Assembly: GCA_005792545.1 (NCBI GenBank)
Contig: SXRM01000185.1
Location: 1-46,612, forward strand
Reading direction: 5' to 3'
DNA: 46,612 nt
From: Pseudomonadota bacterium
GTDB lineage: Bacteria > Myxococcota_A > UBA9042
Shown: positions 1 through 46,612 of the stretch, piece by piece
Position numbering within the stretch: position 1 is the stretch's first letter
Layout of the letters: every line of letters begins with the position of its first letter
Program-made: the position numbers and the translations under genes
Notes under the pieces: generated by a model
Databases searched by the model: none
Told to the model about the DNA's origin: nothing
The model's input: the letters and a program-made list of their open reading frames with translations, nothing else

Positions 1-534
1 ATCGCGGTGATGCACGAGGGCGTGCTGCAGCAATGCGCCGCGCCGCAGACCATCTACAACGCGCCGGCCAATACCTATGTCGCGACCTTCATCGGGTCAC
101 CGGCGATGAACCTGCTGCCGGTGCGGGTCGAGCGACAGTCCGGCGGACTTCGCCTGTCCGGATCTGGTCTGGACCTGCGGGTGCAGGCCCGAGGCGACGC
201 GCCGGATGAACTCGTGGTGGGTGTTCGCCCGCAGGATTGGCGCCGCGCTGCGGACGGCGAAGCGTGCCACGCCCGCCTGCATGTCGAGGTCACCGAGCCG
301 CTGGGTGCCGAGACCAATGTGTTTGGCAACTTGGCGGACGCGCAGCCATCGACCGTCGCTGTGCCGGACGCGACGACGCGCCAGCGGCAGGCCAACGCGA
401 CCATCTGGCGTACCGACCCGGCAGACCCGGTGCGCGATGGCGAGGCTGTGGGCCTGCACGTGACGCGTTTGCACCTTTTCGATGCCGCTGGCCGGCGCTG
501 GCCAGTCAGTGGCGATCTGGGAGTGATTCAGTGA
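1..534 (+). CDS. malK: ABC transporter ATP-binding protein, MalK/UgpC type, C-terminal part
   Basis: The reading frame is open from the left edge, so only the last 177 residues are seen; the Walker motifs lie outside the window. The visible part begins just after the nucleotide-binding core with the stretch typical of MalK/UgpC proteins, Y-x-x-P-A-N-x-Y-V-A-x-F-I-G-S-P-x-M-N (residues about 20-38), followed by a TOBE-like regulatory region with V-G-V-R-P-Q-D near residue 75. It is the cytoplasmic ATPase of a CUT1 sugar importer. Its stop overlaps the GTG start of malE by four bases (GTGA), so it is the first visible gene of malK-malE-malF-malG. Assignment to the family is firm; the sugar is inferred from the neighbours. 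Confidence 0.9.
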   Translation: MAVMHEGVLQQCAAPQTIYNAPANTYVATFIGSPAMNLLPVRVERQSGGLRLSGSGLDLRVQARGDAPDELVVGVRPQDWRRAADGEACHARLHVEVTEPLGAETNVFGNLADAQPSTVAVPDATTRQRQANATIWRTDPADPVRDGEAVGLHVTRLHLFDAAGRRWPVSGDLGVIQ

Positions 535-1850
535 GATTGCTAGCCTTTTTCGCCCTTTTTCCGGTGTGCTTTGCCACTGGCTGTGGCAAGACTACACCGC
601 CAGCAGCGCCTGCACCTTCGTCCGCTGCCGCCGAGCAACCGGGCAAGCCCGCAGCCGTTGCCGCGCCCGCTGCGGCCTCTGCCACTGTGGCGCCGGAAAC
701 GCCCGATCCGCCGGGTCCGGTTACGCTCTGGCACAGCTACCGCGACGCCGAGCGCGCGGGGCTGGACGAGTTGGTCACCCACTGGAACAAGAACCACCCG
801 GCCGCGCAGATCGAAGCCCTGGCAGTGCCGGCCGACGCCATTATCGACAAGTTCCAGGTCGCGACGCCCAATGGCAACGGCCCGGATCTCATCATCTTTG
901 CGCACGACAAGATCGGCGTGTGGGCCAAAGACGGGCTTTTGGCGCCGATTGGCGAGGCTGCGACGCCGGACAAGCTCAAGCGCTTCCTGCCGCAAACGGT
1001 CAAGCCGCTGGTGTTTGACAAGGCGATCTACGGCTTGCCGTTGGCGTTCAAGTCGCTGGTGTTGTTCTACAACAAGAAGCTGGTCGCCGAGCCGCCCAAG
1101 ACACTCAATCAGCTGATCGAGGTCGCCAAAGGCTTTACCAAGCCCGACGCCGAGGCGTTTGGCCTGGCCTACGAAGCCGCAAACTTGTACTTCCACGCAC
1201 CTTTCTTGCTGGGTGCCGGCGGTGCCATCTTTGACGACTCGGGGCGGGTACCCAAGATCGACACGCCCGAAGCGGCCGTCGGCCTCGCCGTGGCGCGCGA
1301 CCTCTACAAAACCCACAAGATCCTGCCGCAAGGCTCGGTGTCGGGCTTTGTGATCACGGCGATGTTCAACGACGGCAAAGTGCCGTTCGTACTGCAGGGG
1401 CCGTGGTTCATGGGCGAGATCGACAAGGCCGTCCAGTGGGGCGTGGCGCTATTGCCTGAGCTTGAGCCCGGCAAGCCGCTGCGGCCGTTCCTCGGCTCTG
1501 AGGCGGTGATGCTGTCCAAGAAGGCCAAGAACGTGCCCGGCGCGCTGCGAATCATCGACTACCTGACCAGCGACGAGGCGGCGCTGACGCGGATGCAGAC
1601 CGGCAAGCAGATGGTCGCCAACGTCAAGCCGTACGAACTGCCCAGGTGGGCCGACGACCCGGTGGTCAAGGTGTTTCGCGCGCAAGCCGATATCGCCGTG
1701 CCAATGCCGGCGGCGGCCGAGATGGCGGCGGTGTGGAATCCGTACAACACCGCACTGCAAAAAGTCATCTACGGCGACGCCAAGGCGCTCGAAGCGCTGG
1801 CCGAGGCGCAAAAGCGCGCCGTCGAAGACATCGCCAAGATGCAAAAGTAG
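531..1850 (+). CDS. malE: maltose/oligosaccharide-binding lipoprotein, MalE-like
   Basis: Extracytoplasmic solute-binding protein of 439 residues. The start is GTG at 531, overlapping the malK stop; the frame is open further upstream, but only this start gives a signal sequence (hydrophobic residues 3-15 ending at C17, a plausible lipobox Cys). A Pro/Ala-rich linker (residues 20-60) precedes the binding fold. The segment G-P-D-L-I-I-F-A-H-D with following G-L-L-A-P-I, the L-x-Y-N-K-x-L motif and the Q-G-P-W-F segment match the layout of Escherichia coli MalE closely. It should deliver maltodextrin-like sugars to MalF/MalG. The ligand is inferred from overall resemblance, not from mapped binding residues. 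Confidence 0.88.
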   Translation: MRLLAFFALFPVCFATGCGKTTPPAAPAPSSAAAEQPGKPAAVAAPAAASATVAPETPDPPGPVTLWHSYRDAERAGLDELVTHWNKNHPAAQIEALAVPADAIIDKFQVATPNGNGPDLIIFAHDKIGVWAKDGLLAPIGEAATPDKLKRFLPQTVKPLVFDKAIYGLPLAFKSLVLFYNKKLVAEPPKTLNQLIEVAKGFTKPDAEAFGLAYEAANLYFHAPFLLGAGGAIFDDSGRVPKIDTPEAAVGLAVARDLYKTHKILPQGSVSGFVITAMFNDGKVPFVLQGPWFMGEIDKAVQWGVALLPELEPGKPLRPFLGSEAVMLSKKAKNVPGALRIIDYLTSDEAALTRMQTGKQMVANVKPYELPRWADDPVVKVFRAQADIAVPMPAAAEMAAVWNPYNTALQKVIYGDAKALEALAEAQKRAVEDIAKMQK

Positions 1851-1856
1851 GCCAAC

Positions 1857-3599
1857 GTGGCGCCGCAATTGCCTGGCCCTGATCCGCGATCGACCTTTGC
1901 CGCGCGTTGGCTGCTCGGCTGCGCGGTCGCGGGCGTGGTCGCCGCGGGCCTGGGCCTCGTCGAATCGGCACGCAGTGCCAGCAGTCTCGTCGTCGAGGCC
2001 ACCACTGTCGCCGACGCCGCAGCGCACACCTGGGCAACGCGGAGCGACGACAAGGCCGGGGCGCAAGCGCTGACGGGATTGTTGGCCGGCCACCCGGCTG
2101 CGGCAGAGCTGTTCGTCGTCGTCGAGGGCGGCGTGGACGAGTTCGGCATCTCGCGCGGTACTGCGCTCGCCTACGGCAAAGTGGCAGATGTCGATGCCAA
2201 GGCCTTGCTTGACCACGCCAAAACCGTGACGGCCGACGCGACGCGGGCCTTGGCCTCTGCGACGCCGATGACGGCGGAGGCGCTGCAACTGCACCTGCCC
2301 GACGGCCGGCTAGTCGTCGCTGCGCCGCTGCGCGAAGGTCCCAAGGGCAAGACGGTGTCGGGTGTTGCAGGCACGCTGATGAAGCCGCGTGCCGCCAGCG
2401 CGCTCAGGCCTTTGTGGCTGGCGGTGGTGCTTGCGGCGCTACTGGCTGGCGCGACTGCGGCGGCACGTAACCGCGCCCGACTGCTGTTCGACGCAGCGGC
2501 CATCGCGGGAATGGGCTTGCTGTGGTGGGTCTTGCAGCCCACTTTGGCGGCGCAACCGGCGTCTGGCATTGCGGTCCTAGGTGGCGACCTCCTGGTCCCC
2601 CATGCGGCGCCGAGCGCGGCCGAGCCGTTGACGATACTGCACGTGGCGGTAGGCGCTGCGCTCCTGGCTGTCGCGGGAGCTTGGGCAGCAACGCCGTTGG
2701 CGCGGGTGCTGGACGGCGCACGCAAAGACGTGGTGCCCTATCTGTACGTCGGCCCGGCCATGGCGGCGACCACCTTGCTGATATTCGTGCCATTCGCCGT
2801 CGGCGTCGGGCTGTCGTTCGTCGACAAGTCCGGCGCGTTCGTGGGCCTCGCGCATTATGCCGAGGTGCTGCAGTCCATCACCGACCCGAACAGCTCCACA
2901 CACTTTGGCCGCACGCTGGTGATGACAATCCTGTGGACGGTCGTCAATGTCGGTCTGCACGTCACGATCGGCCTCGGCCTGGCGCTGGTACTCAATCGGC
3001 CGCACTTGCGCGGCCGCGCGCTGTACCGCCTGCTGCTCATCGTACCGTGGGCGGTGCCGAGCTACATCACCGCGCTGACCTGGAAGTGGCTGTTCAACAC
3101 GCAGGCCGGTCCGCTCAACGCCATGCTGGTCGCGCTTGGCCAGGATCGCGTCGATTGGCTGGGGACCAGCCCTTGGACCAACTTCGCCGCCAACCTCGCG
3201 ACCAATGTCTGGCTCGGCTTCCCGTTCATGATGGTGATCTCGCTCGGCGCGCTGCAGAGCATCCCGAGCGAACTGTACGAGGCGGCCGACATGGACGGCG
3301 GCTCCGGCTGGCAGAAGTTTCGGCACATCACCCTGCCCTTGCTGCGCCCTGCTCTGTTCCCCGCCATCATCTTGGGCACCATCTGGACCTTCAACGCCTT
3401 CAACGTCATCTGGCTGGTCTCGGGCGGCGGTCCGGACCACCAGACCGACATTCTCATCACCGAGGCGTACTACACGTTCACTGTACTACGGCGAACCGGG
3501 CTGGCCGCGGCGTATAGCGTGCTCATCTTCCTGATGCTGCTGGGCTACACGCTGGTCACCAATCGGCTGACGCGCGCCACGCAAGCGGTTGGAGCCTGA
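1857..3599 (+). CDS. malF: sugar ABC transporter permease MalF-like, with extra N-terminal extracytoplasmic region
   Basis: Inner-membrane permease of 580 residues with a GTG start 6 bases after the malE stop. The C-terminal half (about 297-580) is the permease proper and carries the EAA loop (E-A-A-D-M-D-G-G at about 480, followed by the T-L-P-L-L-R-P helix) that contacts MalK. The N-terminal 290 residues are unusual: a transmembrane helix (about 17-36), an extracytoplasmic segment (about 37-180), then further hydrophobic helices at about 185-203, 208-228 and 260-280. E. coli MalF also has extra N-terminal helices and a large periplasmic P2 loop, but there the loop lies between helices 3 and 4; here the soluble part lies directly after helix 1 and looks more like a small sensor-type domain. 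Its role is unknown. Confidence 0.85.
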   Translation: MAPQLPGPDPRSTFAARWLLGCAVAGVVAAGLGLVESARSASSLVVEATTVADAAAHTWATRSDDKAGAQALTGLLAGHPAAAELFVVVEGGVDEFGISRGTALAYGKVADVDAKALLDHAKTVTADATRALASATPMTAEALQLHLPDGRLVVAAPLREGPKGKTVSGVAGTLMKPRAASALRPLWLAVVLAALLAGATAAARNRARLLFDAAAIAGMGLLWWVLQPTLAAQPASGIAVLGGDLLVPHAAPSAAEPLTILHVAVGAALLAVAGAWAATPLARVLDGARKDVVPYLYVGPAMAATTLLIFVPFAVGVGLSFVDKSGAFVGLAHYAEVLQSITDPNSSTHFGRTLVMTILWTVVNVGLHVTIGLGLALVLNRPHLRGRALYRLLLIVPWAVPSYITALTWKWLFNTQAGPLNAMLVALGQDRVDWLGTSPWTNFAANLATNVWLGFPFMMVISLGALQSIPSELYEAADMDGGSGWQKFRHITLPLLRPALFPAIILGTIWTFNAFNVIWLVSGGGPDHQTDILITEAYYTFTVLRRTGLAAAYSVLIFLMLLGYTLVTNRLTRATQAVGA

Positions 3600-3601
3600 C
3601 C

Positions 3602-4471
3602 ATGGCACACGGCGCGGACAACTCTGTCGCTCCCAAGGGCGCGCGCGCCTGGCTGCCGCACCTGTTGTTGGTGCCGGTGACGGCGCTGACGCTGTATCCC
3701 GTGGCGTACGTCGTCAAGCTGGCGCTGTCGGGCACCGCCGGAGTGTCGTCCTCGCCGTCGCCGTTGCCCGATCGCCTGGATTTCTCGGCGTTTGGCAAGG
3801 TGGTCGGAACGGCCGATGCCCAAGGCCAGTGGCTGTTTGGCCATCAACTGCTGAATTCGCTTGCCGTCTCGGCGATCACGACCATCGCCGGCATCGCGCT
3901 AGCCTGCACCGCTGCTTACGCGTTTGCGCGCTTCGAATTCCCCGGTCGGCGCGCCGGGTTGCTGGGCTTTCTGGCCACGCAGATGTTTCCGGGCATCCTG
4001 ACGCTGATTCCGCTGTATGTGCTCATCCAAAAACTTGGGCTGCTCGACTCGCTGTGGGGCCTCGTGCTGGTGTACTCGACCACCACGATTCCGTTCTGCA
4101 CCTGGACGCTCAAGGGCTACTTCGACACCTTGCCCAAGGAGATCGAAGAGTCCGCGCTCATCGATGGCGCCACCCGGCTGCAGATCTTCCTGCGGATCAT
4201 CCTGCCGCTGTCGGCTCCGGCGATCGCGGTCACGGCCCTGTTCTCGTTCATGTCGGCGTGGAACGAATTCGTGCTCGCCTACACGTTTCTGTCCAAAGAG
4301 GTCGCCTACACCATGCCGGTGATGATCCGCGGCTACGTCGGCGAAAAAGACGTCCAGTGGTCGCTGTTTGCTGCAAGTTCGCTCATTGTGTCGCTGCCGG
4401 TGATGGCGTTGTTCTACGCGGTGGAAAAGCACCTGGTCGGCGGTCTGACCGCTGGGGGCGTCAAGGGCTGA
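3602..4471 (+). CDS. malG: sugar ABC transporter permease, MalG-like
   Basis: Second inner-membrane permease of the importer, 289 residues, with ATG two bases after the malF stop. The EAA loop is E-S-A-L-I-D-G-A followed by L-R-I-I-L-P-L. The segment A-W-N-E-F and the C-terminal L-V-G-G-L-T-A-G-G-V-K-G are hallmarks of MalG. It pairs with MalF and binds MalK through the EAA loop. It is the last gene of the operon and converges on hemH; only 29 bases separate the two stops and no strong terminator hairpin is visible there. Confidence 0.9.
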   Translation: MAHGADNSVAPKGARAWLPHLLLVPVTALTLYPVAYVVKLALSGTAGVSSSPSPLPDRLDFSAFGKVVGTADAQGQWLFGHQLLNSLAVSAITTIAGIALACTAAYAFARFEFPGRRAGLLGFLATQMFPGILTLIPLYVLIQKLGLLDSLWGLVLVYSTTTIPFCTWTLKGYFDTLPKEIEESALIDGATRLQIFLRIILPLSAPAIAVTALFSFMSAWNEFVLAYTFLSKEVAYTMPVMIRGYVGEKDVQWSLFAASSLIVSLPVMALFYAVEKHLVGGLTAGGVKG

Positions 4472-4500
4472 CCAAGGCAGAGAACCAGATTGCTGCAGGC

Positions 4501-5568
4501 CTAGCCGGTGCCGCTTGTTGTCTGCTTGACCAGACTCGCCAAGCCGCGCACCCACACCGCGCTGGCGTTGAGCGACGGGCACAGCCGCAGCTCGCCACCG
4601 CCCGCCGCCCGAAAGTCCTCGCGGCCGCGCATGCCGACTTCTTCAAGCGTTTCCAGGCAATCGGCGACAAAGCTAGGCTCGACGACCAGCAAACGCTGCA
4701 CGCCCGCCTTGCCAAGCGATTCGATGACGTGGTCGGTATAAGGGCGGATCCACGGCGTGCGGCCCAGGCGCGACTGAAAGGCCGTAGTCACCTGCTGGGA
4801 GTCAAGACCCAGCGCTGCAGCTAGTGCCCGCGACGTCGCCATACACTGAGCGCGGTAGCAGTGCGCGTTGGCCGGGACGATCGCATCGCAGCAGGTCTGG
4901 GCGCGCAAGCAATGGCTGCCGGTGGTATCGGTGCGCGTGCAGTGCCGCTCTGGCACGCCATGGTACGACAACAGGACGTGATCGGGCGCGAAATCAGCGA
5001 TTTCGGCGCGGGCGCCTGCCACGACGGCGTCCAAATAGGCCGGCGACTGCCAGAACGGCGCCACGAACTTGAGCGACGGCACCACCCATCGCTGCGCGGC
5101 GTGGCTACACACGGCGGCAGCGGCCGAACCGTACGAAGCGGCCGCGTATTGCGGAAACAGCGGGACGACCACCACCTCGCTGACGCCGGCTGCCAGCAGG
5201 CGGTCCAGCGCCGCGGGAATCGACGGCTCGCCAAATTGCATGCCGAGCTCAACGAGATAGGCCGCCCCCACCGCGCTGTGGAGCTGGGTTCGCAGCCCAT
5301 GCACCAGGTCCAATCCGTTGGTCAGGAGCGGCGAGCCGCGCTCGGTCCAGATCTTGCGGTATGCGGCGGCGCTGCGGGCCGGGCGAAACGGCAGGATGAC
5401 CAGCTCCAGCAGCAGCCACCGCGCCAGCGGGTGCAAGTCGATGACACGCGGATCGCTCAAAAACTGGCGCAAGTAGCGCCGTACATCGCCGGTCGCCGTC
5501 GATTTGGGCGTGCCGGTGTTGACCAGCAGGACGCCGACCAGCGGCCGAAGAGGCTGCACCTCGATCAT
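4501..5568 (-). CDS. hemH: ferrochelatase with internal cysteine-rich insert
   Basis: Inserts iron into a porphyrin in haem synthesis (355 residues). The start is the ATG at 5568, which overlaps the TGA of the upstream VOC gene (TGATG); the longer upstream extension is not protein-like. The N-terminus has the L-L-V-N-T-G-T-P motif, the catalytic His lies in S-Y-H-G-V-P-E (H203), and the conserved acidic stretch L-E-T-L-E-E lies near residue 306. Directly after the His motif is an insert with six cysteines (C210, C220, C226, C227, C237, C242). Established knowledge: Myxococcus xanthus ferrochelatase belongs to a class with an internal cysteine segment binding [2Fe-2S], and this gene fits that pattern. 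Haem supply is pertinent to the cytochrome island further right, though the two are not linked genetically. Confidence 0.92.
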   Translation of the reverse strand: MIEVQPLRPLVGVLLVNTGTPKSTATGDVRRYLRQFLSDPRVIDLHPLARWLLLELVILPFRPARSAAAYRKIWTERGSPLLTNGLDLVHGLRTQLHSAVGAAYLVELGMQFGEPSIPAALDRLLAAGVSEVVVVPLFPQYAAASYGSAAAAVCSHAAQRWVVPSLKFVAPFWQSPAYLDAVVAGARAEIADFAPDHVLLSYHGVPERHCTRTDTTGSHCLRAQTCCDAIVPANAHCYRAQCMATSRALAAALGLDSQQVTTAFQSRLGRTPWIRPYTDHVIESLGKAGVQRLLVVEPSFVADCLETLEEVGMRGREDFRAAGGGELRLCPSLNASAVWVRGLASLVKQTTSGTG

Positions 5569-5954
5569 CACTCTGCGGGCGGCTGCCAAAGCTCGAGCTT
5601 GTTGCCTTCCAAGTCCCAAGCCCAGCCGAATTTGCCGTACTCACTCGACTCGACTTTGTCGTCGACCCGTACGCCGCGTCCGATGAGCCACGCGCGCATG
5701 GCGTCCAGGTCCGCGACCCGCCAGTTGATCATCACTTGCTGGGCGCGGTCGAAATAGTCGCTCTCGGCCTTGAACATCGAAAACACCGTCATGTCGCCGT
5801 CTTTGGCGATGAGCGCGGTGCCGTGCCATCCCGGATCGATCGCAATGCCAAGGTTGTCGGCATACCAGCGGCCCAAGGCCGCCGGGTCGCGCGCGCGGAC
5901 GAACACGCCGCCGACGCCCAAAACGCCGGGGCTAGTGCCTGAACTGTCTGCCAT
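5568..5954 (-). CDS. VOC-family (glyoxalase/dioxygenase-fold) protein
   Basis: Small cytoplasmic protein of 128 residues. Residues about 14-30 hold the opening strand and helix typical of the fold (F-V-R-A-R-D-P-A-A-L followed by W-Y-A-D-N-L-G), and the end has W-D-L-E-G-N-K-L-E-L-W, the usual last strand with a metal-position Glu. Two beta-alpha-beta-beta-beta halves fit the length. The substrate cannot be told: members include glyoxalases, dioxygenases and antibiotic-binding proteins. It shares a TGATG stop/start overlap with hemH and is therefore probably co-transcribed and coupled with it. Confidence 0.85.
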   Translation of the reverse strand: MADSSGTSPGVLGVGGVFVRARDPAALGRWYADNLGIAIDPGWHGTALIAKDGDMTVFSMFKAESDYFDRAQQVMINWRVADLDAMRAWLIGRGVRVDDKVESSEYGKFGWAWDLEGNKLELWQPPAE

Positions 5955-5979
5955 TGCCCTGCCCCCGGCGCTTTTCGCG

Positions 5980-7473
5980 CTACTTCTTCTTCTTCTTTTG
6001 CAGTGCCGCCTCGATGCGGTCGCACAAGGTCTCCAAGACCTTGAGGCGGGCGGTGTATTTATCCTCGGCGGCGACCAAAGTCCACGGCGCGATCTCGGTG
6101 CTGGTCCGATCGACCATGTCGCAGACAGCCATGGTGTAGGCGTCCCACTTGTCGCGGTTGCGCCAGTCCTCGTCGGTGATCTTGAAGCGCTTGAACTGCG
6201 ACGACTGCCGCTCGGTAAAGCGAGCCAACTGCTCGTCTTTGCTGACCTGCAGCCAGAACTTGCACACGATCATGTTGTTTTCGTGCATCTGCTCTTCAAA
6301 GTCGTTGATCTCACTATACGCGCGCAGCCAGTCAGCGTCGCCGCAGAAGCCCTCGACCCGCTCGACCAGCACGCGGCCGTACCAGCTGCGGTCGAAGATC
6401 GCCGTGCGACCGCGACCAGGCAGCCGCCGCCAGAAGCGCCACAGGTAGGGTTGCAGGCGCTCTTCCTCGGTTGGCGCCGCGACCGGCACGATGTCGTAGT
6501 GGCGTGCGTCGAGCGCGGCGGTGATGCGGCGGATCGCGCCGCCCTTGCCGGCGGCGTCCGAACCCTCAAATACCGCGACCACGCTCTTGCCCGCGAACCG
6601 CGGATGACGAACTGCGAGGGCGAGACGACCCTGAAGCTCCTCCAAGCGCGCTTCGTACTCGGACTTCTCTGTGCGTTGCGCCAGATCCAGTGTATCGAGG
6701 ATGTTGCGCGCGTCGATCGGCCGGACGGGCGGTGCAGCCAGCGCACTGTGGATGGCCGACGGGTTGTCGAGGCGCACGCGCAAAGCGCCCAGCAGCGTCT
6801 TGGCGACGGTCAGGCTGCGGTAGCGGGCATCGGCACCCTCGACGATGATCCACGGCGCATGCGCCATGTCGGTCTCGCGAACCGCCTTGGCCGAGACTGC
6901 GCGAAAGTCGTCATAGCGCTTGAAGTTGTGCCAGTCCTGGTCGGTCACACGCCAGCGGGTGCGCGGATTCGACTCGAGCTTTTGCAGGCGCTTCTTTTGG
7001 GCCTTCTTGCTCAGGTGGAACCAGAACTTGAGCAGCAGAATCCCTTCGTCGGCGAGCATGCGCTCAAAGCGGTTGATGCGCTCGACTTCGAGGTCAAACT
7101 CGGGGTCGCTGAGATTGCCGAGCGCGCGGCCGACAACGGGGCCGGTGTACCAACTGCCGAAAAGAATGCCGATCTTGCCCCGCGGCGGCAGCGCCCGCCA
7201 GAACCGCCACATGTTGGGCCGCGCCAGTTCTTCGTCGCTCGGCGCGCCAAAGGCGTGGGTCTCGACGTGGCGCGGATCCATCCATTCGTTCAGCAGGTTG
7301 ACCGTCTCGCCCTTGCCGGCGCCGTCGACGCCGGCGATCAGCACCACCGTGGCGAATTTGCGCGCCTGCTTGAGATCGAATTGCGCGTCCAGCAACGCTG
7401 AGCGCAGCGTCGGCAGCTCGGCAGCGTAGGTCTCTTTGTCGATGACATGACCCACTTCGGCGGTTTCGAACAT
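5980..7473 (-). CDS. pap: polyphosphate:AMP phosphotransferase (two-domain PPK2)
   Basis: Cytoplasmic enzyme of 497 residues with two fused PPK2 domains; two-domain members use polyphosphate to convert AMP to ADP. The start is taken at ATG 7473 (M-F-E-T); the frame extends 13 codons further without family resemblance. Domain 1 has a Walker A G-V-D-G-A-G-K-G (about 48-55) but its second motif reads F-G-S-W-Y instead of F-D-R-S-W-Y. Domain 2 has G-S-D-A-A-G-K-G-G (about 304-312) and an intact F-D-R-S-W-Y-G-R. This matches the known pattern in which the C-terminal domain is the catalytic one. The gene ends in a run of lysines. It probably serves nucleotide recovery from stored polyphosphate. Confidence 0.9.
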   Translation of the reverse strand: MFETAEVGHVIDKETYAAELPTLRSALLDAQFDLKQARKFATVVLIAGVDGAGKGETVNLLNEWMDPRHVETHAFGAPSDEELARPNMWRFWRALPPRGKIGILFGSWYTGPVVGRALGNLSDPEFDLEVERINRFERMLADEGILLLKFWFHLSKKAQKKRLQKLESNPRTRWRVTDQDWHNFKRYDDFRAVSAKAVRETDMAHAPWIIVEGADARYRSLTVAKTLLGALRVRLDNPSAIHSALAAPPVRPIDARNILDTLDLAQRTEKSEYEARLEELQGRLALAVRHPRFAGKSVVAVFEGSDAAGKGGAIRRITAALDARHYDIVPVAAPTEEERLQPYLWRFWRRLPGRGRTAIFDRSWYGRVLVERVEGFCGDADWLRAYSEINDFEEQMHENNMIVCKFWLQVSKDEQLARFTERQSSQFKRFKITDEDWRNRDKWDAYTMAVCDMVDRTSTEIAPWTLVAAEDKYTARLKVLETLCDRIEAALQKKKKK

Positions 7474-7481
7474 CGGGCACC

Positions 7482-9458
7482 TCAAGCTTGGGCGACAGAT
7501 TGCGCGCGCCAATTATCTGCCCGGCTGCGCCAGCGCCGCAAGCGACAACAACCGGTTGCAAGGACCAGGCCGACCAGCGTTGCAACGGAACTGTCACTGC
7601 CAGCACCGGCCGAGCACGCACTTGGTGCAGTGGCGGGGGGCTTGGCGATCACTTTGATGTCGGCGACCGCATCCGCTGTGGCCACCTCGGCGTTGCCGGG
7701 TCCGCCGGCGCCCGGCGCCCCATCGCCCAACGCGTCCGGCGCGTCAGCGGCAGCCTCTGTGTCGCCCCGAGCACGTTGCTCGCAGCCCCCGGTTGGCGCG
7801 GCGAGATCCAGCCTGCCGGCGCCGTAGGTGTTGTCGGGGGCGCTGGCGCTCATGGCGATGGCGTGTTCGACAACGAACGCCGCTGCGGCGGCCGGGGATG
7901 CCTGGGCGCGCGACATCTGCAGCGCGATCGCCCCAGCGACATGCGGGCACGCGGCCGAGGTGCCCTCAAAGGCGGCCAGCACTGAAGTCTGCACGCTGGT
8001 CGGCGCAGCGAGGTCGGGCTTGGTGCGGCCATCCCAAGTCGGCCCCCGCGAGCTGTACGACGCAGCCGGCCCGGTGGTGTAGTCGTCCCAGTCGATGGCG
8101 CCGACGGCCACGGCGTCCGGGCATTGTGCCGGGTCGATGATGGTGCCGGCCTTGACCCATGGGTTCAGACTGGCGCTGCCGGTGACAGCAACGCGCACCC
8201 CGAGCTTGCCGGTGGGCGCCGCCGCACCAGGCTTGACGCGCACGCCAATGTAGACTGCGCCGCTTTTGCTGAATGCGTAGTCCAAGACCTCCTGCGGCGC
8301 CTGACCGCCGTCCTGAGTGCTGTTGGAGACGGCGACCTTGGCGCACGGCCACGTGCCGCTGCTGCAGACATAGAGGTCCAGATCTATCGCGGTCTTCGGG
8401 TAGGCGTCCCAGTCGAGCTCGACATCGACGTAGCTGTCTTTTTGGGCGAACAGCATGGCGCGGTTGTTGCCCTCAAAGTCGAGCCAGCCATCGCCGTCCT
8501 GGTCCTGCCACTTGCCCAACCACATGGCGTGATCGGCTTCGTTGCCGGCGGCGGCGACCCACACGATGCCCTGCGCGGCCGCCTGACTCACCAGTTCGCA
8601 AGGCTTGCCAGTGCCATCGGCGAACGAAAACCCGGTAGTCCACCCCGAAGAGTCGCTGACGACATGGATGCCGGAAGCGACCAGCTTGGGCAGCAACGCC
8701 TGCAGTTCCGGGACCGTGACCGCTGACCACGCGTACAGCTCTGCCTGCGGTGCCAGATCGGCGACGATCTCGGCGCAGGCCGTGCCGTGCACCTCGTCGG
8801 GGTCGGGATTCTGATACGGCGCTTTGCCGCCGAGCGCTTGCAGTTCACCGGACTGGACCGCAGCGCTGAGCCCGTGCCAGGCGTCGTCGAGCACGGCCAC
8901 CTTGGCGCCCTGCCCGGCCGTGCCACAGGCGTGCAGGCGATCGGCGCCAGTTAGCTCAATACCTTGGGTGGCTTTCGAGCCAAGCAGCGGACGCCGCGCC
9001 CAGGGCAACCGGACCGCGGTCACGCCACTCAGCGTGCGCTCGACATCGGCGACCCGCTCGATCGATAGCCAGACCAGCCAGGCGTCCCAGCCGCGCGCGA
9101 CAACGTCCAGACCCAGCGTGCCTGTGCGCGCGTGGGTCCAAGCGGTGGTTGAGGCCGCGTTCTTGGCGTACAGCTCGACCAGAACGTGATCGCCTCGCAG
9201 AAGCGGCCGGCCCAGCCTGCGCGCGTACGGGCGAACGGCGGGGTTCTCCAGCGCGGCCCGCAGGTCGCCGCTGCGCCAGGCGTCGACGAGCAAACGCAAC
9301 GGGCCATGGACTGGGCTCTGCGCTGGCCACGGTTGTGCAAGTGCAGGCAGCGCCAGCAACCACGCCGCGACTGCGGCGACTACTTGAGCGTAGCCTCGGC
9401 GGCGGTGGCGTGCAGCGCGGACCGCAGCGACTTCTTGAGGGCGAACAGCCGCTGCCAC
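7482..9458 (-). CDS. secreted subtilisin-like serine protease (S8) with MYXO-CTERM-like tail
   Basis: About 658 residues if the GTG at 9458 is the start; no ATG gives a sensible signal peptide, and the hydrophobic signal core (A-W-L-L-A-L-P-A-L-A) begins right after the stop of the overlapping small gene, so the start is uncertain. Catalytic triad: Asp in A-V-L-D-D-A-W, His in E-V-H-G-T-A, Ser in G-T-S-A-A-C-P-H-V-A-G; the oxyanion Asn is in A-A-A-G-N-E. A segment between the Asn and Ser motifs resembles a pre-peptidase (PPC-like) beta domain inserted in the catalytic unit. The C-terminus has a Cys, a hydrophobic helix, then an Arg cluster (R-L-R-R-W-R-S-R), like MYXO-CTERM surface-sorting tails but followed by about 12 further residues. 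Probably cell-surface proteolysis. Confidence 0.85.
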   Translation of the reverse strand: MAAAVRPQEVAAVRAARHRRRGYAQVVAAVAAWLLALPALAQPWPAQSPVHGPLRLLVDAWRSGDLRAALENPAVRPYARRLGRPLLRGDHVLVELYAKNAASTTAWTHARTGTLGLDVVARGWDAWLVWLSIERVADVERTLSGVTAVRLPWARRPLLGSKATQGIELTGADRLHACGTAGQGAKVAVLDDAWHGLSAAVQSGELQALGGKAPYQNPDPDEVHGTACAEIVADLAPQAELYAWSAVTVPELQALLPKLVASGIHVVSDSSGWTTGFSFADGTGKPCELVSQAAAQGIVWVAAAGNEADHAMWLGKWQDQDGDGWLDFEGNNRAMLFAQKDSYVDVELDWDAYPKTAIDLDLYVCSSGTWPCAKVAVSNSTQDGGQAPQEVLDYAFSKSGAVYIGVRVKPGAAAPTGKLGVRVAVTGSASLNPWVKAGTIIDPAQCPDAVAVGAIDWDDYTTGPAASYSSRGPTWDGRTKPDLAAPTSVQTSVLAAFEGTSAACPHVAGAIALQMSRAQASPAAAAAFVVEHAIAMSASAPDNTYGAGRLDLAAPTGGCEQRARGDTEAAADAPDALGDGAPGAGGPGNAEVATADAVADIKVIAKPPATAPSACSAGAGSDSSVATLVGLVLATGCCRLRRWRSRADNWRAQSVAQA

Positions 9459-9637
9459 TTGGGCCGGGTGTGGGCCTCGACGGCCAACGCCACCGGCCGC
9501 CGCACCGAACCGTCGAAGCGCTGTTCGCCCATGTCGTAAAAGCGCGACTTTTGAGACGAATCGCCGGTCGACTGCGCGTACGCGGGCAGCGACGCCAGCA
9601 AGGTGGCCGCAAGCGCGAACAGGAACGTGGATTTCAT
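9380..9637 (-). CDS. small secreted protein of unknown function
   Basis: 85 residues with a clear Sec signal peptide: positive M-K-S-T start, hydrophobic core (L-F-A-L-A-A-T-L-L-A-S-L) and A-Y-A-Q cleavage site at about residue 22. The mature part of about 63 residues is rich in Arg and Lys with no cysteines and no family I recognise. It lies just upstream of the subtilase and overlaps its likely N-terminal coding region by up to 79 bases in another frame. Coupling is possible; it could be a protease-associated peptide or inhibitor, but that is a guess from position only. Confidence 0.6.
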   Translation of the reverse strand: MKSTFLFALAATLLASLPAYAQSTGDSSQKSRFYDMGEQRFDGSVRRPVALAVEAHTRPKWQRLFALKKSLRSALHATAAEATLK

Positions 9638-9722
9638 GGCTTCCCATAGGTGCGCGCGGCGGGATCATGCGCGCATCGTGCTGGGACGCCTGAGGCTTTG
9701 CAATGATCTAAGGCGAGACGGG

Positions 9723-10289
9723 CTAGTGCGAGAAATACGGATTCTCACCGGTCGAGTGGTCGGTGACGTCCACGATCTCTTTGATGTCCGGAAACTTATC
9801 CTTGAGCCGGGTCTCGATGCCGAACTTGAGCGTGGCCGAACTCGACGAGCAGCCGTGACAGCCGCCGCCAAAGCGCAGCATCACGTTGCCGTCCTGTACT
9901 TCGACCAGGTTGACCACGCCACCGTGCGACGCGACCGACGGATTGATCTCGGTGTCGATGACCCACTGCACCCGCTCAAACAGTGGTGCGTCAGCTGCAG
10001 GCCCCGCCGCGGCCGGATTGTCGAAGTGAAAGCCGGAGAAGTCCGCGGTCTCCATGTAGTCGATGGTGCCGTCTTTGAAGCGGCCGTAGCTCTTTTCGTC
10101 GACATAGACACTGAGCCCATCGGCCACCATCACGTGATCGTCGGGCTTGCCCTCGGTCTCGAAATCCAGGTCGTAGAAGTAGCCATCGGGGCCGCCCAGG
10201 TCGACGATGACGCGCAGGCCGTAGCCCTCTGGCTGCTGTTTGTCGCCCATCTCGCGGACTTTGCGGACGGCGGCGCTGGTGATGTGCAT
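9723..10289 (-). CDS. nfuA: Fe-S biogenesis protein NfuA
   Basis: 188 residues; the start is the ATG at 10289 (M-H-I-T), since the upstream extension has no family match. The N-terminal half is a degenerate A-type (IscA/HesB-like) domain without the three cluster cysteines, as in E. coli NfuA. The C-terminal half is a NifU-like scaffold with the C-x-x-C motif in G-G-G-C-H-G-C-S. NfuA carries a [4Fe-4S] cluster between two subunits and passes it to client proteins. It is apparently a single-gene unit: 85 bases separate it from the small secreted gene and 119 from the lipoprotein gene. Confidence 0.9.
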   Translation of the reverse strand: MHITSAAVRKVREMGDKQQPEGYGLRVIVDLGGPDGYFYDLDFETEGKPDDHVMVADGLSVYVDEKSYGRFKDGTIDYMETADFSGFHFDNPAAAGPAADAPLFERVQWVIDTEINPSVASHGGVVNLVEVQDGNVMLRFGGGCHGCSSSSATLKFGIETRLKDKFPDIKEIVDVTDHSTGENPYFSH

Positions 10290-10408
10290 GGTCGGTTCCG
10301 GGCGGTCGAGTCGACCGCGGTGCAATCGTAGGTGGGCTGACGGGAGCGTCAATACCGGACCAAAATAGTCCTGTTTATGCAGTCACAAGGCGGTCACAGT
10401 CAAAGCGC

Positions 10409-11329
10409 TCACAGTTTGTCCTTGGTCACGTCGGCCGGGTAGAAGAACGCGGAAACCCCGGTAAAGGTCAGCGCTGCGGACAGCTGCGTACACGTGCCCG
10501 TGGCGTCCTGGGCCAGATCGCCCATGGTCCCTGTCAGCGACTCGACGATGTCGTCGATGTTGCCCTGGTCTTCGGCCGCGGTCTTGGCGATTTTGGCGAT
10601 GCTCGACAGTGTGATTCCACCGCCGACCAGGCCGGCGTCCACGCGCTGGTCGTCCAGGATGTGAAAGCGCACGCGGCCGCCGCGCATCTCCAAGGTGTAC
10701 TCCTTGCCGAACACCTGGATCGGCAGGTCGATGTCAAAGGGTCCGACGTCGATGGTCCCAGCGACCAGCTTGCCCTTGCCGCACACCGTCGCGGGATCGC
10801 GCTTGTTCAGGTGAAAGGTCTGTCCGGTCAGCACCTTGCCGTCGGTGCCGAGCAGTGGCATGCCCTGGCCGGCGCGGATGCGCACCGTGACCTCGCTGTC
10901 GTCGGTCAGGCTGTCCAGGCCGACCAGCTCGACCATCAGCAGCACGCCGCCCGACTCGACGCTGGCTTGCAGCAGCGACTCAAACGCGGCGATGCCCGAC
11001 GCTTCGATAAGTGGCACCAGCAGCGAAAATTGGTTGTCGATCCCCGCAACGCCGTCCGGCGACACGAAGTCCTTTTTGCCGCAGGTGGCCTTGTCATCAG
11101 CGGTGCTGACTTTGCCGTCGAGATCCCAGCCCAGCACCGTCCCCGGCGGCTTCTGCCGCGCAAACTTGATGGTGTCGAGCACGAACAGGCGCTTGGTCGC
11201 AAACGGCGCGACCTTGGTCTCAAACGTGACATCGGCCTTGCTATCCGCGACCGCGTCGCCCGCCGCAGGCGTCGCCGTGCCCTCACATCCCAGGATCAGT
11301 GCCAGCAGGGCCGGCAGACAACCGCGCAT
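10409..11329 (-). CDS. lipoprotein of unknown function
   Basis: 306 residues. The ATG at 11329 is chosen: it is preceded by a GGGGA Shine-Dalgarno-like stretch and gives a short signal (M-R-G-C-L-P-A-L-L-A-L-I-L-G-C-E) with the lipobox Cys at about 15. The mature protein has a Ser/Asp/Ala linker, then a segment F-V-L-D-T-I with L-G-W-D-L-D-G-K. There are two further pairs of cysteines that could form disulphides. I do not recognise a named domain; proteins with a similar D-T-I/D-L-D opening are common lipoproteins of Myxococcota (recollection, not checked). It starts 12 bases after the DUF1552 gene ends, so it is probably the last member of that operon. Confidence 0.75.
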   Translation of the reverse strand: MRGCLPALLALILGCEGTATPAAGDAVADSKADVTFETKVAPFATKRLFVLDTIKFARQKPPGTVLGWDLDGKVSTADDKATCGKKDFVSPDGVAGIDNQFSLLVPLIEASGIAAFESLLQASVESGGVLLMVELVGLDSLTDDSEVTVRIRAGQGMPLLGTDGKVLTGQTFHLNKRDPATVCGKGKLVAGTIDVGPFDIDLPIQVFGKEYTLEMRGGRVRFHILDDQRVDAGLVGGGITLSSIAKIAKTAAEDQGNIDDIVESLTGTMGDLAQDATGTCTQLSAALTFTGVSAFFYPADVTKDKL

Positions 11330-11340
11330 CGTCCCCAACC

Positions 11341-12678
11341 TTACGCCTCGATGGCGCCCAAGCCGTCACTGACTTTGCCACCTTCGCCGCCGAACTCTGC
11401 GAGATCGCAGCCAACAGCGCGGCACAGCGACAACAAGGCCTTGGAGGTATTCTCACCGCCGACGCTGCGATAGTGCACGTCGTTCTTGAGCTTGCCGCCA
11501 GCGGATCCGGCGATGATCAATGGCATTTCTTCCAGCGAGTGGGTCTTGCCGAGCGACACTTCGCTGCAACCCATCACGGCGCAGTGGTCGAGCAGCGTGC
11601 CAGCGCCTTCCTGCACTTGCGCCAGCGCGTCCACTTGCGCCGCAAACATCTCGACGCACTGGACGGTAATCGCGTGCACTTCTTTCTGCTCGCCGGGCTC
11701 GTTGTGGGTCAGCTCATGGTGGCCGGTGGTGGCGCCTTGAAACAGTACGTTGGTGACCGGCATGGTCAAGAAGTTGCTGAACACCCGCGTCTGGTCGCAG
11801 GCCATGGCGTAGGCGACGAGCTCACAAAACAGCTGGTTTTTCTTGGCCAGCTGTGGACGGCCTTCGATGTCGGGATACGCCTTGTCCGGCGTCTTGGGCA
11901 CTTTGCAGGCATCGAGCTTGGGCGGGGCAAGCTGCAGTTTTGCGAGCCGCTGCTCCAGCTGGCGAACGCCCTCAAAGTGCTGGTCGAGCCGCGTCGCGTC
12001 TGCGGTCCCCACCTGACCGCGCAGGCTTTTCAGGTCGGCCGCCACCGCGTCGAGCACGCTGCGGCGCAGGCCCAGCGTCGGGTCGAACTTGGGCTTTTCG
12101 CCCGGCATGGTGAAACCGACGCCAAAGATCCGCTCGAATAGCGCATAGGGATTGGTCTCGGCCGGGTTCTGCGAGTTCGGACCGTTGAACGAGTAGCCGT
12201 TGCCGGCCGACGCACCAAACTCCAGCGAGCGAAAGCGGGTGTCCTTGCCGATGACGTTGGCGATGATCTGGTCGATGCTTGGCCCGGCAAAGGTGGTGTC
12301 GCCACCCTGATGCAGCAACGGGCGGCCGCTCAGGATGCCGGCCGCGCCGGCGCCGTGCGGTTGAGTGTTGGCAATCCCCAGGCGGGTGCCGGTGACGACG
12401 GCGATGCGTGACTTGTGCTTGGCCAGCGGCGCCAGTTGGTCGCTCAGTTGCCAGGCCCCGCCGACGCCGTGGGCCTTGGGCACCCAACGGTCGGGCAGGA
12501 TGCCGTTGCCCCAAAAAAACAAGCCAAAGCGCTTGGGAAAGCCATCGCTACCCGGCTCGGCCCACGCTGTGCCGTTGTCGTTGCAAAAGCGATCGAGCGC
12601 CGGCAGGCCAATCGCCACCACAGAGCCGCCGAGCAGGCCGCGCAGCACCGAACGACGGGTGAGGTTGCGCACGTTCAT
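11341..12678 (-). CDS. DUF1552 protein with Tat signal
   Basis: 445 residues. The ATG at 12678 overlaps the stop of the preceding DUF1592-type gene (ATGA). The N-terminus carries a twin-arginine signal (L-T-R-R-S-V-L-R-G-L-L-G-G), implying export of a folded protein. The body shows the features of DUF1552: F-F-W-G-N-G-I-L-P-D-R-W near residue 55, G-I-L-S-G-R-P, D-Q-I-I-A, and a C-terminal L-D-H-C-A-V-M-G-C-S-E. Proteins of this family are encoded next to DUF1592/DUF1588 cytochrome-like proteins in Planctomycetes and Myxococcota; the reaction is unknown. The arrangement SRPBCC - DUF1592 - DUF1552 - lipoprotein, with overlaps, suggests one transcript. Confidence 0.9.
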   Translation of the reverse strand: MNVRNLTRRSVLRGLLGGSVVAIGLPALDRFCNDNGTAWAEPGSDGFPKRFGLFFWGNGILPDRWVPKAHGVGGAWQLSDQLAPLAKHKSRIAVVTGTRLGIANTQPHGAGAAGILSGRPLLHQGGDTTFAGPSIDQIIANVIGKDTRFRSLEFGASAGNGYSFNGPNSQNPAETNPYALFERIFGVGFTMPGEKPKFDPTLGLRRSVLDAVAADLKSLRGQVGTADATRLDQHFEGVRQLEQRLAKLQLAPPKLDACKVPKTPDKAYPDIEGRPQLAKKNQLFCELVAYAMACDQTRVFSNFLTMPVTNVLFQGATTGHHELTHNEPGEQKEVHAITVQCVEMFAAQVDALAQVQEGAGTLLDHCAVMGCSEVSLGKTHSLEEMPLIIAGSAGGKLKNDVHYRSVGGENTSKALLSLCRAVGCDLAEFGGEGGKVSDGLGAIEA

Positions 12679-14294
12679 TTGGCCCCCGCGCACGCCAGCC
12701 GCGAAAAGCCATCGGACAAGGCGATGTCGCGCATTAAAGCATTGACTTTCATGCCGTTTTTGCCGAATGTCGCCGCCAACGCGTCGACCTGCGACTTCTC
12801 GCCAGCGACCGTCGGCCGCGCCACCCCATATCCGTAGAGCTTTTGGGTCACGCAGCGGCGAAACTTGGCGCTGTCGGCCAGCACCACGGCCAGGCTGTCG
12901 AGGTCGCCAAACGGCACGCCATCCAGATCGCCGGTGGTATCGATGGGTTCACCGTTGTCTTTACTTCGATAGCGACCGATGCCGTCAAAGCGCTCAAAGG
13001 CAAACCCGATGGGATCCAGGGTCTTGTGGCATGAGCTGCAGCCAGGCACGTTCATGTGGGCCGTCAGACGCTGCCGCAGCGTCTTGGCCTCGGGTGACGG
13101 CTCCGGAATCGCCGTGTTGAGATTGGCCGGCGGGTCGGGCACGAAGTCGCACAGCAGAAAGCGCCGAACGAACGCGCCGCGCAAGGTCGGCGAGCTCGAC
13201 ACCGGGTGGGCCGCGTGGCCAAGAAACGACACTTGGCCCAAGAAGCCGCGCCGCTCGCCGTAATCCGGCAACGTCACTGCAGCGTGTCCCTTCTCATTGT
13301 CGGCCGGCACTTCGTAGATTGCGGCCAGCCGCCGATCCACAAACGTCGTGCGCGTCGTGATGAACGCCCGAAAGTCGCTGTCGGTGTCGATCGCCAGGTG
13401 CTCGACCAGCCGCAGCGTCTCTTCGCGAGCCGACGGCCCAAGATCGCTGCTGAAGTGCTTGTAGACCTTGGGATCTTTGTTCAGCTTGGCCACGTCGTGC
13501 AGCTGCAACCACTCGCCAGCCCAGTTGCGCACGCTGCGCCGCAACTTGGGGTCAGCGAGCAGGCGATCGACCTGCGCTGCCCGGACTTTCGGGTCATGCA
13601 GCGAGCCATCTTTGGCGGTTGCCAACAACGCGGCATCAGGTGGCCCTGCCCACAGGAAATAAGCGAGGCGCGACGCCAGCTCATAGGCCGTCAGTCGCTT
13701 GCAGCCGGCGTGCGCGGGATCCGCCTGACCGTGCTCGGTGCGATAGAGAAAGCCTGGCGCCTGCAACAGCTGCACCAGCGCATACTCCGCCGCCTGCTCG
13801 AAGGTGCCGAGCGCAGTGGCGGCCTTGGTCGCAGTGGCCGCGATGGTCGCAACTTCGGTTGGAGACAGCGCGCGCCGCCATAGCCGGTCGCCGACCTCGC
13901 CGACGAACTGACTAAGGCACGCGCTGTCCTGCGGCCCCGTAGGCTTGCAAGTCAGCAGCTTGACGAGGCGCTCCGGCTTGCCGGCCACCTGCGCGGCGAG
14001 GCTGCGCGCCGCTTCCTCGTACAGCTCGACGCCGCGCGGCGACACCTTGGCGACGGCGCTGCCAACCGTCAGTAGGTGCTCAAACGCGACATCGGGCTCC
14101 AGCGTGGGCGGCAGCGACAGATCATCGCCGAGCACGTCGCGGACGGTGTTGTCGTACTGCGCGCGAGTCAGGCGCGGCATCGCTGCCGGGGCAGGTTGCA
14201 GCTTAGCTGGCGCCGGCGTGGTCGTCGGTGGCGTCTGCTCGTCGCATGCGGCGAGCGTGAGCAACAGCACCATTGTGGCATACGCCCTGGTCAT
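12675..14294 (-). CDS. DUF1592/DUF1588/DUF1585-type lipoprotein with one CxxCH
   Basis: 539 residues. The ATG at 14294 gives a lipoprotein signal (V-L-L-L-T-L-A-A-C-D) and overlaps the stop of the SRPBCC gene. A Pro/Thr linker is followed by R-L-T-R-A-Q-Y-D-N-T-V-R-D-V-L-G (DUF1587 opening), W-R-R-A-L-S-P-T-E (DUF1595), F-L-Y-R-T-E and A-S-R-L-A-Y-F-L-W (DUF1592), then C-S-S-C-H-K-x-L-D-P-I-G-F-A-F-E (DUF1588), and a C-terminal Y-G-Y-G-V-A-R-P region (DUF1585). The C-x-x-C-H is the only haem-type motif, and whether it binds haem in this family is unsettled. It acts outside the cytoplasm, probably as partner of the DUF1552 protein. Confidence 0.9.
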   Translation of the reverse strand: MTRAYATMVLLLTLAACDEQTPPTTTPAPAKLQPAPAAMPRLTRAQYDNTVRDVLGDDLSLPPTLEPDVAFEHLLTVGSAVAKVSPRGVELYEEAARSLAAQVAGKPERLVKLLTCKPTGPQDSACLSQFVGEVGDRLWRRALSPTEVATIAATATKAATALGTFEQAAEYALVQLLQAPGFLYRTEHGQADPAHAGCKRLTAYELASRLAYFLWAGPPDAALLATAKDGSLHDPKVRAAQVDRLLADPKLRRSVRNWAGEWLQLHDVAKLNKDPKVYKHFSSDLGPSAREETLRLVEHLAIDTDSDFRAFITTRTTFVDRRLAAIYEVPADNEKGHAAVTLPDYGERRGFLGQVSFLGHAAHPVSSSPTLRGAFVRRFLLCDFVPDPPANLNTAIPEPSPEAKTLRQRLTAHMNVPGCSSCHKTLDPIGFAFERFDGIGRYRSKDNGEPIDTTGDLDGVPFGDLDSLAVVLADSAKFRRCVTQKLYGYGVARPTVAGEKSQVDALAATFGKNGMKVNALMRDIALSDGFSRLACAGAK

Positions 14295-14785
14295 CGGCCC
14301 TCCGGCGCATCGGTCAGCATCTCGCGAAGCGCGGCAAAGGTCGTTTCCCAACCCATGCGCGCGGCATCTGCCAACAATTCCGGTCGCATAGCAACATCAC
14401 TTGCCACCAACGGGCTGACAACTGTGACTACGCTGCCGGCGGATTCGTTATCGGGTGCGACGGCGATGCGCCAGTAGTCGGGGACCAGCTGCCCTTCTTC
14501 TCCAGCGTTCTTCCCCGCGCTCTGTACGCCATACCACTCGAGCACGGCGACGCGCGGCGGGTCGAACTCGACCCAGCGGCCGATGCGCTCCCATGACGAG
14601 CCGTCGTCTTCCGTCCAGCCGGCGTGCACCTCACCGTGCAGCGCCTCTGTGCTCTCGGCCTCGTCGCAGAACCACGAACGCAGGCCTTGGGCCGTGGTGA
14701 ACAGCGCAAACACCCGCTCCGGTGGTGCCGGCAGCTGCTGGCGCACGATGACCTGCCGTGGCGTTGGCGCGTGGGGGTTGAACAT
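14291..14785 (-). CDS. SRPBCC (AHSA1-like) ligand-binding fold protein
   Basis: 164 residues. Start ATG 14785 (M-F-N-P), chosen because homology-like sequence begins there (V-I-V-R-Q-Q-L-P-A-P-P-E-R-V-F-A-L-F-T), which is the first strand and helix of the Bet v1/AHSA1 fold; the usual W-F at the helix end (L-R-S-W-F-C-D) and the C-terminal long helix (G-W-E-T-T-F-A-A-L-R-E-M) are present. Cytoplasmic and small; members bind hydrophobic ligands or contact Hsp90, so no specific role can be given. Its stop overlaps the start of the DUF1592-type gene (ATGA), making it the first gene of that set. Confidence 0.8.
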   Translation of the reverse strand: MFNPHAPTPRQVIVRQQLPAPPERVFALFTTAQGLRSWFCDEAESTEALHGEVHAGWTEDDGSSWERIGRWVEFDPPRVAVLEWYGVQSAGKNAGEEGQLVPDYWRIAVAPDNESAGSVVTVVSPLVASDVAMRPELLADAARMGWETTFAALREMLTDAPEGR

Positions 14786-14810
14786 CGGTTGTCCAGGGTG
14801 CGGCGGAGCG

Positions 14811-16490
14811 CTACTTGGATTTCTTGCCCTTGCCCTTTTTGGCAGGTTCCGGGGGGGCGGGCGCAGCTTCGGGCGCCGGAGCAGGCAGCACATCGACCGT
14901 CTTGGCCAGGGCTTCAAACAGCCCATTGGCACACAGGTCGGGTTTGGGCGGGATCTTCAGGTCTTCGAGCGCGGCAGCCACCAGTTCACCGCGGCGCTTG
15001 CCGCTCGGCAGGCCCTGGTCAAACTGCTCGCGCAGGTGGTCGGCGTAGCCGCTGCGCTTGCACAGCACCTGAGCGAGTTGGACCAGGCAAGCCTGGCCTT
15101 CGGGCTGCCCGACCAGGAAACCGGCGACTTCGTTGGACTCAAGCAGCATCGCCTTGGCCTCTAGACGCTTGCAGTCCGCCTTGCCATCGGCGCCACGCAA
15201 TTGCGCCGCGGCCCATCGCGCCAGAAACAAGTCGCCCAGGCTTTGATTGGCAAAGTGGGCCTGCCCAGGCAGCGCACCGCCCTTGAAGAGCGACGACTGC
15301 AGCAGCCGTTCGCACGAGCTGTGCTTGGCCGCGGCGTCGGTCAGTGTCGCGGCTGCCACGCAATCCTCGATGGTAATCGGCAGGTTGCGTTCGCCCTTGT
15401 CCGGATTCTTGCGCGCGACGATGCCGTCAACTGCGGCGATCGCGTCGTCGGGCGACATCGCCACGCCTTGCAGGTCCTTGAGCAGTTGGGCCTTGATGAA
15501 GTAGCGGTACACCTCGGCGCGGCTGTTCTCGAAGTTCTTGAAGTCCTGGCTGGCCGCATCGCTGGCCGCATTCTTGGCGAGCTTTTGCACCACCTGCAGA
15601 TCGCGGTAGGTTGCCATGTGCGGGTAGTGGCAGCGGTCGAACTGCGTGACTTTGCGGTCTAATCCATAGCGCTTGACGAATTCGTCCACTGCCTTGCGAT
15701 CCGCCGCGTCGGGCAGGTAGCGGCCAAGCGCCGCCATCGAGTCCTCGCAGGTCAGCTGCGGAATCTCCAGCCGCGCGTCGACAGTGGCGATGCCGTAGTT
15801 GCTGTTGAACACAGGTGGCCGCGTCATCACCAGTGCCCGCGAATTGGGACCAACGCGGGTCACAAGGTCGTCGATGTGGCGGGCCAGCGTGTCGCGCGCC
15901 AGCAGCGGCGTCTCGTCCAGCGAGTCCAGCACTGCAACCCACGGCGCATCGCCAAGCCGCTCCTTGATGACGGACTCGGCCTGCGCCGGGTCCTTGTTGC
16001 CCATCTTGGCGGCGATGACCACCGCGATGGGGTTGACGGTCAGTGTCGCGCCTTCGGACAGCGGCACCACGTCCAGGTTCAAGTCGAGTTGAAAGAAGGC
16101 GATCTTGCCGCACGACTGCGCGGTCAAGGACTCGGCCAGCGCGCTTTTGCCGGTACCGCCGCGCGCCAGGACCAACGCCGTGCGAACCCGCTGCTTGCCC
16201 GCTTCCACGGCCGTCGCCAGCGCCGTGGCCAGTTCTTCCTCTTTGAGGTAGGCGCGCAGATTGTTGGGTAATTCGCGGCCGGGCCACTGGTGCAGCACGA
16301 GCTCTACCGGCATGTACTTCTTGCCCGCGACATCGGCGGCGCGCTTGGCCTGCGACCGGTTGCACTGCGCGACGTAGTCGGCCCCAGGACCGGCCGGCGC
16401 GGGCGTGGACTTGACCTCGCCGCCACCGCAAGCGGCGCAAAGCGCAACTATCGCGGCCAGAAAAACACGACAAGGGAGGCGGTTGGGCAT
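14811..16490 (-). CDS. lipoprotein with NACHT-like P-loop NTPase domain
   Basis: 559 residues from ATG 16490. The N-terminus is a lipoprotein-type signal (R-V-F-L-A-A-I-V-A-L-C-A-A-C, Cys about 21) with a Pro/Gly linker. A P-loop NTPase core follows: Walker A G-G-T-G-K-S-A at 111-117, Walker B V-A-V-L-D-S-L-D-E at 185-193, and A-L-V-M-T-R-P-P (about 219-226), which matches the sensor segment of NACHT/STAND ATPases. A helical region, then a Pro/Ala tail ending in K-K-G-K-G-K-K-S-K, completes it. NACHT proteins normally work in the cytoplasm, where nucleotides are; a signal sequence on one is odd. Either the N-terminus is an uncleaved anchor with the rest cytoplasmic, or the fold works without ATP outside. 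Function unknown. It stands 25 bases upstream of the SRPBCC gene. Confidence 0.7.
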   Translation of the reverse strand: MPNRLPCRVFLAAIVALCAACGGGEVKSTPAPAGPGADYVAQCNRSQAKRAADVAGKKYMPVELVLHQWPGRELPNNLRAYLKEEELATALATAVEAGKQRVRTALVLARGGTGKSALAESLTAQSCGKIAFFQLDLNLDVVPLSEGATLTVNPIAVVIAAKMGNKDPAQAESVIKERLGDAPWVAVLDSLDETPLLARDTLARHIDDLVTRVGPNSRALVMTRPPVFNSNYGIATVDARLEIPQLTCEDSMAALGRYLPDAADRKAVDEFVKRYGLDRKVTQFDRCHYPHMATYRDLQVVQKLAKNAASDAASQDFKNFENSRAEVYRYFIKAQLLKDLQGVAMSPDDAIAAVDGIVARKNPDKGERNLPITIEDCVAAATLTDAAAKHSSCERLLQSSLFKGGALPGQAHFANQSLGDLFLARWAAAQLRGADGKADCKRLEAKAMLLESNEVAGFLVGQPEGQACLVQLAQVLCKRSGYADHLREQFDQGLPSGKRRGELVAAALEDLKIPPKPDLCANGLFEALAKTVDVLPAPAPEAAPAPPEPAKKGKGKKSK

Positions 16491-16917
16491 GCTGTGAACT
16501 CCGCGATTGGCGCCAGGCCGATCAGACGCGGCCGGGCCACTGGCAACTTTGCCACGGTTTTGTGATCGGCGCGACAGTCTTTGCTTGGTCGTTCGCGATC
16601 GGGTGCGGTTCCTAATATTGGGGGCGACCGGCTGGATGGTGCTCAGACACACCTCGCAAATACTGCCGGCGGCTGAAGCCGCGGCCTAGGGGCGCCAAGC
16701 CTTGCCTGCGCAAGGCTGAGTAACCAAACGCAAACTCTCAGCCCGGCGCAGGCCGGGCTTGGTATCCTAAGCCTGCGGCTTCAGCCGCCGGGTTCAACAC
16801 GAACGCCATGTAGTTACACGAGTTGTGCGCACCGGACGGTGGACCCCAATCCGTGGACCGCACCGTTCGCGATCGCCGCCAATTGTCCGGCCGGCCTCGC
16901 CCTGCTATCGTCGCCGC
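16491..16917. other. divergent intergenic region
   Basis: 427 bases between the divergently read NACHT-like lipoprotein gene and cysH, so promoters for both should lie here. About a third of it is the 145-bp structured repeat listed separately (16654-16798). I do not see a convincing protein-coding frame, tRNA, or clear -35/-10 or -24/-12 promoter. Confidence 0.6.
16654..16798 (+). repeat. 145-bp structured intergenic repeat, copy 1
   Basis: A 145-base element bounded by terminal inverted repeats GGCGGCTGAAGCCGC (left) and GCGGCTTCAGCCGCC (right). Inside are two hairpins: AGCCTTGC-CTGC-GCAAGGCT at 16698-16717 and AGCCCGGC-GCAG-GCCGGGCT at 16740-16759. The second copy (33616-33760) has the same length, same order of hairpins and similar ends but the opposite orientation; the stems are conserved while the spacers differ. 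This looks like a REP/BIME- or MITE-like mobile non-coding element. No coding capacity. Confidence 0.85.
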
Positions 16918-17682
16918 ATGACGCCAGCCCGCCTGCCGCGCGACCGGGCCAAATCACTGGTCGCATCCCTCACCGTCGAACTGGCCAGTGCCTCACCCAT
17001 GGCGGTCCTGACTGCCGCGCACCGCGAATTCGGCGCGCAGACCGCCATCTCGTTCTCCGGCGCCGAAGACGTGGCCTTGCTCGGCCTTGCGCGCGACGCA
17101 AACGTGCCACTGCGCGTGTTCTGCCTCGATACCGGGCGGCTACACCCCGAGACGTATCGCTTTCTGGAAGCGTGTCGCGGCCACTTCGGCATCGCCATCG
17201 AGGTGTTCTTTCCGGAACCGGCGGCGTTGCAGGCACTGGTGACGGCCAAGGGCTTGTTCTCCTTTATGCAGGATGGCCACAAAGAGTGCTGCGGCATCCG
17301 CAAGGTCGAGCCGCTGCGCCGCGCGCTGGCGACCGCACCGGCGTGGATTACCGGTCAGCGCCACGACCAGAGCCCCGACACCCGCGCCGACGTGCCGGTG
17401 GTGCAATTGGACGAGGTATTTGGCGGCAACGGCGATACGGCGCTGGTCAAGTTCAACCCCCTGGCCAACTGGTCGTCGGCCAAGGTCTGGAAGTACATCC
17501 GCGCCGCCGAGCTGCCCTACAACCCGCTGCACGAGCGCGGCTTTGTGTCGATCGGCTGTGAACCGTGCACCAGGCCAGTGCTGCCTGGCCAGCATGAGCG
17601 CGAAGGGCGCTGGTGGTGGGAAGAGGCGACGCGCAAAGAGTGCGGCCTGCACGCCAGCAACCTGGCGGATCGCACACCGTGA
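16918..17682 (+). CDS. cysH: adenylyl-sulfate (APS/PAPS) reductase
   Basis: 254 residues, ATG at 16918. Reduces activated sulfate to sulfite in assimilation. The N-terminal ATP-pyrophosphatase-like loop is [10 protein letters not shown], followed by [11 protein letters not shown]. The cysteine set K-E-C-C-G-I-R-K and G-C-E-P-C-T-R-P (the CC...CxxC pattern) marks the [4Fe-4S] class, generally APS-preferring. The C-terminal catalytic Cys lies in K-E-C-G-L-H. A complete protein of normal length. No other sulfate-assimilation gene is adjacent; the next gene starts on an overlapping GTGA. Confidence 0.93.
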
Positions 17683-19127
17683 GCGCCTATCCAGCGAACC
17701 GCGAGGGTCTGGGCGCGATGCTGGCGGCGTCGGGCGTTTCGCTCGACGGTGCGCAGGTCGACAATCTCTGGCGCTATCACCAGCTGCTGCGCGAACGCAA
17801 CACCGACGCCGATCTGACGCGGCTGCACGCGTTTGCGACCATGGTGTCGCTGCATTACGCGGACTGTCTGCTCGCAGCGCAGAAGGTCTCGGATTTGCTA
17901 CCAGATCGCGTTCTGGACATCGGTACCGGCGCCGGTTTTCCGGGCATTCCGCTGCAGATCGCCCGGCCGGACCTGACCGTGGTGCTGTGCGAGATGCGGG
18001 CGCGGCGGGTGGCGTTCCTGCGCGAAGCGGTCGCAACTTGCGCGCTGCCGAGCGAAGTCGTGCACGAAACGCTGCACCACAGCACGGGTTTGGCCGCCGG
18101 CGGCATCATCACCCGCGCATTCGAGAAAGTCGGCGCGACTTTGCAGCGCGTGGCCCAGCTGGTGCCCGCGGGCGGCGTCGCCGTCTTTCTCAAAGGCCCC
18201 AATTGCCAGCCAGAGGTCGACGAAGCTGCGCTGACCCAGGTGCGCGGCTGGCGCTTGGAACGCGACGTCGCCTACGCCATCCCGATGACGACCCATCGGC
18301 GGCGGGTGCTCGCGTATCGACGGCTTGCCGATGCCAGCGACGTCGGTCAGCGCCGCGTCCGCGCGATCGAGTCGCCGGCCAACGCGGAGTTCAAGGTCTG
18401 GTTGGAATTGCTGACAGGGCGCGGCGTGCGCGATCACGGGTTCGCGCTGGTCGCCGGCGCCAAGCTGGTGCGCGAGGCCGTGACGGAACTTGGCCACCTT
18501 TGTACGGCGCTTTTGGTTCCGCGAGGCCTGGACCGCTTGCCAGACGATCTGCCCGCGGACCTGCCTGTCGTCGAATTGGCGCTATCGCTGCACAAACAGC
18601 TCGATGTGGCGGGCACGCGCGGTCCGATTGCAGTGGTGCGCGCGACGCAGCCGGCCGACTGGCCCGAGTTGCCGGAGGGCCCAATCCTCGCCGTTCCGTT
18701 CCAGGATCCGGAGAACGTCGGTGCGGTGCTGCGGTCGGCGGCGGCGCTGGGCGTGGGCGACGCGATGATGCTGCAAGAGGCCGCATCGCCTTATCACCCC
18801 AAAGCATTGCGCGCGGGGGGTCTGGCTGCGTGGCGGATGCGGCTGTGGCGAGGCGGCAAGCTCGCAGAATTTGCGGCGCGTGTCCCGGCCGATCGTCTCG
18901 TCACACTGTCGGCTGAAGGCACGCCGCTGCCGCAATTCCGCTTTCCGGATGGATTTGTGCTGCTGCCAGGGCTGGAAGGACCGGGCTTGCCAGCCGCGTT
19001 GCGCGCGAGTTCTGTGTCGGTGCCGATGTCGGAGGGGCATGAGTCGCTGAACGGCGCCACTGCGGCCGCACTGGCGCTGTACGAATGGGCGACGCGCGAT
19101 CAGGCTCGGCCCGGTGACCCGGCGTAG
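17679..19127 (+). CDS. fusion of 16S rRNA m7G methyltransferase RsmG and a SpoU/TrmH-family RNA 2'-O-methyltransferase
   Basis: 482 residues from a GTG start overlapping the cysH stop (GTGA). Residues about 1-215 are RsmG (GidB): the SAM-binding loop [15 protein letters not shown] near 77 and the opening N-x-x-x-L-x-x-Y-x-x-L-L helix. Residues about 230-482 are a SpoU-family enzyme with its substrate-binding start and the three knot motifs: [27 protein letters not shown], and [14 protein letters not shown]. Both catalytic parts look complete, with no frame interruption between them. The first should make m7G in 16S rRNA; the target of the second cannot be told. The fusion is not one I know as standard. 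Confidence 0.88.
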
Positions 19128-19217
19128 CGCGGGCCGCGGTCCAAGAATGCGCGCGAATTGCGGCGGTTGGCGGTGCAGATTCGACAGCACCGAACGCTGG
19201 CCGTAGCCTAGCTGTGC

Positions 19218-21104
19218 ATGGCCAAGCTGCTGACCATCGAGACCGGATTCAGTTGCAACAGCCGCTGCAACTACTGCACGCAGCTCGACTACCGGGCCAT
19301 CCCGCAGCCAGAGCGCCTCGACTTGCCGACCGCTGACCTGTTGGCGCGTATCCAGTGGGCGGCCGACAACGGCTACGACCAGATCGGGTTTTCGGGCGGC
19401 GAGCCGACCATCCGACCCGACTTCCTGGAGCTCGTCGCCCACGCCAAGTCATTGGATTTCGAGCGGATCGGCGTTACAACCAACGGCCGTATGTTTGCGT
19501 ATCCGCGGTTTGCACAGGCCGCGGTGGCGGCGGGCCTAGATGCCTGGACGTTTTCGCTGCATGGCCCCACGCCAGAGGTGCATGACCGCATCACGGCAAG
19601 TCCGGGTGCGCTGGAACAGGCGCTGGCAGGGTTGCGCAACATCGCGGCGGCGTGCGCGCACCACGGCGTGCGGCCGCATCTGATGAACAACCAGATCCTA
19701 TTGCCCGCCAACACCCACCACATCGTCGACATGGTCGAGCTGCTGGCGCCGGTCGGTGTGCGGCTGTTCATGGTCCAACCGTTCATTGCGCAGCGCAGCA
19801 ACGTCGCTGACCTCGGACGGTTTTTCGTGCCGTACAGCGACGTGGTCGACGCGGTCAGGCGGGCACTGCCAGCGCTGGAGCGCTACGGCGCGCGCGTCAA
19901 GCCCTACAACGTGCCCAACTGCCTGCTGTGGCCGCTCGGCCGTGAGCACGTGGAGTCGCAGTTCTATGGCATCACAGTCTATCGCGAGTTCGAACGCGAG
20001 ACTGCCGGTGAATTCAAGGCCTTTCGCGCCAAACAGTGGTACCGCATCGACGACTGCAAGACGTGCAGGGAGATGTGCCCCGGCTTTCGCATTGAGCAGT
20101 ACCCGCAGGCGCGCATGGTGCAAGACCTCGGCAGTGCCGCATCGGCCTTTGTGGCTCGCGACGACCACCGAAACGACGAAGGACCGCTCATCGTGCCCGG
20201 CACCGAACTGCTGGACCCTGCCTCGCTGCAAAGCGGTCTGGCGGAACTCGCGCGCCAGCACGGCCCCGTTGCCTGGATGACGGCGGCGATGGAGCGGACC
20301 GACCGGCAGCAGATGGCCCAGTTGGCCGTGGAGCTGACGGCCGCTGGGGCGCTGGCCGAACTGGTGCTGGTCGCGCAGCCGGCCGATCAACGCTTCCTGG
20401 CCCAGCGCGTGGTAGAAAAAGGCAGCTTTGATGCGCTGGCGCACCTGCTACGTCACCTCGCCACACAGCGCCAGGCGGGCCAGCCGTTGCCAGCTTTGCG
20501 ACTGCTGCTCAACGTCGGCGATGCGCTGCGGATTGGCGCCGAGCCCGAGCTGGCGGAACAGTGGCGTGCGCTGTTGGCAGCGCTGGACGACGCGCGCGGC
20601 GACGCACCGGCCGATTTGGTGCTGGCGATTCCCAACTATCCGCGCGGCAAGGTCCCGCCCGAAGTCGAGCGGCAGGCCGCTGAGCACGTTGCCTGGGCCG
20701 AGCAGTTGCGCAACCTGGCCGTGCAAGCGCGGCTGCGACCGCTTCTGATCACCCTGGAGGATCGCCGCGGCCTGGACCCGCCGCGTGCGCGCGCACTGGC
20801 GCTGGCCGAGCAGCAGTTCGCTACCGTGCTGCCGGTCGAGTCTTGGGCGCACCGGCTTTTCCGACCGCCGCTGGCCAGCGCGGAGATGGACTTCGTGTCG
20901 TGGATGCCACCGTGGCTGTTTGAGCGGTGGGACCTGAGCGAGGCTGCACTGCCCGACGGCGCCGTGCCACGGCCCTATGCCGATGCGCCGGACGAGGAAG
21001 CCTTTTCGGCGCTGCGCAAAGTCTCGGTGGCCAGTGCGTCGGCCCTGCGCATTGGTGCCGGCCGCTTTGGCGGAGCACGCCGACCCGCGACGCTGCCGAA
21101 GTGA
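19218..21104 (+). CDS. radical SAM protein, long form with C-terminal Cys cluster
   Basis: 628 residues, ATG at 19218, about 90 bases after the RNA methyltransferase. The radical SAM signature is C-N-S-R-C-N-Y-C (C13, C17, C20), followed by the S-A-M-binding G-G-E segment F-S-G-G-E-P-T near 58 and S-L-H-G-P near 115. A second Cys group, C-K-T-C-R-E-M-C (about 280), could ligate an auxiliary Fe-S cluster. The last 300 residues are a helix-rich extension without a motif I know. The core resembles enzymes that modify peptides or small metabolites, but no precursor peptide is evident nearby. It converges on the cytochrome lipoprotein gene with 9 bases between stops. Confidence 0.85.
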   Translation: MAKLLTIETGFSCNSRCNYCTQLDYRAIPQPERLDLPTADLLARIQWAADNGYDQIGFSGGEPTIRPDFLELVAHAKSLDFERIGVTTNGRMFAYPRFAQAAVAAGLDAWTFSLHGPTPEVHDRITASPGALEQALAGLRNIAAACAHHGVRPHLMNNQILLPANTHHIVDMVELLAPVGVRLFMVQPFIAQRSNVADLGRFFVPYSDVVDAVRRALPALERYGARVKPYNVPNCLLWPLGREHVESQFYGITVYREFERETAGEFKAFRAKQWYRIDDCKTCREMCPGFRIEQYPQARMVQDLGSAASAFVARDDHRNDEGPLIVPGTELLDPASLQSGLAELARQHGPVAWMTAAMERTDRQQMAQLAVELTAAGALAELVLVAQPADQRFLAQRVVEKGSFDALAHLLRHLATQRQAGQPLPALRLLLNVGDALRIGAEPELAEQWRALLAALDDARGDAPADLVLAIPNYPRGKVPPEVERQAAEHVAWAEQLRNLAVQARLRPLLITLEDRRGLDPPRARALALAEQQFATVLPVESWAHRLFRPPLASAEMDFVSWMPPWLFERWDLSEAALPDGAVPRPYADAPDEEAFSALRKVSVASASALRIGAGRFGGARRPATLPK

Positions 21105-21113
21105 ACCGGTCGA

Positions 21114-22046
21114 TCAGTTGCTGGGCGTAGCTGCCGCCGGTTCTTGTGTCGGCACTGGTGAGCGCGCCGCCGCGTGCAAGAAAGCGACGATGTCGCCGAT
21201 GATCTGGCGCCGGTTGGCGGCGTCGGTCGGCAGCTTGGGCCCATTTGCGCGCAGCCGCACCGTGGTCGGGTCATCCAAGTAGCGTTCCAAGAAACCTGGG
21301 CGCCAGATCTGCGTCACCGGCACCGGCCGCAACAACTCCGGTCCCGATCCGGCGCCGACTCCACCCAGTGTGTGGCAATGCGCGCAGTAATTCTGGTAAT
21401 GCCCGAAGCCAGCCCGGTCGCCGGGGGTGGCGTCCACAGGCAGCGCGAACACGACGACAGCCGGGGCCGGCGTGGCGACGATGTCCAGTGATACAATGCC
21501 GTGGACCCAGGTGTCCGGGTCAGTCATGCCGGGCATGATCCCGCTATCGATGCCTGTCTCCCACACCAGGTAGAGGGGCCCGAGCGGGACGGCGCGGCCG
21601 CTTTGCATGACGACGAAATCGGGCCGATCCGTGCGTTTCCAGACCAGCCACGACTTCCGCGCCAGGAGGCGCGCGGGCAAGATGTCCGCACTGCCGCCAT
21701 TTTGAAACCGCAAGCGGACGTGGTCGGCGCGGACCCAGTCCGGGCCGATCAGGGTATCGAGCAGCGCGGCAAGGTGGACGCCTTCGTACACGACCGGGTT
21801 GCCTTCCAGTGCGTCGTCGACGCGGGGCTGCTCGTCGCGCACTTTCTTGGACAGTTCGCCCAGCTTGATCGACAGCACCTGAACGCCATCGCGCAGCACC
21901 TTGAGCTTGTGGATGTCGGGCCCATTGTCGTCGGCGACGCCGGCATCCGCCTCCGCAGCCTGCGACCAGGGCATGGTCATCGGCAGCTTCTCGCAAGCGA
22001 GCGCAAGCGAAGTCAGTACAAAGATTCCAAGCGATCTCGCGCTCAT
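21114..22046 (-). CDS. lipoprotein: molybdopterin-oxidoreductase-like domain plus mono-haem cytochrome c
   Basis: 310 residues from ATG 22046 with a lipoprotein signal (L-T-S-L-A-L-A-C, Cys about 18). Residues about 45-210 resemble the sulfite-oxidase fold (Y-E-G-V-H-L-A-A-L-L-D-T-L, then R-x-R-F-x-N-G-G, and G-P-L-Y-L-V-W) but I see no cofactor-ligating Cys, so it may be a non-catalytic relative. The C-terminal domain is a class I cytochrome c with C-A-H-C-H-T-L-G-G and a later R-P-G-F-L-E-R-Y-L-D-D-P helix. It probably carries electrons at the outer face of a membrane. It is the last gene of a four-gene minus-strand unit, 17 bases after the UbiB-like gene. Confidence 0.78.
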   Translation of the reverse strand: MSARSLGIFVLTSLALACEKLPMTMPWSQAAEADAGVADDNGPDIHKLKVLRDGVQVLSIKLGELSKKVRDEQPRVDDALEGNPVVYEGVHLAALLDTLIGPDWVRADHVRLRFQNGGSADILPARLLARKSWLVWKRTDRPDFVVMQSGRAVPLGPLYLVWETGIDSGIMPGMTDPDTWVHGIVSLDIVATPAPAVVVFALPVDATPGDRAGFGHYQNYCAHCHTLGGVGAGSGPELLRPVPVTQIWRPGFLERYLDDPTTVRLRANGPKLPTDAANRRQIIGDIVAFLHAAARSPVPTQEPAAATPSN

Positions 22047-22062
22047 ACCCACCGCTTGCATG

Positions 22063-23433
22063 TCAAGACCACTCCGCAACGGGCAATTCCAGGCCCTGGC
22101 CCATCGCCGTCGAGCGATGGAGCCACGCCGTGTGGGCGGTAGCGATGAGCGTCTTGCGAAAGTTGCCTGAAGAGCGCAGCAAGCGCAGATCGCCGGCCGC
22201 GCCAGCTGCGCTGCGGTAGAACATCAAGCTCTCCTCTGGCGCCCGCACCTTGAGAACGATGAGCGGATGCTTGCGGGTCAGCGCCTGCACATCCGCCGAT
22301 ATGCGGCACTGGCCCCAGTCGTACCAGTCCGTCTGGAACGGCCGCTCGACAGTCGCCGTCAGTGGTAACAACCAGACGTCGGCCGCCGCCTTGTCCAACT
22401 GCATGTCAAACCCGGCCGACACCAGCGCCGCGTAGACATCGGGCACCTGGCGGCGGAATGCGGCGTCGAGCAGCCGCCAGTAGGCATGGGCAAACGGCAC
22501 ACTGAGCGACTTGGTCGCACCAAAGTCCAGCACGCCCAGCCGGCCATCGGGCAGCGCAATGTAGTTGCCGGGGTGTGGATCGGCGTGGATGACGCCCTGG
22601 CGCAAGAACGGACCCCAAGTCGCGGCGACCAGCTGGGCCCCCAGCCGGAATCGCACCTCTGCGGACGTCGCCTCGTCTTGCGCAGCAGCGAGCATGGTCG
22701 GCCCGCGCAGCCGCTCCATGGTCAGCATGCGCTGCGTGGACAGATCGCGCCGAAATTCCGGCACCACCAGATCGGGCCACGGCTTCAGCGCTTCGCGGTA
22801 GACCTCGGCCTGGTCGATTTCTTGCTGGTAGTCCAGTTCGCGCCGCAGCACGGCCGCAAGCTCTTCAAAATAGTGGCGACTTTCGAGCACACCGCCAGCG
22901 ATCGACAGCGTCCGGGCGATCGCACCCGCGTTGCGCAAATCCGACTCGATCGCTTTGTCGACGCCCGGGTATTGGAGCTTGACGACTACGTCGTCGCCGT
23001 CGCGGGTCGTCGCCGCGTGCACCTGGCCCATCGACGCCGCAGCCAGCGGCTCTCGCTCGAACGTGGCAAAGATGTCGTCTGGACTGCCTCCCAGTTCGCC
23101 GCGCACGACGGCCTGAACCTGGTCCCAATCCATGCGCTGCGGCGCCTGATTCAGCAGCCGGTGCAGAGCCTTGCGCGCCTCTTCGGGAAAGTTCTCCTGA
23201 TCGACCAGACTCACGAACTGGCCCACTTTGGTCGCCACGCCTTTCATCTCGCCGAGCACTTCCACCAGGCGCTCGGCAGTGGGCTTAAGCGACTCTGCAA
23301 ACGCGGCGTCGTCGCCGCCCAGCTTCTGCCGGGCGCGGGCAGCCAACATGTCGGCGGCAGTGCGAGCGCCGACCTTGGCAATCTTGGCCATGCGAGCCAG
23401 GCGTCCGCTGCGGACGTGATCGCCGTCGGTCAT
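22063..23433 (-). CDS. ABC1/UbiB-family atypical kinase-like protein
   Basis: 456 residues. The KxGQ motif typical of the family is present (K-V-G-Q-F near 69), followed by an Ala-rich loop A-A-A-S-M-G-Q-V-H-A-A, the Lys of V-V-K-L-Q-Y-P-G-V-D, the catalytic H-A-D-P-H-P-G-N, and L-D-F-G-A-T-K. Family members support quinone (ubiquinone) synthesis or lipid handling; the ATPase activity is known for UbiB/COQ8, but this one's partner is unknown. ATG at 23433 overlaps the stop of the preceding lipoprotein gene (ATGA), so the two are probably translationally coupled. Unlike canonical UbiB there are no clear C-terminal membrane helices. Confidence 0.9.
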   Translation of the reverse strand: MTDGDHVRSGRLARMAKIAKVGARTAADMLAARARQKLGGDDAAFAESLKPTAERLVEVLGEMKGVATKVGQFVSLVDQENFPEEARKALHRLLNQAPQRMDWDQVQAVVRGELGGSPDDIFATFEREPLAAASMGQVHAATTRDGDDVVVKLQYPGVDKAIESDLRNAGAIARTLSIAGGVLESRHYFEELAAVLRRELDYQQEIDQAEVYREALKPWPDLVVPEFRRDLSTQRMLTMERLRGPTMLAAAQDEATSAEVRFRLGAQLVAATWGPFLRQGVIHADPHPGNYIALPDGRLGVLDFGATKSLSVPFAHAYWRLLDAAFRRQVPDVYAALVSAGFDMQLDKAAADVWLLPLTATVERPFQTDWYDWGQCRISADVQALTRKHPLIVLKVRAPEESLMFYRSAAGAAGDLRLLRSSGNFRKTLIATAHTAWLHRSTAMGQGLELPVAEWS

Positions 23434-24374
23434 GGGGCCGTGCCGTCAGGGCAGTCGCCGTACTTGGGCAGCACCACTTCCTTGTGGGTGGTGGCGGGCA
23501 GCTTGCCGGCGGCCACCGTCACATCGACAGTACCGTCGCGCGGCGTGTCGGCGTCAAAGCTGGCGGTGACGGTCGCGTCGACGAGCGTGCCAGCCTTGGC
23601 CTTGGGCTGAGTCAGCGCGATCTGGTGGGTCTCGGTGTACTTGCCGACGTTGGCGTAGCAGGCGGCAAAGTTGCGATGCACGCCTTGCAACGAGACGGCA
23701 ATGGTCTTGCCATCGGCGGTCACGACGGTGCCGCTGCCCTCGAGGGTGACGCCGACGCCGTTGTCGTCGAGCTTGGGCGTTCCTATCCAGTTCCAGGTGT
23801 TGCCATCGACCTTGAAATCGGTCCAGGTCGTGGTGACTGATTTGTCGCTGCCAACGGCCAGCGACAGCGTGCCGGCTACCGCGTGACCGCGCACTTTGAC
23901 GGCGCTGAGCTTGACCGTAACCGTCGCCGTTGCGTCCTTGATGCTCACCGTGACGTCCACGAAGCCAGCCGCGGTGTGGCCGCCGACCTTGCAAGCATTC
24001 GCTGGCAGCGAGATCTCGACAGCCGGGGTGCCGGGCACGTGCTTGACACCGAGTCCTCCGCAGTTCGCTTTGGATTTCTGCGCGTGCGCCGCGATGGCGT
24101 CGGCGATGGCGCTCGGTGTCGCCGCGGGATCGATCGCGGTGGCATCGGCCAGCAGCTGTGCCGTCAGCATGCGCGTGTGGATCTGCGCCGTGGTCCAGCC
24201 GCCACGCCCGCCCAGCCCGACCGCAACCGCAGGACCATCAACGGCGTCCGCAGGTGTCGGCGCGGGTGGTGGCTCGGCGTCGCACGCCGCCGCCAGTACA
24301 GCGAGGCACGTGCCCGCGAGCGCACGCATGCGCTTGGCTGCCGTCCAAGTTCGGTTCTTTCGCGAATGGCTCAT
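23430..24374 (-). CDS. lipoprotein of unknown function
   Basis: 314 residues. The ATG at 24374 follows a GGAGG at 11 bases; another ATG 15 codons later (M-R-A-L-A-G) would give a shorter signal. The hydrophobic segment C-L-A-V-L-A-A-A-C-D ends in a lipobox Cys. The mature part is probably beta-rich, with alternating Val/Thr (V-D-V-T-V-S-I-K-D-A-T-A, T-V-K-L-S-A-V-K-V-R) and a few Cys. No domain recognised. It lies between the HxsB-like radical SAM gene (68 bases away) and the UbiB-like gene, so it could be a substrate or partner of one of them. Confidence 0.75.
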   Translation of the reverse strand: MSHSRKNRTWTAAKRMRALAGTCLAVLAAACDAEPPPAPTPADAVDGPAVAVGLGGRGGWTTAQIHTRMLTAQLLADATAIDPAATPSAIADAIAAHAQKSKANCGGLGVKHVPGTPAVEISLPANACKVGGHTAAGFVDVTVSIKDATATVTVKLSAVKVRGHAVAGTLSLAVGSDKSVTTTWTDFKVDGNTWNWIGTPKLDDNGVGVTLEGSGTVVTADGKTIAVSLQGVHRNFAACYANVGKYTETHQIALTQPKAKAGTLVDATVTASFDADTPRDGTVDVTVAAGKLPATTHKEVVLPKYGDCPDGTAP

Positions 24375-24442
24375 GCGGCAAGTCGCCTCCGGCCGGCGAG
24401 TGTAAACGTGGTGCGGCCGGGCGACAACGCGGGGGGCAGTGA

Positions 24443-25960
24443 CTACAACGCCGCCGCCTCTTGGACGAAGTGCTCTTGCCGCCGCGGCGTGGCCCAACGT
24501 TGCAGCACGCCGCGCTCGAAGTCGTCGGCGACCAGCAGGCGCTGCATCAAGAAGTCGAACAGACCCATGTACTTCTGGCACCAGCTCGAGTCGGCCATGC
24601 GGCCGTGCAGGCTGCCCTGCTCGCAGTAGTTGTGGACTGGACAGACGCCGCACCAGGGCTTGTAGGCGCAGGTCGCGCAGTGCGGCTGACCGTCGAGCGC
24701 CGACGCCAGCACCATGGCGCGCACTTGCGGACCGGCGATGGCGTCTCGGTAAGCGGTTGTGGCGACGTCGCCGAGGCAAAAGCAGTCGTCGCCGGCGCGG
24801 TCGACCATGCGGCCCTCGTCGCAGGTGAACAGGCGGCCATCGCTGTTGTAGGCGATCTGACCGATGCCGGCGCCGCACGGGCTACGCAAGTCGAGAAAGT
24901 TCGGCTCAAAGTTGCCGATGACCTTGGCGACAAGCAACGCCATGGTGCGCTCGACGAAGTCGACGCCACGGCGGTTGAGCGCGATGACGTGATGGTAGGC
25001 GCGGGCGTAGAACTCCAGGAACTCCGGCATCGTGTAGCCCAAACGCGCTTTGGTGGTGGCCGCCCAGCCAAACGGATCGAGGTGGCGCAAAAAGATGCTG
25101 TGACAGCCGACGGAGACGTAATGGTCGAGCAGCGCCTCGGGGGCATCGAGGGCCAACCGCGTGATGGTGGGCAGTGCTTCGACGCGATACAGGTGGGGGT
25201 CGAGGCCAAGATCGCGGTAGCGCTGGTTGATGCGCGCCATCCAGTGCACGGTGGTGTCATGCGAAGCGCCGTCGGACCACTTGCGCACGGCGTCGTGGAT
25301 CTGGGGCGGACCGTCGAGCGAGGTGCAGATCTGGACCCGGCGCTCGATGAGGTAATCGAGGCGCTCGTCGTCCATCAGGGTCAGGTTGCTGACCAGTGAG
25401 AACATCAGCGATTTGCGCGCCAGCGCGTTCTTTTGCAGCGCGTACTCGATGATGTGCTCAACGACCGGCCAGTTGGCGAGCGGTTCACCGCCTTGAAATT
25501 CCAGGGTCAATGCCGGCGACGGCGACTGAAAGGCAAAGTCCACCGACCGCTCGGCGGTCTCGATCGACATGTCGGTGTCGGTGTGGTGCATCGGCGCGCG
25601 CGAGGCGTGGCAGTACTGACAGGTGTGGTTGCAGCGCAACGTCACCACCAGGATGTGCAGGTTGGGGCCCGAACGCAGAAAGCGCGACCGCTCTGCGGTC
25701 TGGGCGAGTACCTGGTTGCGATCCAGATCGCCCGCGACGAACCAGGCGGCCTGCAGCTTTGACCAGGCCAGATCACCCGGCCCCATGCGGCCTTCGGCGA
25801 GGCGCGCAAACTCGTTGCGGGTAAGCAGCACGTAGCGGCCAAAGTCGTTGGTCACCAAACAGTGCTCGCCCAGTTCACGATAGCGAAACGGCACCAGGCG
25901 ACCGCTATCGCGGTGCACTGCTGCAGCGCCACGGTTCGGTGCCGGCGTTGGTGCAGTCAT
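24443..25960 (-). CDS. HxsB-like radical SAM/SPASM maturase
   Basis: 505 residues from ATG 25960. The N-terminal 60 residues (F-R-Y-R-E-L-G, then C-L-V-T-N-D-F-G-R-Y-V-L-L-T) look like the opening of HxsB, the radical SAM maturase of His-Xaa-Ser peptide systems. The catalytic motif is C-N-H-T-C-Q-Y-C (C110, C114, C117), with F-Q-G-G-E-P-L near 165 and a SPASM region C-A-T-C-A-Y-K-P-W-C-G-V-C-P. Established: HxsB normally works beside HxsC, HxsD and a repeat-peptide precursor HxsA. None of these is visible here, so either the precursor is elsewhere or this is an HxsB relative with a different job. It is the first gene of the unit running left to 21.1 kb. Confidence 0.7.
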   Translation of the reverse strand: MTAPTPAPNRGAAAVHRDSGRLVPFRYRELGEHCLVTNDFGRYVLLTRNEFARLAEGRMGPGDLAWSKLQAAWFVAGDLDRNQVLAQTAERSRFLRSGPNLHILVVTLRCNHTCQYCHASRAPMHHTDTDMSIETAERSVDFAFQSPSPALTLEFQGGEPLANWPVVEHIIEYALQKNALARKSLMFSLVSNLTLMDDERLDYLIERRVQICTSLDGPPQIHDAVRKWSDGASHDTTVHWMARINQRYRDLGLDPHLYRVEALPTITRLALDAPEALLDHYVSVGCHSIFLRHLDPFGWAATTKARLGYTMPEFLEFYARAYHHVIALNRRGVDFVERTMALLVAKVIGNFEPNFLDLRSPCGAGIGQIAYNSDGRLFTCDEGRMVDRAGDDCFCLGDVATTAYRDAIAGPQVRAMVLASALDGQPHCATCAYKPWCGVCPVHNYCEQGSLHGRMADSSWCQKYMGLFDFLMQRLLVADDFERGVLQRWATPRRQEHFVQEAAAL

Positions 25961-26000
25961 GGCGAGTTCCTTAGAGGGGCCCGCGGCCGGCGTGCGTGAT

Positions 26001-26016
26001 TGCCGATTTTTCGGCA
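26001..26016. promoter_or_regulatory. palindrome TGCCGATTTTTCGGCA, putative enhancer site A1
   Basis: Perfect 6-bp inverted repeat around TTTT, 41 bases upstream of the HxsB-like start and about 495 bases upstream of the operon A -24 element. It is identical to the sites at 34655 and 37680. The role as an activator-binding site is inferred from recurrence upstream of sigma-54 promoters. Confidence 0.6.
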
Positions 26017-26240
26017 CCCGACGCCGGACACCAATGCGGCCAGGCCAATCAGCAGGATCGGCCATGGCCGGACGCGATGCGTCATGGCGGTGTCACGCGG
26101 GCGGCGCTGCCGTTTGGCACCGGCTCAAAGCGGAGCTTTCGGACTGACACTGGCCGGAAGTGGGCGGATCGCACGAGGCGGCGGCGACCTTCCCCGACTT
26201 TGGAGGCCGTTGCGGACTCACAGCGGCTGCGGCGGGCGTG

Positions 26241-26278
26241 CGCCGATTTTTCGGCAGGCCGTTGCCGAAGAACCGGCC
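26241..26278. promoter_or_regulatory. tandem pair of palindrome sites A2/A3, putative enhancer
   Basis: CGCCGATTTTTCGGCA at 26241-26256 (one base from the consensus) and a weaker TGCCGAAGAACCGGCC at 26263-26278. Their centres are 22 bp apart, about two helical turns, as expected for two dimers on one face of DNA. The pair lies about 230-255 bases upstream of the operon A -24 element, a usual distance for a sigma-54 enhancer. Confidence 0.6.
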
Positions 26279-26470
26279 TGCGAAGTTGCTGCATGTTTTA
26301 CTGGGTTTGCGCATCGTTGAGGCCGCCCCGCGCTCGGTGCACGTCCCGCGGGCGGCAACGCCGGCCTCGTTTGCCGCGGCATGGTGCCACCCCGGCGCGC
26401 AGTTTAGGTGTCCACTGACGGTCGACCTGCGGAGGACTACACATTGATATTCAGCAACTTGTCGGCCATG

Positions 26471-26486
26471 CGCCGAAAAAACGGCA
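26471..26486. promoter_or_regulatory. degenerate palindrome site A4 adjoining the operon A promoter
   Basis: CGCCGAAAAAACGGCA, the reverse complement of a two-mismatch version of the consensus palindrome. It ends 15 bases before the -24 box at 26501. In this place a bound protein could hinder rather than help polymerase, or the site may be a weak remnant. Confidence 0.4.
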
Positions 26487-26500
26487 GGCGGACCCTGACC

Positions 26501-26517
26501 TTGGCAAGGAATTTGCA
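26501..26517 (+). promoter_or_regulatory. putative sigma-54 (-24/-12) promoter of operon A
   Basis: TTGGCAAGGAATTTGCA has GG at 26503-26504 and GC at 26515-26516 with exactly ten bases between, and differs from the TGGCACG-N4-TTGC consensus by one base. Transcription would begin near 26528, just ahead of an AGAGG ribosome-binding site (26531-26535) that serves the GTG start at 26542. Confidence 0.7.
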
Positions 26518-26541
26518 GGTTGAAAGCGGCAGAGGTTCAAC

Positions 26542-27216
26542 GTGCCTATTGCCTACCCTCCGAACGCCAAAACCCAGCCCGCAGCGCCGACAGCCTTGGC
26601 GCCTGTGCGCGCGTTGTCCGCTGCGATGGCGCACCTCGCGCTCGCTGCCGTTGCGTGCACTGGCCTGGGCGCTTGCGGCGACGACCAGGTGACGCACGCA
26701 CGAGTCCCCAAGACCGCCGCAAAGGTCGAAGCGGCAACGCCGGCGGCACCGGTCGGGGTTGCTGCTTCGCCCCAAGCGGAGTCGCAAGCGGGCAAGGCCA
26801 GTGTTCGCCCAGCTTGGACTGTGCCCGCCAACTGGAAACAGGTACCCGGCAGCGGCATGCGCTATGCGACGCTGCAGGCCGACGCGCCAGGAGCGCCTGA
26901 AATCACAGTGGTCATGCTGGGCGGCGCAGCCGGCGGCGAGTTGGCCAACGTCAACCGCTGGCGGGGACAGGTTGGCCTCGCGCCGGTCGACGAGGCGGCC
27001 CTGGCCGGGCTGCGCACGACGGTGACCTCCAAGGTCGGACCGGTGCAGGTCTATGACTTCGCGGGCCAAGGTGCAGACGCGACGCGAATGCTGGCGGCGA
27101 TCTGGACCGACGCCAACGGCGACACGTGGTTCTTCAAGACCAACGGCAGCCCGGCGGCGGTCGACAGCGTCCGCCCTGGGCTCCTTGCCACGCTGGAGAC
27201 GCTTCGCCTTGAGTAA
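26542..27216 (+). CDS. lipoprotein, paralogue of the 33.9-kb lipoprotein
   Basis: 224 residues from GTG 26542, chosen because AGAGG precedes it by 6 bases and it fits the promoter; a GTG at 26605 (V-R-A-L-S) and an ATG at 26626 are alternatives. The signal ends in a lipobox (C-T-G-L-G-A-C-G). After an Ala/Pro linker the mature domain has P-A-N-W-K-Q-V-P near 100, then N-V-N-R-W-R-G-Q, a G-Q-G-A-D motif and W-F-F-K-T-N-G. The gene at 33899 shares this order (N-V-T-R-W-C-G-Q, T-W-Y-F-K), so the two are paralogues. Function unknown; it opens the operon for cytochrome c maturation and the decahaem cytochrome, so a role in haem or cytochrome handling outside the cytoplasm is likely. Confidence 0.78.
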   Translation: MPIAYPPNAKTQPAAPTALAPVRALSAAMAHLALAAVACTGLGACGDDQVTHARVPKTAAKVEAATPAAPVGVAASPQAESQAGKASVRPAWTVPANWKQVPGSGMRYATLQADAPGAPEITVVMLGGAAGGELANVNRWRGQVGLAPVDEAALAGLRTTVTSKVGPVQVYDFAGQGADATRMLAAIWTDANGDTWFFKTNGSPAAVDSVRPGLLATLETLRLE

Positions 27217-28396
27217 CCAACCAGAAAAGTCCATTGCGGTTGCATTGCTAGACGCGCTGACATCGCTCAAGCTCGCCATTGTCTTGTTGGCGCTGCTGAT
27301 GGTGCTGGTGCTGGCGTGCACGCTGGCTCAGGTCGATCTTGGCACCCACGGCGCCGTCGAACGTTACATGCGCAGTTGGCTGGTGTGGTGGCGACCCGAC
27401 GGCGCGTCGTCGTCGATCCCAGTCCTGCCAGGCGGCACCCCGGTGGGTGGCCTGCTCATCGTGAACCTGTCCGCAGCCCAGATCCGCAAGTTGCAGCTGA
27501 ACTGGCGCAAGGCTGGCCTCTGGCTCATCCACATTGGCTTGATCCTGCTGGTCGCCGGCGAGTTCGTGTCGGCGATGCTGCAGGTCGACGCGCGGCTGAC
27601 TTTCGAGGAAGGCCACAGTGCCAATTACGTCGAACGCACACGGCAGTACGAGGTGGCAGTCGTCGATACGAGCGACCCGAAATTCGACGACGAATTCGGT
27701 ATCCCCGAGTCGCTGCTGCGCGACGGCGCGACGCTAACCATCCCCAAGACGCCGCTACAGGTCAAGGTCGTCGCGTACATGCGCAACAGCGAGTTGCGCA
27801 ATCGCGCGGACAAGGACCCCAAGTCGAACGCGACCGCCGGCGTCGGTCCAGAAATCACCGTTCAGGGTCTGCCGCCGGTCACGGCCGACGACGCCCAGGA
27901 CACGCCTTCTGCCTACATCGATGTGCTGGCAGGCGGAAGCAGTAAAGGCGTGTTCCTGCTCAGCGCCGGTATTTCTGCCGTTCAGGGCTTCAGCCACGGC
28001 GGGCGCACGTACCGGCTCGACCTGCGGCTGCGCCGCGAGTACCTGCCGTACTCGCTCACGCTCAAGGACTTCAGTCACGACGTCTATCCCGGAACCGACA
28101 TTCCCAAGAACTTTTCGAGCCTTGTGCGGCTATTGCACCCCGAGCGCGGTGAAGATCGCACGGTTCTCATCTACATGAATCAGCCGCTGCGCTACGAAGG
28201 TCGCACCTTCTATCAGGCGAGCTTTGGCAAGAACGACACCATGAGCGTGCTGCAGGTGGTGCAGAACCCCGGGTGGCTGATGCCGTACGTGTCGTGCACG
28301 TTGGTCACTCTGGGGCTGCTGATTCACTTTGGGCTCAGTTTGGGCCGGTTGCAGCGGCGTCAAGTCCGCACGGCAACCGCGGTAGGGGCAACATGA
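27209..28396 (+). CDS. resB: cytochrome c biogenesis protein ResB-like (System II)
   Basis: 395 residues. Start taken as TTG 27209, overlapping the lipoprotein stop by 8 bases, with GGAG ten bases upstream; the longer frame has no membrane signature. Transmembrane helices occur at about 18-38, 95-120 and near the end (Y-V-S-C-T-L-V-T-L-G-L-L-I-H-F-G-L), with a large extracytoplasmic region between helices 2 and 3 (about 125-355) as in ResB/Ccs1. With CcsA it forms the System II machinery that moves haem out and attaches it to C-x-x-C-H motifs. Directly coupled to ccsA by an ATGA overlap. Confidence 0.88.
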   Translation: MSNQPEKSIAVALLDALTSLKLAIVLLALLMVLVLACTLAQVDLGTHGAVERYMRSWLVWWRPDGASSSIPVLPGGTPVGGLLIVNLSAAQIRKLQLNWRKAGLWLIHIGLILLVAGEFVSAMLQVDARLTFEEGHSANYVERTRQYEVAVVDTSDPKFDDEFGIPESLLRDGATLTIPKTPLQVKVVAYMRNSELRNRADKDPKSNATAGVGPEITVQGLPPVTADDAQDTPSAYIDVLAGGSSKGVFLLSAGISAVQGFSHGGRTYRLDLRLRREYLPYSLTLKDFSHDVYPGTDIPKNFSSLVRLLHPERGEDRTVLIYMNQPLRYEGRTFYQASFGKNDTMSVLQVVQNPGWLMPYVSCTLVTLGLLIHFGLSLGRLQRRQVRTATAVGAT

Positions 28397-30186
28397 ACGG
28401 CCGGCGCATTCTACTTGGGTTCGCTGCTGTGACCGCAACGCTGATTGCGGCCAGTGGCTTTTTCGATAGTGGCAAAGGCCGACAGGGCGTGGACGTCGTC
28501 GCGTTCGGCCAACTGCCGGCGCAAGAAGGTGGGCGCATCAAGCCCATCGACAGCCTCGCCCGCAACGCGCTGCTGATGATTCGCAGTAAGCAAACCGTGC
28601 GCGCCGATGGCCGAACGCTGTCGGCCACCGAGTGGCTGCTCGACACGATGTTCCGGCCTCAACTGGCGGATACCTACCCGATTTTCGTGGTCGATGACCC
28701 GGACGTGTTGGGGCTGATGGGCATGCCCCAGACGGCGGAGCGCTATTACAGCTTCGACAGACTGCGCAACCACACCAGCAAAGTCCAGGCGCAGGCCAGT
28801 GCCGCGCGGCGGGTCGACGCCAAGCAGCGCACACGCTTTCAGTCGGCGGTCGTCCAACTGTTCGACCGCATGTACCTGTACTACCGCATCAAGCACACGC
28901 TGCAGATCGAAGGCGGCGCGGGCCTGGCCGACGAACTTGCGCGGGCGCATACGCAAGCGGGGCAAGAGCGGGCGCAGGCCATTGCCGAACTGGCGTACTT
29001 CCGCGTGTTGCCCTCGACGGGCAAGGGCGACTGGCGCAACGTCGGCGAAGGGATGATGGCGCTGCACGCCGGCATGCCGCAGCCGGTCCTTGAGCACTAC
29101 GCCGCCCTGCAAAAGGCCTACGTCGCTGGCGATGCCACTGCCTTCGCTGCCGCCTGCACCAAGGTCCTCGATGCAGGCCACAGGGCCGATGCAGAAGCGG
29201 TTGGCGTAGCGGGGCACGAGCTGCAGTTCAATCGCGCGCAGCCCTTCTATAACGGCATGGTGCTGTACGTCGTGGCGCTGCTGCTGCTATTCGCCAGCTG
29301 GGCCTACAAGCCCGAGACGCTGCGGCCGCTGGCCTACGTGCTGTTGATCGCCGGCCTGATCGTGCACACGGGCGGTCTGGTCTCGCGCACCATCGTGCAG
29401 GGCCGGCCGCCGGTCACCAACCTGTACTCGTCCGCGGTGTTTGTCGGCTGGGGCGCGGCGCTGCTGGGCGCGGTGCTGGAACGGATGTATCGCAACGGCT
29501 TTGGCGCGGTGGTCGCGGCGGCCAGCGGATTTGTGTCGCTCATCGTCGCCCATCACCTAGCCGCAGACGGCGACACCATGGAGATGATGCGCGCGGTGCT
29601 CGACAGCAACTTCTGGCTGGCCACCCACGTCATCACCATCACCATCGGCTACAGCGGCACATTCGTCGCCGGCGCCATTGCAGCTGGCTGGGCCATCCGC
29701 CGCCACGCTCTGCGCAACCCCGATCCGCAGGCCAGCAAGTCGCTGGCGTCGATGACCTACGGCATCCAGTGCTTCTCGCTGTTGTTCAGCTTTGCCGGCA
29801 CGGTGCTGGGCGGCATCTGGGCCGATCAGTCGTGGGGGCGCTTTTGGGGTTGGGACCCCAAAGAAAACGGCGCGCTGCTCATCGTGCTGTGGATCGCCAT
29901 CCTGATGCACGCGCGTTGGGGCGGCTACGTGCGCGAGCGCGGCTTGATGGCGATGTCCATCGCCGGCATGGCGATCACGGCGTTTAGCTGGTTCGGCGTC
30001 AATATGCTGGGCGTTGGTCTGCACTCCTACGGTTTCACGGACAAAGCGTTCAGCGCACTCGCTGGCTTCATGGGTCTGTGTGTGCTGCTGCTTGGCTTAT
30101 GCCTGGCTCCCCCTCGCTTCCGCGTCGTTCGGACGTTGGCGGCGGGCTTGTCCTTTCAAAACGGTGCCGCGACACCGCATGGGTGA
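28393..30186 (+). CDS. ccsA: cytochrome c biogenesis protein CcsA-like (System II)
   Basis: 597 residues; ATG 28393 overlaps the resB stop. The haem-handling Trp-rich motif W-G-R-F-W-G-W-D-P-K-E-N is at about 482-493, and a conserved H-H-L lies near 393. Multiple membrane helices fill the C-terminal 320 residues. The N-terminal 280 residues include G-G-R-I-K-P-I-D-S-L-A-R-N-A and a long soluble helix region; this extended form is known from Planctomycetes and Myxococcota CcsA proteins (recollection). CcsA and ResB together make the haem lyase for the many haems encoded downstream; the next gene, the decahaem cytochrome, begins 4 bases after the stop. Confidence 0.9.
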   Translation: MNGRRILLGFAAVTATLIAASGFFDSGKGRQGVDVVAFGQLPAQEGGRIKPIDSLARNALLMIRSKQTVRADGRTLSATEWLLDTMFRPQLADTYPIFVVDDPDVLGLMGMPQTAERYYSFDRLRNHTSKVQAQASAARRVDAKQRTRFQSAVVQLFDRMYLYYRIKHTLQIEGGAGLADELARAHTQAGQERAQAIAELAYFRVLPSTGKGDWRNVGEGMMALHAGMPQPVLEHYAALQKAYVAGDATAFAAACTKVLDAGHRADAEAVGVAGHELQFNRAQPFYNGMVLYVVALLLLFASWAYKPETLRPLAYVLLIAGLIVHTGGLVSRTIVQGRPPVTNLYSSAVFVGWGAALLGAVLERMYRNGFGAVVAAASGFVSLIVAHHLAADGDTMEMMRAVLDSNFWLATHVITITIGYSGTFVAGAIAAGWAIRRHALRNPDPQASKSLASMTYGIQCFSLLFSFAGTVLGGIWADQSWGRFWGWDPKENGALLIVLWIAILMHARWGGYVRERGLMAMSIAGMAITAFSWFGVNMLGVGLHSYGFTDKAFSALAGFMGLCVLLLGLCLAPPRFRVVRTLAAGLSFQNGAATPHG

Positions 30187-30190
30187 TATC

Positions 30191-33100
30191 ATGAAAGCGA
30201 TTTCTACTCTGGCGCTTTGGCGCCATCTGGTCCCAATCGGCACCGCTGCGTGTTTGGTGGCTTGCGCCGCTGAACCGGGGGCTGCGGGCAAGGACGGGGC
30301 GACCTGCACGCTCACGGACAAGGGCGGCGGGGTCAAGGAAATCAAGTGCGGCGATGCCGCGCCCATCACCATCAGCGACGGCACCGCCGGCAAAGATGGC
30401 AAGGACGGCAAAGAAGGCAAGGCGGGCATCGACGGCAAGAACGGCCAGGATGGCACGGCCGGCAAAGACGGGGTCGCGGGGGCCGCAGGCAAGGACGGCG
30501 CTGCGGGCAAAGACGGCGCACCCTGTGACGTCAAAGACAACGGCAACGGCACCAAGACCGTGACCTGCGGCAGCTACTCGGTCACGCTTGCCGACGGCGC
30601 AACAGGCACGGCAGGCAAGAACGGCGCGGACGGCAAGCCCTGCGAGGTCAAGGACAACGGCAACGGCACCAAGACCATCACCTGCGCGGGCGTCACCGTG
30701 GACCTGCCAAGCGGCCCGACCGGCACCACCGGTCCAGCTGGCCCCGCGGGCGCAGCCGCCAAACCTTGCACCGTCACCGACGGCGGCATGGGGCTCAAGA
30801 CCATCGTGTGCGCAGACGGCAGCAAAGTCACCGTCGCCGACGGCGCCATCGCCAATGACTGGAAGATCGACCGCTTCCATGGCACCAAGTACCTGCAGAC
30901 CAGCGGCAACTTCAAGACCAACGGCAAGGTCCTGGTCAAGGCGGTCATCACCGACGCCACGGCAGACGTGTCGGGCAAGGTCGTGGTCAAGTTCAAGGTC
31001 AACAACCAAGACAAGTCGCCAGGCGTGCCGGGCGATCCGGTCACCACGCTGACCTCGCTGTCGTCGAACATCGCCAAGCTGGTCCCGGCGGGCAATGGCG
31101 ACGCTTCGAGCAAGTGGGTGCCTTACATCCAGAACCCGGCGGCCGTCACCGTCACCACCGCGACCGCGGGTCCGTGGCCCAACCCGGCCGGGTACACCGT
31201 CTACCAGGCCGGCAGCGACAGCTGGAATGTCGACCCGACCAAGGGCGGCACGCTCGTCAACAACAACGACGGCACCTACGTCTACACCTATCTGCGCAAC
31301 ATCGCCGCCGTCAAGCTGGCCGCTCTGACCACCCCGGTGACACCCGAACAGGTCATCACCTACGACCGATCGGCCAAACACCGGATCCAGATCATGATGG
31401 GCGGCAGCACCGGCCCCACGGCCAACGCGGTTTACAACTTCATCCCCGACGGCAGCACCACCAACCTGCTCTTGACGCGCGACATCGTCGACACGGAAAC
31501 CTGCAAGAGCTGCCACGGCTGGGACTTCCGCGCCCACGGCGGCAACCGCTTGGAGGTCGACGGCTGCACCAACTGCCACAACCCGAGCACCACCGACCCG
31601 CAAAGTGGCAACACGGTGGACATGAAGGTGATGATCCACAAGATCCACGCCGGCAGCCATGTGGCGAGCATCAAGGGCGCGGACGGCAAGGTCTTCAATG
31701 ACCCCGCCACCGCTGAAGACGAGTCGGCCGACAACGGCAAGTACTACATCTGGGGTAACAGCAACAGCAAGTGGACGTGGTGGAAAGTGGGCTTCCCAGC
31801 CGAAACCGCGAACTGCGAGAAGTGCCACCAGGGCAAAGCCCCGCAGACGGACAACTGGAAGAAGGTCTACTCGCGCGCCGCCTGCGGCAGCTGCCACGAC
31901 ACCATCAACTGGGCCGACGGCACCGGCCACAAAGGCGGCAAGCAACTGAGCGACGACAACTGCACCAGCTGCCACCAGGCTGGCGGTCTGGCCGTCGATA
32001 CGGTCGATGCGCACAACTGGACGGTCAAGGACTTCCGCAACATCCCCGAGTTCACCGCCAAGGTCACGGTGTCGACGCCCAAGAACGGCACCCACTTTGT
32101 CGCCGGTGAAGCCCCGATCGTCACGGTTCAACTGACCGACGAAAACGGCAAGCTGCTCGACCACACCACCATTGAGGAAGACGCTGCGGCCGAAACTTGC
32201 CCCACTGCGTCTGCCAAAGACTGCACCCCGCGCGACGGCAAGTTCCGCACCGCTGCGCTGTTTGTCCACGGTCCGCGCAGCAACAACAACCCGGTGCTGA
32301 CCACCGCGGCGCGGGCGCAGATTTTTTCGACGACTGCGGGTCCGTGGGACCTGAGCAGCGCACCGACGGCAACCACCTTCCAGATCAAGATCGACGGCGG
32401 ACGCGATCTGTGGAGCAAGGCGACGCCGAGCGCCGACAACTCGATCATCAAGCCGTTCGACACCTACCAGCCGGGCAACCTCACGCTGACGACCACCGCC
32501 ACCACGTTTGCCAACAAGGCGGCAGTGACGCCCGCAGACTTTGCCAAGTGGCTCAATGCCAACGCGCAGTTCAAGGCGCGCGCCATCGCGTGGGTCGACA
32601 CCCCAAGCGGCAAGCTCGGCATCCGCAGTCGCAACCTGGGCGTCACCTACTCGGTGCAGCTGCAGGCCGGCACCTTCACGACGCTGATCTTCAACAACGA
32701 CATCGCCTACAAGAGCACCACGGGCTCCACGCCTGGCAACAACTGCAGCAAACGCACGCTGCCTGCCAACGAAGACCCCAAGGTGACCCGTACGGCGGAC
32801 GCGATCACCTACCAACTGGACCCGGTTGACGATCTGCGGGTCGGTACCTACACCGCCGACATCGAATTCGCCGACCGCGGCAACACCAGCGGCACCGACT
32901 ACAAGACGCCAACAGTTGCCCGCGCGACGTTCCAGGTCGGCAGCGCCACGCCGGAGAAGCCGGTCGCCGACGGCTGCGCCAACTGCCACCAGCACCAAGG
33001 CAAGGGCCTGGTCGTCGACGCACGTCGCCACAACAAAGCGCTGGAAGACGACGCGATGGACCGCTGCGGCAGCTGCCACGATTACCAGTCGCAGAACCCG

Positions 33101-33445
33101 GTCGGCCTGGATTGGAGCGGCGCGCGGCCGATCAGCAAGCGCGTCCACGCCATCCACTACGGCAGCAAGCTAAACTTCCCGAACCAGACCGTGTGGTATG
33201 GCAGCGGCGACCCGGTGGCCGGCCGCAACTGGGACATCACGCTGCCGCAAGACGTGCGCAACTGCGAGTCCTGCCACAGTAGCAAGACCAGCGGCACCTG
33301 GGCGACCAACCCGAACCGGTTGGCTTGCTGGGGCTGCCACGACTCGCTGTCGACGCAGGCGCACTTCAAGACCATGACCTTCGACCCGACGCCGCTCGAC
33401 GCCTACAGTGGCGACGAGGTCGAGTCGTGCAAGAACTGTCACTAG
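30191..33445 (+). CDS. OmcA/MtrC-family decahaem c-type cytochrome with collagen-like N-terminus
   Basis: 1084 residues, ATG 30191; lipoprotein signal (A-A-C-L-V-A-C, Cys about 21). Residues about 30-230 are collagen-like Gly-x-y repeats (G-K-D-G-K-D-G-K-E-G) broken by three C-x-V-x-D-N-G-N-G-T-K units. Haem motifs: five C-x-x-C-H (CKSCH at about 437, CTNCH, CEKCH, CGSCH, CTSCH), a beta-rich stretch of about 330 residues, then five more (CANCH, CGSCH, CESCH, CWGCH, CKNCH). Ten in total in a 5+5 layout, as in the MtrC/OmcA family. The last motif is at the very end of the protein. It should sit on the cell surface and pass electrons to outside acceptors. A terminator follows at 33489. Confidence 0.9.
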   Translation: MKAISTLALWRHLVPIGTAACLVACAAEPGAAGKDGATCTLTDKGGGVKEIKCGDAAPITISDGTAGKDGKDGKEGKAGIDGKNGQDGTAGKDGVAGAAGKDGAAGKDGAPCDVKDNGNGTKTVTCGSYSVTLADGATGTAGKNGADGKPCEVKDNGNGTKTITCAGVTVDLPSGPTGTTGPAGPAGAAAKPCTVTDGGMGLKTIVCADGSKVTVADGAIANDWKIDRFHGTKYLQTSGNFKTNGKVLVKAVITDATADVSGKVVVKFKVNNQDKSPGVPGDPVTTLTSLSSNIAKLVPAGNGDASSKWVPYIQNPAAVTVTTATAGPWPNPAGYTVYQAGSDSWNVDPTKGGTLVNNNDGTYVYTYLRNIAAVKLAALTTPVTPEQVITYDRSAKHRIQIMMGGSTGPTANAVYNFIPDGSTTNLLLTRDIVDTETCKSCHGWDFRAHGGNRLEVDGCTNCHNPSTTDPQSGNTVDMKVMIHKIHAGSHVASIKGADGKVFNDPATAEDESADNGKYYIWGNSNSKWTWWKVGFPAETANCEKCHQGKAPQTDNWKKVYSRAACGSCHDTINWADGTGHKGGKQLSDDNCTSCHQAGGLAVDTVDAHNWTVKDFRNIPEFTAKVTVSTPKNGTHFVAGEAPIVTVQLTDENGKLLDHTTIEEDAAAETCPTASAKDCTPRDGKFRTAALFVHGPRSNNNPVLTTAARAQIFSTTAGPWDLSSAPTATTFQIKIDGGRDLWSKATPSADNSIIKPFDTYQPGNLTLTTTATTFANKAAVTPADFAKWLNANAQFKARAIAWVDTPSGKLGIRSRNLGVTYSVQLQAGTFTTLIFNNDIAYKSTTGSTPGNNCSKRTLPANEDPKVTRTADAITYQLDPVDDLRVGTYTADIEFADRGNTSGTDYKTPTVARATFQVGSATPEKPVADGCANCHQHQGKGLVVDARRHNKALEDDAMDRCGSCHDYQSQNPVGLDWSGARPISKRVHAIHYGSKLNFPNQTVWYGSGDPVAGRNWDITLPQDVRNCESCHSSKTSGTWATNPNRLACWGCHDSLSTQAHFKTMTFDPTPLDAYSGDEVESCKNCH

Positions 33446-33488
33446 TTGACCCCCTGCGGTAGTCGGCCTGCAGCCGGCTGCTGAAACG

Positions 33489-33535
33489 CGACCCCGCGGT
33501 AGGAGCACCGACCTGCCGCGGGGTCGGCGTTTTTT
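33489..33535 (+). terminator. Rho-independent terminator after operon A
   Basis: An 11-bp GC-rich stem, CGACCCCGCGG paired with CCGCGGGGTCG, encloses a short loop region and is followed by GCGTTTTTT. It lies 43 bases after the decahaem cytochrome stop and marks the end of operon A. Confidence 0.85.
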
Positions 33536-33615
33536 GCGGTCGTCGCGCGGGTGCGGATCGCGCTTTGGGGTCTACGGCGAGGCGCGCGGAACCGCTGAAT
33601 ACGCATAGCGTTCAG

Positions 33616-33760
33616 GTTGGACCCGGCGGCTGAAGCCGCAGGCTAGCTGTACAAAGCCCGGCCTGCGCCGGGCTGGGCTGTCACTCGTGATTGCGTAGCC
33701 TAGCGGAGGCAAGGCTTTGCACCCGAAGGCCGCGGCTTCAGCCGCCGGCAGTATTTGCGA
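33616..33760 (-). repeat. 145-bp structured intergenic repeat, copy 2 (inverted)
   Basis: Reverse-oriented copy of the element at 16654-16798, also 145 bases. It has the same terminal GGCGGCTGAAGCCGC/GCGGCTTCAGCCGCC palindromes, the AGCCCGGC-CTGC-GCCGGGCT hairpin (33654-33673) and a counterpart of the AGCCTTGC hairpin with one stem mismatch. Even flanks match (TCGCAAATACTG side and GTTGGACC/GTTGAACC side). It sits between the operon A terminator and the next lipoprotein gene. Confidence 0.85.
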
Positions 33761-33898
33761 CCACTGCGCATTTACCAGCCCGCGGGTCGGCCCCACTTGA
33801 GGAACCGCACCCTCGTCGCTCAGGGACCATTGCAAAACCAGCTTGCAGCGGGTCGAATACGCCCCCTCGCGCGCACCGGCGCGCCCCAAGGAGTCCCG

Positions 33899-34624
33899 AT
33901 GGTTCGAAATGGTCGCCTGTGGCTTGTAGCGGCGCTGACCCTGGCGTGCAACAAGGCCCCGCCTGCTGAGATGACCGCCGCTCCGCTGCCGGCACCGGTG
34001 GTGCCCGTGGCGGCTCCGCTGCCGGCTGGCGTCTCGGCGACGGGCGCGGTGCCCGATCACCCGGCCTTGCAGCAGGCCCCGGCTGCGCCCTCTGGCCAGC
34101 TACCGCCGGGCCACCCGCCGCTTGGCGGCAATGGACCCGCTGCTGGCATGGCGGAGGCAGCGGCTGCACTGCCGGATGGCCCCACGTTTACGGTGCCGGC
34201 GGGCTGGCAGGAAGTGCCGCCAAGGCCGATGCTGTACAAGGTCTACCTGCTCCCCAAAGAGGCGGGGCAGTCCGATGCAGCCGAGTTGACGGTGTCATTC
34301 TTGGGCGCTGGCCTGCCGCTAGACATGAATGTGACACGCTGGTGTGGCCAGTTTCAGCTGGCGGCGGGTGCGACGTGCGAATCTGCGGCCAAGCAGTCGC
34401 CCGTGGCCGGAACCCCGCATCCCACGGCTTTGGTGGAGATCGTCGGCGCGTTCTTGGGTTCCATGGGCGCTGCACCAGACGCCGCCCCCAAGGCTGGCTG
34501 GAAAATGGCGGCAGTCGCGGTGGCCACGCCGACCCGCACCTGGTACTTCAAGATGGTCGGTCCGCAGGCTGCCGTAGAGCGCTGGCAGGCAGAAGCGGTC
34601 CAGATGGCCAAGACCGTGAACTGA
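33899..34624 (+). CDS. lipoprotein, paralogue of the 26.5-kb lipoprotein
   Basis: 241 residues, ATG 33899 with AAGGAG 5 bases upstream. The signal is short with the lipobox A-L-T-L-A-C (Cys about 17), followed by a long Pro/Ala linker (about 18-95). The mature domain carries P-A-G-W-Q-E-V-P, M-L-Y-K-V-Y, N-V-T-R-W-C-G-Q, and T-W-Y-F-K-M-V-G-P, the same order as in the 26542 lipoprotein, but with two added cysteines around the R-W motif. Single gene flanked by the operon A terminator and operon B promoter region. Function unknown; likely helps the cytochrome pathway because both family members flank these operons. Confidence 0.78.
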   Translation: MVRNGRLWLVAALTLACNKAPPAEMTAAPLPAPVVPVAAPLPAGVSATGAVPDHPALQQAPAAPSGQLPPGHPPLGGNGPAAGMAEAAAALPDGPTFTVPAGWQEVPPRPMLYKVYLLPKEAGQSDAAELTVSFLGAGLPLDMNVTRWCGQFQLAAGATCESAAKQSPVAGTPHPTALVEIVGAFLGSMGAAPDAAPKAGWKMAAVAVATPTRTWYFKMVGPQAAVERWQAEAVQMAKTVN

Positions 34625-34654
34625 TCCAACCCGCGCATCGGCCAGATCACCGAT

Positions 34655-34670
34655 TGCCGATTTTTCGGCA
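34655..34670. promoter_or_regulatory. palindrome TGCCGATTTTTCGGCA, putative enhancer site B1
   Basis: Exact consensus; here the dyad extends three more bases each side (34652-34673), giving a 9-bp stem. The centre is about 203 bases upstream of the operon B -24 element. It also lies 31 bases after the preceding stop, so a terminator-like hairpin role cannot be excluded, but no T-run follows it. Confidence 0.6.
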
Positions 34671-34728
34671 ATCCCACCTACGCCGCCCGACAGCCGCGCC
34701 GGCCCTTCGGCTAAATGCCGGCTCGATC

Positions 34729-34744
34729 TGCCGGTTTTTCGGCA
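34729..34744. promoter_or_regulatory. palindrome variant TGCCGGTTTTTCGGCA, putative enhancer site B2
   Basis: One base differs from the consensus. Its centre is 74 bp from site B1, close to seven helical turns, and about 129 bases upstream of the operon B -24 box. Confidence 0.6.
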
Positions 34745-34862
34745 TCGGCTCGCTGCCCGGTCGTGCAGTGTCCAGTCGCCCTGCGAAAGTGCAGGCCGCA
34801 GGTCGACGACAAGTCCTTGTTAACGCACGCCAATGACACGTGGCGGACAAAGCCGCCCGTGC

Positions 34863-34879
34863 TTGGCACGGTCCTTGCT
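34863..34879 (+). promoter_or_regulatory. sigma-54 (-24/-12) promoter of operon B
   Basis: TTGGCACGGTCCTTGCT matches the TTGGCACG-N4-TTGC consensus at every fixed base: GG at 34865-34866, GC at 34877-34878, ten bases between. Transcription would start near 34890, 58 bases before the ATG at 34948. The best such promoter in the window. Confidence 0.85.
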
Positions 34880-34947
34880 CTATCCCGGTCCGGGTCGTTG
34901 TGGTGCCGTAGCCAGTTGCGGCACGGCGGCCCGACCAGGAGCAGAGC

Positions 34948-35619
34948 ATGTTCTCGCGCGACTCGTTGCATTTGTGGATCCTCGGCGCCGGCCTCGCTGC
35001 GGTGGTCGGTGGCTTTCTCGCTGTTCGGGCAGCGTCGTTGCCGCCAACCTGGGGCCAGTACGGCCATTGGCGGGGTGCTGCTCTCCAAGAACAGGCGGAC
35101 ATGCCGCGCAATGTGACCGCGCGCGCAGACTGCCTGGGCTGCCACCAGACGCCCAAGCACGCGTTTGGCAAGAAGCACCAGACCGTGCTGTGCAGCGAGT
35201 GCCATGGCGAGGGTCGCAACCACATCCAGGATTGCAAAGCCAAGCAGGCGGCGCTGCCACAAGGTGCGACGCTGACCTGTGAGCACGACCACATCAAGCC
35301 CGAGCGCTTGGTCCACATCTGCGCGCACTGCCACGCCCAGGTAGTCGGGCGGCCGGCGGGCCACCCGCAGATCGACATCGCCGAGCACCTCAAAGAGCAG
35401 GAAGCGAAGGACCCGAAGAGCCAGATGGCGTGCCTGCAATGCCACCAGGCCCACGACCCGAGCGAAGAGCCCGAAGAAGCCGAAACGGACGACGCGGAAG
35501 AAAAGGACGACGACGACGGCGGTGCCGAAAAACCGGCAGTGGCGCCTGGTGCGGCCACGCCAGCCGAAGCAGCTACGCCGACCACAGCGCCGACTGCGAC
35601 CGAAGGAGAACAATCATGA
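34948..35619 (+). CDS. membrane-anchored tetrahaem c-type cytochrome
   Basis: 223 residues, ATG 34948. An uncleaved-looking N-terminal helix (L-W-I-L-G-A-G-L-A-A-V-V-G-G-F-L-A-V, about 9-26) would anchor it in the inner membrane. Four haem motifs: CLGCH (about 63), CSECH, CAHCH, CLQCH, with several spare His (E-H-D-H, K-H-Q, G-R-N-H) as second ligands. The C-terminal 50 residues are acidic (D-D-A-E-E-K-D-D-D-D) then Ala/Pro/Thr-rich, an odd tail for a cytochrome. The set tetrahaem + FeS + NrfD matches quinol-linked modules of the Nrf/Psr/alternative complex III type. Its stop overlaps the FeS gene start (ATGA). Confidence 0.88.
   Translation: MFSRDSLHLWILGAGLAAVVGGFLAVRAASLPPTWGQYGHWRGAALQEQADMPRNVTARADCLGCHQTPKHAFGKKHQTVLCSECHGEGRNHIQDCKAKQAALPQGATLTCEHDHIKPERLVHICAHCHAQVVGRPAGHPQIDIAEHLKEQEAKDPKSQMACLQCHQAHDPSEEPEEAETDDAEEKDDDDGGAEKPAVAPGAATPAEAATPTTAPTATEGEQS
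35523..35538. promoter_or_regulatory. palindrome copy inside the tetrahaem cytochrome gene
   Basis: TGCCGAAAAACCGGCA, exactly the reverse complement of site B2, within coding sequence (G-A-E-K-P-A). It may be a decoy or weak activator site, or coincidence in a low-complexity tail. Confidence 0.35.
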
Positions 35620-36485
35620 GCTGCAAGCCCCAAGGCTGCCCGAGTTGCCACCCCCCCGCTGACATGGCGCCCGACCCTTCGCGGCGCGAGTTTGTGTGGG
35701 ACGCCATCCGCACCTTCTCGTTTGGCGCTTTGACGCTGACTGCGCTGCCGATTCTGGTGTCCGAAGCGGACGCCGACGACGACGCCAAAGCCGCCGCGCC
35801 GCCACCGGATGCCGCATCGCCGACCACGGGCGCCGGTAAGGACAAGGGCAAGCGCACGGTGCTTTTCGGTTACCTGGTCGACACCAACAAGTGCATCGGC
35901 TGCGGCAGTTGCATGCTGGCCTGCAAGAACGAAAACGACGTTCCAGACGACCAGTTTCGAACCTGGGTCGAGCGCTACGTGTACTACAAGGACGGCCGTG
36001 TCGAGGTCGACACGTGTACCAGCGGCAACTTCTCGTTCGACCAGAAGCCGGCGCTCGACCCCAAGGTCGTGGACAAGGCCTTCTTCGTACCCAAGCTGTG
36101 CAACCACTGCGTCGAGACACCGTGCATCCAAGTGTGTCCGGTCGGCGCCAGCTTCATGACCCAAGAGGGCGTTGTGCTCATCGACCACGACCGCTGCATC
36201 GGCTGCGCCTACTGCGTGCAGGCCTGCCCATTTGGCACCCGCTTTATCAACCACAAGACCAATACCGCCGACAAGTGCACGTGGTGCTACCACCGTGTGG
36301 TCAAAGGCGAAAAGCCGGCGTGCGTGGAGGTCTGCCCAACTGGCACGCGCATCTTCGGCGACATCAACGACCCTGACAGCGACATCAGCAAGGTGCTGGC
36401 GGCCAACCGCATCGACGTGCTCAAGAGCTACCTCGGGACTCGGCCCAAGACCCGCTACATGGGCCTGACTGCGGAGGTGGTGTGA
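35616..36485 (+). CDS. 4x[4Fe-4S] ferredoxin-like subunit (NrfC/DmsB/PsrB type)
   Basis: 289 residues, ATG 35616 with GGAG 8 bases upstream. Twin-arginine-like signal S-R-R-E-F-V-W with a hydrophobic stretch (L-T-L-T-A-L-P-I-L-V). Four cluster motifs: C-I-G-C-G-S-C-M-L-A-C, C-N-H-C-V-E-T-P-C-I-Q-V-C-P, C-I-G-C-A-Y-C-V-Q-A-C-P, and C-T-W-C followed by C-V-E-V-C-P. It should pass electrons between the NrfD quinone site and the tetrahaem subunit on the periplasmic side. Unusual: the first 11 residues contain C-P-S-C-H, a haem-type motif in what should be the cytoplasmic n-region of the signal. The stop overlaps the nrfD-like start by one base (TGATG). Confidence 0.9.
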   Translation: MSCKPQGCPSCHPPADMAPDPSRREFVWDAIRTFSFGALTLTALPILVSEADADDDAKAAAPPPDAASPTTGAGKDKGKRTVLFGYLVDTNKCIGCGSCMLACKNENDVPDDQFRTWVERYVYYKDGRVEVDTCTSGNFSFDQKPALDPKVVDKAFFVPKLCNHCVETPCIQVCPVGASFMTQEGVVLIDHDRCIGCAYCVQACPFGTRFINHKTNTADKCTWCYHRVVKGEKPACVEVCPTGTRIFGDINDPDSDISKVLAANRIDVLKSYLGTRPKTRYMGLTAEVV

Positions 36486-37651
36486 TGCATGGCCAACCCA
36501 CTGAATTTCTGTTCCCCAATGATCACGGCAGCGTTGCCTGGACCGTAATGATCGTGCTGTACCCGTACATCACCGGTCTGGTGGCCGGTGCTTTCGTCGT
36601 CGCCGCGCTCTACCACGTGTTCGGCAAGAAAGAGCTGGCGCCGGTGGCGCGGTTTGCGCTGGCGGCATCGTTTTCGTTCTGCGCGTTCGCGACGATGCCG
36701 CTGCTATTGCACCTGCACCAGCCGCAGCGGGCGTTCAACATCATGTTCACGCCCAATTTCACCAGCGCGATGGCCGGCTTTGGCTTCATCTACAGCTTCT
36801 ACCTCATCCTGCTTGCCGTCGAGATCCTGCTGGTGTTTCGCGACGACATCGTCGACCGGGCGCGCCGCGGGGGCGTAGAAGGCCTGCTGTACAAAGTGCT
36901 GGCGCTCGGGGTCACTACCCAGACACCCGGGTCGCGCGCGCTTGACCACAAGTGGATTAGCGTCCTGAGCGTCATCGGCATACCGGCGGCATGCGTGCTG
37001 CACGGCTACGTCGGCTTCATCTTTGGCGGGGTCAAGGCCAATCCCTGGTGGTCAACGGCGTTGATGCCTGTCATTTTCCTATGTTCCGCCATCGTGTCCG
37101 GCGTGGCGATGCTCATCCTGCTGTACGTCCTCGCCTGCAAGTTCCGCAGAGTCGCCGTCGACGACGAGTGCCTGCGCTCGATGATGCGGACGCTGTGGCT
37201 GTTCCTCATCTTGGCCGTCGCGCTCGAAGAACTGGAACTCTTGAACATGGCGTACGAAAACGGCTCAGAGTGGGCGATGCTCAGCCGGCTCATCGCCGAA
37301 AAGCTGCACTTCTCGTTTACCTGGCTGCAGCTGGTCCTGGGGTCGCTGGTGCCATTCTTCCTGCTGGCCATCGGCATGCGCCGCGGACTGCACCCGGGCG
37401 TGCGCATTGGCTTGGGCACGGTGTCTGGCCTGCTGGTGCTGATCCAGGTCGCTGCGATGCGCTGGAACGTGGTCATCGGCGGCCAACTGCTGTCCAAGAG
37501 CTTTCGCGGCTTCAACAGCTACGTGCCGGAGTTCGGCGGCCGCGAAGGCCTGGGTGTCGCCTTGCTGGTGTTCTCGCTGCCCTTCGTCCTGCTGTTCGCG
37601 CTTAGCCGGATCCTGCCGCTGTGGAAAACCGATGCGGCGGATGCCCACTAA
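36485..37651 (+). CDS. NrfD/PsrC-family integral membrane quinol-interacting subunit
   Basis: 388 residues, ATG 36485 (a GTG three bases earlier is possible). About nine or ten membrane helices, e.g. Y-P-Y-I-T-G-L-V-A-G-A-F-V-V-A-A-L (about 20-38), with the typical H-x-x-Q-P region L-L-H-L-H-Q-P-Q-R near 76-84 and F-I-Y-S-F-Y-L near 103. This family exchanges electrons with menaquinol/ubiquinol and is the usual third partner of Fe-S and multihaem subunits. No molybdopterin subunit follows, so the likely electron sink is the periplasmic cytochromes. Ends operon B. Confidence 0.88.
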   Translation: MHGQPTEFLFPNDHGSVAWTVMIVLYPYITGLVAGAFVVAALYHVFGKKELAPVARFALAASFSFCAFATMPLLLHLHQPQRAFNIMFTPNFTSAMAGFGFIYSFYLILLAVEILLVFRDDIVDRARRGGVEGLLYKVLALGVTTQTPGSRALDHKWISVLSVIGIPAACVLHGYVGFIFGGVKANPWWSTALMPVIFLCSAIVSGVAMLILLYVLACKFRRVAVDDECLRSMMRTLWLFLILAVALEELELLNMAYENGSEWAMLSRLIAEKLHFSFTWLQLVLGSLVPFFLLAIGMRRGLHPGVRIGLGTVSGLLVLIQVAAMRWNVVIGGQLLSKSFRGFNSYVPEFGGREGLGVALLVFSLPFVLLFALSRILPLWKTDAADAH

Positions 37652-37679
37652 ATGCGGCGCCAACGGCGGACGCCGTCTC

Positions 37680-37695
37680 TGCCGATTTTTCGGCA
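37680..37695. promoter_or_regulatory. palindrome TGCCGATTTTTCGGCA, putative enhancer site C1
   Basis: Exact consensus, centre about 104 bases upstream of the operon C -24 element and 29 bases after the nrfD-like stop. A half-site (GCCGAAAT) follows about 10 bases downstream. Confidence 0.6.
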
Positions 37696-37788
37696 GCGCA
37701 AGCCGAAATCCCGTCACTGACAAGCTTGCCCTACCGGCAAAACCATTGAGCGAAGCGCGCTTATGGCTCACCCGCTGGCTTCTGCGAG

Positions 37789-37805
37789 CTGGCGCGGGTT
37801 TTGCA
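37789..37805 (+). promoter_or_regulatory. putative sigma-54 (-24/-12) promoter of operon C
   Basis: TGGCGCGGGTTTTGCA has GG at 37791-37792 and GC at 37803-37804, ten bases between, one base off the TGGCACG-N4-TTGC consensus. Transcription would start near 37816, about 40 bases before the ATG at 37855. Confidence 0.7.
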
Positions 37806-37854
37806 ACGCAGCGGTGGTGACGTCGCTGGCTGTGCCGGTGCCGCGGAGTGGACG

Positions 37855-40659
37855 ATGAAAACGACAGGCAGGCGCTGGGTGGCAGGGTTGGCGGCGCTGG
37901 CGATTGCGGCCTGCGAAGGCGGCGAAGGACCGGCAGGGGCCGCAGGCCAGAATGGAACCGGCGGAGCGCAGGGCCTGCCAGGCGAGCCTGGTGCAAAAGG
38001 AGACCCAGGTACCAAGGGCGACAAGGGCGATCCGGGCGCGACGGGTACCGCCGGCGTCAATGGCACCAAGGGCGACAAAGGTGAACCAGGCAAGGACGGC
38101 GTAGACGGCGCCGACGGCGCGACTGGCACGACCGGCGCCAAAGGCGAACAGGGTCCTGCCGGCCCCAAAGGCGACAAGGGCGATCCGGGCAATTCGGCCG
38201 CCACCGTGGGCACAATCGCCGGCACGGTCACAGCGGCAGTCGATGGCAAACCGGTCGTCGGCGCGCAGGTCACCACCAACCCAGCTGGCGCAACGGTCGC
38301 AACGGACGACCTGGGTGCGTTTACCCTGGCCAAGCTGCCGATCGGCGCCTACACGGTGACCGTCAACGCCAAGGGCTACGCGACCGCCACGGCGGCCGGC
38401 ATTGGCGTGGCCTGGGAGGCGACGACCAAGCTGTCGATTGCACTGGTCACCGGAGCGCCCGGCGGTGCCGCGCCGACCGTTTCTGCGCAAGAGCCCTCTA
38501 CGGTGGGCTTTGGCCAGGCCGTCAAGTTGGCAGCGACCGTTGCCGATGCCGACAACCCGACCGAGCAACTCACGGTGGTTTGGAAGCAGGTGTCCGGCAA
38601 GTCCGTGGCACTCAAGGCGACCGGCGGGCAGGTTGAGTTGACCACGCCGACGCTGCTGGACCTCAAGGGCGCGCCGCCGCGGACCGAAGTCATCGGCCTG
38701 TCGCGCGACGAGACGACGCTGCGCTTGCAGGTGACGGCGACCGATCCGCAGGGTCATGCGACGACCGCGATCCTGGCTATCAAGCTGGCAGACCCGTCGC
38801 CCGGCCTGCGCACCGTGCCGTTGGGCCTGCCGGTGTATCTGGGCGCACCCGTCACGCTCGACAAGGCCGGCAAGCCGATTGCCTGGCAGTGGTCGCTGGA
38901 CACGGCAGGCGCGGTTGGCAGCAAGGCCGCCCTGCCTAACCCTGGGGCGCAGTTCGTGGCGTTCACGCCGGACATCGCCAAGGGTGTCTACAAGATCAGC
39001 GAAGCCGCCTCGGGCAAGACGCTGACCATCTATGCGGGCGCCTGGGTTGGCGTGGGCGGCGCCGACGGCATGTGCACCGCTTGCCACAGCGGCAGTTTCG
39101 CGCCCGACAACTTCACGCCTTGGCAAAAGACCAAGCACTTCACGGCAATGGCAGATAAGTTCGACGGCAAGAAAGGCGCGTTTGGCCCAGAGTGCCTCGC
39201 CTGTCACACGGTCGGCTACAACGAGTCGGTCGGCAACGCCGGCTTTGACGACCTTGCCAAGACCGCCAACTGGCAGATCGGCAAGGGCGCTGCCGGCACT
39301 TGGGCTGCGCTGAGCAAGGACAACAAGGCGTTGGCGCAACTGGCCGGGGTGCAGTGCGAAAGCTGCCACGGCCCGCAGGCTTCGGCGGCACACGGCAGCA
39401 ATCCCGCCATCGACGTGCCGGCGCGGGTGTCGTGGGGCAGTGCGGTGTGCAACACGTGCCACAGCGACGGCGGGCAATACCCGATCGGCGGGCAGTGGGC
39501 CGGCAGCAAGCACAACAACCACGGTCTGACCGTGCTCGAAGCGACGTTCGAGAAGCGCGGCACCACCGCCGCGCACTGCGGCCGCTGCCACTCAGCGCAG
39601 GGCTTCGCGCTCTATGCCAAGCAGCTGACCAGTGGCGTGACCGGGTCGCTTGTCAAACCGGATGGCAAGCCGGCCGACGAGGCATTCTTGCGCGGCCTCG
39701 GCTTGGAGACCGCGAGCGTCCAGACCATCGGCTGCTCGGCGTGCCACAACCCTCACGACGCCAGCAACCCGGCGCAGTTGCGCATCGGCGGCGAACTGGC
39801 GGCGCTGCCCAACGGCATGACCGCAATCAAAGGCGCAGGCACCGGCACCCTGTGCATGGCCTGCCACAACACCCGCAACGGCGAACACACCGACTTTGTC
39901 GCCGCCCCTGCCAACTTCTCGGCGCCGCACTCGCCAGCGCAGACCGATGCCCTTTACGGCTTCAACGCCTACTTCGTGCCGCGCTACACGCCGGGCGGTC
40001 ACCTGGCTGTCAAGGACACCTGCGCCAGTTGCCACGTAGCGATCCCGCCGGCGTCTGGCGGCAACACCAACCACGGCTTCAAGGTCGACAGCGGCTTGTG
40101 CAAGAACTGCCACTCCAACTGGGTGGACGGCGAGGCGCTGCAAGCGTCCTACGAGGCCCAACTGCTGACGTTGGAAACGGCGATAGCGGCCAAGGCCAAG
40201 GCCGCCATCGCGGCCGCCATTGGCGTCTCTGGCAACAAGGTGACGGTCGTTGCCTTCAACCCGGATCCGGCCAAGCCGTTCTACTCGGCGGCCATCGAGC
40301 TGACCGCCGCGCCCGAGAAAGTCGAGCTGACCGAATTCGCAGGGCAAAGCGCCTTCGTTTTGCACCTCGCCAACGCCGTGACCGCCAACTGGGTCGACGC
40401 CAGCGGCAATCCGGCCAAAGACGCCGCGGGCAATCCGTTGGCTGTCGCGAGCCTGAAAGACTTGCAGGTGCGCGCCGGCGACCTCAAGGTCGCCAAGGGC
40501 AGTTCGGCCGTTGTCACCGTCATCGACCCAGCGGGCGACCTCAATAAGGCCATGTGGAACGTGCACCTGCTGCTGGGCGACGGGACCCGCGGGGTGCACA
40601 ACCCGACGTTCTACAAGTCGGTTATTGCGGCGACCACCGCCAAGGTCAACGCGCTGTGA
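37855..40659 (+). CDS. nonahaem c-type cytochrome with collagen-like and carboxypeptidase-regulatory-like domains
   Basis: 934 residues, ATG 37855; lipoprotein signal (L-A-A-L-A-I-A-A-C, Cys about 20). Residues about 25-115 are collagen-like Gly-x-y repeats (G-E-P-G-A-K-G-D-P-G). Then a CarboxypepD_reg-like domain (G-T-I-A-G-T-V-T-A-A-V-D-G-K-P, about 118-195) and a PKD-like beta domain. Nine C-x-x-C-H: CTACH (about 406), CLACH, CESCH, CNTCH, CGRCH, CSACH, CMACH, CASCH and CKNCH (about 750). A haem-free region of about 180 residues ends it. Probably outer-surface or periplasm-spanning electron carrier. First gene of operon C; its stop overlaps the 26-haem gene start (GTGA). Confidence 0.88.
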   Translation: MKTTGRRWVAGLAALAIAACEGGEGPAGAAGQNGTGGAQGLPGEPGAKGDPGTKGDKGDPGATGTAGVNGTKGDKGEPGKDGVDGADGATGTTGAKGEQGPAGPKGDKGDPGNSAATVGTIAGTVTAAVDGKPVVGAQVTTNPAGATVATDDLGAFTLAKLPIGAYTVTVNAKGYATATAAGIGVAWEATTKLSIALVTGAPGGAAPTVSAQEPSTVGFGQAVKLAATVADADNPTEQLTVVWKQVSGKSVALKATGGQVELTTPTLLDLKGAPPRTEVIGLSRDETTLRLQVTATDPQGHATTAILAIKLADPSPGLRTVPLGLPVYLGAPVTLDKAGKPIAWQWSLDTAGAVGSKAALPNPGAQFVAFTPDIAKGVYKISEAASGKTLTIYAGAWVGVGGADGMCTACHSGSFAPDNFTPWQKTKHFTAMADKFDGKKGAFGPECLACHTVGYNESVGNAGFDDLAKTANWQIGKGAAGTWAALSKDNKALAQLAGVQCESCHGPQASAAHGSNPAIDVPARVSWGSAVCNTCHSDGGQYPIGGQWAGSKHNNHGLTVLEATFEKRGTTAAHCGRCHSAQGFALYAKQLTSGVTGSLVKPDGKPADEAFLRGLGLETASVQTIGCSACHNPHDASNPAQLRIGGELAALPNGMTAIKGAGTGTLCMACHNTRNGEHTDFVAAPANFSAPHSPAQTDALYGFNAYFVPRYTPGGHLAVKDTCASCHVAIPPASGGNTNHGFKVDSGLCKNCHSNWVDGEALQASYEAQLLTLETAIAAKAKAAIAAAIGVSGNKVTVVAFNPDPAKPFYSAAIELTAAPEKVELTEFAGQSAFVLHLANAVTANWVDASGNPAKDAAGNPLAVASLKDLQVRAGDLKVAKGSSAVVTVIDPAGDLNKAMWNVHLLLGDGTRGVHNPTFYKSVIAATTAKVNAL

Positions 40660-43175
40660 AAACGCTCGCTGCCAGCCTGCGCCCGGCCTTGGCCGCTGCC
40701 GCGATCCTGGCGATCGCGTGCGGGTGCGACCATGCACGGCAGACAGCCGCCGCAGATGCCGGCGCAGACACCGCAGTTGCCGGCGGTTTCGCGCCGCAGT
40801 GCTCGGCGTGCCACGGTTCCACCGACAGCCCTGCCCCGCCGCGCGCCATCGGCGGCAAGGTCGACGTGGCGTGGCGCGGCGTCGGAGCACACCAGACCCA
40901 CGTGGCAGGATCGGCTTCGGCCAATCCGGTCGCCTGCGACAGTTGCCACGTCGTACCCAAGGGCTTGTGGGACGACAAGCACATCGACAGCGCCGACAAG
41001 CGCGCCACCGTGCAGTTTGGCGGCGCCGCGCTGTTCAAGGATGCTACGCCCACCTACAACCCGACCGACCTGACCTGTGCGACGACTTATTGCCACGGCG
41101 GCACGCTCAAGCCCGGCGGCAAGCACACGACGCCGCTGTGGACGCTGGTCGACGCGTCGCAGCGCGGCTGCGGGTCGTGCCATGGCGCGCCCCCGCCCAA
41201 GCCTCACCCCCAGACCGGCGACTGCATCGGTTGCCACGCCGCGACAGCCGGCCCCAAGGGCACCATCGCCCATAAAGACAAGCATATCAACGGTGTGGTC
41301 GAGGTGGTATTTGCGCAAAGTGTGGCTTGCAACGGTTGCCATGGCGCGCCGCCGCCCCAGACGGTCAAAGATCACCCGCAATTGGGCCAGTGCGAGCTTT
41401 GCCATGCGCAGACGGCCGGTCCGGGTCAGACCATCGCCAACCCAGCCAACCACATGAACGGCAAGGTCGAGGTCGCAGTCGCCGACGGGCAAAGCTGCAA
41501 CGCCTGCCACGGCTCGCCGCCGCCGCCCAGCGTCAAGAACCACCCGCAAAACAACGCCTGCGAGGCGTGCCACGTAGGGACGGCAGGGCCGGCCGGCACC
41601 ATTATCGACCCGCTTAAGCACCGCAACGGCAAGGTCGAGGTGCAGCTAAGTGCAGCCGCTCCCTGTGGCGCCTGCCACGGTGCCCCGCCGCCAGTCGGCA
41701 TCAACAACCACCCGCAGGACCAGAACTGCGAGGGCTGCCACGCCGCAACCGCCGGACCCAAGCAGACGATCGCCTTTGCCGACAAGCACATGGACGGCAA
41801 GGTGCAAGTGCAACTGCCGGGCGTCGGCGCGCCCTGCGCCGGCTGCCACGGGGCACCGCCGCCCAAGTCGGTCAAGAACCACCCGCAAGAGCAGAAATGC
41901 GAAGGCTGCCATGCCGGCAGCGTGGGCTTGAACCGGACCTTGCTCGTCGGCGGCAAGCACCTGGACGGCAAAGTCGATGTCGAACTTGCGCCGCTGTCGG
42001 CCCCGTGTGGCGCCTGCCACGGTGCCCCACCGCCCAAGTCGGTCAAGAACCACCCGCAAAGCACCCAGTGCGACGGCTGCCATGCGGCTACTGCCGGCGC
42101 CAACCAGACGCTGGCGGGCGCTGGACACCTCAACGGCAAGGTCGATGTCGTGCTGGGCGCAAACGCCCCGTGCGGCGCTTGCCATGGCGCGCCACCGCCG
42201 CCAACGGTCAAGAACCACCCGCAAAACAACAACTGCGACGGCTGCCATGCCGCTACCGCTGGACCTGACCAGACCATCGCCAACCCGACCAACCACCGCA
42301 ATGGCAAGGTCGAGGTCGCGTTCGGCGCCAGCGCCCCGTGCAAGTCGTGCCACGGCTTACCGCCCGTCAACAACCACCCGCAGATGTTGGAGTGCAGCAA
42401 GTGCCACGCAGCCAGCGTCGACGCGCAGGGCAAGCTGGAGCCTGGCGGCGCACACTACAACGGCAAGGTCGAGTTCAGCCTGGGCAATGCTGCCTGCGAT
42501 TCGTGCCACGGCGCCCCGCCCAAAAGTGCTGGCCACCCCAAAGTCGCCCAGTGCAGTTCGTGCCACGCCGCCACCACCGACCCGACGGGCAAGCTCGTAC
42601 CCAAGGGCGCGCACATCAACGGCAAGGTTGACGTGGCCATGTCGGAGAAGTGCGACGCATGCCACGGTGGCAATGGCTCAGCGGCGCCACCGCCTGACGT
42701 CAACGGCAAGACTGACCCGTCGCTGCCTACGGTGGGAGCCCACGCGGCGCATCTGCAGGGCAAGCAGTTCAGCAAGGGCGGCATGGCCTGCGAAGCGTGC
42801 CACGTCTTGCCGAAAACCACCCAGCAGCCCGGGCACTTACAGGGCACGTTGGCTTCGGTGAAGTTCCCGGGCTGGTTGGCCAATTGGAAAGAGGCCAAGC
42901 CGACCTACGACAAGGCGACCTTGACCTGCAATGCCGTCTATTGCCACGGCGCGACCATGGAGGGCGGCACGATGCCAGCACCCGTGTGGAACCAGGGCGG
43001 CATGGTCTGCGGGTCGTGTCACGGCCTGCCGCCATCGCCCGCCAGCGGCCACCCCGTGTTCGACCAGGCCAAGGGCATCCAGTATTGCAATCATTGCCAC
43101 AGCTTGACGGTCAAGCCCGATGGCACGCTGGACCAGGCCGGCGGCTGGCACATGAACGGGATGGTCAACCCATGA
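40656..43175 (+). CDS. 26-haem lipoprotein cytochrome with di-haem repeats
   Basis: 839 residues from GTG 40656 (overlaps the preceding stop). Lipoprotein signal (A-A-A-I-L-A-I-A-C, Cys about 22). I count 24 C-x-x-C-H plus two C-x4-C-H motifs (C-A-T-T-Y-C-H and C-N-A-V-Y-C-H), 26 in all. The C-x4-C-H...C-x-x-C-H layout (T-L-T-C-N-A-V-Y-C-H...C-G-S-C-H) is the Geobacter-type haem module. Between the two end modules are nine di-haem repeats of about 55 residues: C-H-G-A-P-P-P, K-N-H-P-Q, C-x-x-C-H-A-A-T-A-G, H-x-N-G-K-V-E-V. It probably forms a long haem wire. It sits directly before the beta-barrel gene (ATGA overlap) and may be the outer-face cytochrome of the conduit. Confidence 0.9.
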   Translation: MKTLAASLRPALAAAAILAIACGCDHARQTAAADAGADTAVAGGFAPQCSACHGSTDSPAPPRAIGGKVDVAWRGVGAHQTHVAGSASANPVACDSCHVVPKGLWDDKHIDSADKRATVQFGGAALFKDATPTYNPTDLTCATTYCHGGTLKPGGKHTTPLWTLVDASQRGCGSCHGAPPPKPHPQTGDCIGCHAATAGPKGTIAHKDKHINGVVEVVFAQSVACNGCHGAPPPQTVKDHPQLGQCELCHAQTAGPGQTIANPANHMNGKVEVAVADGQSCNACHGSPPPPSVKNHPQNNACEACHVGTAGPAGTIIDPLKHRNGKVEVQLSAAAPCGACHGAPPPVGINNHPQDQNCEGCHAATAGPKQTIAFADKHMDGKVQVQLPGVGAPCAGCHGAPPPKSVKNHPQEQKCEGCHAGSVGLNRTLLVGGKHLDGKVDVELAPLSAPCGACHGAPPPKSVKNHPQSTQCDGCHAATAGANQTLAGAGHLNGKVDVVLGANAPCGACHGAPPPPTVKNHPQNNNCDGCHAATAGPDQTIANPTNHRNGKVEVAFGASAPCKSCHGLPPVNNHPQMLECSKCHAASVDAQGKLEPGGAHYNGKVEFSLGNAACDSCHGAPPKSAGHPKVAQCSSCHAATTDPTGKLVPKGAHINGKVDVAMSEKCDACHGGNGSAAPPPDVNGKTDPSLPTVGAHAAHLQGKQFSKGGMACEACHVLPKTTQQPGHLQGTLASVKFPGWLANWKEAKPTYDKATLTCNAVYCHGATMEGGTMPAPVWNQGGMVCGSCHGLPPSPASGHPVFDQAKGIQYCNHCHSLTVKPDGTLDQAGGWHMNGMVNP
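41163..42660 (+). repeat. tandem di-haem repeat array in the 26-haem cytochrome gene
   Basis: Nine diverged in-frame repeats with period about 160-171 bases (55-57 residues), each starting at a GCCATGGC/GCCACGG-type CHGAPPP segment (for instance near 41178, 41338, 41508, 41677, 41848, 42018, 42181, 42348, 42509). Middle units are closest to one another; the last two are degenerate. It implies growth by internal duplication. Confidence 0.8.
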
Positions 43176-44653
43176 GGCGCGTCCTCTCGGCAACGCTGGC
43201 CGGTCTGGCAGGCCTGCAACTGACCTGTCTCGATGCATTGGCGGGCGACCTGCACGGCAGCGTGCGCAGCCTGACCTGGGGCAGTCGCGAACTGGTGCCG
43301 GGCGGCTGGGACCGGACCCAGCCGACCCTGCCGACGCTGCAGCATCTGTCGCTGCGCGGCGACGGCCTGGGCGGCACCGGCTTGTACTTCGATGGCTCTG
43401 CGTTTGCGATGCAGCAACTCGACGGCGCGGGAAGCAAGCCGGCGCGACAGGGCGACTTGCTATATGGGTTCTTGGGTTGGCAAAACGCCGCACGCTCAAT
43501 GCGCGTGCAGGTTGGCCGGCAGCTGGTGCTGTCGGGGGCGCCGCGCTACACCACGCTCGACGGTGTTTTTGCGGAGCTCCTGCTGCCCGCTGACCTGCGG
43601 CTACAAGCGCATGGCGGTACAGCCGTTTTCTCTGGATTTGACCACGCGCTGACAGCCCCAGTCGTCGGTGCCCGTGTGCAATGGCAGCCGGCGATGCGCG
43701 GCCACCTGGCCGTCGCCTTTCAGGACGTCTCGGGGCTGACAAGGGCTACGCGCCGAACCATCGGCGCCGATTTTTCGGCACGGCTGCCGCAAGGGCTGGC
43801 GCTGGTCGGTAGCACTGCTTTCGACTTGCTGGGACGGGGCCTGCAAGACGCCCGCCTCGACCTGTCGCAGCGGCCGCGGCCTTGGCTGGGTCTGCATGTG
43901 CGCGGCGAAGTGCGCGATCCACTGGCGTACTTGCCAGCCGACTCGATCTTCCAGGCGTTCGTGCAGCGCACCGATGGCATCGTTGGCGCAGGTTTCGATG
44001 TCCAAACGCCGGGAGCCCTGTACGGCTCAGGCAGCTACGACCGCTTTGTCGTCACGGACGACCATCAAGATGGTTACCGCGGGCAGTTGGACGCCGGTCT
44101 CAGGCTGGGTGACCAGGGCGACGATCGCGCCGGCGCAACCGTGGCGCGCGTCGGCACTGGCGACAACGGCTACAGCCAGGCCCGCCTGTGGTGGCGCGGC
44201 CGGGTCGGACAAGCCTGGCGCGCGGCCGTCGATCTGGACGCGCTGTGGTACTTCAAGCCGATCCGCGGCCATGACCAATCGCTGGTCGGGACCGGCAGCT
44301 TGCGCTGGATGGGCGTCGTCGGCCTGCAAGCGGGCGTCGACGCGCAGGTGTGGAGCAACCCGTCGTTTACTTCGCAAACCATGGTGCTGGCGACGCTGAC
44401 CGCAACCGACGAACTGTTGCGCGGCCCAGCGCCACCTCCGCCGCCACTGACACCACCCAAGGGAAAAGACGACGACGAGGACGAAGAAGAAGACGAGGAC
44501 AAGGGCGATGCCAAGCCCGCGCCCAAACCAGAGTCAGCGCCCGCCGATGACGGCAAGCCCGAGTCCAAGCCCAAAGACGGCGACGACGAGGACGACGGTG
44601 CCGCAGGCCGTCAGAAGGCCGATGCCGTGGCAAGCGTTGGGGGGCAGCAATGA
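43172..44653 (+). CDS. outer-membrane beta-barrel, candidate porin of the cytochrome conduit
   Basis: 493 residues; ATG 43172 overlaps the 26-haem stop (ATGA). Sec signal with A-L-A-G-D cleavage near residue 25. Residues about 25-420 alternate polar and hydrophobic residues with aromatic girdle positions (G-T-G-L-Y-F-D-G-S-A, R-M-Q-V-x-R-Q-L-V-L-S type strands, L-D-A-L-W-Y-F), as in transmembrane strands; enough for roughly 18-20 strands, the size of the smaller Geobacter-type conduit porins rather than Shewanella MtrB. The last 75 residues are Pro-rich then very acidic (D-D-D-E-D-E-E-E-D-E-D), unlike usual outer-membrane protein ends. Lying between the 26-haem and 13-haem genes it fits the porin of a porin-cytochrome complex. 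No sequence family is certain. Confidence 0.7.
   Translation: MRRVLSATLAGLAGLQLTCLDALAGDLHGSVRSLTWGSRELVPGGWDRTQPTLPTLQHLSLRGDGLGGTGLYFDGSAFAMQQLDGAGSKPARQGDLLYGFLGWQNAARSMRVQVGRQLVLSGAPRYTTLDGVFAELLLPADLRLQAHGGTAVFSGFDHALTAPVVGARVQWQPAMRGHLAVAFQDVSGLTRATRRTIGADFSARLPQGLALVGSTAFDLLGRGLQDARLDLSQRPRPWLGLHVRGEVRDPLAYLPADSIFQAFVQRTDGIVGAGFDVQTPGALYGSGSYDRFVVTDDHQDGYRGQLDAGLRLGDQGDDRAGATVARVGTGDNGYSQARLWWRGRVGQAWRAAVDLDALWYFKPIRGHDQSLVGTGSLRWMGVVGLQAGVDAQVWSNPSFTSQTMVLATLTATDELLRGPAPPPPPLTPPKGKDDDEDEEEDEDKGDAKPAPKPESAPADDGKPESKPKDGDDEDDGAAGRQKADAVASVGGQQ
43765..43780. promoter_or_regulatory. palindrome copy inside the beta-barrel gene
   Basis: CGCCGATTTTTCGGCA, identical to site A2, inside coding sequence (A-D-F-S-A). 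Significance unknown. Confidence 0.35.
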
Positions 44654-45759
44654 AACCGGCCGCCACCACCACCTTGCGCGTTTGCGCGCTGATCGCGATG
44701 GGTGCGCTGCCCGGTTGCGGATGGCTGGTCGGCTCTTGGGCCGGCAGCCCGCAGACAGACAACCCGCGCGATCACCTGATTTTCTCGCACAAGAAGCATG
44801 TCGTCGACGAGAGCGTGGCCTGCGGCGACTGCCACGCCAACATCAAGGCCTCGGAGTCGCTGACCACCGCGCGCGACATTCCCGCCGAGAAGACCTGCCT
44901 CGAGTGCCACGACAAGGCGGACAACTGCAAGCAGTGTCACGCCAACCCCAAGATGCCGGCGACCTGGCGCCAGGACGATCGCCTGGGCGGTCTGCGGTTT
45001 TCGCACAAGGCTCACGCCGCGCGCGCGCTGCCGGGCGAGGCGACGCCGGTTGCCTGCGACGTCTGCCACGGCGACATCAAGGACGCGGAAAAAGCCAGCG
45101 CCAGCAAGCGACCGCCTATGTTCGCTGCCTGCGGCCAGTGCCACCAGCGCGACTTCCGCCGCGACGACTGCGCGCGGTGTCACGAGGCGGGCACACCGTA
45201 CGGCCGAATGGGCTCGGACATTTTCGATCACGGCGGTGGCAATTGGCTGCGCCGCCACGGCACGGCCGCCAAGGGTGCGGAGCCGGTGTGCGCGCACTGC
45301 CACAAGCAGGACAGCTGTTCCGAATGCCACAGCCGCTCGAACCTGCCGCTGCGGCCTGCGCTACAGCGCTGGGACCGTCCGGACGCCAACGCCCAGCATC
45401 GCGGCGACTGGACCACGCGGCACACCATTGAGGCGCGCTTGGACGGCAAGTCGTGCGCAAGCTGCCACGAGCAATCCACCTGCCAGGACTGCCACTTGCG
45501 CAGCGGCGTCGGGTCCATTGGCAAGGCCAACTTGCGCACGCCGCATCCGGCGCAATGGCTCAAGCGCGGTGGGGCAGAGTTTCATGGCTCCGCAGCGTGG
45601 CGTGACCCTGCTGGCTGCGCCAGTTGCCACGATCGCGGCACTGCTAGCAACTGCGTCGACTGCCACAAAGTCGGCGGCAGCGGCGGCAATCCGCACCCGC
45701 CCGGCTGGCGATCCGCGGCGGACAAGGCCAGCAGTCCAGCCTGTACGGCTTGCCACTAG
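44650..45759 (+). CDS. 13-haem lipoprotein cytochrome, MtrA-like role
   Basis: 369 residues; ATG 44650 overlaps the barrel gene stop. Lipoprotein signal (A-M-G-A-L-P-G-C, Cys about 23). Thirteen C-x-x-C-H motifs: CGDCH, CLECH, CKQCH, CDVCH, CGQCH, CARCH, CAHCH, CSECH, CASCH, CQDCH, CASCH, CVDCH and CTACH, the last being the C-terminal five residues. F-S-H-K-K-H and F-S-H-K-A-H supply distal His as in cytochrome c7/MtrA-like proteins. Spacing of about 25-30 residues per haem suggests a compact rod that could fill the barrel from the periplasmic side; MtrA of Shewanella has ten haems. Last gene of operon C. Confidence 0.88.
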   Translation: MKPAATTTLRVCALIAMGALPGCGWLVGSWAGSPQTDNPRDHLIFSHKKHVVDESVACGDCHANIKASESLTTARDIPAEKTCLECHDKADNCKQCHANPKMPATWRQDDRLGGLRFSHKAHAARALPGEATPVACDVCHGDIKDAEKASASKRPPMFAACGQCHQRDFRRDDCARCHEAGTPYGRMGSDIFDHGGGNWLRRHGTAAKGAEPVCAHCHKQDSCSECHSRSNLPLRPALQRWDRPDANAQHRGDWTTRHTIEARLDGKSCASCHEQSTCQDCHLRSGVGSIGKANLRTPHPAQWLKRGGAEFHGSAAWRDPAGCASCHDRGTASNCVDCHKVGGSGGNPHPPGWRSAADKASSPACTACH

Positions 45760-45999
45760 GCGACCATTTCGGCTTCGCCAGATCCTGAAGCTGCGGGCAG
45801 CCCGGCCGACTGAGGCGGGAAGAGCCCGCGGCGCGGGAGACGGCGGATTTGCGGCGGACGAGTTAGGGACTGGAAAACAGTAACTTGAACACTCTCGGCA
45901 CAACGCGGAGCCGCGAGTCGGCCGCCGAGGCCGCGAACTGGCGACCCACTGAGCAAGCAAGTGGGCCTGGAAATAATTTAGTAAATCATTTCCACGCCC
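45760..45999. other. convergent intergenic region
   Basis: 240 bases between the convergent 13-haem gene and the enhancer-binding protein gene. It contains a CCCACT...AGTGGG stem (45945-45965) and an AT-rich hairpin GGAAATAATTT...AAATCATTTCC (45970-45994), either of which could act in termination for one or both genes. No coding frame. Confidence 0.5.
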
Positions 46000-46612
46000 T
46001 TACGGCGAACGGCCCAGCTTGCTCTGCAGCGTCGTGCGCGCCAGGCCGAGGTTCTCGCTGGCCCTGGACTGCTGGCCGCCGGCCCGTCGCATTGCCCATT
46101 GGATGATGGCGTCTTCAAAACGCCGCACTGCGTCGGGCAGGTTGACGGAGGTCCGGCCTTCCAAGTGCAGCGTAAAGACATCGTCGGTGACGACGACGGG
46201 CGGACTTGTGCGCAGAAAGCTCGGCAGGTGGTCCGGTCCAATCGGTCCGGATCCCGCAAAAGTCATTGCCGACTCCATGGCATGCCGCAGTTCGCGGACG
46301 TTGCCTGGCCAACTGTAGCGACAGAGCGCGGCCGCTGCCTCGGAGTGCAGTTCGGGAACGGCCTTGCCGCTCTCGGCTGCGCGCCGGCGCAAATAGTGCT
46401 GGGCCAACAACAGCACATCGTCGCCCCGATCGCGCAGCGGCGGCAGGCGGATCTCCAGCGCGCGCAAGCGGTAAAAGACGTCGTCGCGAAACTTACCCTT
46501 GGCCACGGCGTCGACCAGGTCCACCTTGGTCGTGGCAATCACCCGCACGTCGGTCTGGGCCTCGCGACTGCCACCTACACGGGTGAACGTGCCCTCTTGC
46601 AGCGCGCGCAAC
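46000..46612 (-). CDS. sigma-54-dependent enhancer-binding regulator, C-terminal part
   Basis: The frame runs off the right edge; the last 203 residues are seen. They include the end of the AAA+ domain: V-R-V-I-A-T-T (sensor I), F-R-D-D-V-F-Y-R-L (arginine-finger region), L-P-P-L-R-D-R-G-D-D, and W-P-G-N-V-R-E-L-R (sensor II). After a linker comes a Fis-type HTH (D-A-I-I-Q-W-A-M-R-R, then A-R-T-T-L-Q-S-K-L). The GAFTGA loop and N-terminal signal domain are outside. It should activate RNA polymerase with sigma-54 from distant sites. Its closeness to three sigma-54-type promoters with shared palindromes makes it the natural candidate to control the cytochrome operons; this is inference. Confidence 0.92.
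   Translation of the reverse strand, partial: LRALQEGTFTRVGGSREAQTDVRVIATTKVDLVDAVAKGKFRDDVFYRLRALEIRLPPLRDRGDDVLLLAQHYLRRRAAESGKAVPELHSEAAAALCRYSWPGNVRELRHAMESAMTFAGSGPIGPDHLPSFLRTSPPVVVTDDVFTLHLEGRTSVNLPDAVRRFEDAIIQWAMRRAGGQQSRASENLGLARTTLQSKLGRSP

Follow-up and report, generated by a model that had tools for sequence, protein, structure and literature searches.

A palindrome linked to an NtrC-type activator: a candidate sigma-54 regulon for an extracellular electron transfer island

A 16-base palindrome recurs before the sigma-54 type promoters of an extracellular electron transfer island, and its sequence context makes it likely to be the binding site of a linked NtrC-type sigma-54 activator. 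This activator is predicted to switch on jointly the operons for cytochrome maturation, for the quinol side and for the outer-membrane conduit. Taken as a whole, the explanation that we prefer combines activator binding at the palindrome, joint switch-on of the operons, a quinone-reading kinase and a pair of sites downstream of a further promoter, and we consider it quite probable.

How bacteria time their costly extracellular electron-transfer machinery is poorly understood. A Geobacter paper (PMC7962754) describes the regulation of such genes, in the excerpt used here, as little known; the excerpts of PMC12307469 and PMC6295460 add nothing on regulation. Among the matches listed in a literature search on sigma-54 or NtrC activators and extracellular electron transfer, none describes this pairing in its title or the start of its abstract. 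With one palindrome, a linked pair of sensor and activator and four sigma-54 promoters, the circuit would be compact, and a motif of the sensor names the likely signal.

Results

Palindromes, promoters and genes of the window

The window, that is, the whole stretch of 46,612 nucleotides analysed, is contig C113 of the 7.03-Mb genome G000 (Table 1). The palindrome has the form TGCCGA-N4-TCGGCA with an A/T-rich centre. As an earlier note on this DNA had held, exact or near-exact sites precede operons A, B and C. The window has three exact sites (26001, 34655, 37680), four with one mismatch (26241, 34729, 35523, 43765), two with two (22748, 26471) and two with three (3310, 26263); these 11 matches at up to three mismatches compare with a mean of 1.22 and a maximum of 6 in 100 shuffles. 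The statement that the first 25 kb are free of the palindrome holds at up to one mismatch and gives way at lower stringency, with the sites at 22748 and 3310. Two of the seven sites at up to one mismatch (35523, 43765) lie inside genes and are absent from the earlier note. The first has no counterpart at up to two mismatches in the same gene of G002, and the second is possibly a by-product of the protein code.

Table 1. Features of the window; distances to promoters run from the palindrome end to the -24 element
Feature	Position	Strand	Remarks
Palindrome TGCCGATTTTTCGGCA	26001..26016		exact; 485 bp upstream of operon A -24
Palindrome	26241..26256		1 mismatch; 245 bp upstream of operon A -24
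Weak tandem partner	26263..26278		3 mismatches; 22 bp from 26241
Weak palindrome	26471..26486		2 mismatches; 15 bp before operon A -24
Sigma-54 type promoter, operon A, TGGCAAGGAATTTGCA	26502..26517	+	-24/-12 conserved in G002
Operon A first ORF	26542..27216	+	no family
ResB-like cytochrome c maturation protein	27053..28396	+	PF05140
CcsA/CcsB-like cytochrome c assembly protein	28273..30186	+	PF01578; TIGR03144 below cut-off
Ten-haem MtrC/OmcA-like surface cytochrome, collagen-like stretch	30014..33445	+	PF22113, PF22112, PF01391; 10 CXXCH
Operon A last ORF	33755..34624	+	no family; relatives at 41-43% in G010, G014, G017
Palindrome	34655..34670		exact; 193 bp upstream of operon B -24
Palindrome	34729..34744		1 mismatch; 119 bp upstream of operon B -24; 74 bp from 34655 site
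Sigma-54 type promoter, operon B, TGGCACGGTCCTTGCT	34864..34879	+	consensus match; identical in G002
Cytochrome c3-like ORF	34948..35619	+	weak PF14537, below cut-off; in the position of relatives' four-haem cytochrome
4Fe-4S ferredoxin-like subunit	35430..36485	+	PF13247
Palindrome inside coding region	35523..35538		1 mismatch
NrfD-type quinol-side membrane subunit	36482..37651	+	PF03916
Palindrome	37680..37695		exact; 94 bp upstream of operon C -24; degenerate in G002
Sigma-54 type promoter, operon C, TGGCGCGGGTTTTGCA	37790..37805	+	identical in G002
Nine-haem cytochrome, collagen-like and CarboxypepD_reg parts	37801..40659	+	family matches, CXXCH count
24-haem cytochrome	40554..43175	+	family matches, CXXCH count
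Predicted outer-membrane beta-barrel	42797..44653	+	22 predicted strands (model)
Palindrome inside barrel gene	43765..43780		1 mismatch; 2-mismatch counterpart in G002 (L051 19392)
13-haem cytochrome, MtrA-like position in conduit	44650..45759	+	PF14522; 13 CXXCH
Sigma-54 activator, C-terminal 203 residues (AAA+ end, lid, Fis-type HTH)	46000..46611	-	profile matches

The -24/-12 promoters proposed for the three operon heads are borne out, one base above the coordinates first given: all have the GG/GC core and, measured against TGGCACGN4TTGCW, that of operon B is exact and those of A and C carry one mismatch each. This strict form occurs at 45 sites genome-wide, against 8 for the control. The looser pattern suggested earlier, at two mismatches, gives 57 matches in the window against a chance mean of 66.9, with no excess, so only the stricter form is informative. 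The own genome contains rpoN.

At the start of operon B, a minus-strand ORF (34711-35613) that covers the place of the cytochrome c3-like ORF was rejected as spurious; the latter ORF was omitted from haem counting. ORFs with four CXXCH motifs precede the FeS gene in G002, G010, G014, G017, G019 and G007. In operon C, the nine-haem cytochrome probably starts near 37857 (by eye). The barrel model has a mean pLDDT of 55.5, with low confidence outside the barrel; its Foldseek matches (generic outer-membrane barrels, ushers, receptors) include no MtrB among the best 50 of 1007, and the protein has no Pfam or NCBIfam match at E<=0.001.

Specificity of the palindrome

At up to one mismatch, TGCCGAWWWWTCGGCA finds eight sites in the own genome, seven in the window and one on contig C248, and the reversed control pattern finds none. 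The two contigs make up 1.06% of the assembly, yet hold all eight sites; scatter of the palindrome through the genome, which, if unrelated to sigma-54 promoters, the earlier note had named as evidence against its proposal, is rejected at this stringency. Allowing two mismatches gives 30 sites genome-wide, 11 of them on C113 or C248, against 8 for the control. Once any four bases are admitted at the centre, the count at up to one mismatch (35) approaches that of the control (32); specificity thus depends on the A/T-rich centre. Scattered single sites of the exact loose form also occur in genomes that lack the kinase described below, and G000 has one exact-arm site elsewhere in its genome (C114), with a centre containing G/C.

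The palindromes might instead be terminators, or mobile or repeat elements between operons, since their sequence would allow a hairpin and several of them (34655, 37680) come after the stop codon that ends the preceding operon. By eye, however, the A/T run lies within the loop and not behind the stem, which leaves no terminator tail; the window has no Rfam match at gathering score, and in G010, G014, G017 and G019 sites lie between divergent promoters, with nearly constant spacing to both. On these three grounds we rejected the idea, and for a repeat there is in addition no spread in the own genome at up to one mismatch; its probability is very small.

Placement relative to sigma-54 promoters

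The palindrome is placed in relation to sigma-54 promoters. Ten sequences from eight genomes contain 39 palindromes, and 16 of them have a sigma-54 site 0-260 bp downstream, against a mean of 0.95 and a maximum of 6 in 5000 rounds of random placement. Counted from the promoters, 13 of the 24 sigma-54 sites in regulon loci have a palindrome within 260 bp upstream. Five of the 24 have none up to 600 bp upstream or 900 bp downstream, including the G002 cytochrome promoter and that of G002 operon C, where the aligned site is degenerate.

Spacing by whole helical turns, as proposed at the outset, agrees with distances of 74 and 137 bp and with a recurrent 20-22 bp, but not with a recurrent 100 bp, which amounts to about 9.5 turns and so departs from a simple same-face rule. 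The pair said to lie 22 bp apart at operon A has that spacing, although its partner at 26263 is only a three-mismatch site (G000 reads TGCCGAAGAACCGGCC, and the aligned stretch of G002 CGCCGGAGAACCGGCA).

Distribution across genomes

Some of the named relatives of this uncultured bacterium are classified as Myxococcales. We compared 36 genomes, taking E<=1e-60 as the threshold for a kinase orthologue and at least two sites within 300 bp as a palindrome cluster. Kinase orthologues occur in 10 of the 36, and clusters in 9 of these 10 and in none of the 26 others, in a set of mutually related genomes that are not independent samples. This supports the earlier reading that the palindrome is the regulator's site and that the regulator governs the three operons. 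The clusters lie beside cytochrome, FeS/NrfD, conduit and regulator operons, so that the suggested association with cytochrome genes and regulator orthologues is found; in related genera, sites flank the sigma-54 promoters of the tetrahaem/FeS/NrfD operons, the barrel-conduit operons and the regulator's own operon. As a control, NrfD loci from other lineages, 22 in number and 257,890 bases in all, contained no palindrome, one sigma-54 site and no match to the activator.

Some sites fall outside this pattern. In the eight genomes with activator orthologues, 4 of the 32 sites at up to one mismatch are off the regulator and conduit contigs (G002 C45, G009 C137, G014 C55, G021 C64). The 28 genomes without an orthologue at 64% contain 41 sites at up to one mismatch by hand count, nine of them in G004 and G007 and the rest scattered. 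G009 has the kinase-activator pair with a single site at up to one mismatch at the regulator; its NrfD operon, on another contig and 53% identical, has none at that stringency in 12 kb.

For G007 no close activator turned up, yet its tetrahaem/FeS operon has palindromes and a sigma-54 site upstream. The palindrome search and an independent kinase search converge there on one contig, C777, where the sites are flanked by a one-haem cytochrome gene and a contig-cut kinase gene with GGxxNPF. The palindrome may thus serve as a finder, having already flagged this kinase contig by pattern search.

The activator

The window's last gene was described earlier as an enhancer-binding protein with a Fis-type HTH; the domain is there, but the gene is partial. 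Its N-terminal part is on C248 (L009 1-786, minus strand), which also holds the kinase gene, a one-haem cytochrome gene and two more ORFs, arranged as in G002 beyond its conduit. Synteny and protein continuity indicate that C248 adjoins the window end, the two contig ends having no exact overlap longer than 10 bases.

A receiver, Sigma54_activat and HTH_8 make up the activator, which is whole in the G002 and G019 orthologues and in two contig-cut pieces in G000. The sigma-54-contacting loop reads GAFTGA or GSFTGA in all nine relatives' copies and GAFTGA in the C248 piece of G000. Orthologues at 64-84% identity occur in 7 of the 35 other genomes, with two further copies at 56% in G004. The recognition part, GLARTT(L/F)QSK, is found in 10 of 10 activators and in none of 12 hand-picked other sigma-54 activators.

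The palindrome might be bound by a different regulator whose gene lies elsewhere, such as a repressor, while the linked activator acts on the same promoters through unseen sites. The weak site at 26471, so close to the -24 element, is placed as a repressor site might be, and the sites before the kinase gene could likewise be repressor sites. The clusters nevertheless follow the kinase gene, many sites stand at enhancer distance from sigma-54 promoters, and the recognition part is conserved in the nine genomes with the activator in hand. We therefore regard a different regulator as improbable and retain the linked activator.

The partner kinase

Adjoining the activator gene on C248 is a kinase gene that the earlier note did not mention; the regulator and this RegB-like sensor appear to make up a two-component pair. 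The structure model of the kinase (mean pLDDT 74) has helices at residues 22-53, 59-81, 89-113, 121-135, 138-161 and 188-265, with GGxxNPF at 115-121, just after helix 3. All 11 kinases examined carry this motif, including that of G007 and the second G004 copy; it is absent from the own genome's PilS-like kinase. GGxxNPF is the published quinone motif or site of RegB kinases. From this motif and the six-helix model, we infer that the kinase may respond to how oxidised or reduced the quinone pool is, and phosphorylate the activator. A cysteine, Cys260, which may or may not correspond to the redox-box cysteine of the RegB family, is invariant 12 residues after the presumed phospho-acceptor His248 in an alignment of nine kinases of the present set.

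A promoter upstream of its candidate sites

In the stretch that separates the one-haem cytochrome gene from the kinase gene, two sites stand about 100 bp from each other, downstream of the cytochrome promoter. The sigma-54 core of that promoter, TTGGCGCGA-N3-TTGCA, is identical in seven of seven aligned genomes, and none of these has a palindrome upstream of it, the contig ending within about 160 bp in G014 and G021. The position of the pair suggests a downstream enhancer or autoregulation, and the regulon probably takes in this cytochrome gene as well as the operon of the regulator itself.

The pair could also serve only the autoregulation of the kinase-activator operon, with the cytochrome promoter using other sites and the quinone motif a relic, to which we give a little less than an even chance. 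An extended -10-like block, TTCTGNTANGCT, follows the second site before the kinase start in five of five g6 genomes (alignment, by eye), as this reading would have it; the invariance of a cytochrome promoter core that has no upstream palindrome in any of the seven genomes argues against it, as does, for the relic, the retention of GGxxNPF in every kinase.

Discussion

In the circuit that we propose, a RegB-like kinase would sense the redox state of the quinone pool and phosphorylate the NtrC-type activator. Dimers or higher oligomers of the activator would then bind the sites, often in tandem about two helical turns apart, and loop to sigma-54 polymerase some 90-250 bp away to drive transcription. 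The pair between the cytochrome and kinase genes might act as a downstream enhancer for the cytochrome, autoregulate the kinase-activator operon, or both. Tentatively, and with somewhat less confidence than an even bet, we extend this to a RegB-type quinone-reading kinase wired to an NtrC-type activator, the whole island being one quinone-set unit, partly through a downstream enhancer. So read, the island would span haem-protein maturation, quinol oxidation, the outer-membrane conduit, a one-haem carrier and the regulator.

Several known systems share parts of this arrangement. The activator has the receiver, AAA+ sigma-54 interaction domain, lid and Fis-type HTH of the NtrC/AtoC class, and its candidate dyad sites stand mostly some 90-250 bp upstream of -24/-12 promoters. 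It differs in having its own palindrome and an electron-export island as regulon, and the G002 orthologue stays below all 25 curated NCBIfam cut-offs shown (ntrC 421.7 against 558.6, AtoC 414.1 against 714). RegB, PrrB and ActS resemble the kinase in the six predicted long N-terminal helices with GGxxNPF between helices 3 and 4, and the two kinases scanned match NF033792 (RegB family) over nearly their full length. In contrast, their scores, 87.9 and 113.6 bits, stay short of the cut-off of 350, and the partner here is a sigma-54 AAA+ activator, whereas RegA is not known to have an AAA+ domain. With PilS/PilR the pair shares a sigma-54 activator as partner and a PilS-like membrane domain, PF25323, near its cut-off (29.5, 27.5, 25.6 and 22.9 bits in four kinases against 27). 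Unlike PilS, the kinase lies beside cytochrome genes and not pilus genes in the loci read; the own genome has a separate PilS-like kinase gene on C17, beside a PilC-like ORF (named by eye).

As in porin-cytochrome (Mtr-like) conduits, a barrel, here a predicted one, stands beside multihaem cytochromes, with 13-, 24-, 9- and 10-haem neighbours. BccR and cbcBA reportedly provide a Geobacter case of an activator and its cytochrome genes. The excerpted account of the Geobacter sulfurreducens RpoN regulon (PMC2725144) likewise ties sigma-54 and linked activators to extracellular electron transfer cytochromes, but that regulon spans flagella, pili, central metabolism and cytochromes, whereas the present case is a single island, marked by one palindrome and one linked pair of sensor and activator.

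A palindrome specific to the predicted electron-transfer island

The 16-base palindrome TGCCGA-N4-TCGGCA, whose four central bases are A/T-rich, is a real element and is specific to the island. TGCCGAWWWWTCGGCA matches the window 11 times at up to three mismatches, against a mean of 1.22 and a maximum of 6 in 100 shuffles. The genome search proposed in the earlier note was carried out on the whole assembly of the same genome (7.03 Mb in 435 contigs, 77.75% complete) and agrees with the proposal: with at most one mismatch it returned 8 palindromes, 7 in the window and one on contig C248, and none for the reversed control pattern. At up to two mismatches the counts were 30 versus 8; when any central bases were allowed (at most one mismatch) they were 35 versus 32, and the signal was lost.

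C248 is placed by synteny just beyond the window's end. At its start it encodes 262 N-terminal residues of the NtrC-type activator, up to the point from which the window encodes the C-terminal 203. Next come the genes for the kinase and for a one-haem cytochrome, then two more ORFs, an order matching that found directly beyond the conduit operon of the relative G002; the two contig ends share no exact overlap longer than 10 bases. Because C248 continues the activator, with the gene order of G002, the 8 sites are most likely all parts of a single island, on the presumed adjacency of the contigs.

Promoters and operon contents

The three sigma-54 promoters claimed in the earlier note were recovered at the heads of operons A, B and C (table below). 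Alignment with G002 shows identical -24/-12 elements for operons B and C and a conserved core for operon A. The stricter pattern TGGCRCGN4TTGCW, matched exactly, occurs 45 times in this genome versus 8 for the control, and 3 of the 45 are in the island (operons B and C, and C248 position 3159). RpoN is encoded in the genome. Judging by domains and neighbourhood, the island genes would carry electrons out of the cell; the fold matches of the barrel are generic outer-membrane barrels.

Features of the island and of one related locus (window coordinates unless stated)
Feature	Position	Strand	Sequence	Content or remark
Operon A promoter	26502		TGGCAAGGAATTTGCA	ResB-like and CcsA-like maturation genes; ten-haem MtrC/OmcA-like cytochrome
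Operon B promoter	34864		TGGCACGGTCCTTGCT	cytochrome c3-like ORF; 4Fe-4S subunit; NrfD-type subunit
Operon C promoter	37790		TGGCGCGGGTTTTGCA	9-haem and 24-haem cytochromes; predicted 22-strand barrel; 13-haem cytochrome
Radical-SAM gene	24443-26065	minus		diverges from operon A
Exact palindrome	26001			about 40 bp before the likely start (by eye) of the radical-SAM gene
In-gene palindrome, 1 mismatch	35523-35538			same gene of G002 without a match at up to 2 mismatches
In-gene palindrome, 1 mismatch	43765-43780			2-mismatch counterpart in the G002 barrel gene
Multihaem cytochrome, collagen-like repeats	30014-33445
Multihaem cytochrome, collagen-like repeats	37801-40659
Three palindromes, G007 locus L068 (C821)	540-656			before the ORF below
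ORF, G007 locus L068 (C821)	703-3180			EF-hand-like repeats

The exact palindrome at the divergent radical-SAM gene may serve that gene too. One of the two collagen-repeat cytochromes also has a CarboxypepD_reg domain, and these parts form unusual extensions on presumed surface cytochromes.

Site placement in related genomes

Seven of 35 other genomes have an activator orthologue of 64-84% identity; of 52 genomes of the class, this one included, 9 have a match at E<=1e-55. The earlier note's expected association of palindrome and regulator held: where a genome has an orthologue of at least 64% identity (eight genomes, this one included), 28 of 32 sites at up to one mismatch lie on activator or conduit contigs and 4 elsewhere, while the remaining 28 genomes have 41 such sites, G004 and G007 accounting for 9 (hand counts).

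Sixteen of 39 palindromes (ten sequences, eight genomes) lie upstream of a sigma-54 site at a distance of 0-260 bp, against a mean of 0.95 and a maximum of 6 in 5000 rounds of random placement. Of the 24 sigma-54 sites, 13 have a palindrome in that interval and 6 a palindrome pair 612-767 bp downstream; the other 5 lack both. Tandem palindromes 20-22 bp apart recur. In four genomes (G010, G014, G017 and G019), palindromes 137 bp apart lie between divergent sigma-54 promoters, one facing a cytochrome-barrel operon and the other a tetrahaem/FeS/NrfD operon, with the nearest site edges 106 and 147-148 bp away from the promoters.

The same-genus genome G004 (loci L063 on C242, L064 on C570, L065 on C347 and L066 on C145) carries the activator in two copies, at 56% identity to the one in the window, and two diverged kinases (C242, C347). 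Near one of these kinases is a seven-haem ORF, a relative of the ten-haem cytochrome in the window. Its palindromes share the same consensus, and the arrangement suggests that the switch was duplicated together with another conduit.

Co-occurrence of kinase and palindrome

Ten of 36 genomes have a kinase orthologue (E<=1e-60). Palindrome clusters, that is, sites within 300 bp of one another, are present in 9 of these 10 versus 0 of the 26 others (Fisher p about 1e-7, relatedness of genomes ignored). The kinase genome without a cluster, G009, has one exact and one 2-mismatch site at the regulator. G007 gave no close activator match; its palindromes precede a tetrahaem/FeS operon with a sigma-54 site. 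An independent kinase search led to G007 contig C777, which the pattern search had already picked out. Sites there stand between a contig-cut kinase gene encoding GGxxNPF and the gene of a one-haem cytochrome, for which no sigma-54 site was seen at up to one mismatch. The G007 ORF with EF-hand-like repeats is possibly a further regulon member.

As controls, 22 NrfD loci (L076-L097; 257,890 bases), labelled mostly Planctomycetes, Gemmatimonadetes and Kuenenia, with one Deltaproteobacterium and one uncultured bacterium, contained no palindrome by the criterion applied and one sigma-54 site in total. None had an activator match at E<=1e-8, many loci being so short that a more distant regulator would escape; one showed a 73-residue match to the catalytic end of the kinase.

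The regulator's own region

A sigma-54 promoter precedes the one-haem cytochrome gene in this genome and five g6 genomes; its core is identical in 7 of 7 aligned genomes, G002 included. The first six also have a site pair 99-100 bp apart after this gene and before the kinase, one member having 2 mismatches in this genome; a single 2-mismatch site was seen in G002. No site was found upstream of the promoter in the 7 genomes, the sequence of G014 and G021 reaching only about 160 bp. This arrangement would fit an enhancer acting from downstream of the promoter, a kinase-activator operon that regulates itself, or the two together. Read by eye, the alignment shows an extended -10-like block after the second site in each of the five g6 genomes.

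A proposed RegB-like sensor for the NtrC-type activator

The kinase encoded beside the activator combines HisKA and HATPase domains with a PilS-like membrane part, whose score is close to the cut-off of that family. GGxxNPF, described in two papers as the heptapeptide with which RegB binds quinone (PMC8191878, PMC10525716), is unchanged in all 9 aligned kinases; the G007 kinase and a second G004 kinase have it as well. In a predicted model (mean pLDDT 74) there are six long helices in the N-terminal part, and the motif directly follows the third. In two kinases scanned, the RegB/PrrB/ActS model matched nearly full length with 87.9 and 113.6 bits, below its cut-off of 350; the kinase therefore resembles a RegB sensor in motif and extent of match, but is not classed as a member. 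The PilS-like kinase of the same genome lacks GGxxNPF, and the RegB/PrrB/ActS model was not among its best 25 families. All 9 aligned kinases have a cysteine (Cys260 in the first sequence of the alignment) 12 residues past the presumed phospho-acceptor histidine, and it may act as a thiol redox switch.

The sites and their spacing, the promoters, the domains and the distribution across genomes are observed in sequence; on this reading, the activator would bind the palindrome and act on promoters that would depend on sigma-54, with a predicted phosphorelay from a kinase that would sense quinones. Two-component sigma-54 regulons are a well-known kind of system, and sigma-54 has already been linked to electron-transfer cytochromes in Geobacter (PMC2725144). 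Within a limited literature search, what looks new is an NtrC-type activator paired with a RegB-like sensor in the control of a single electron-export island.
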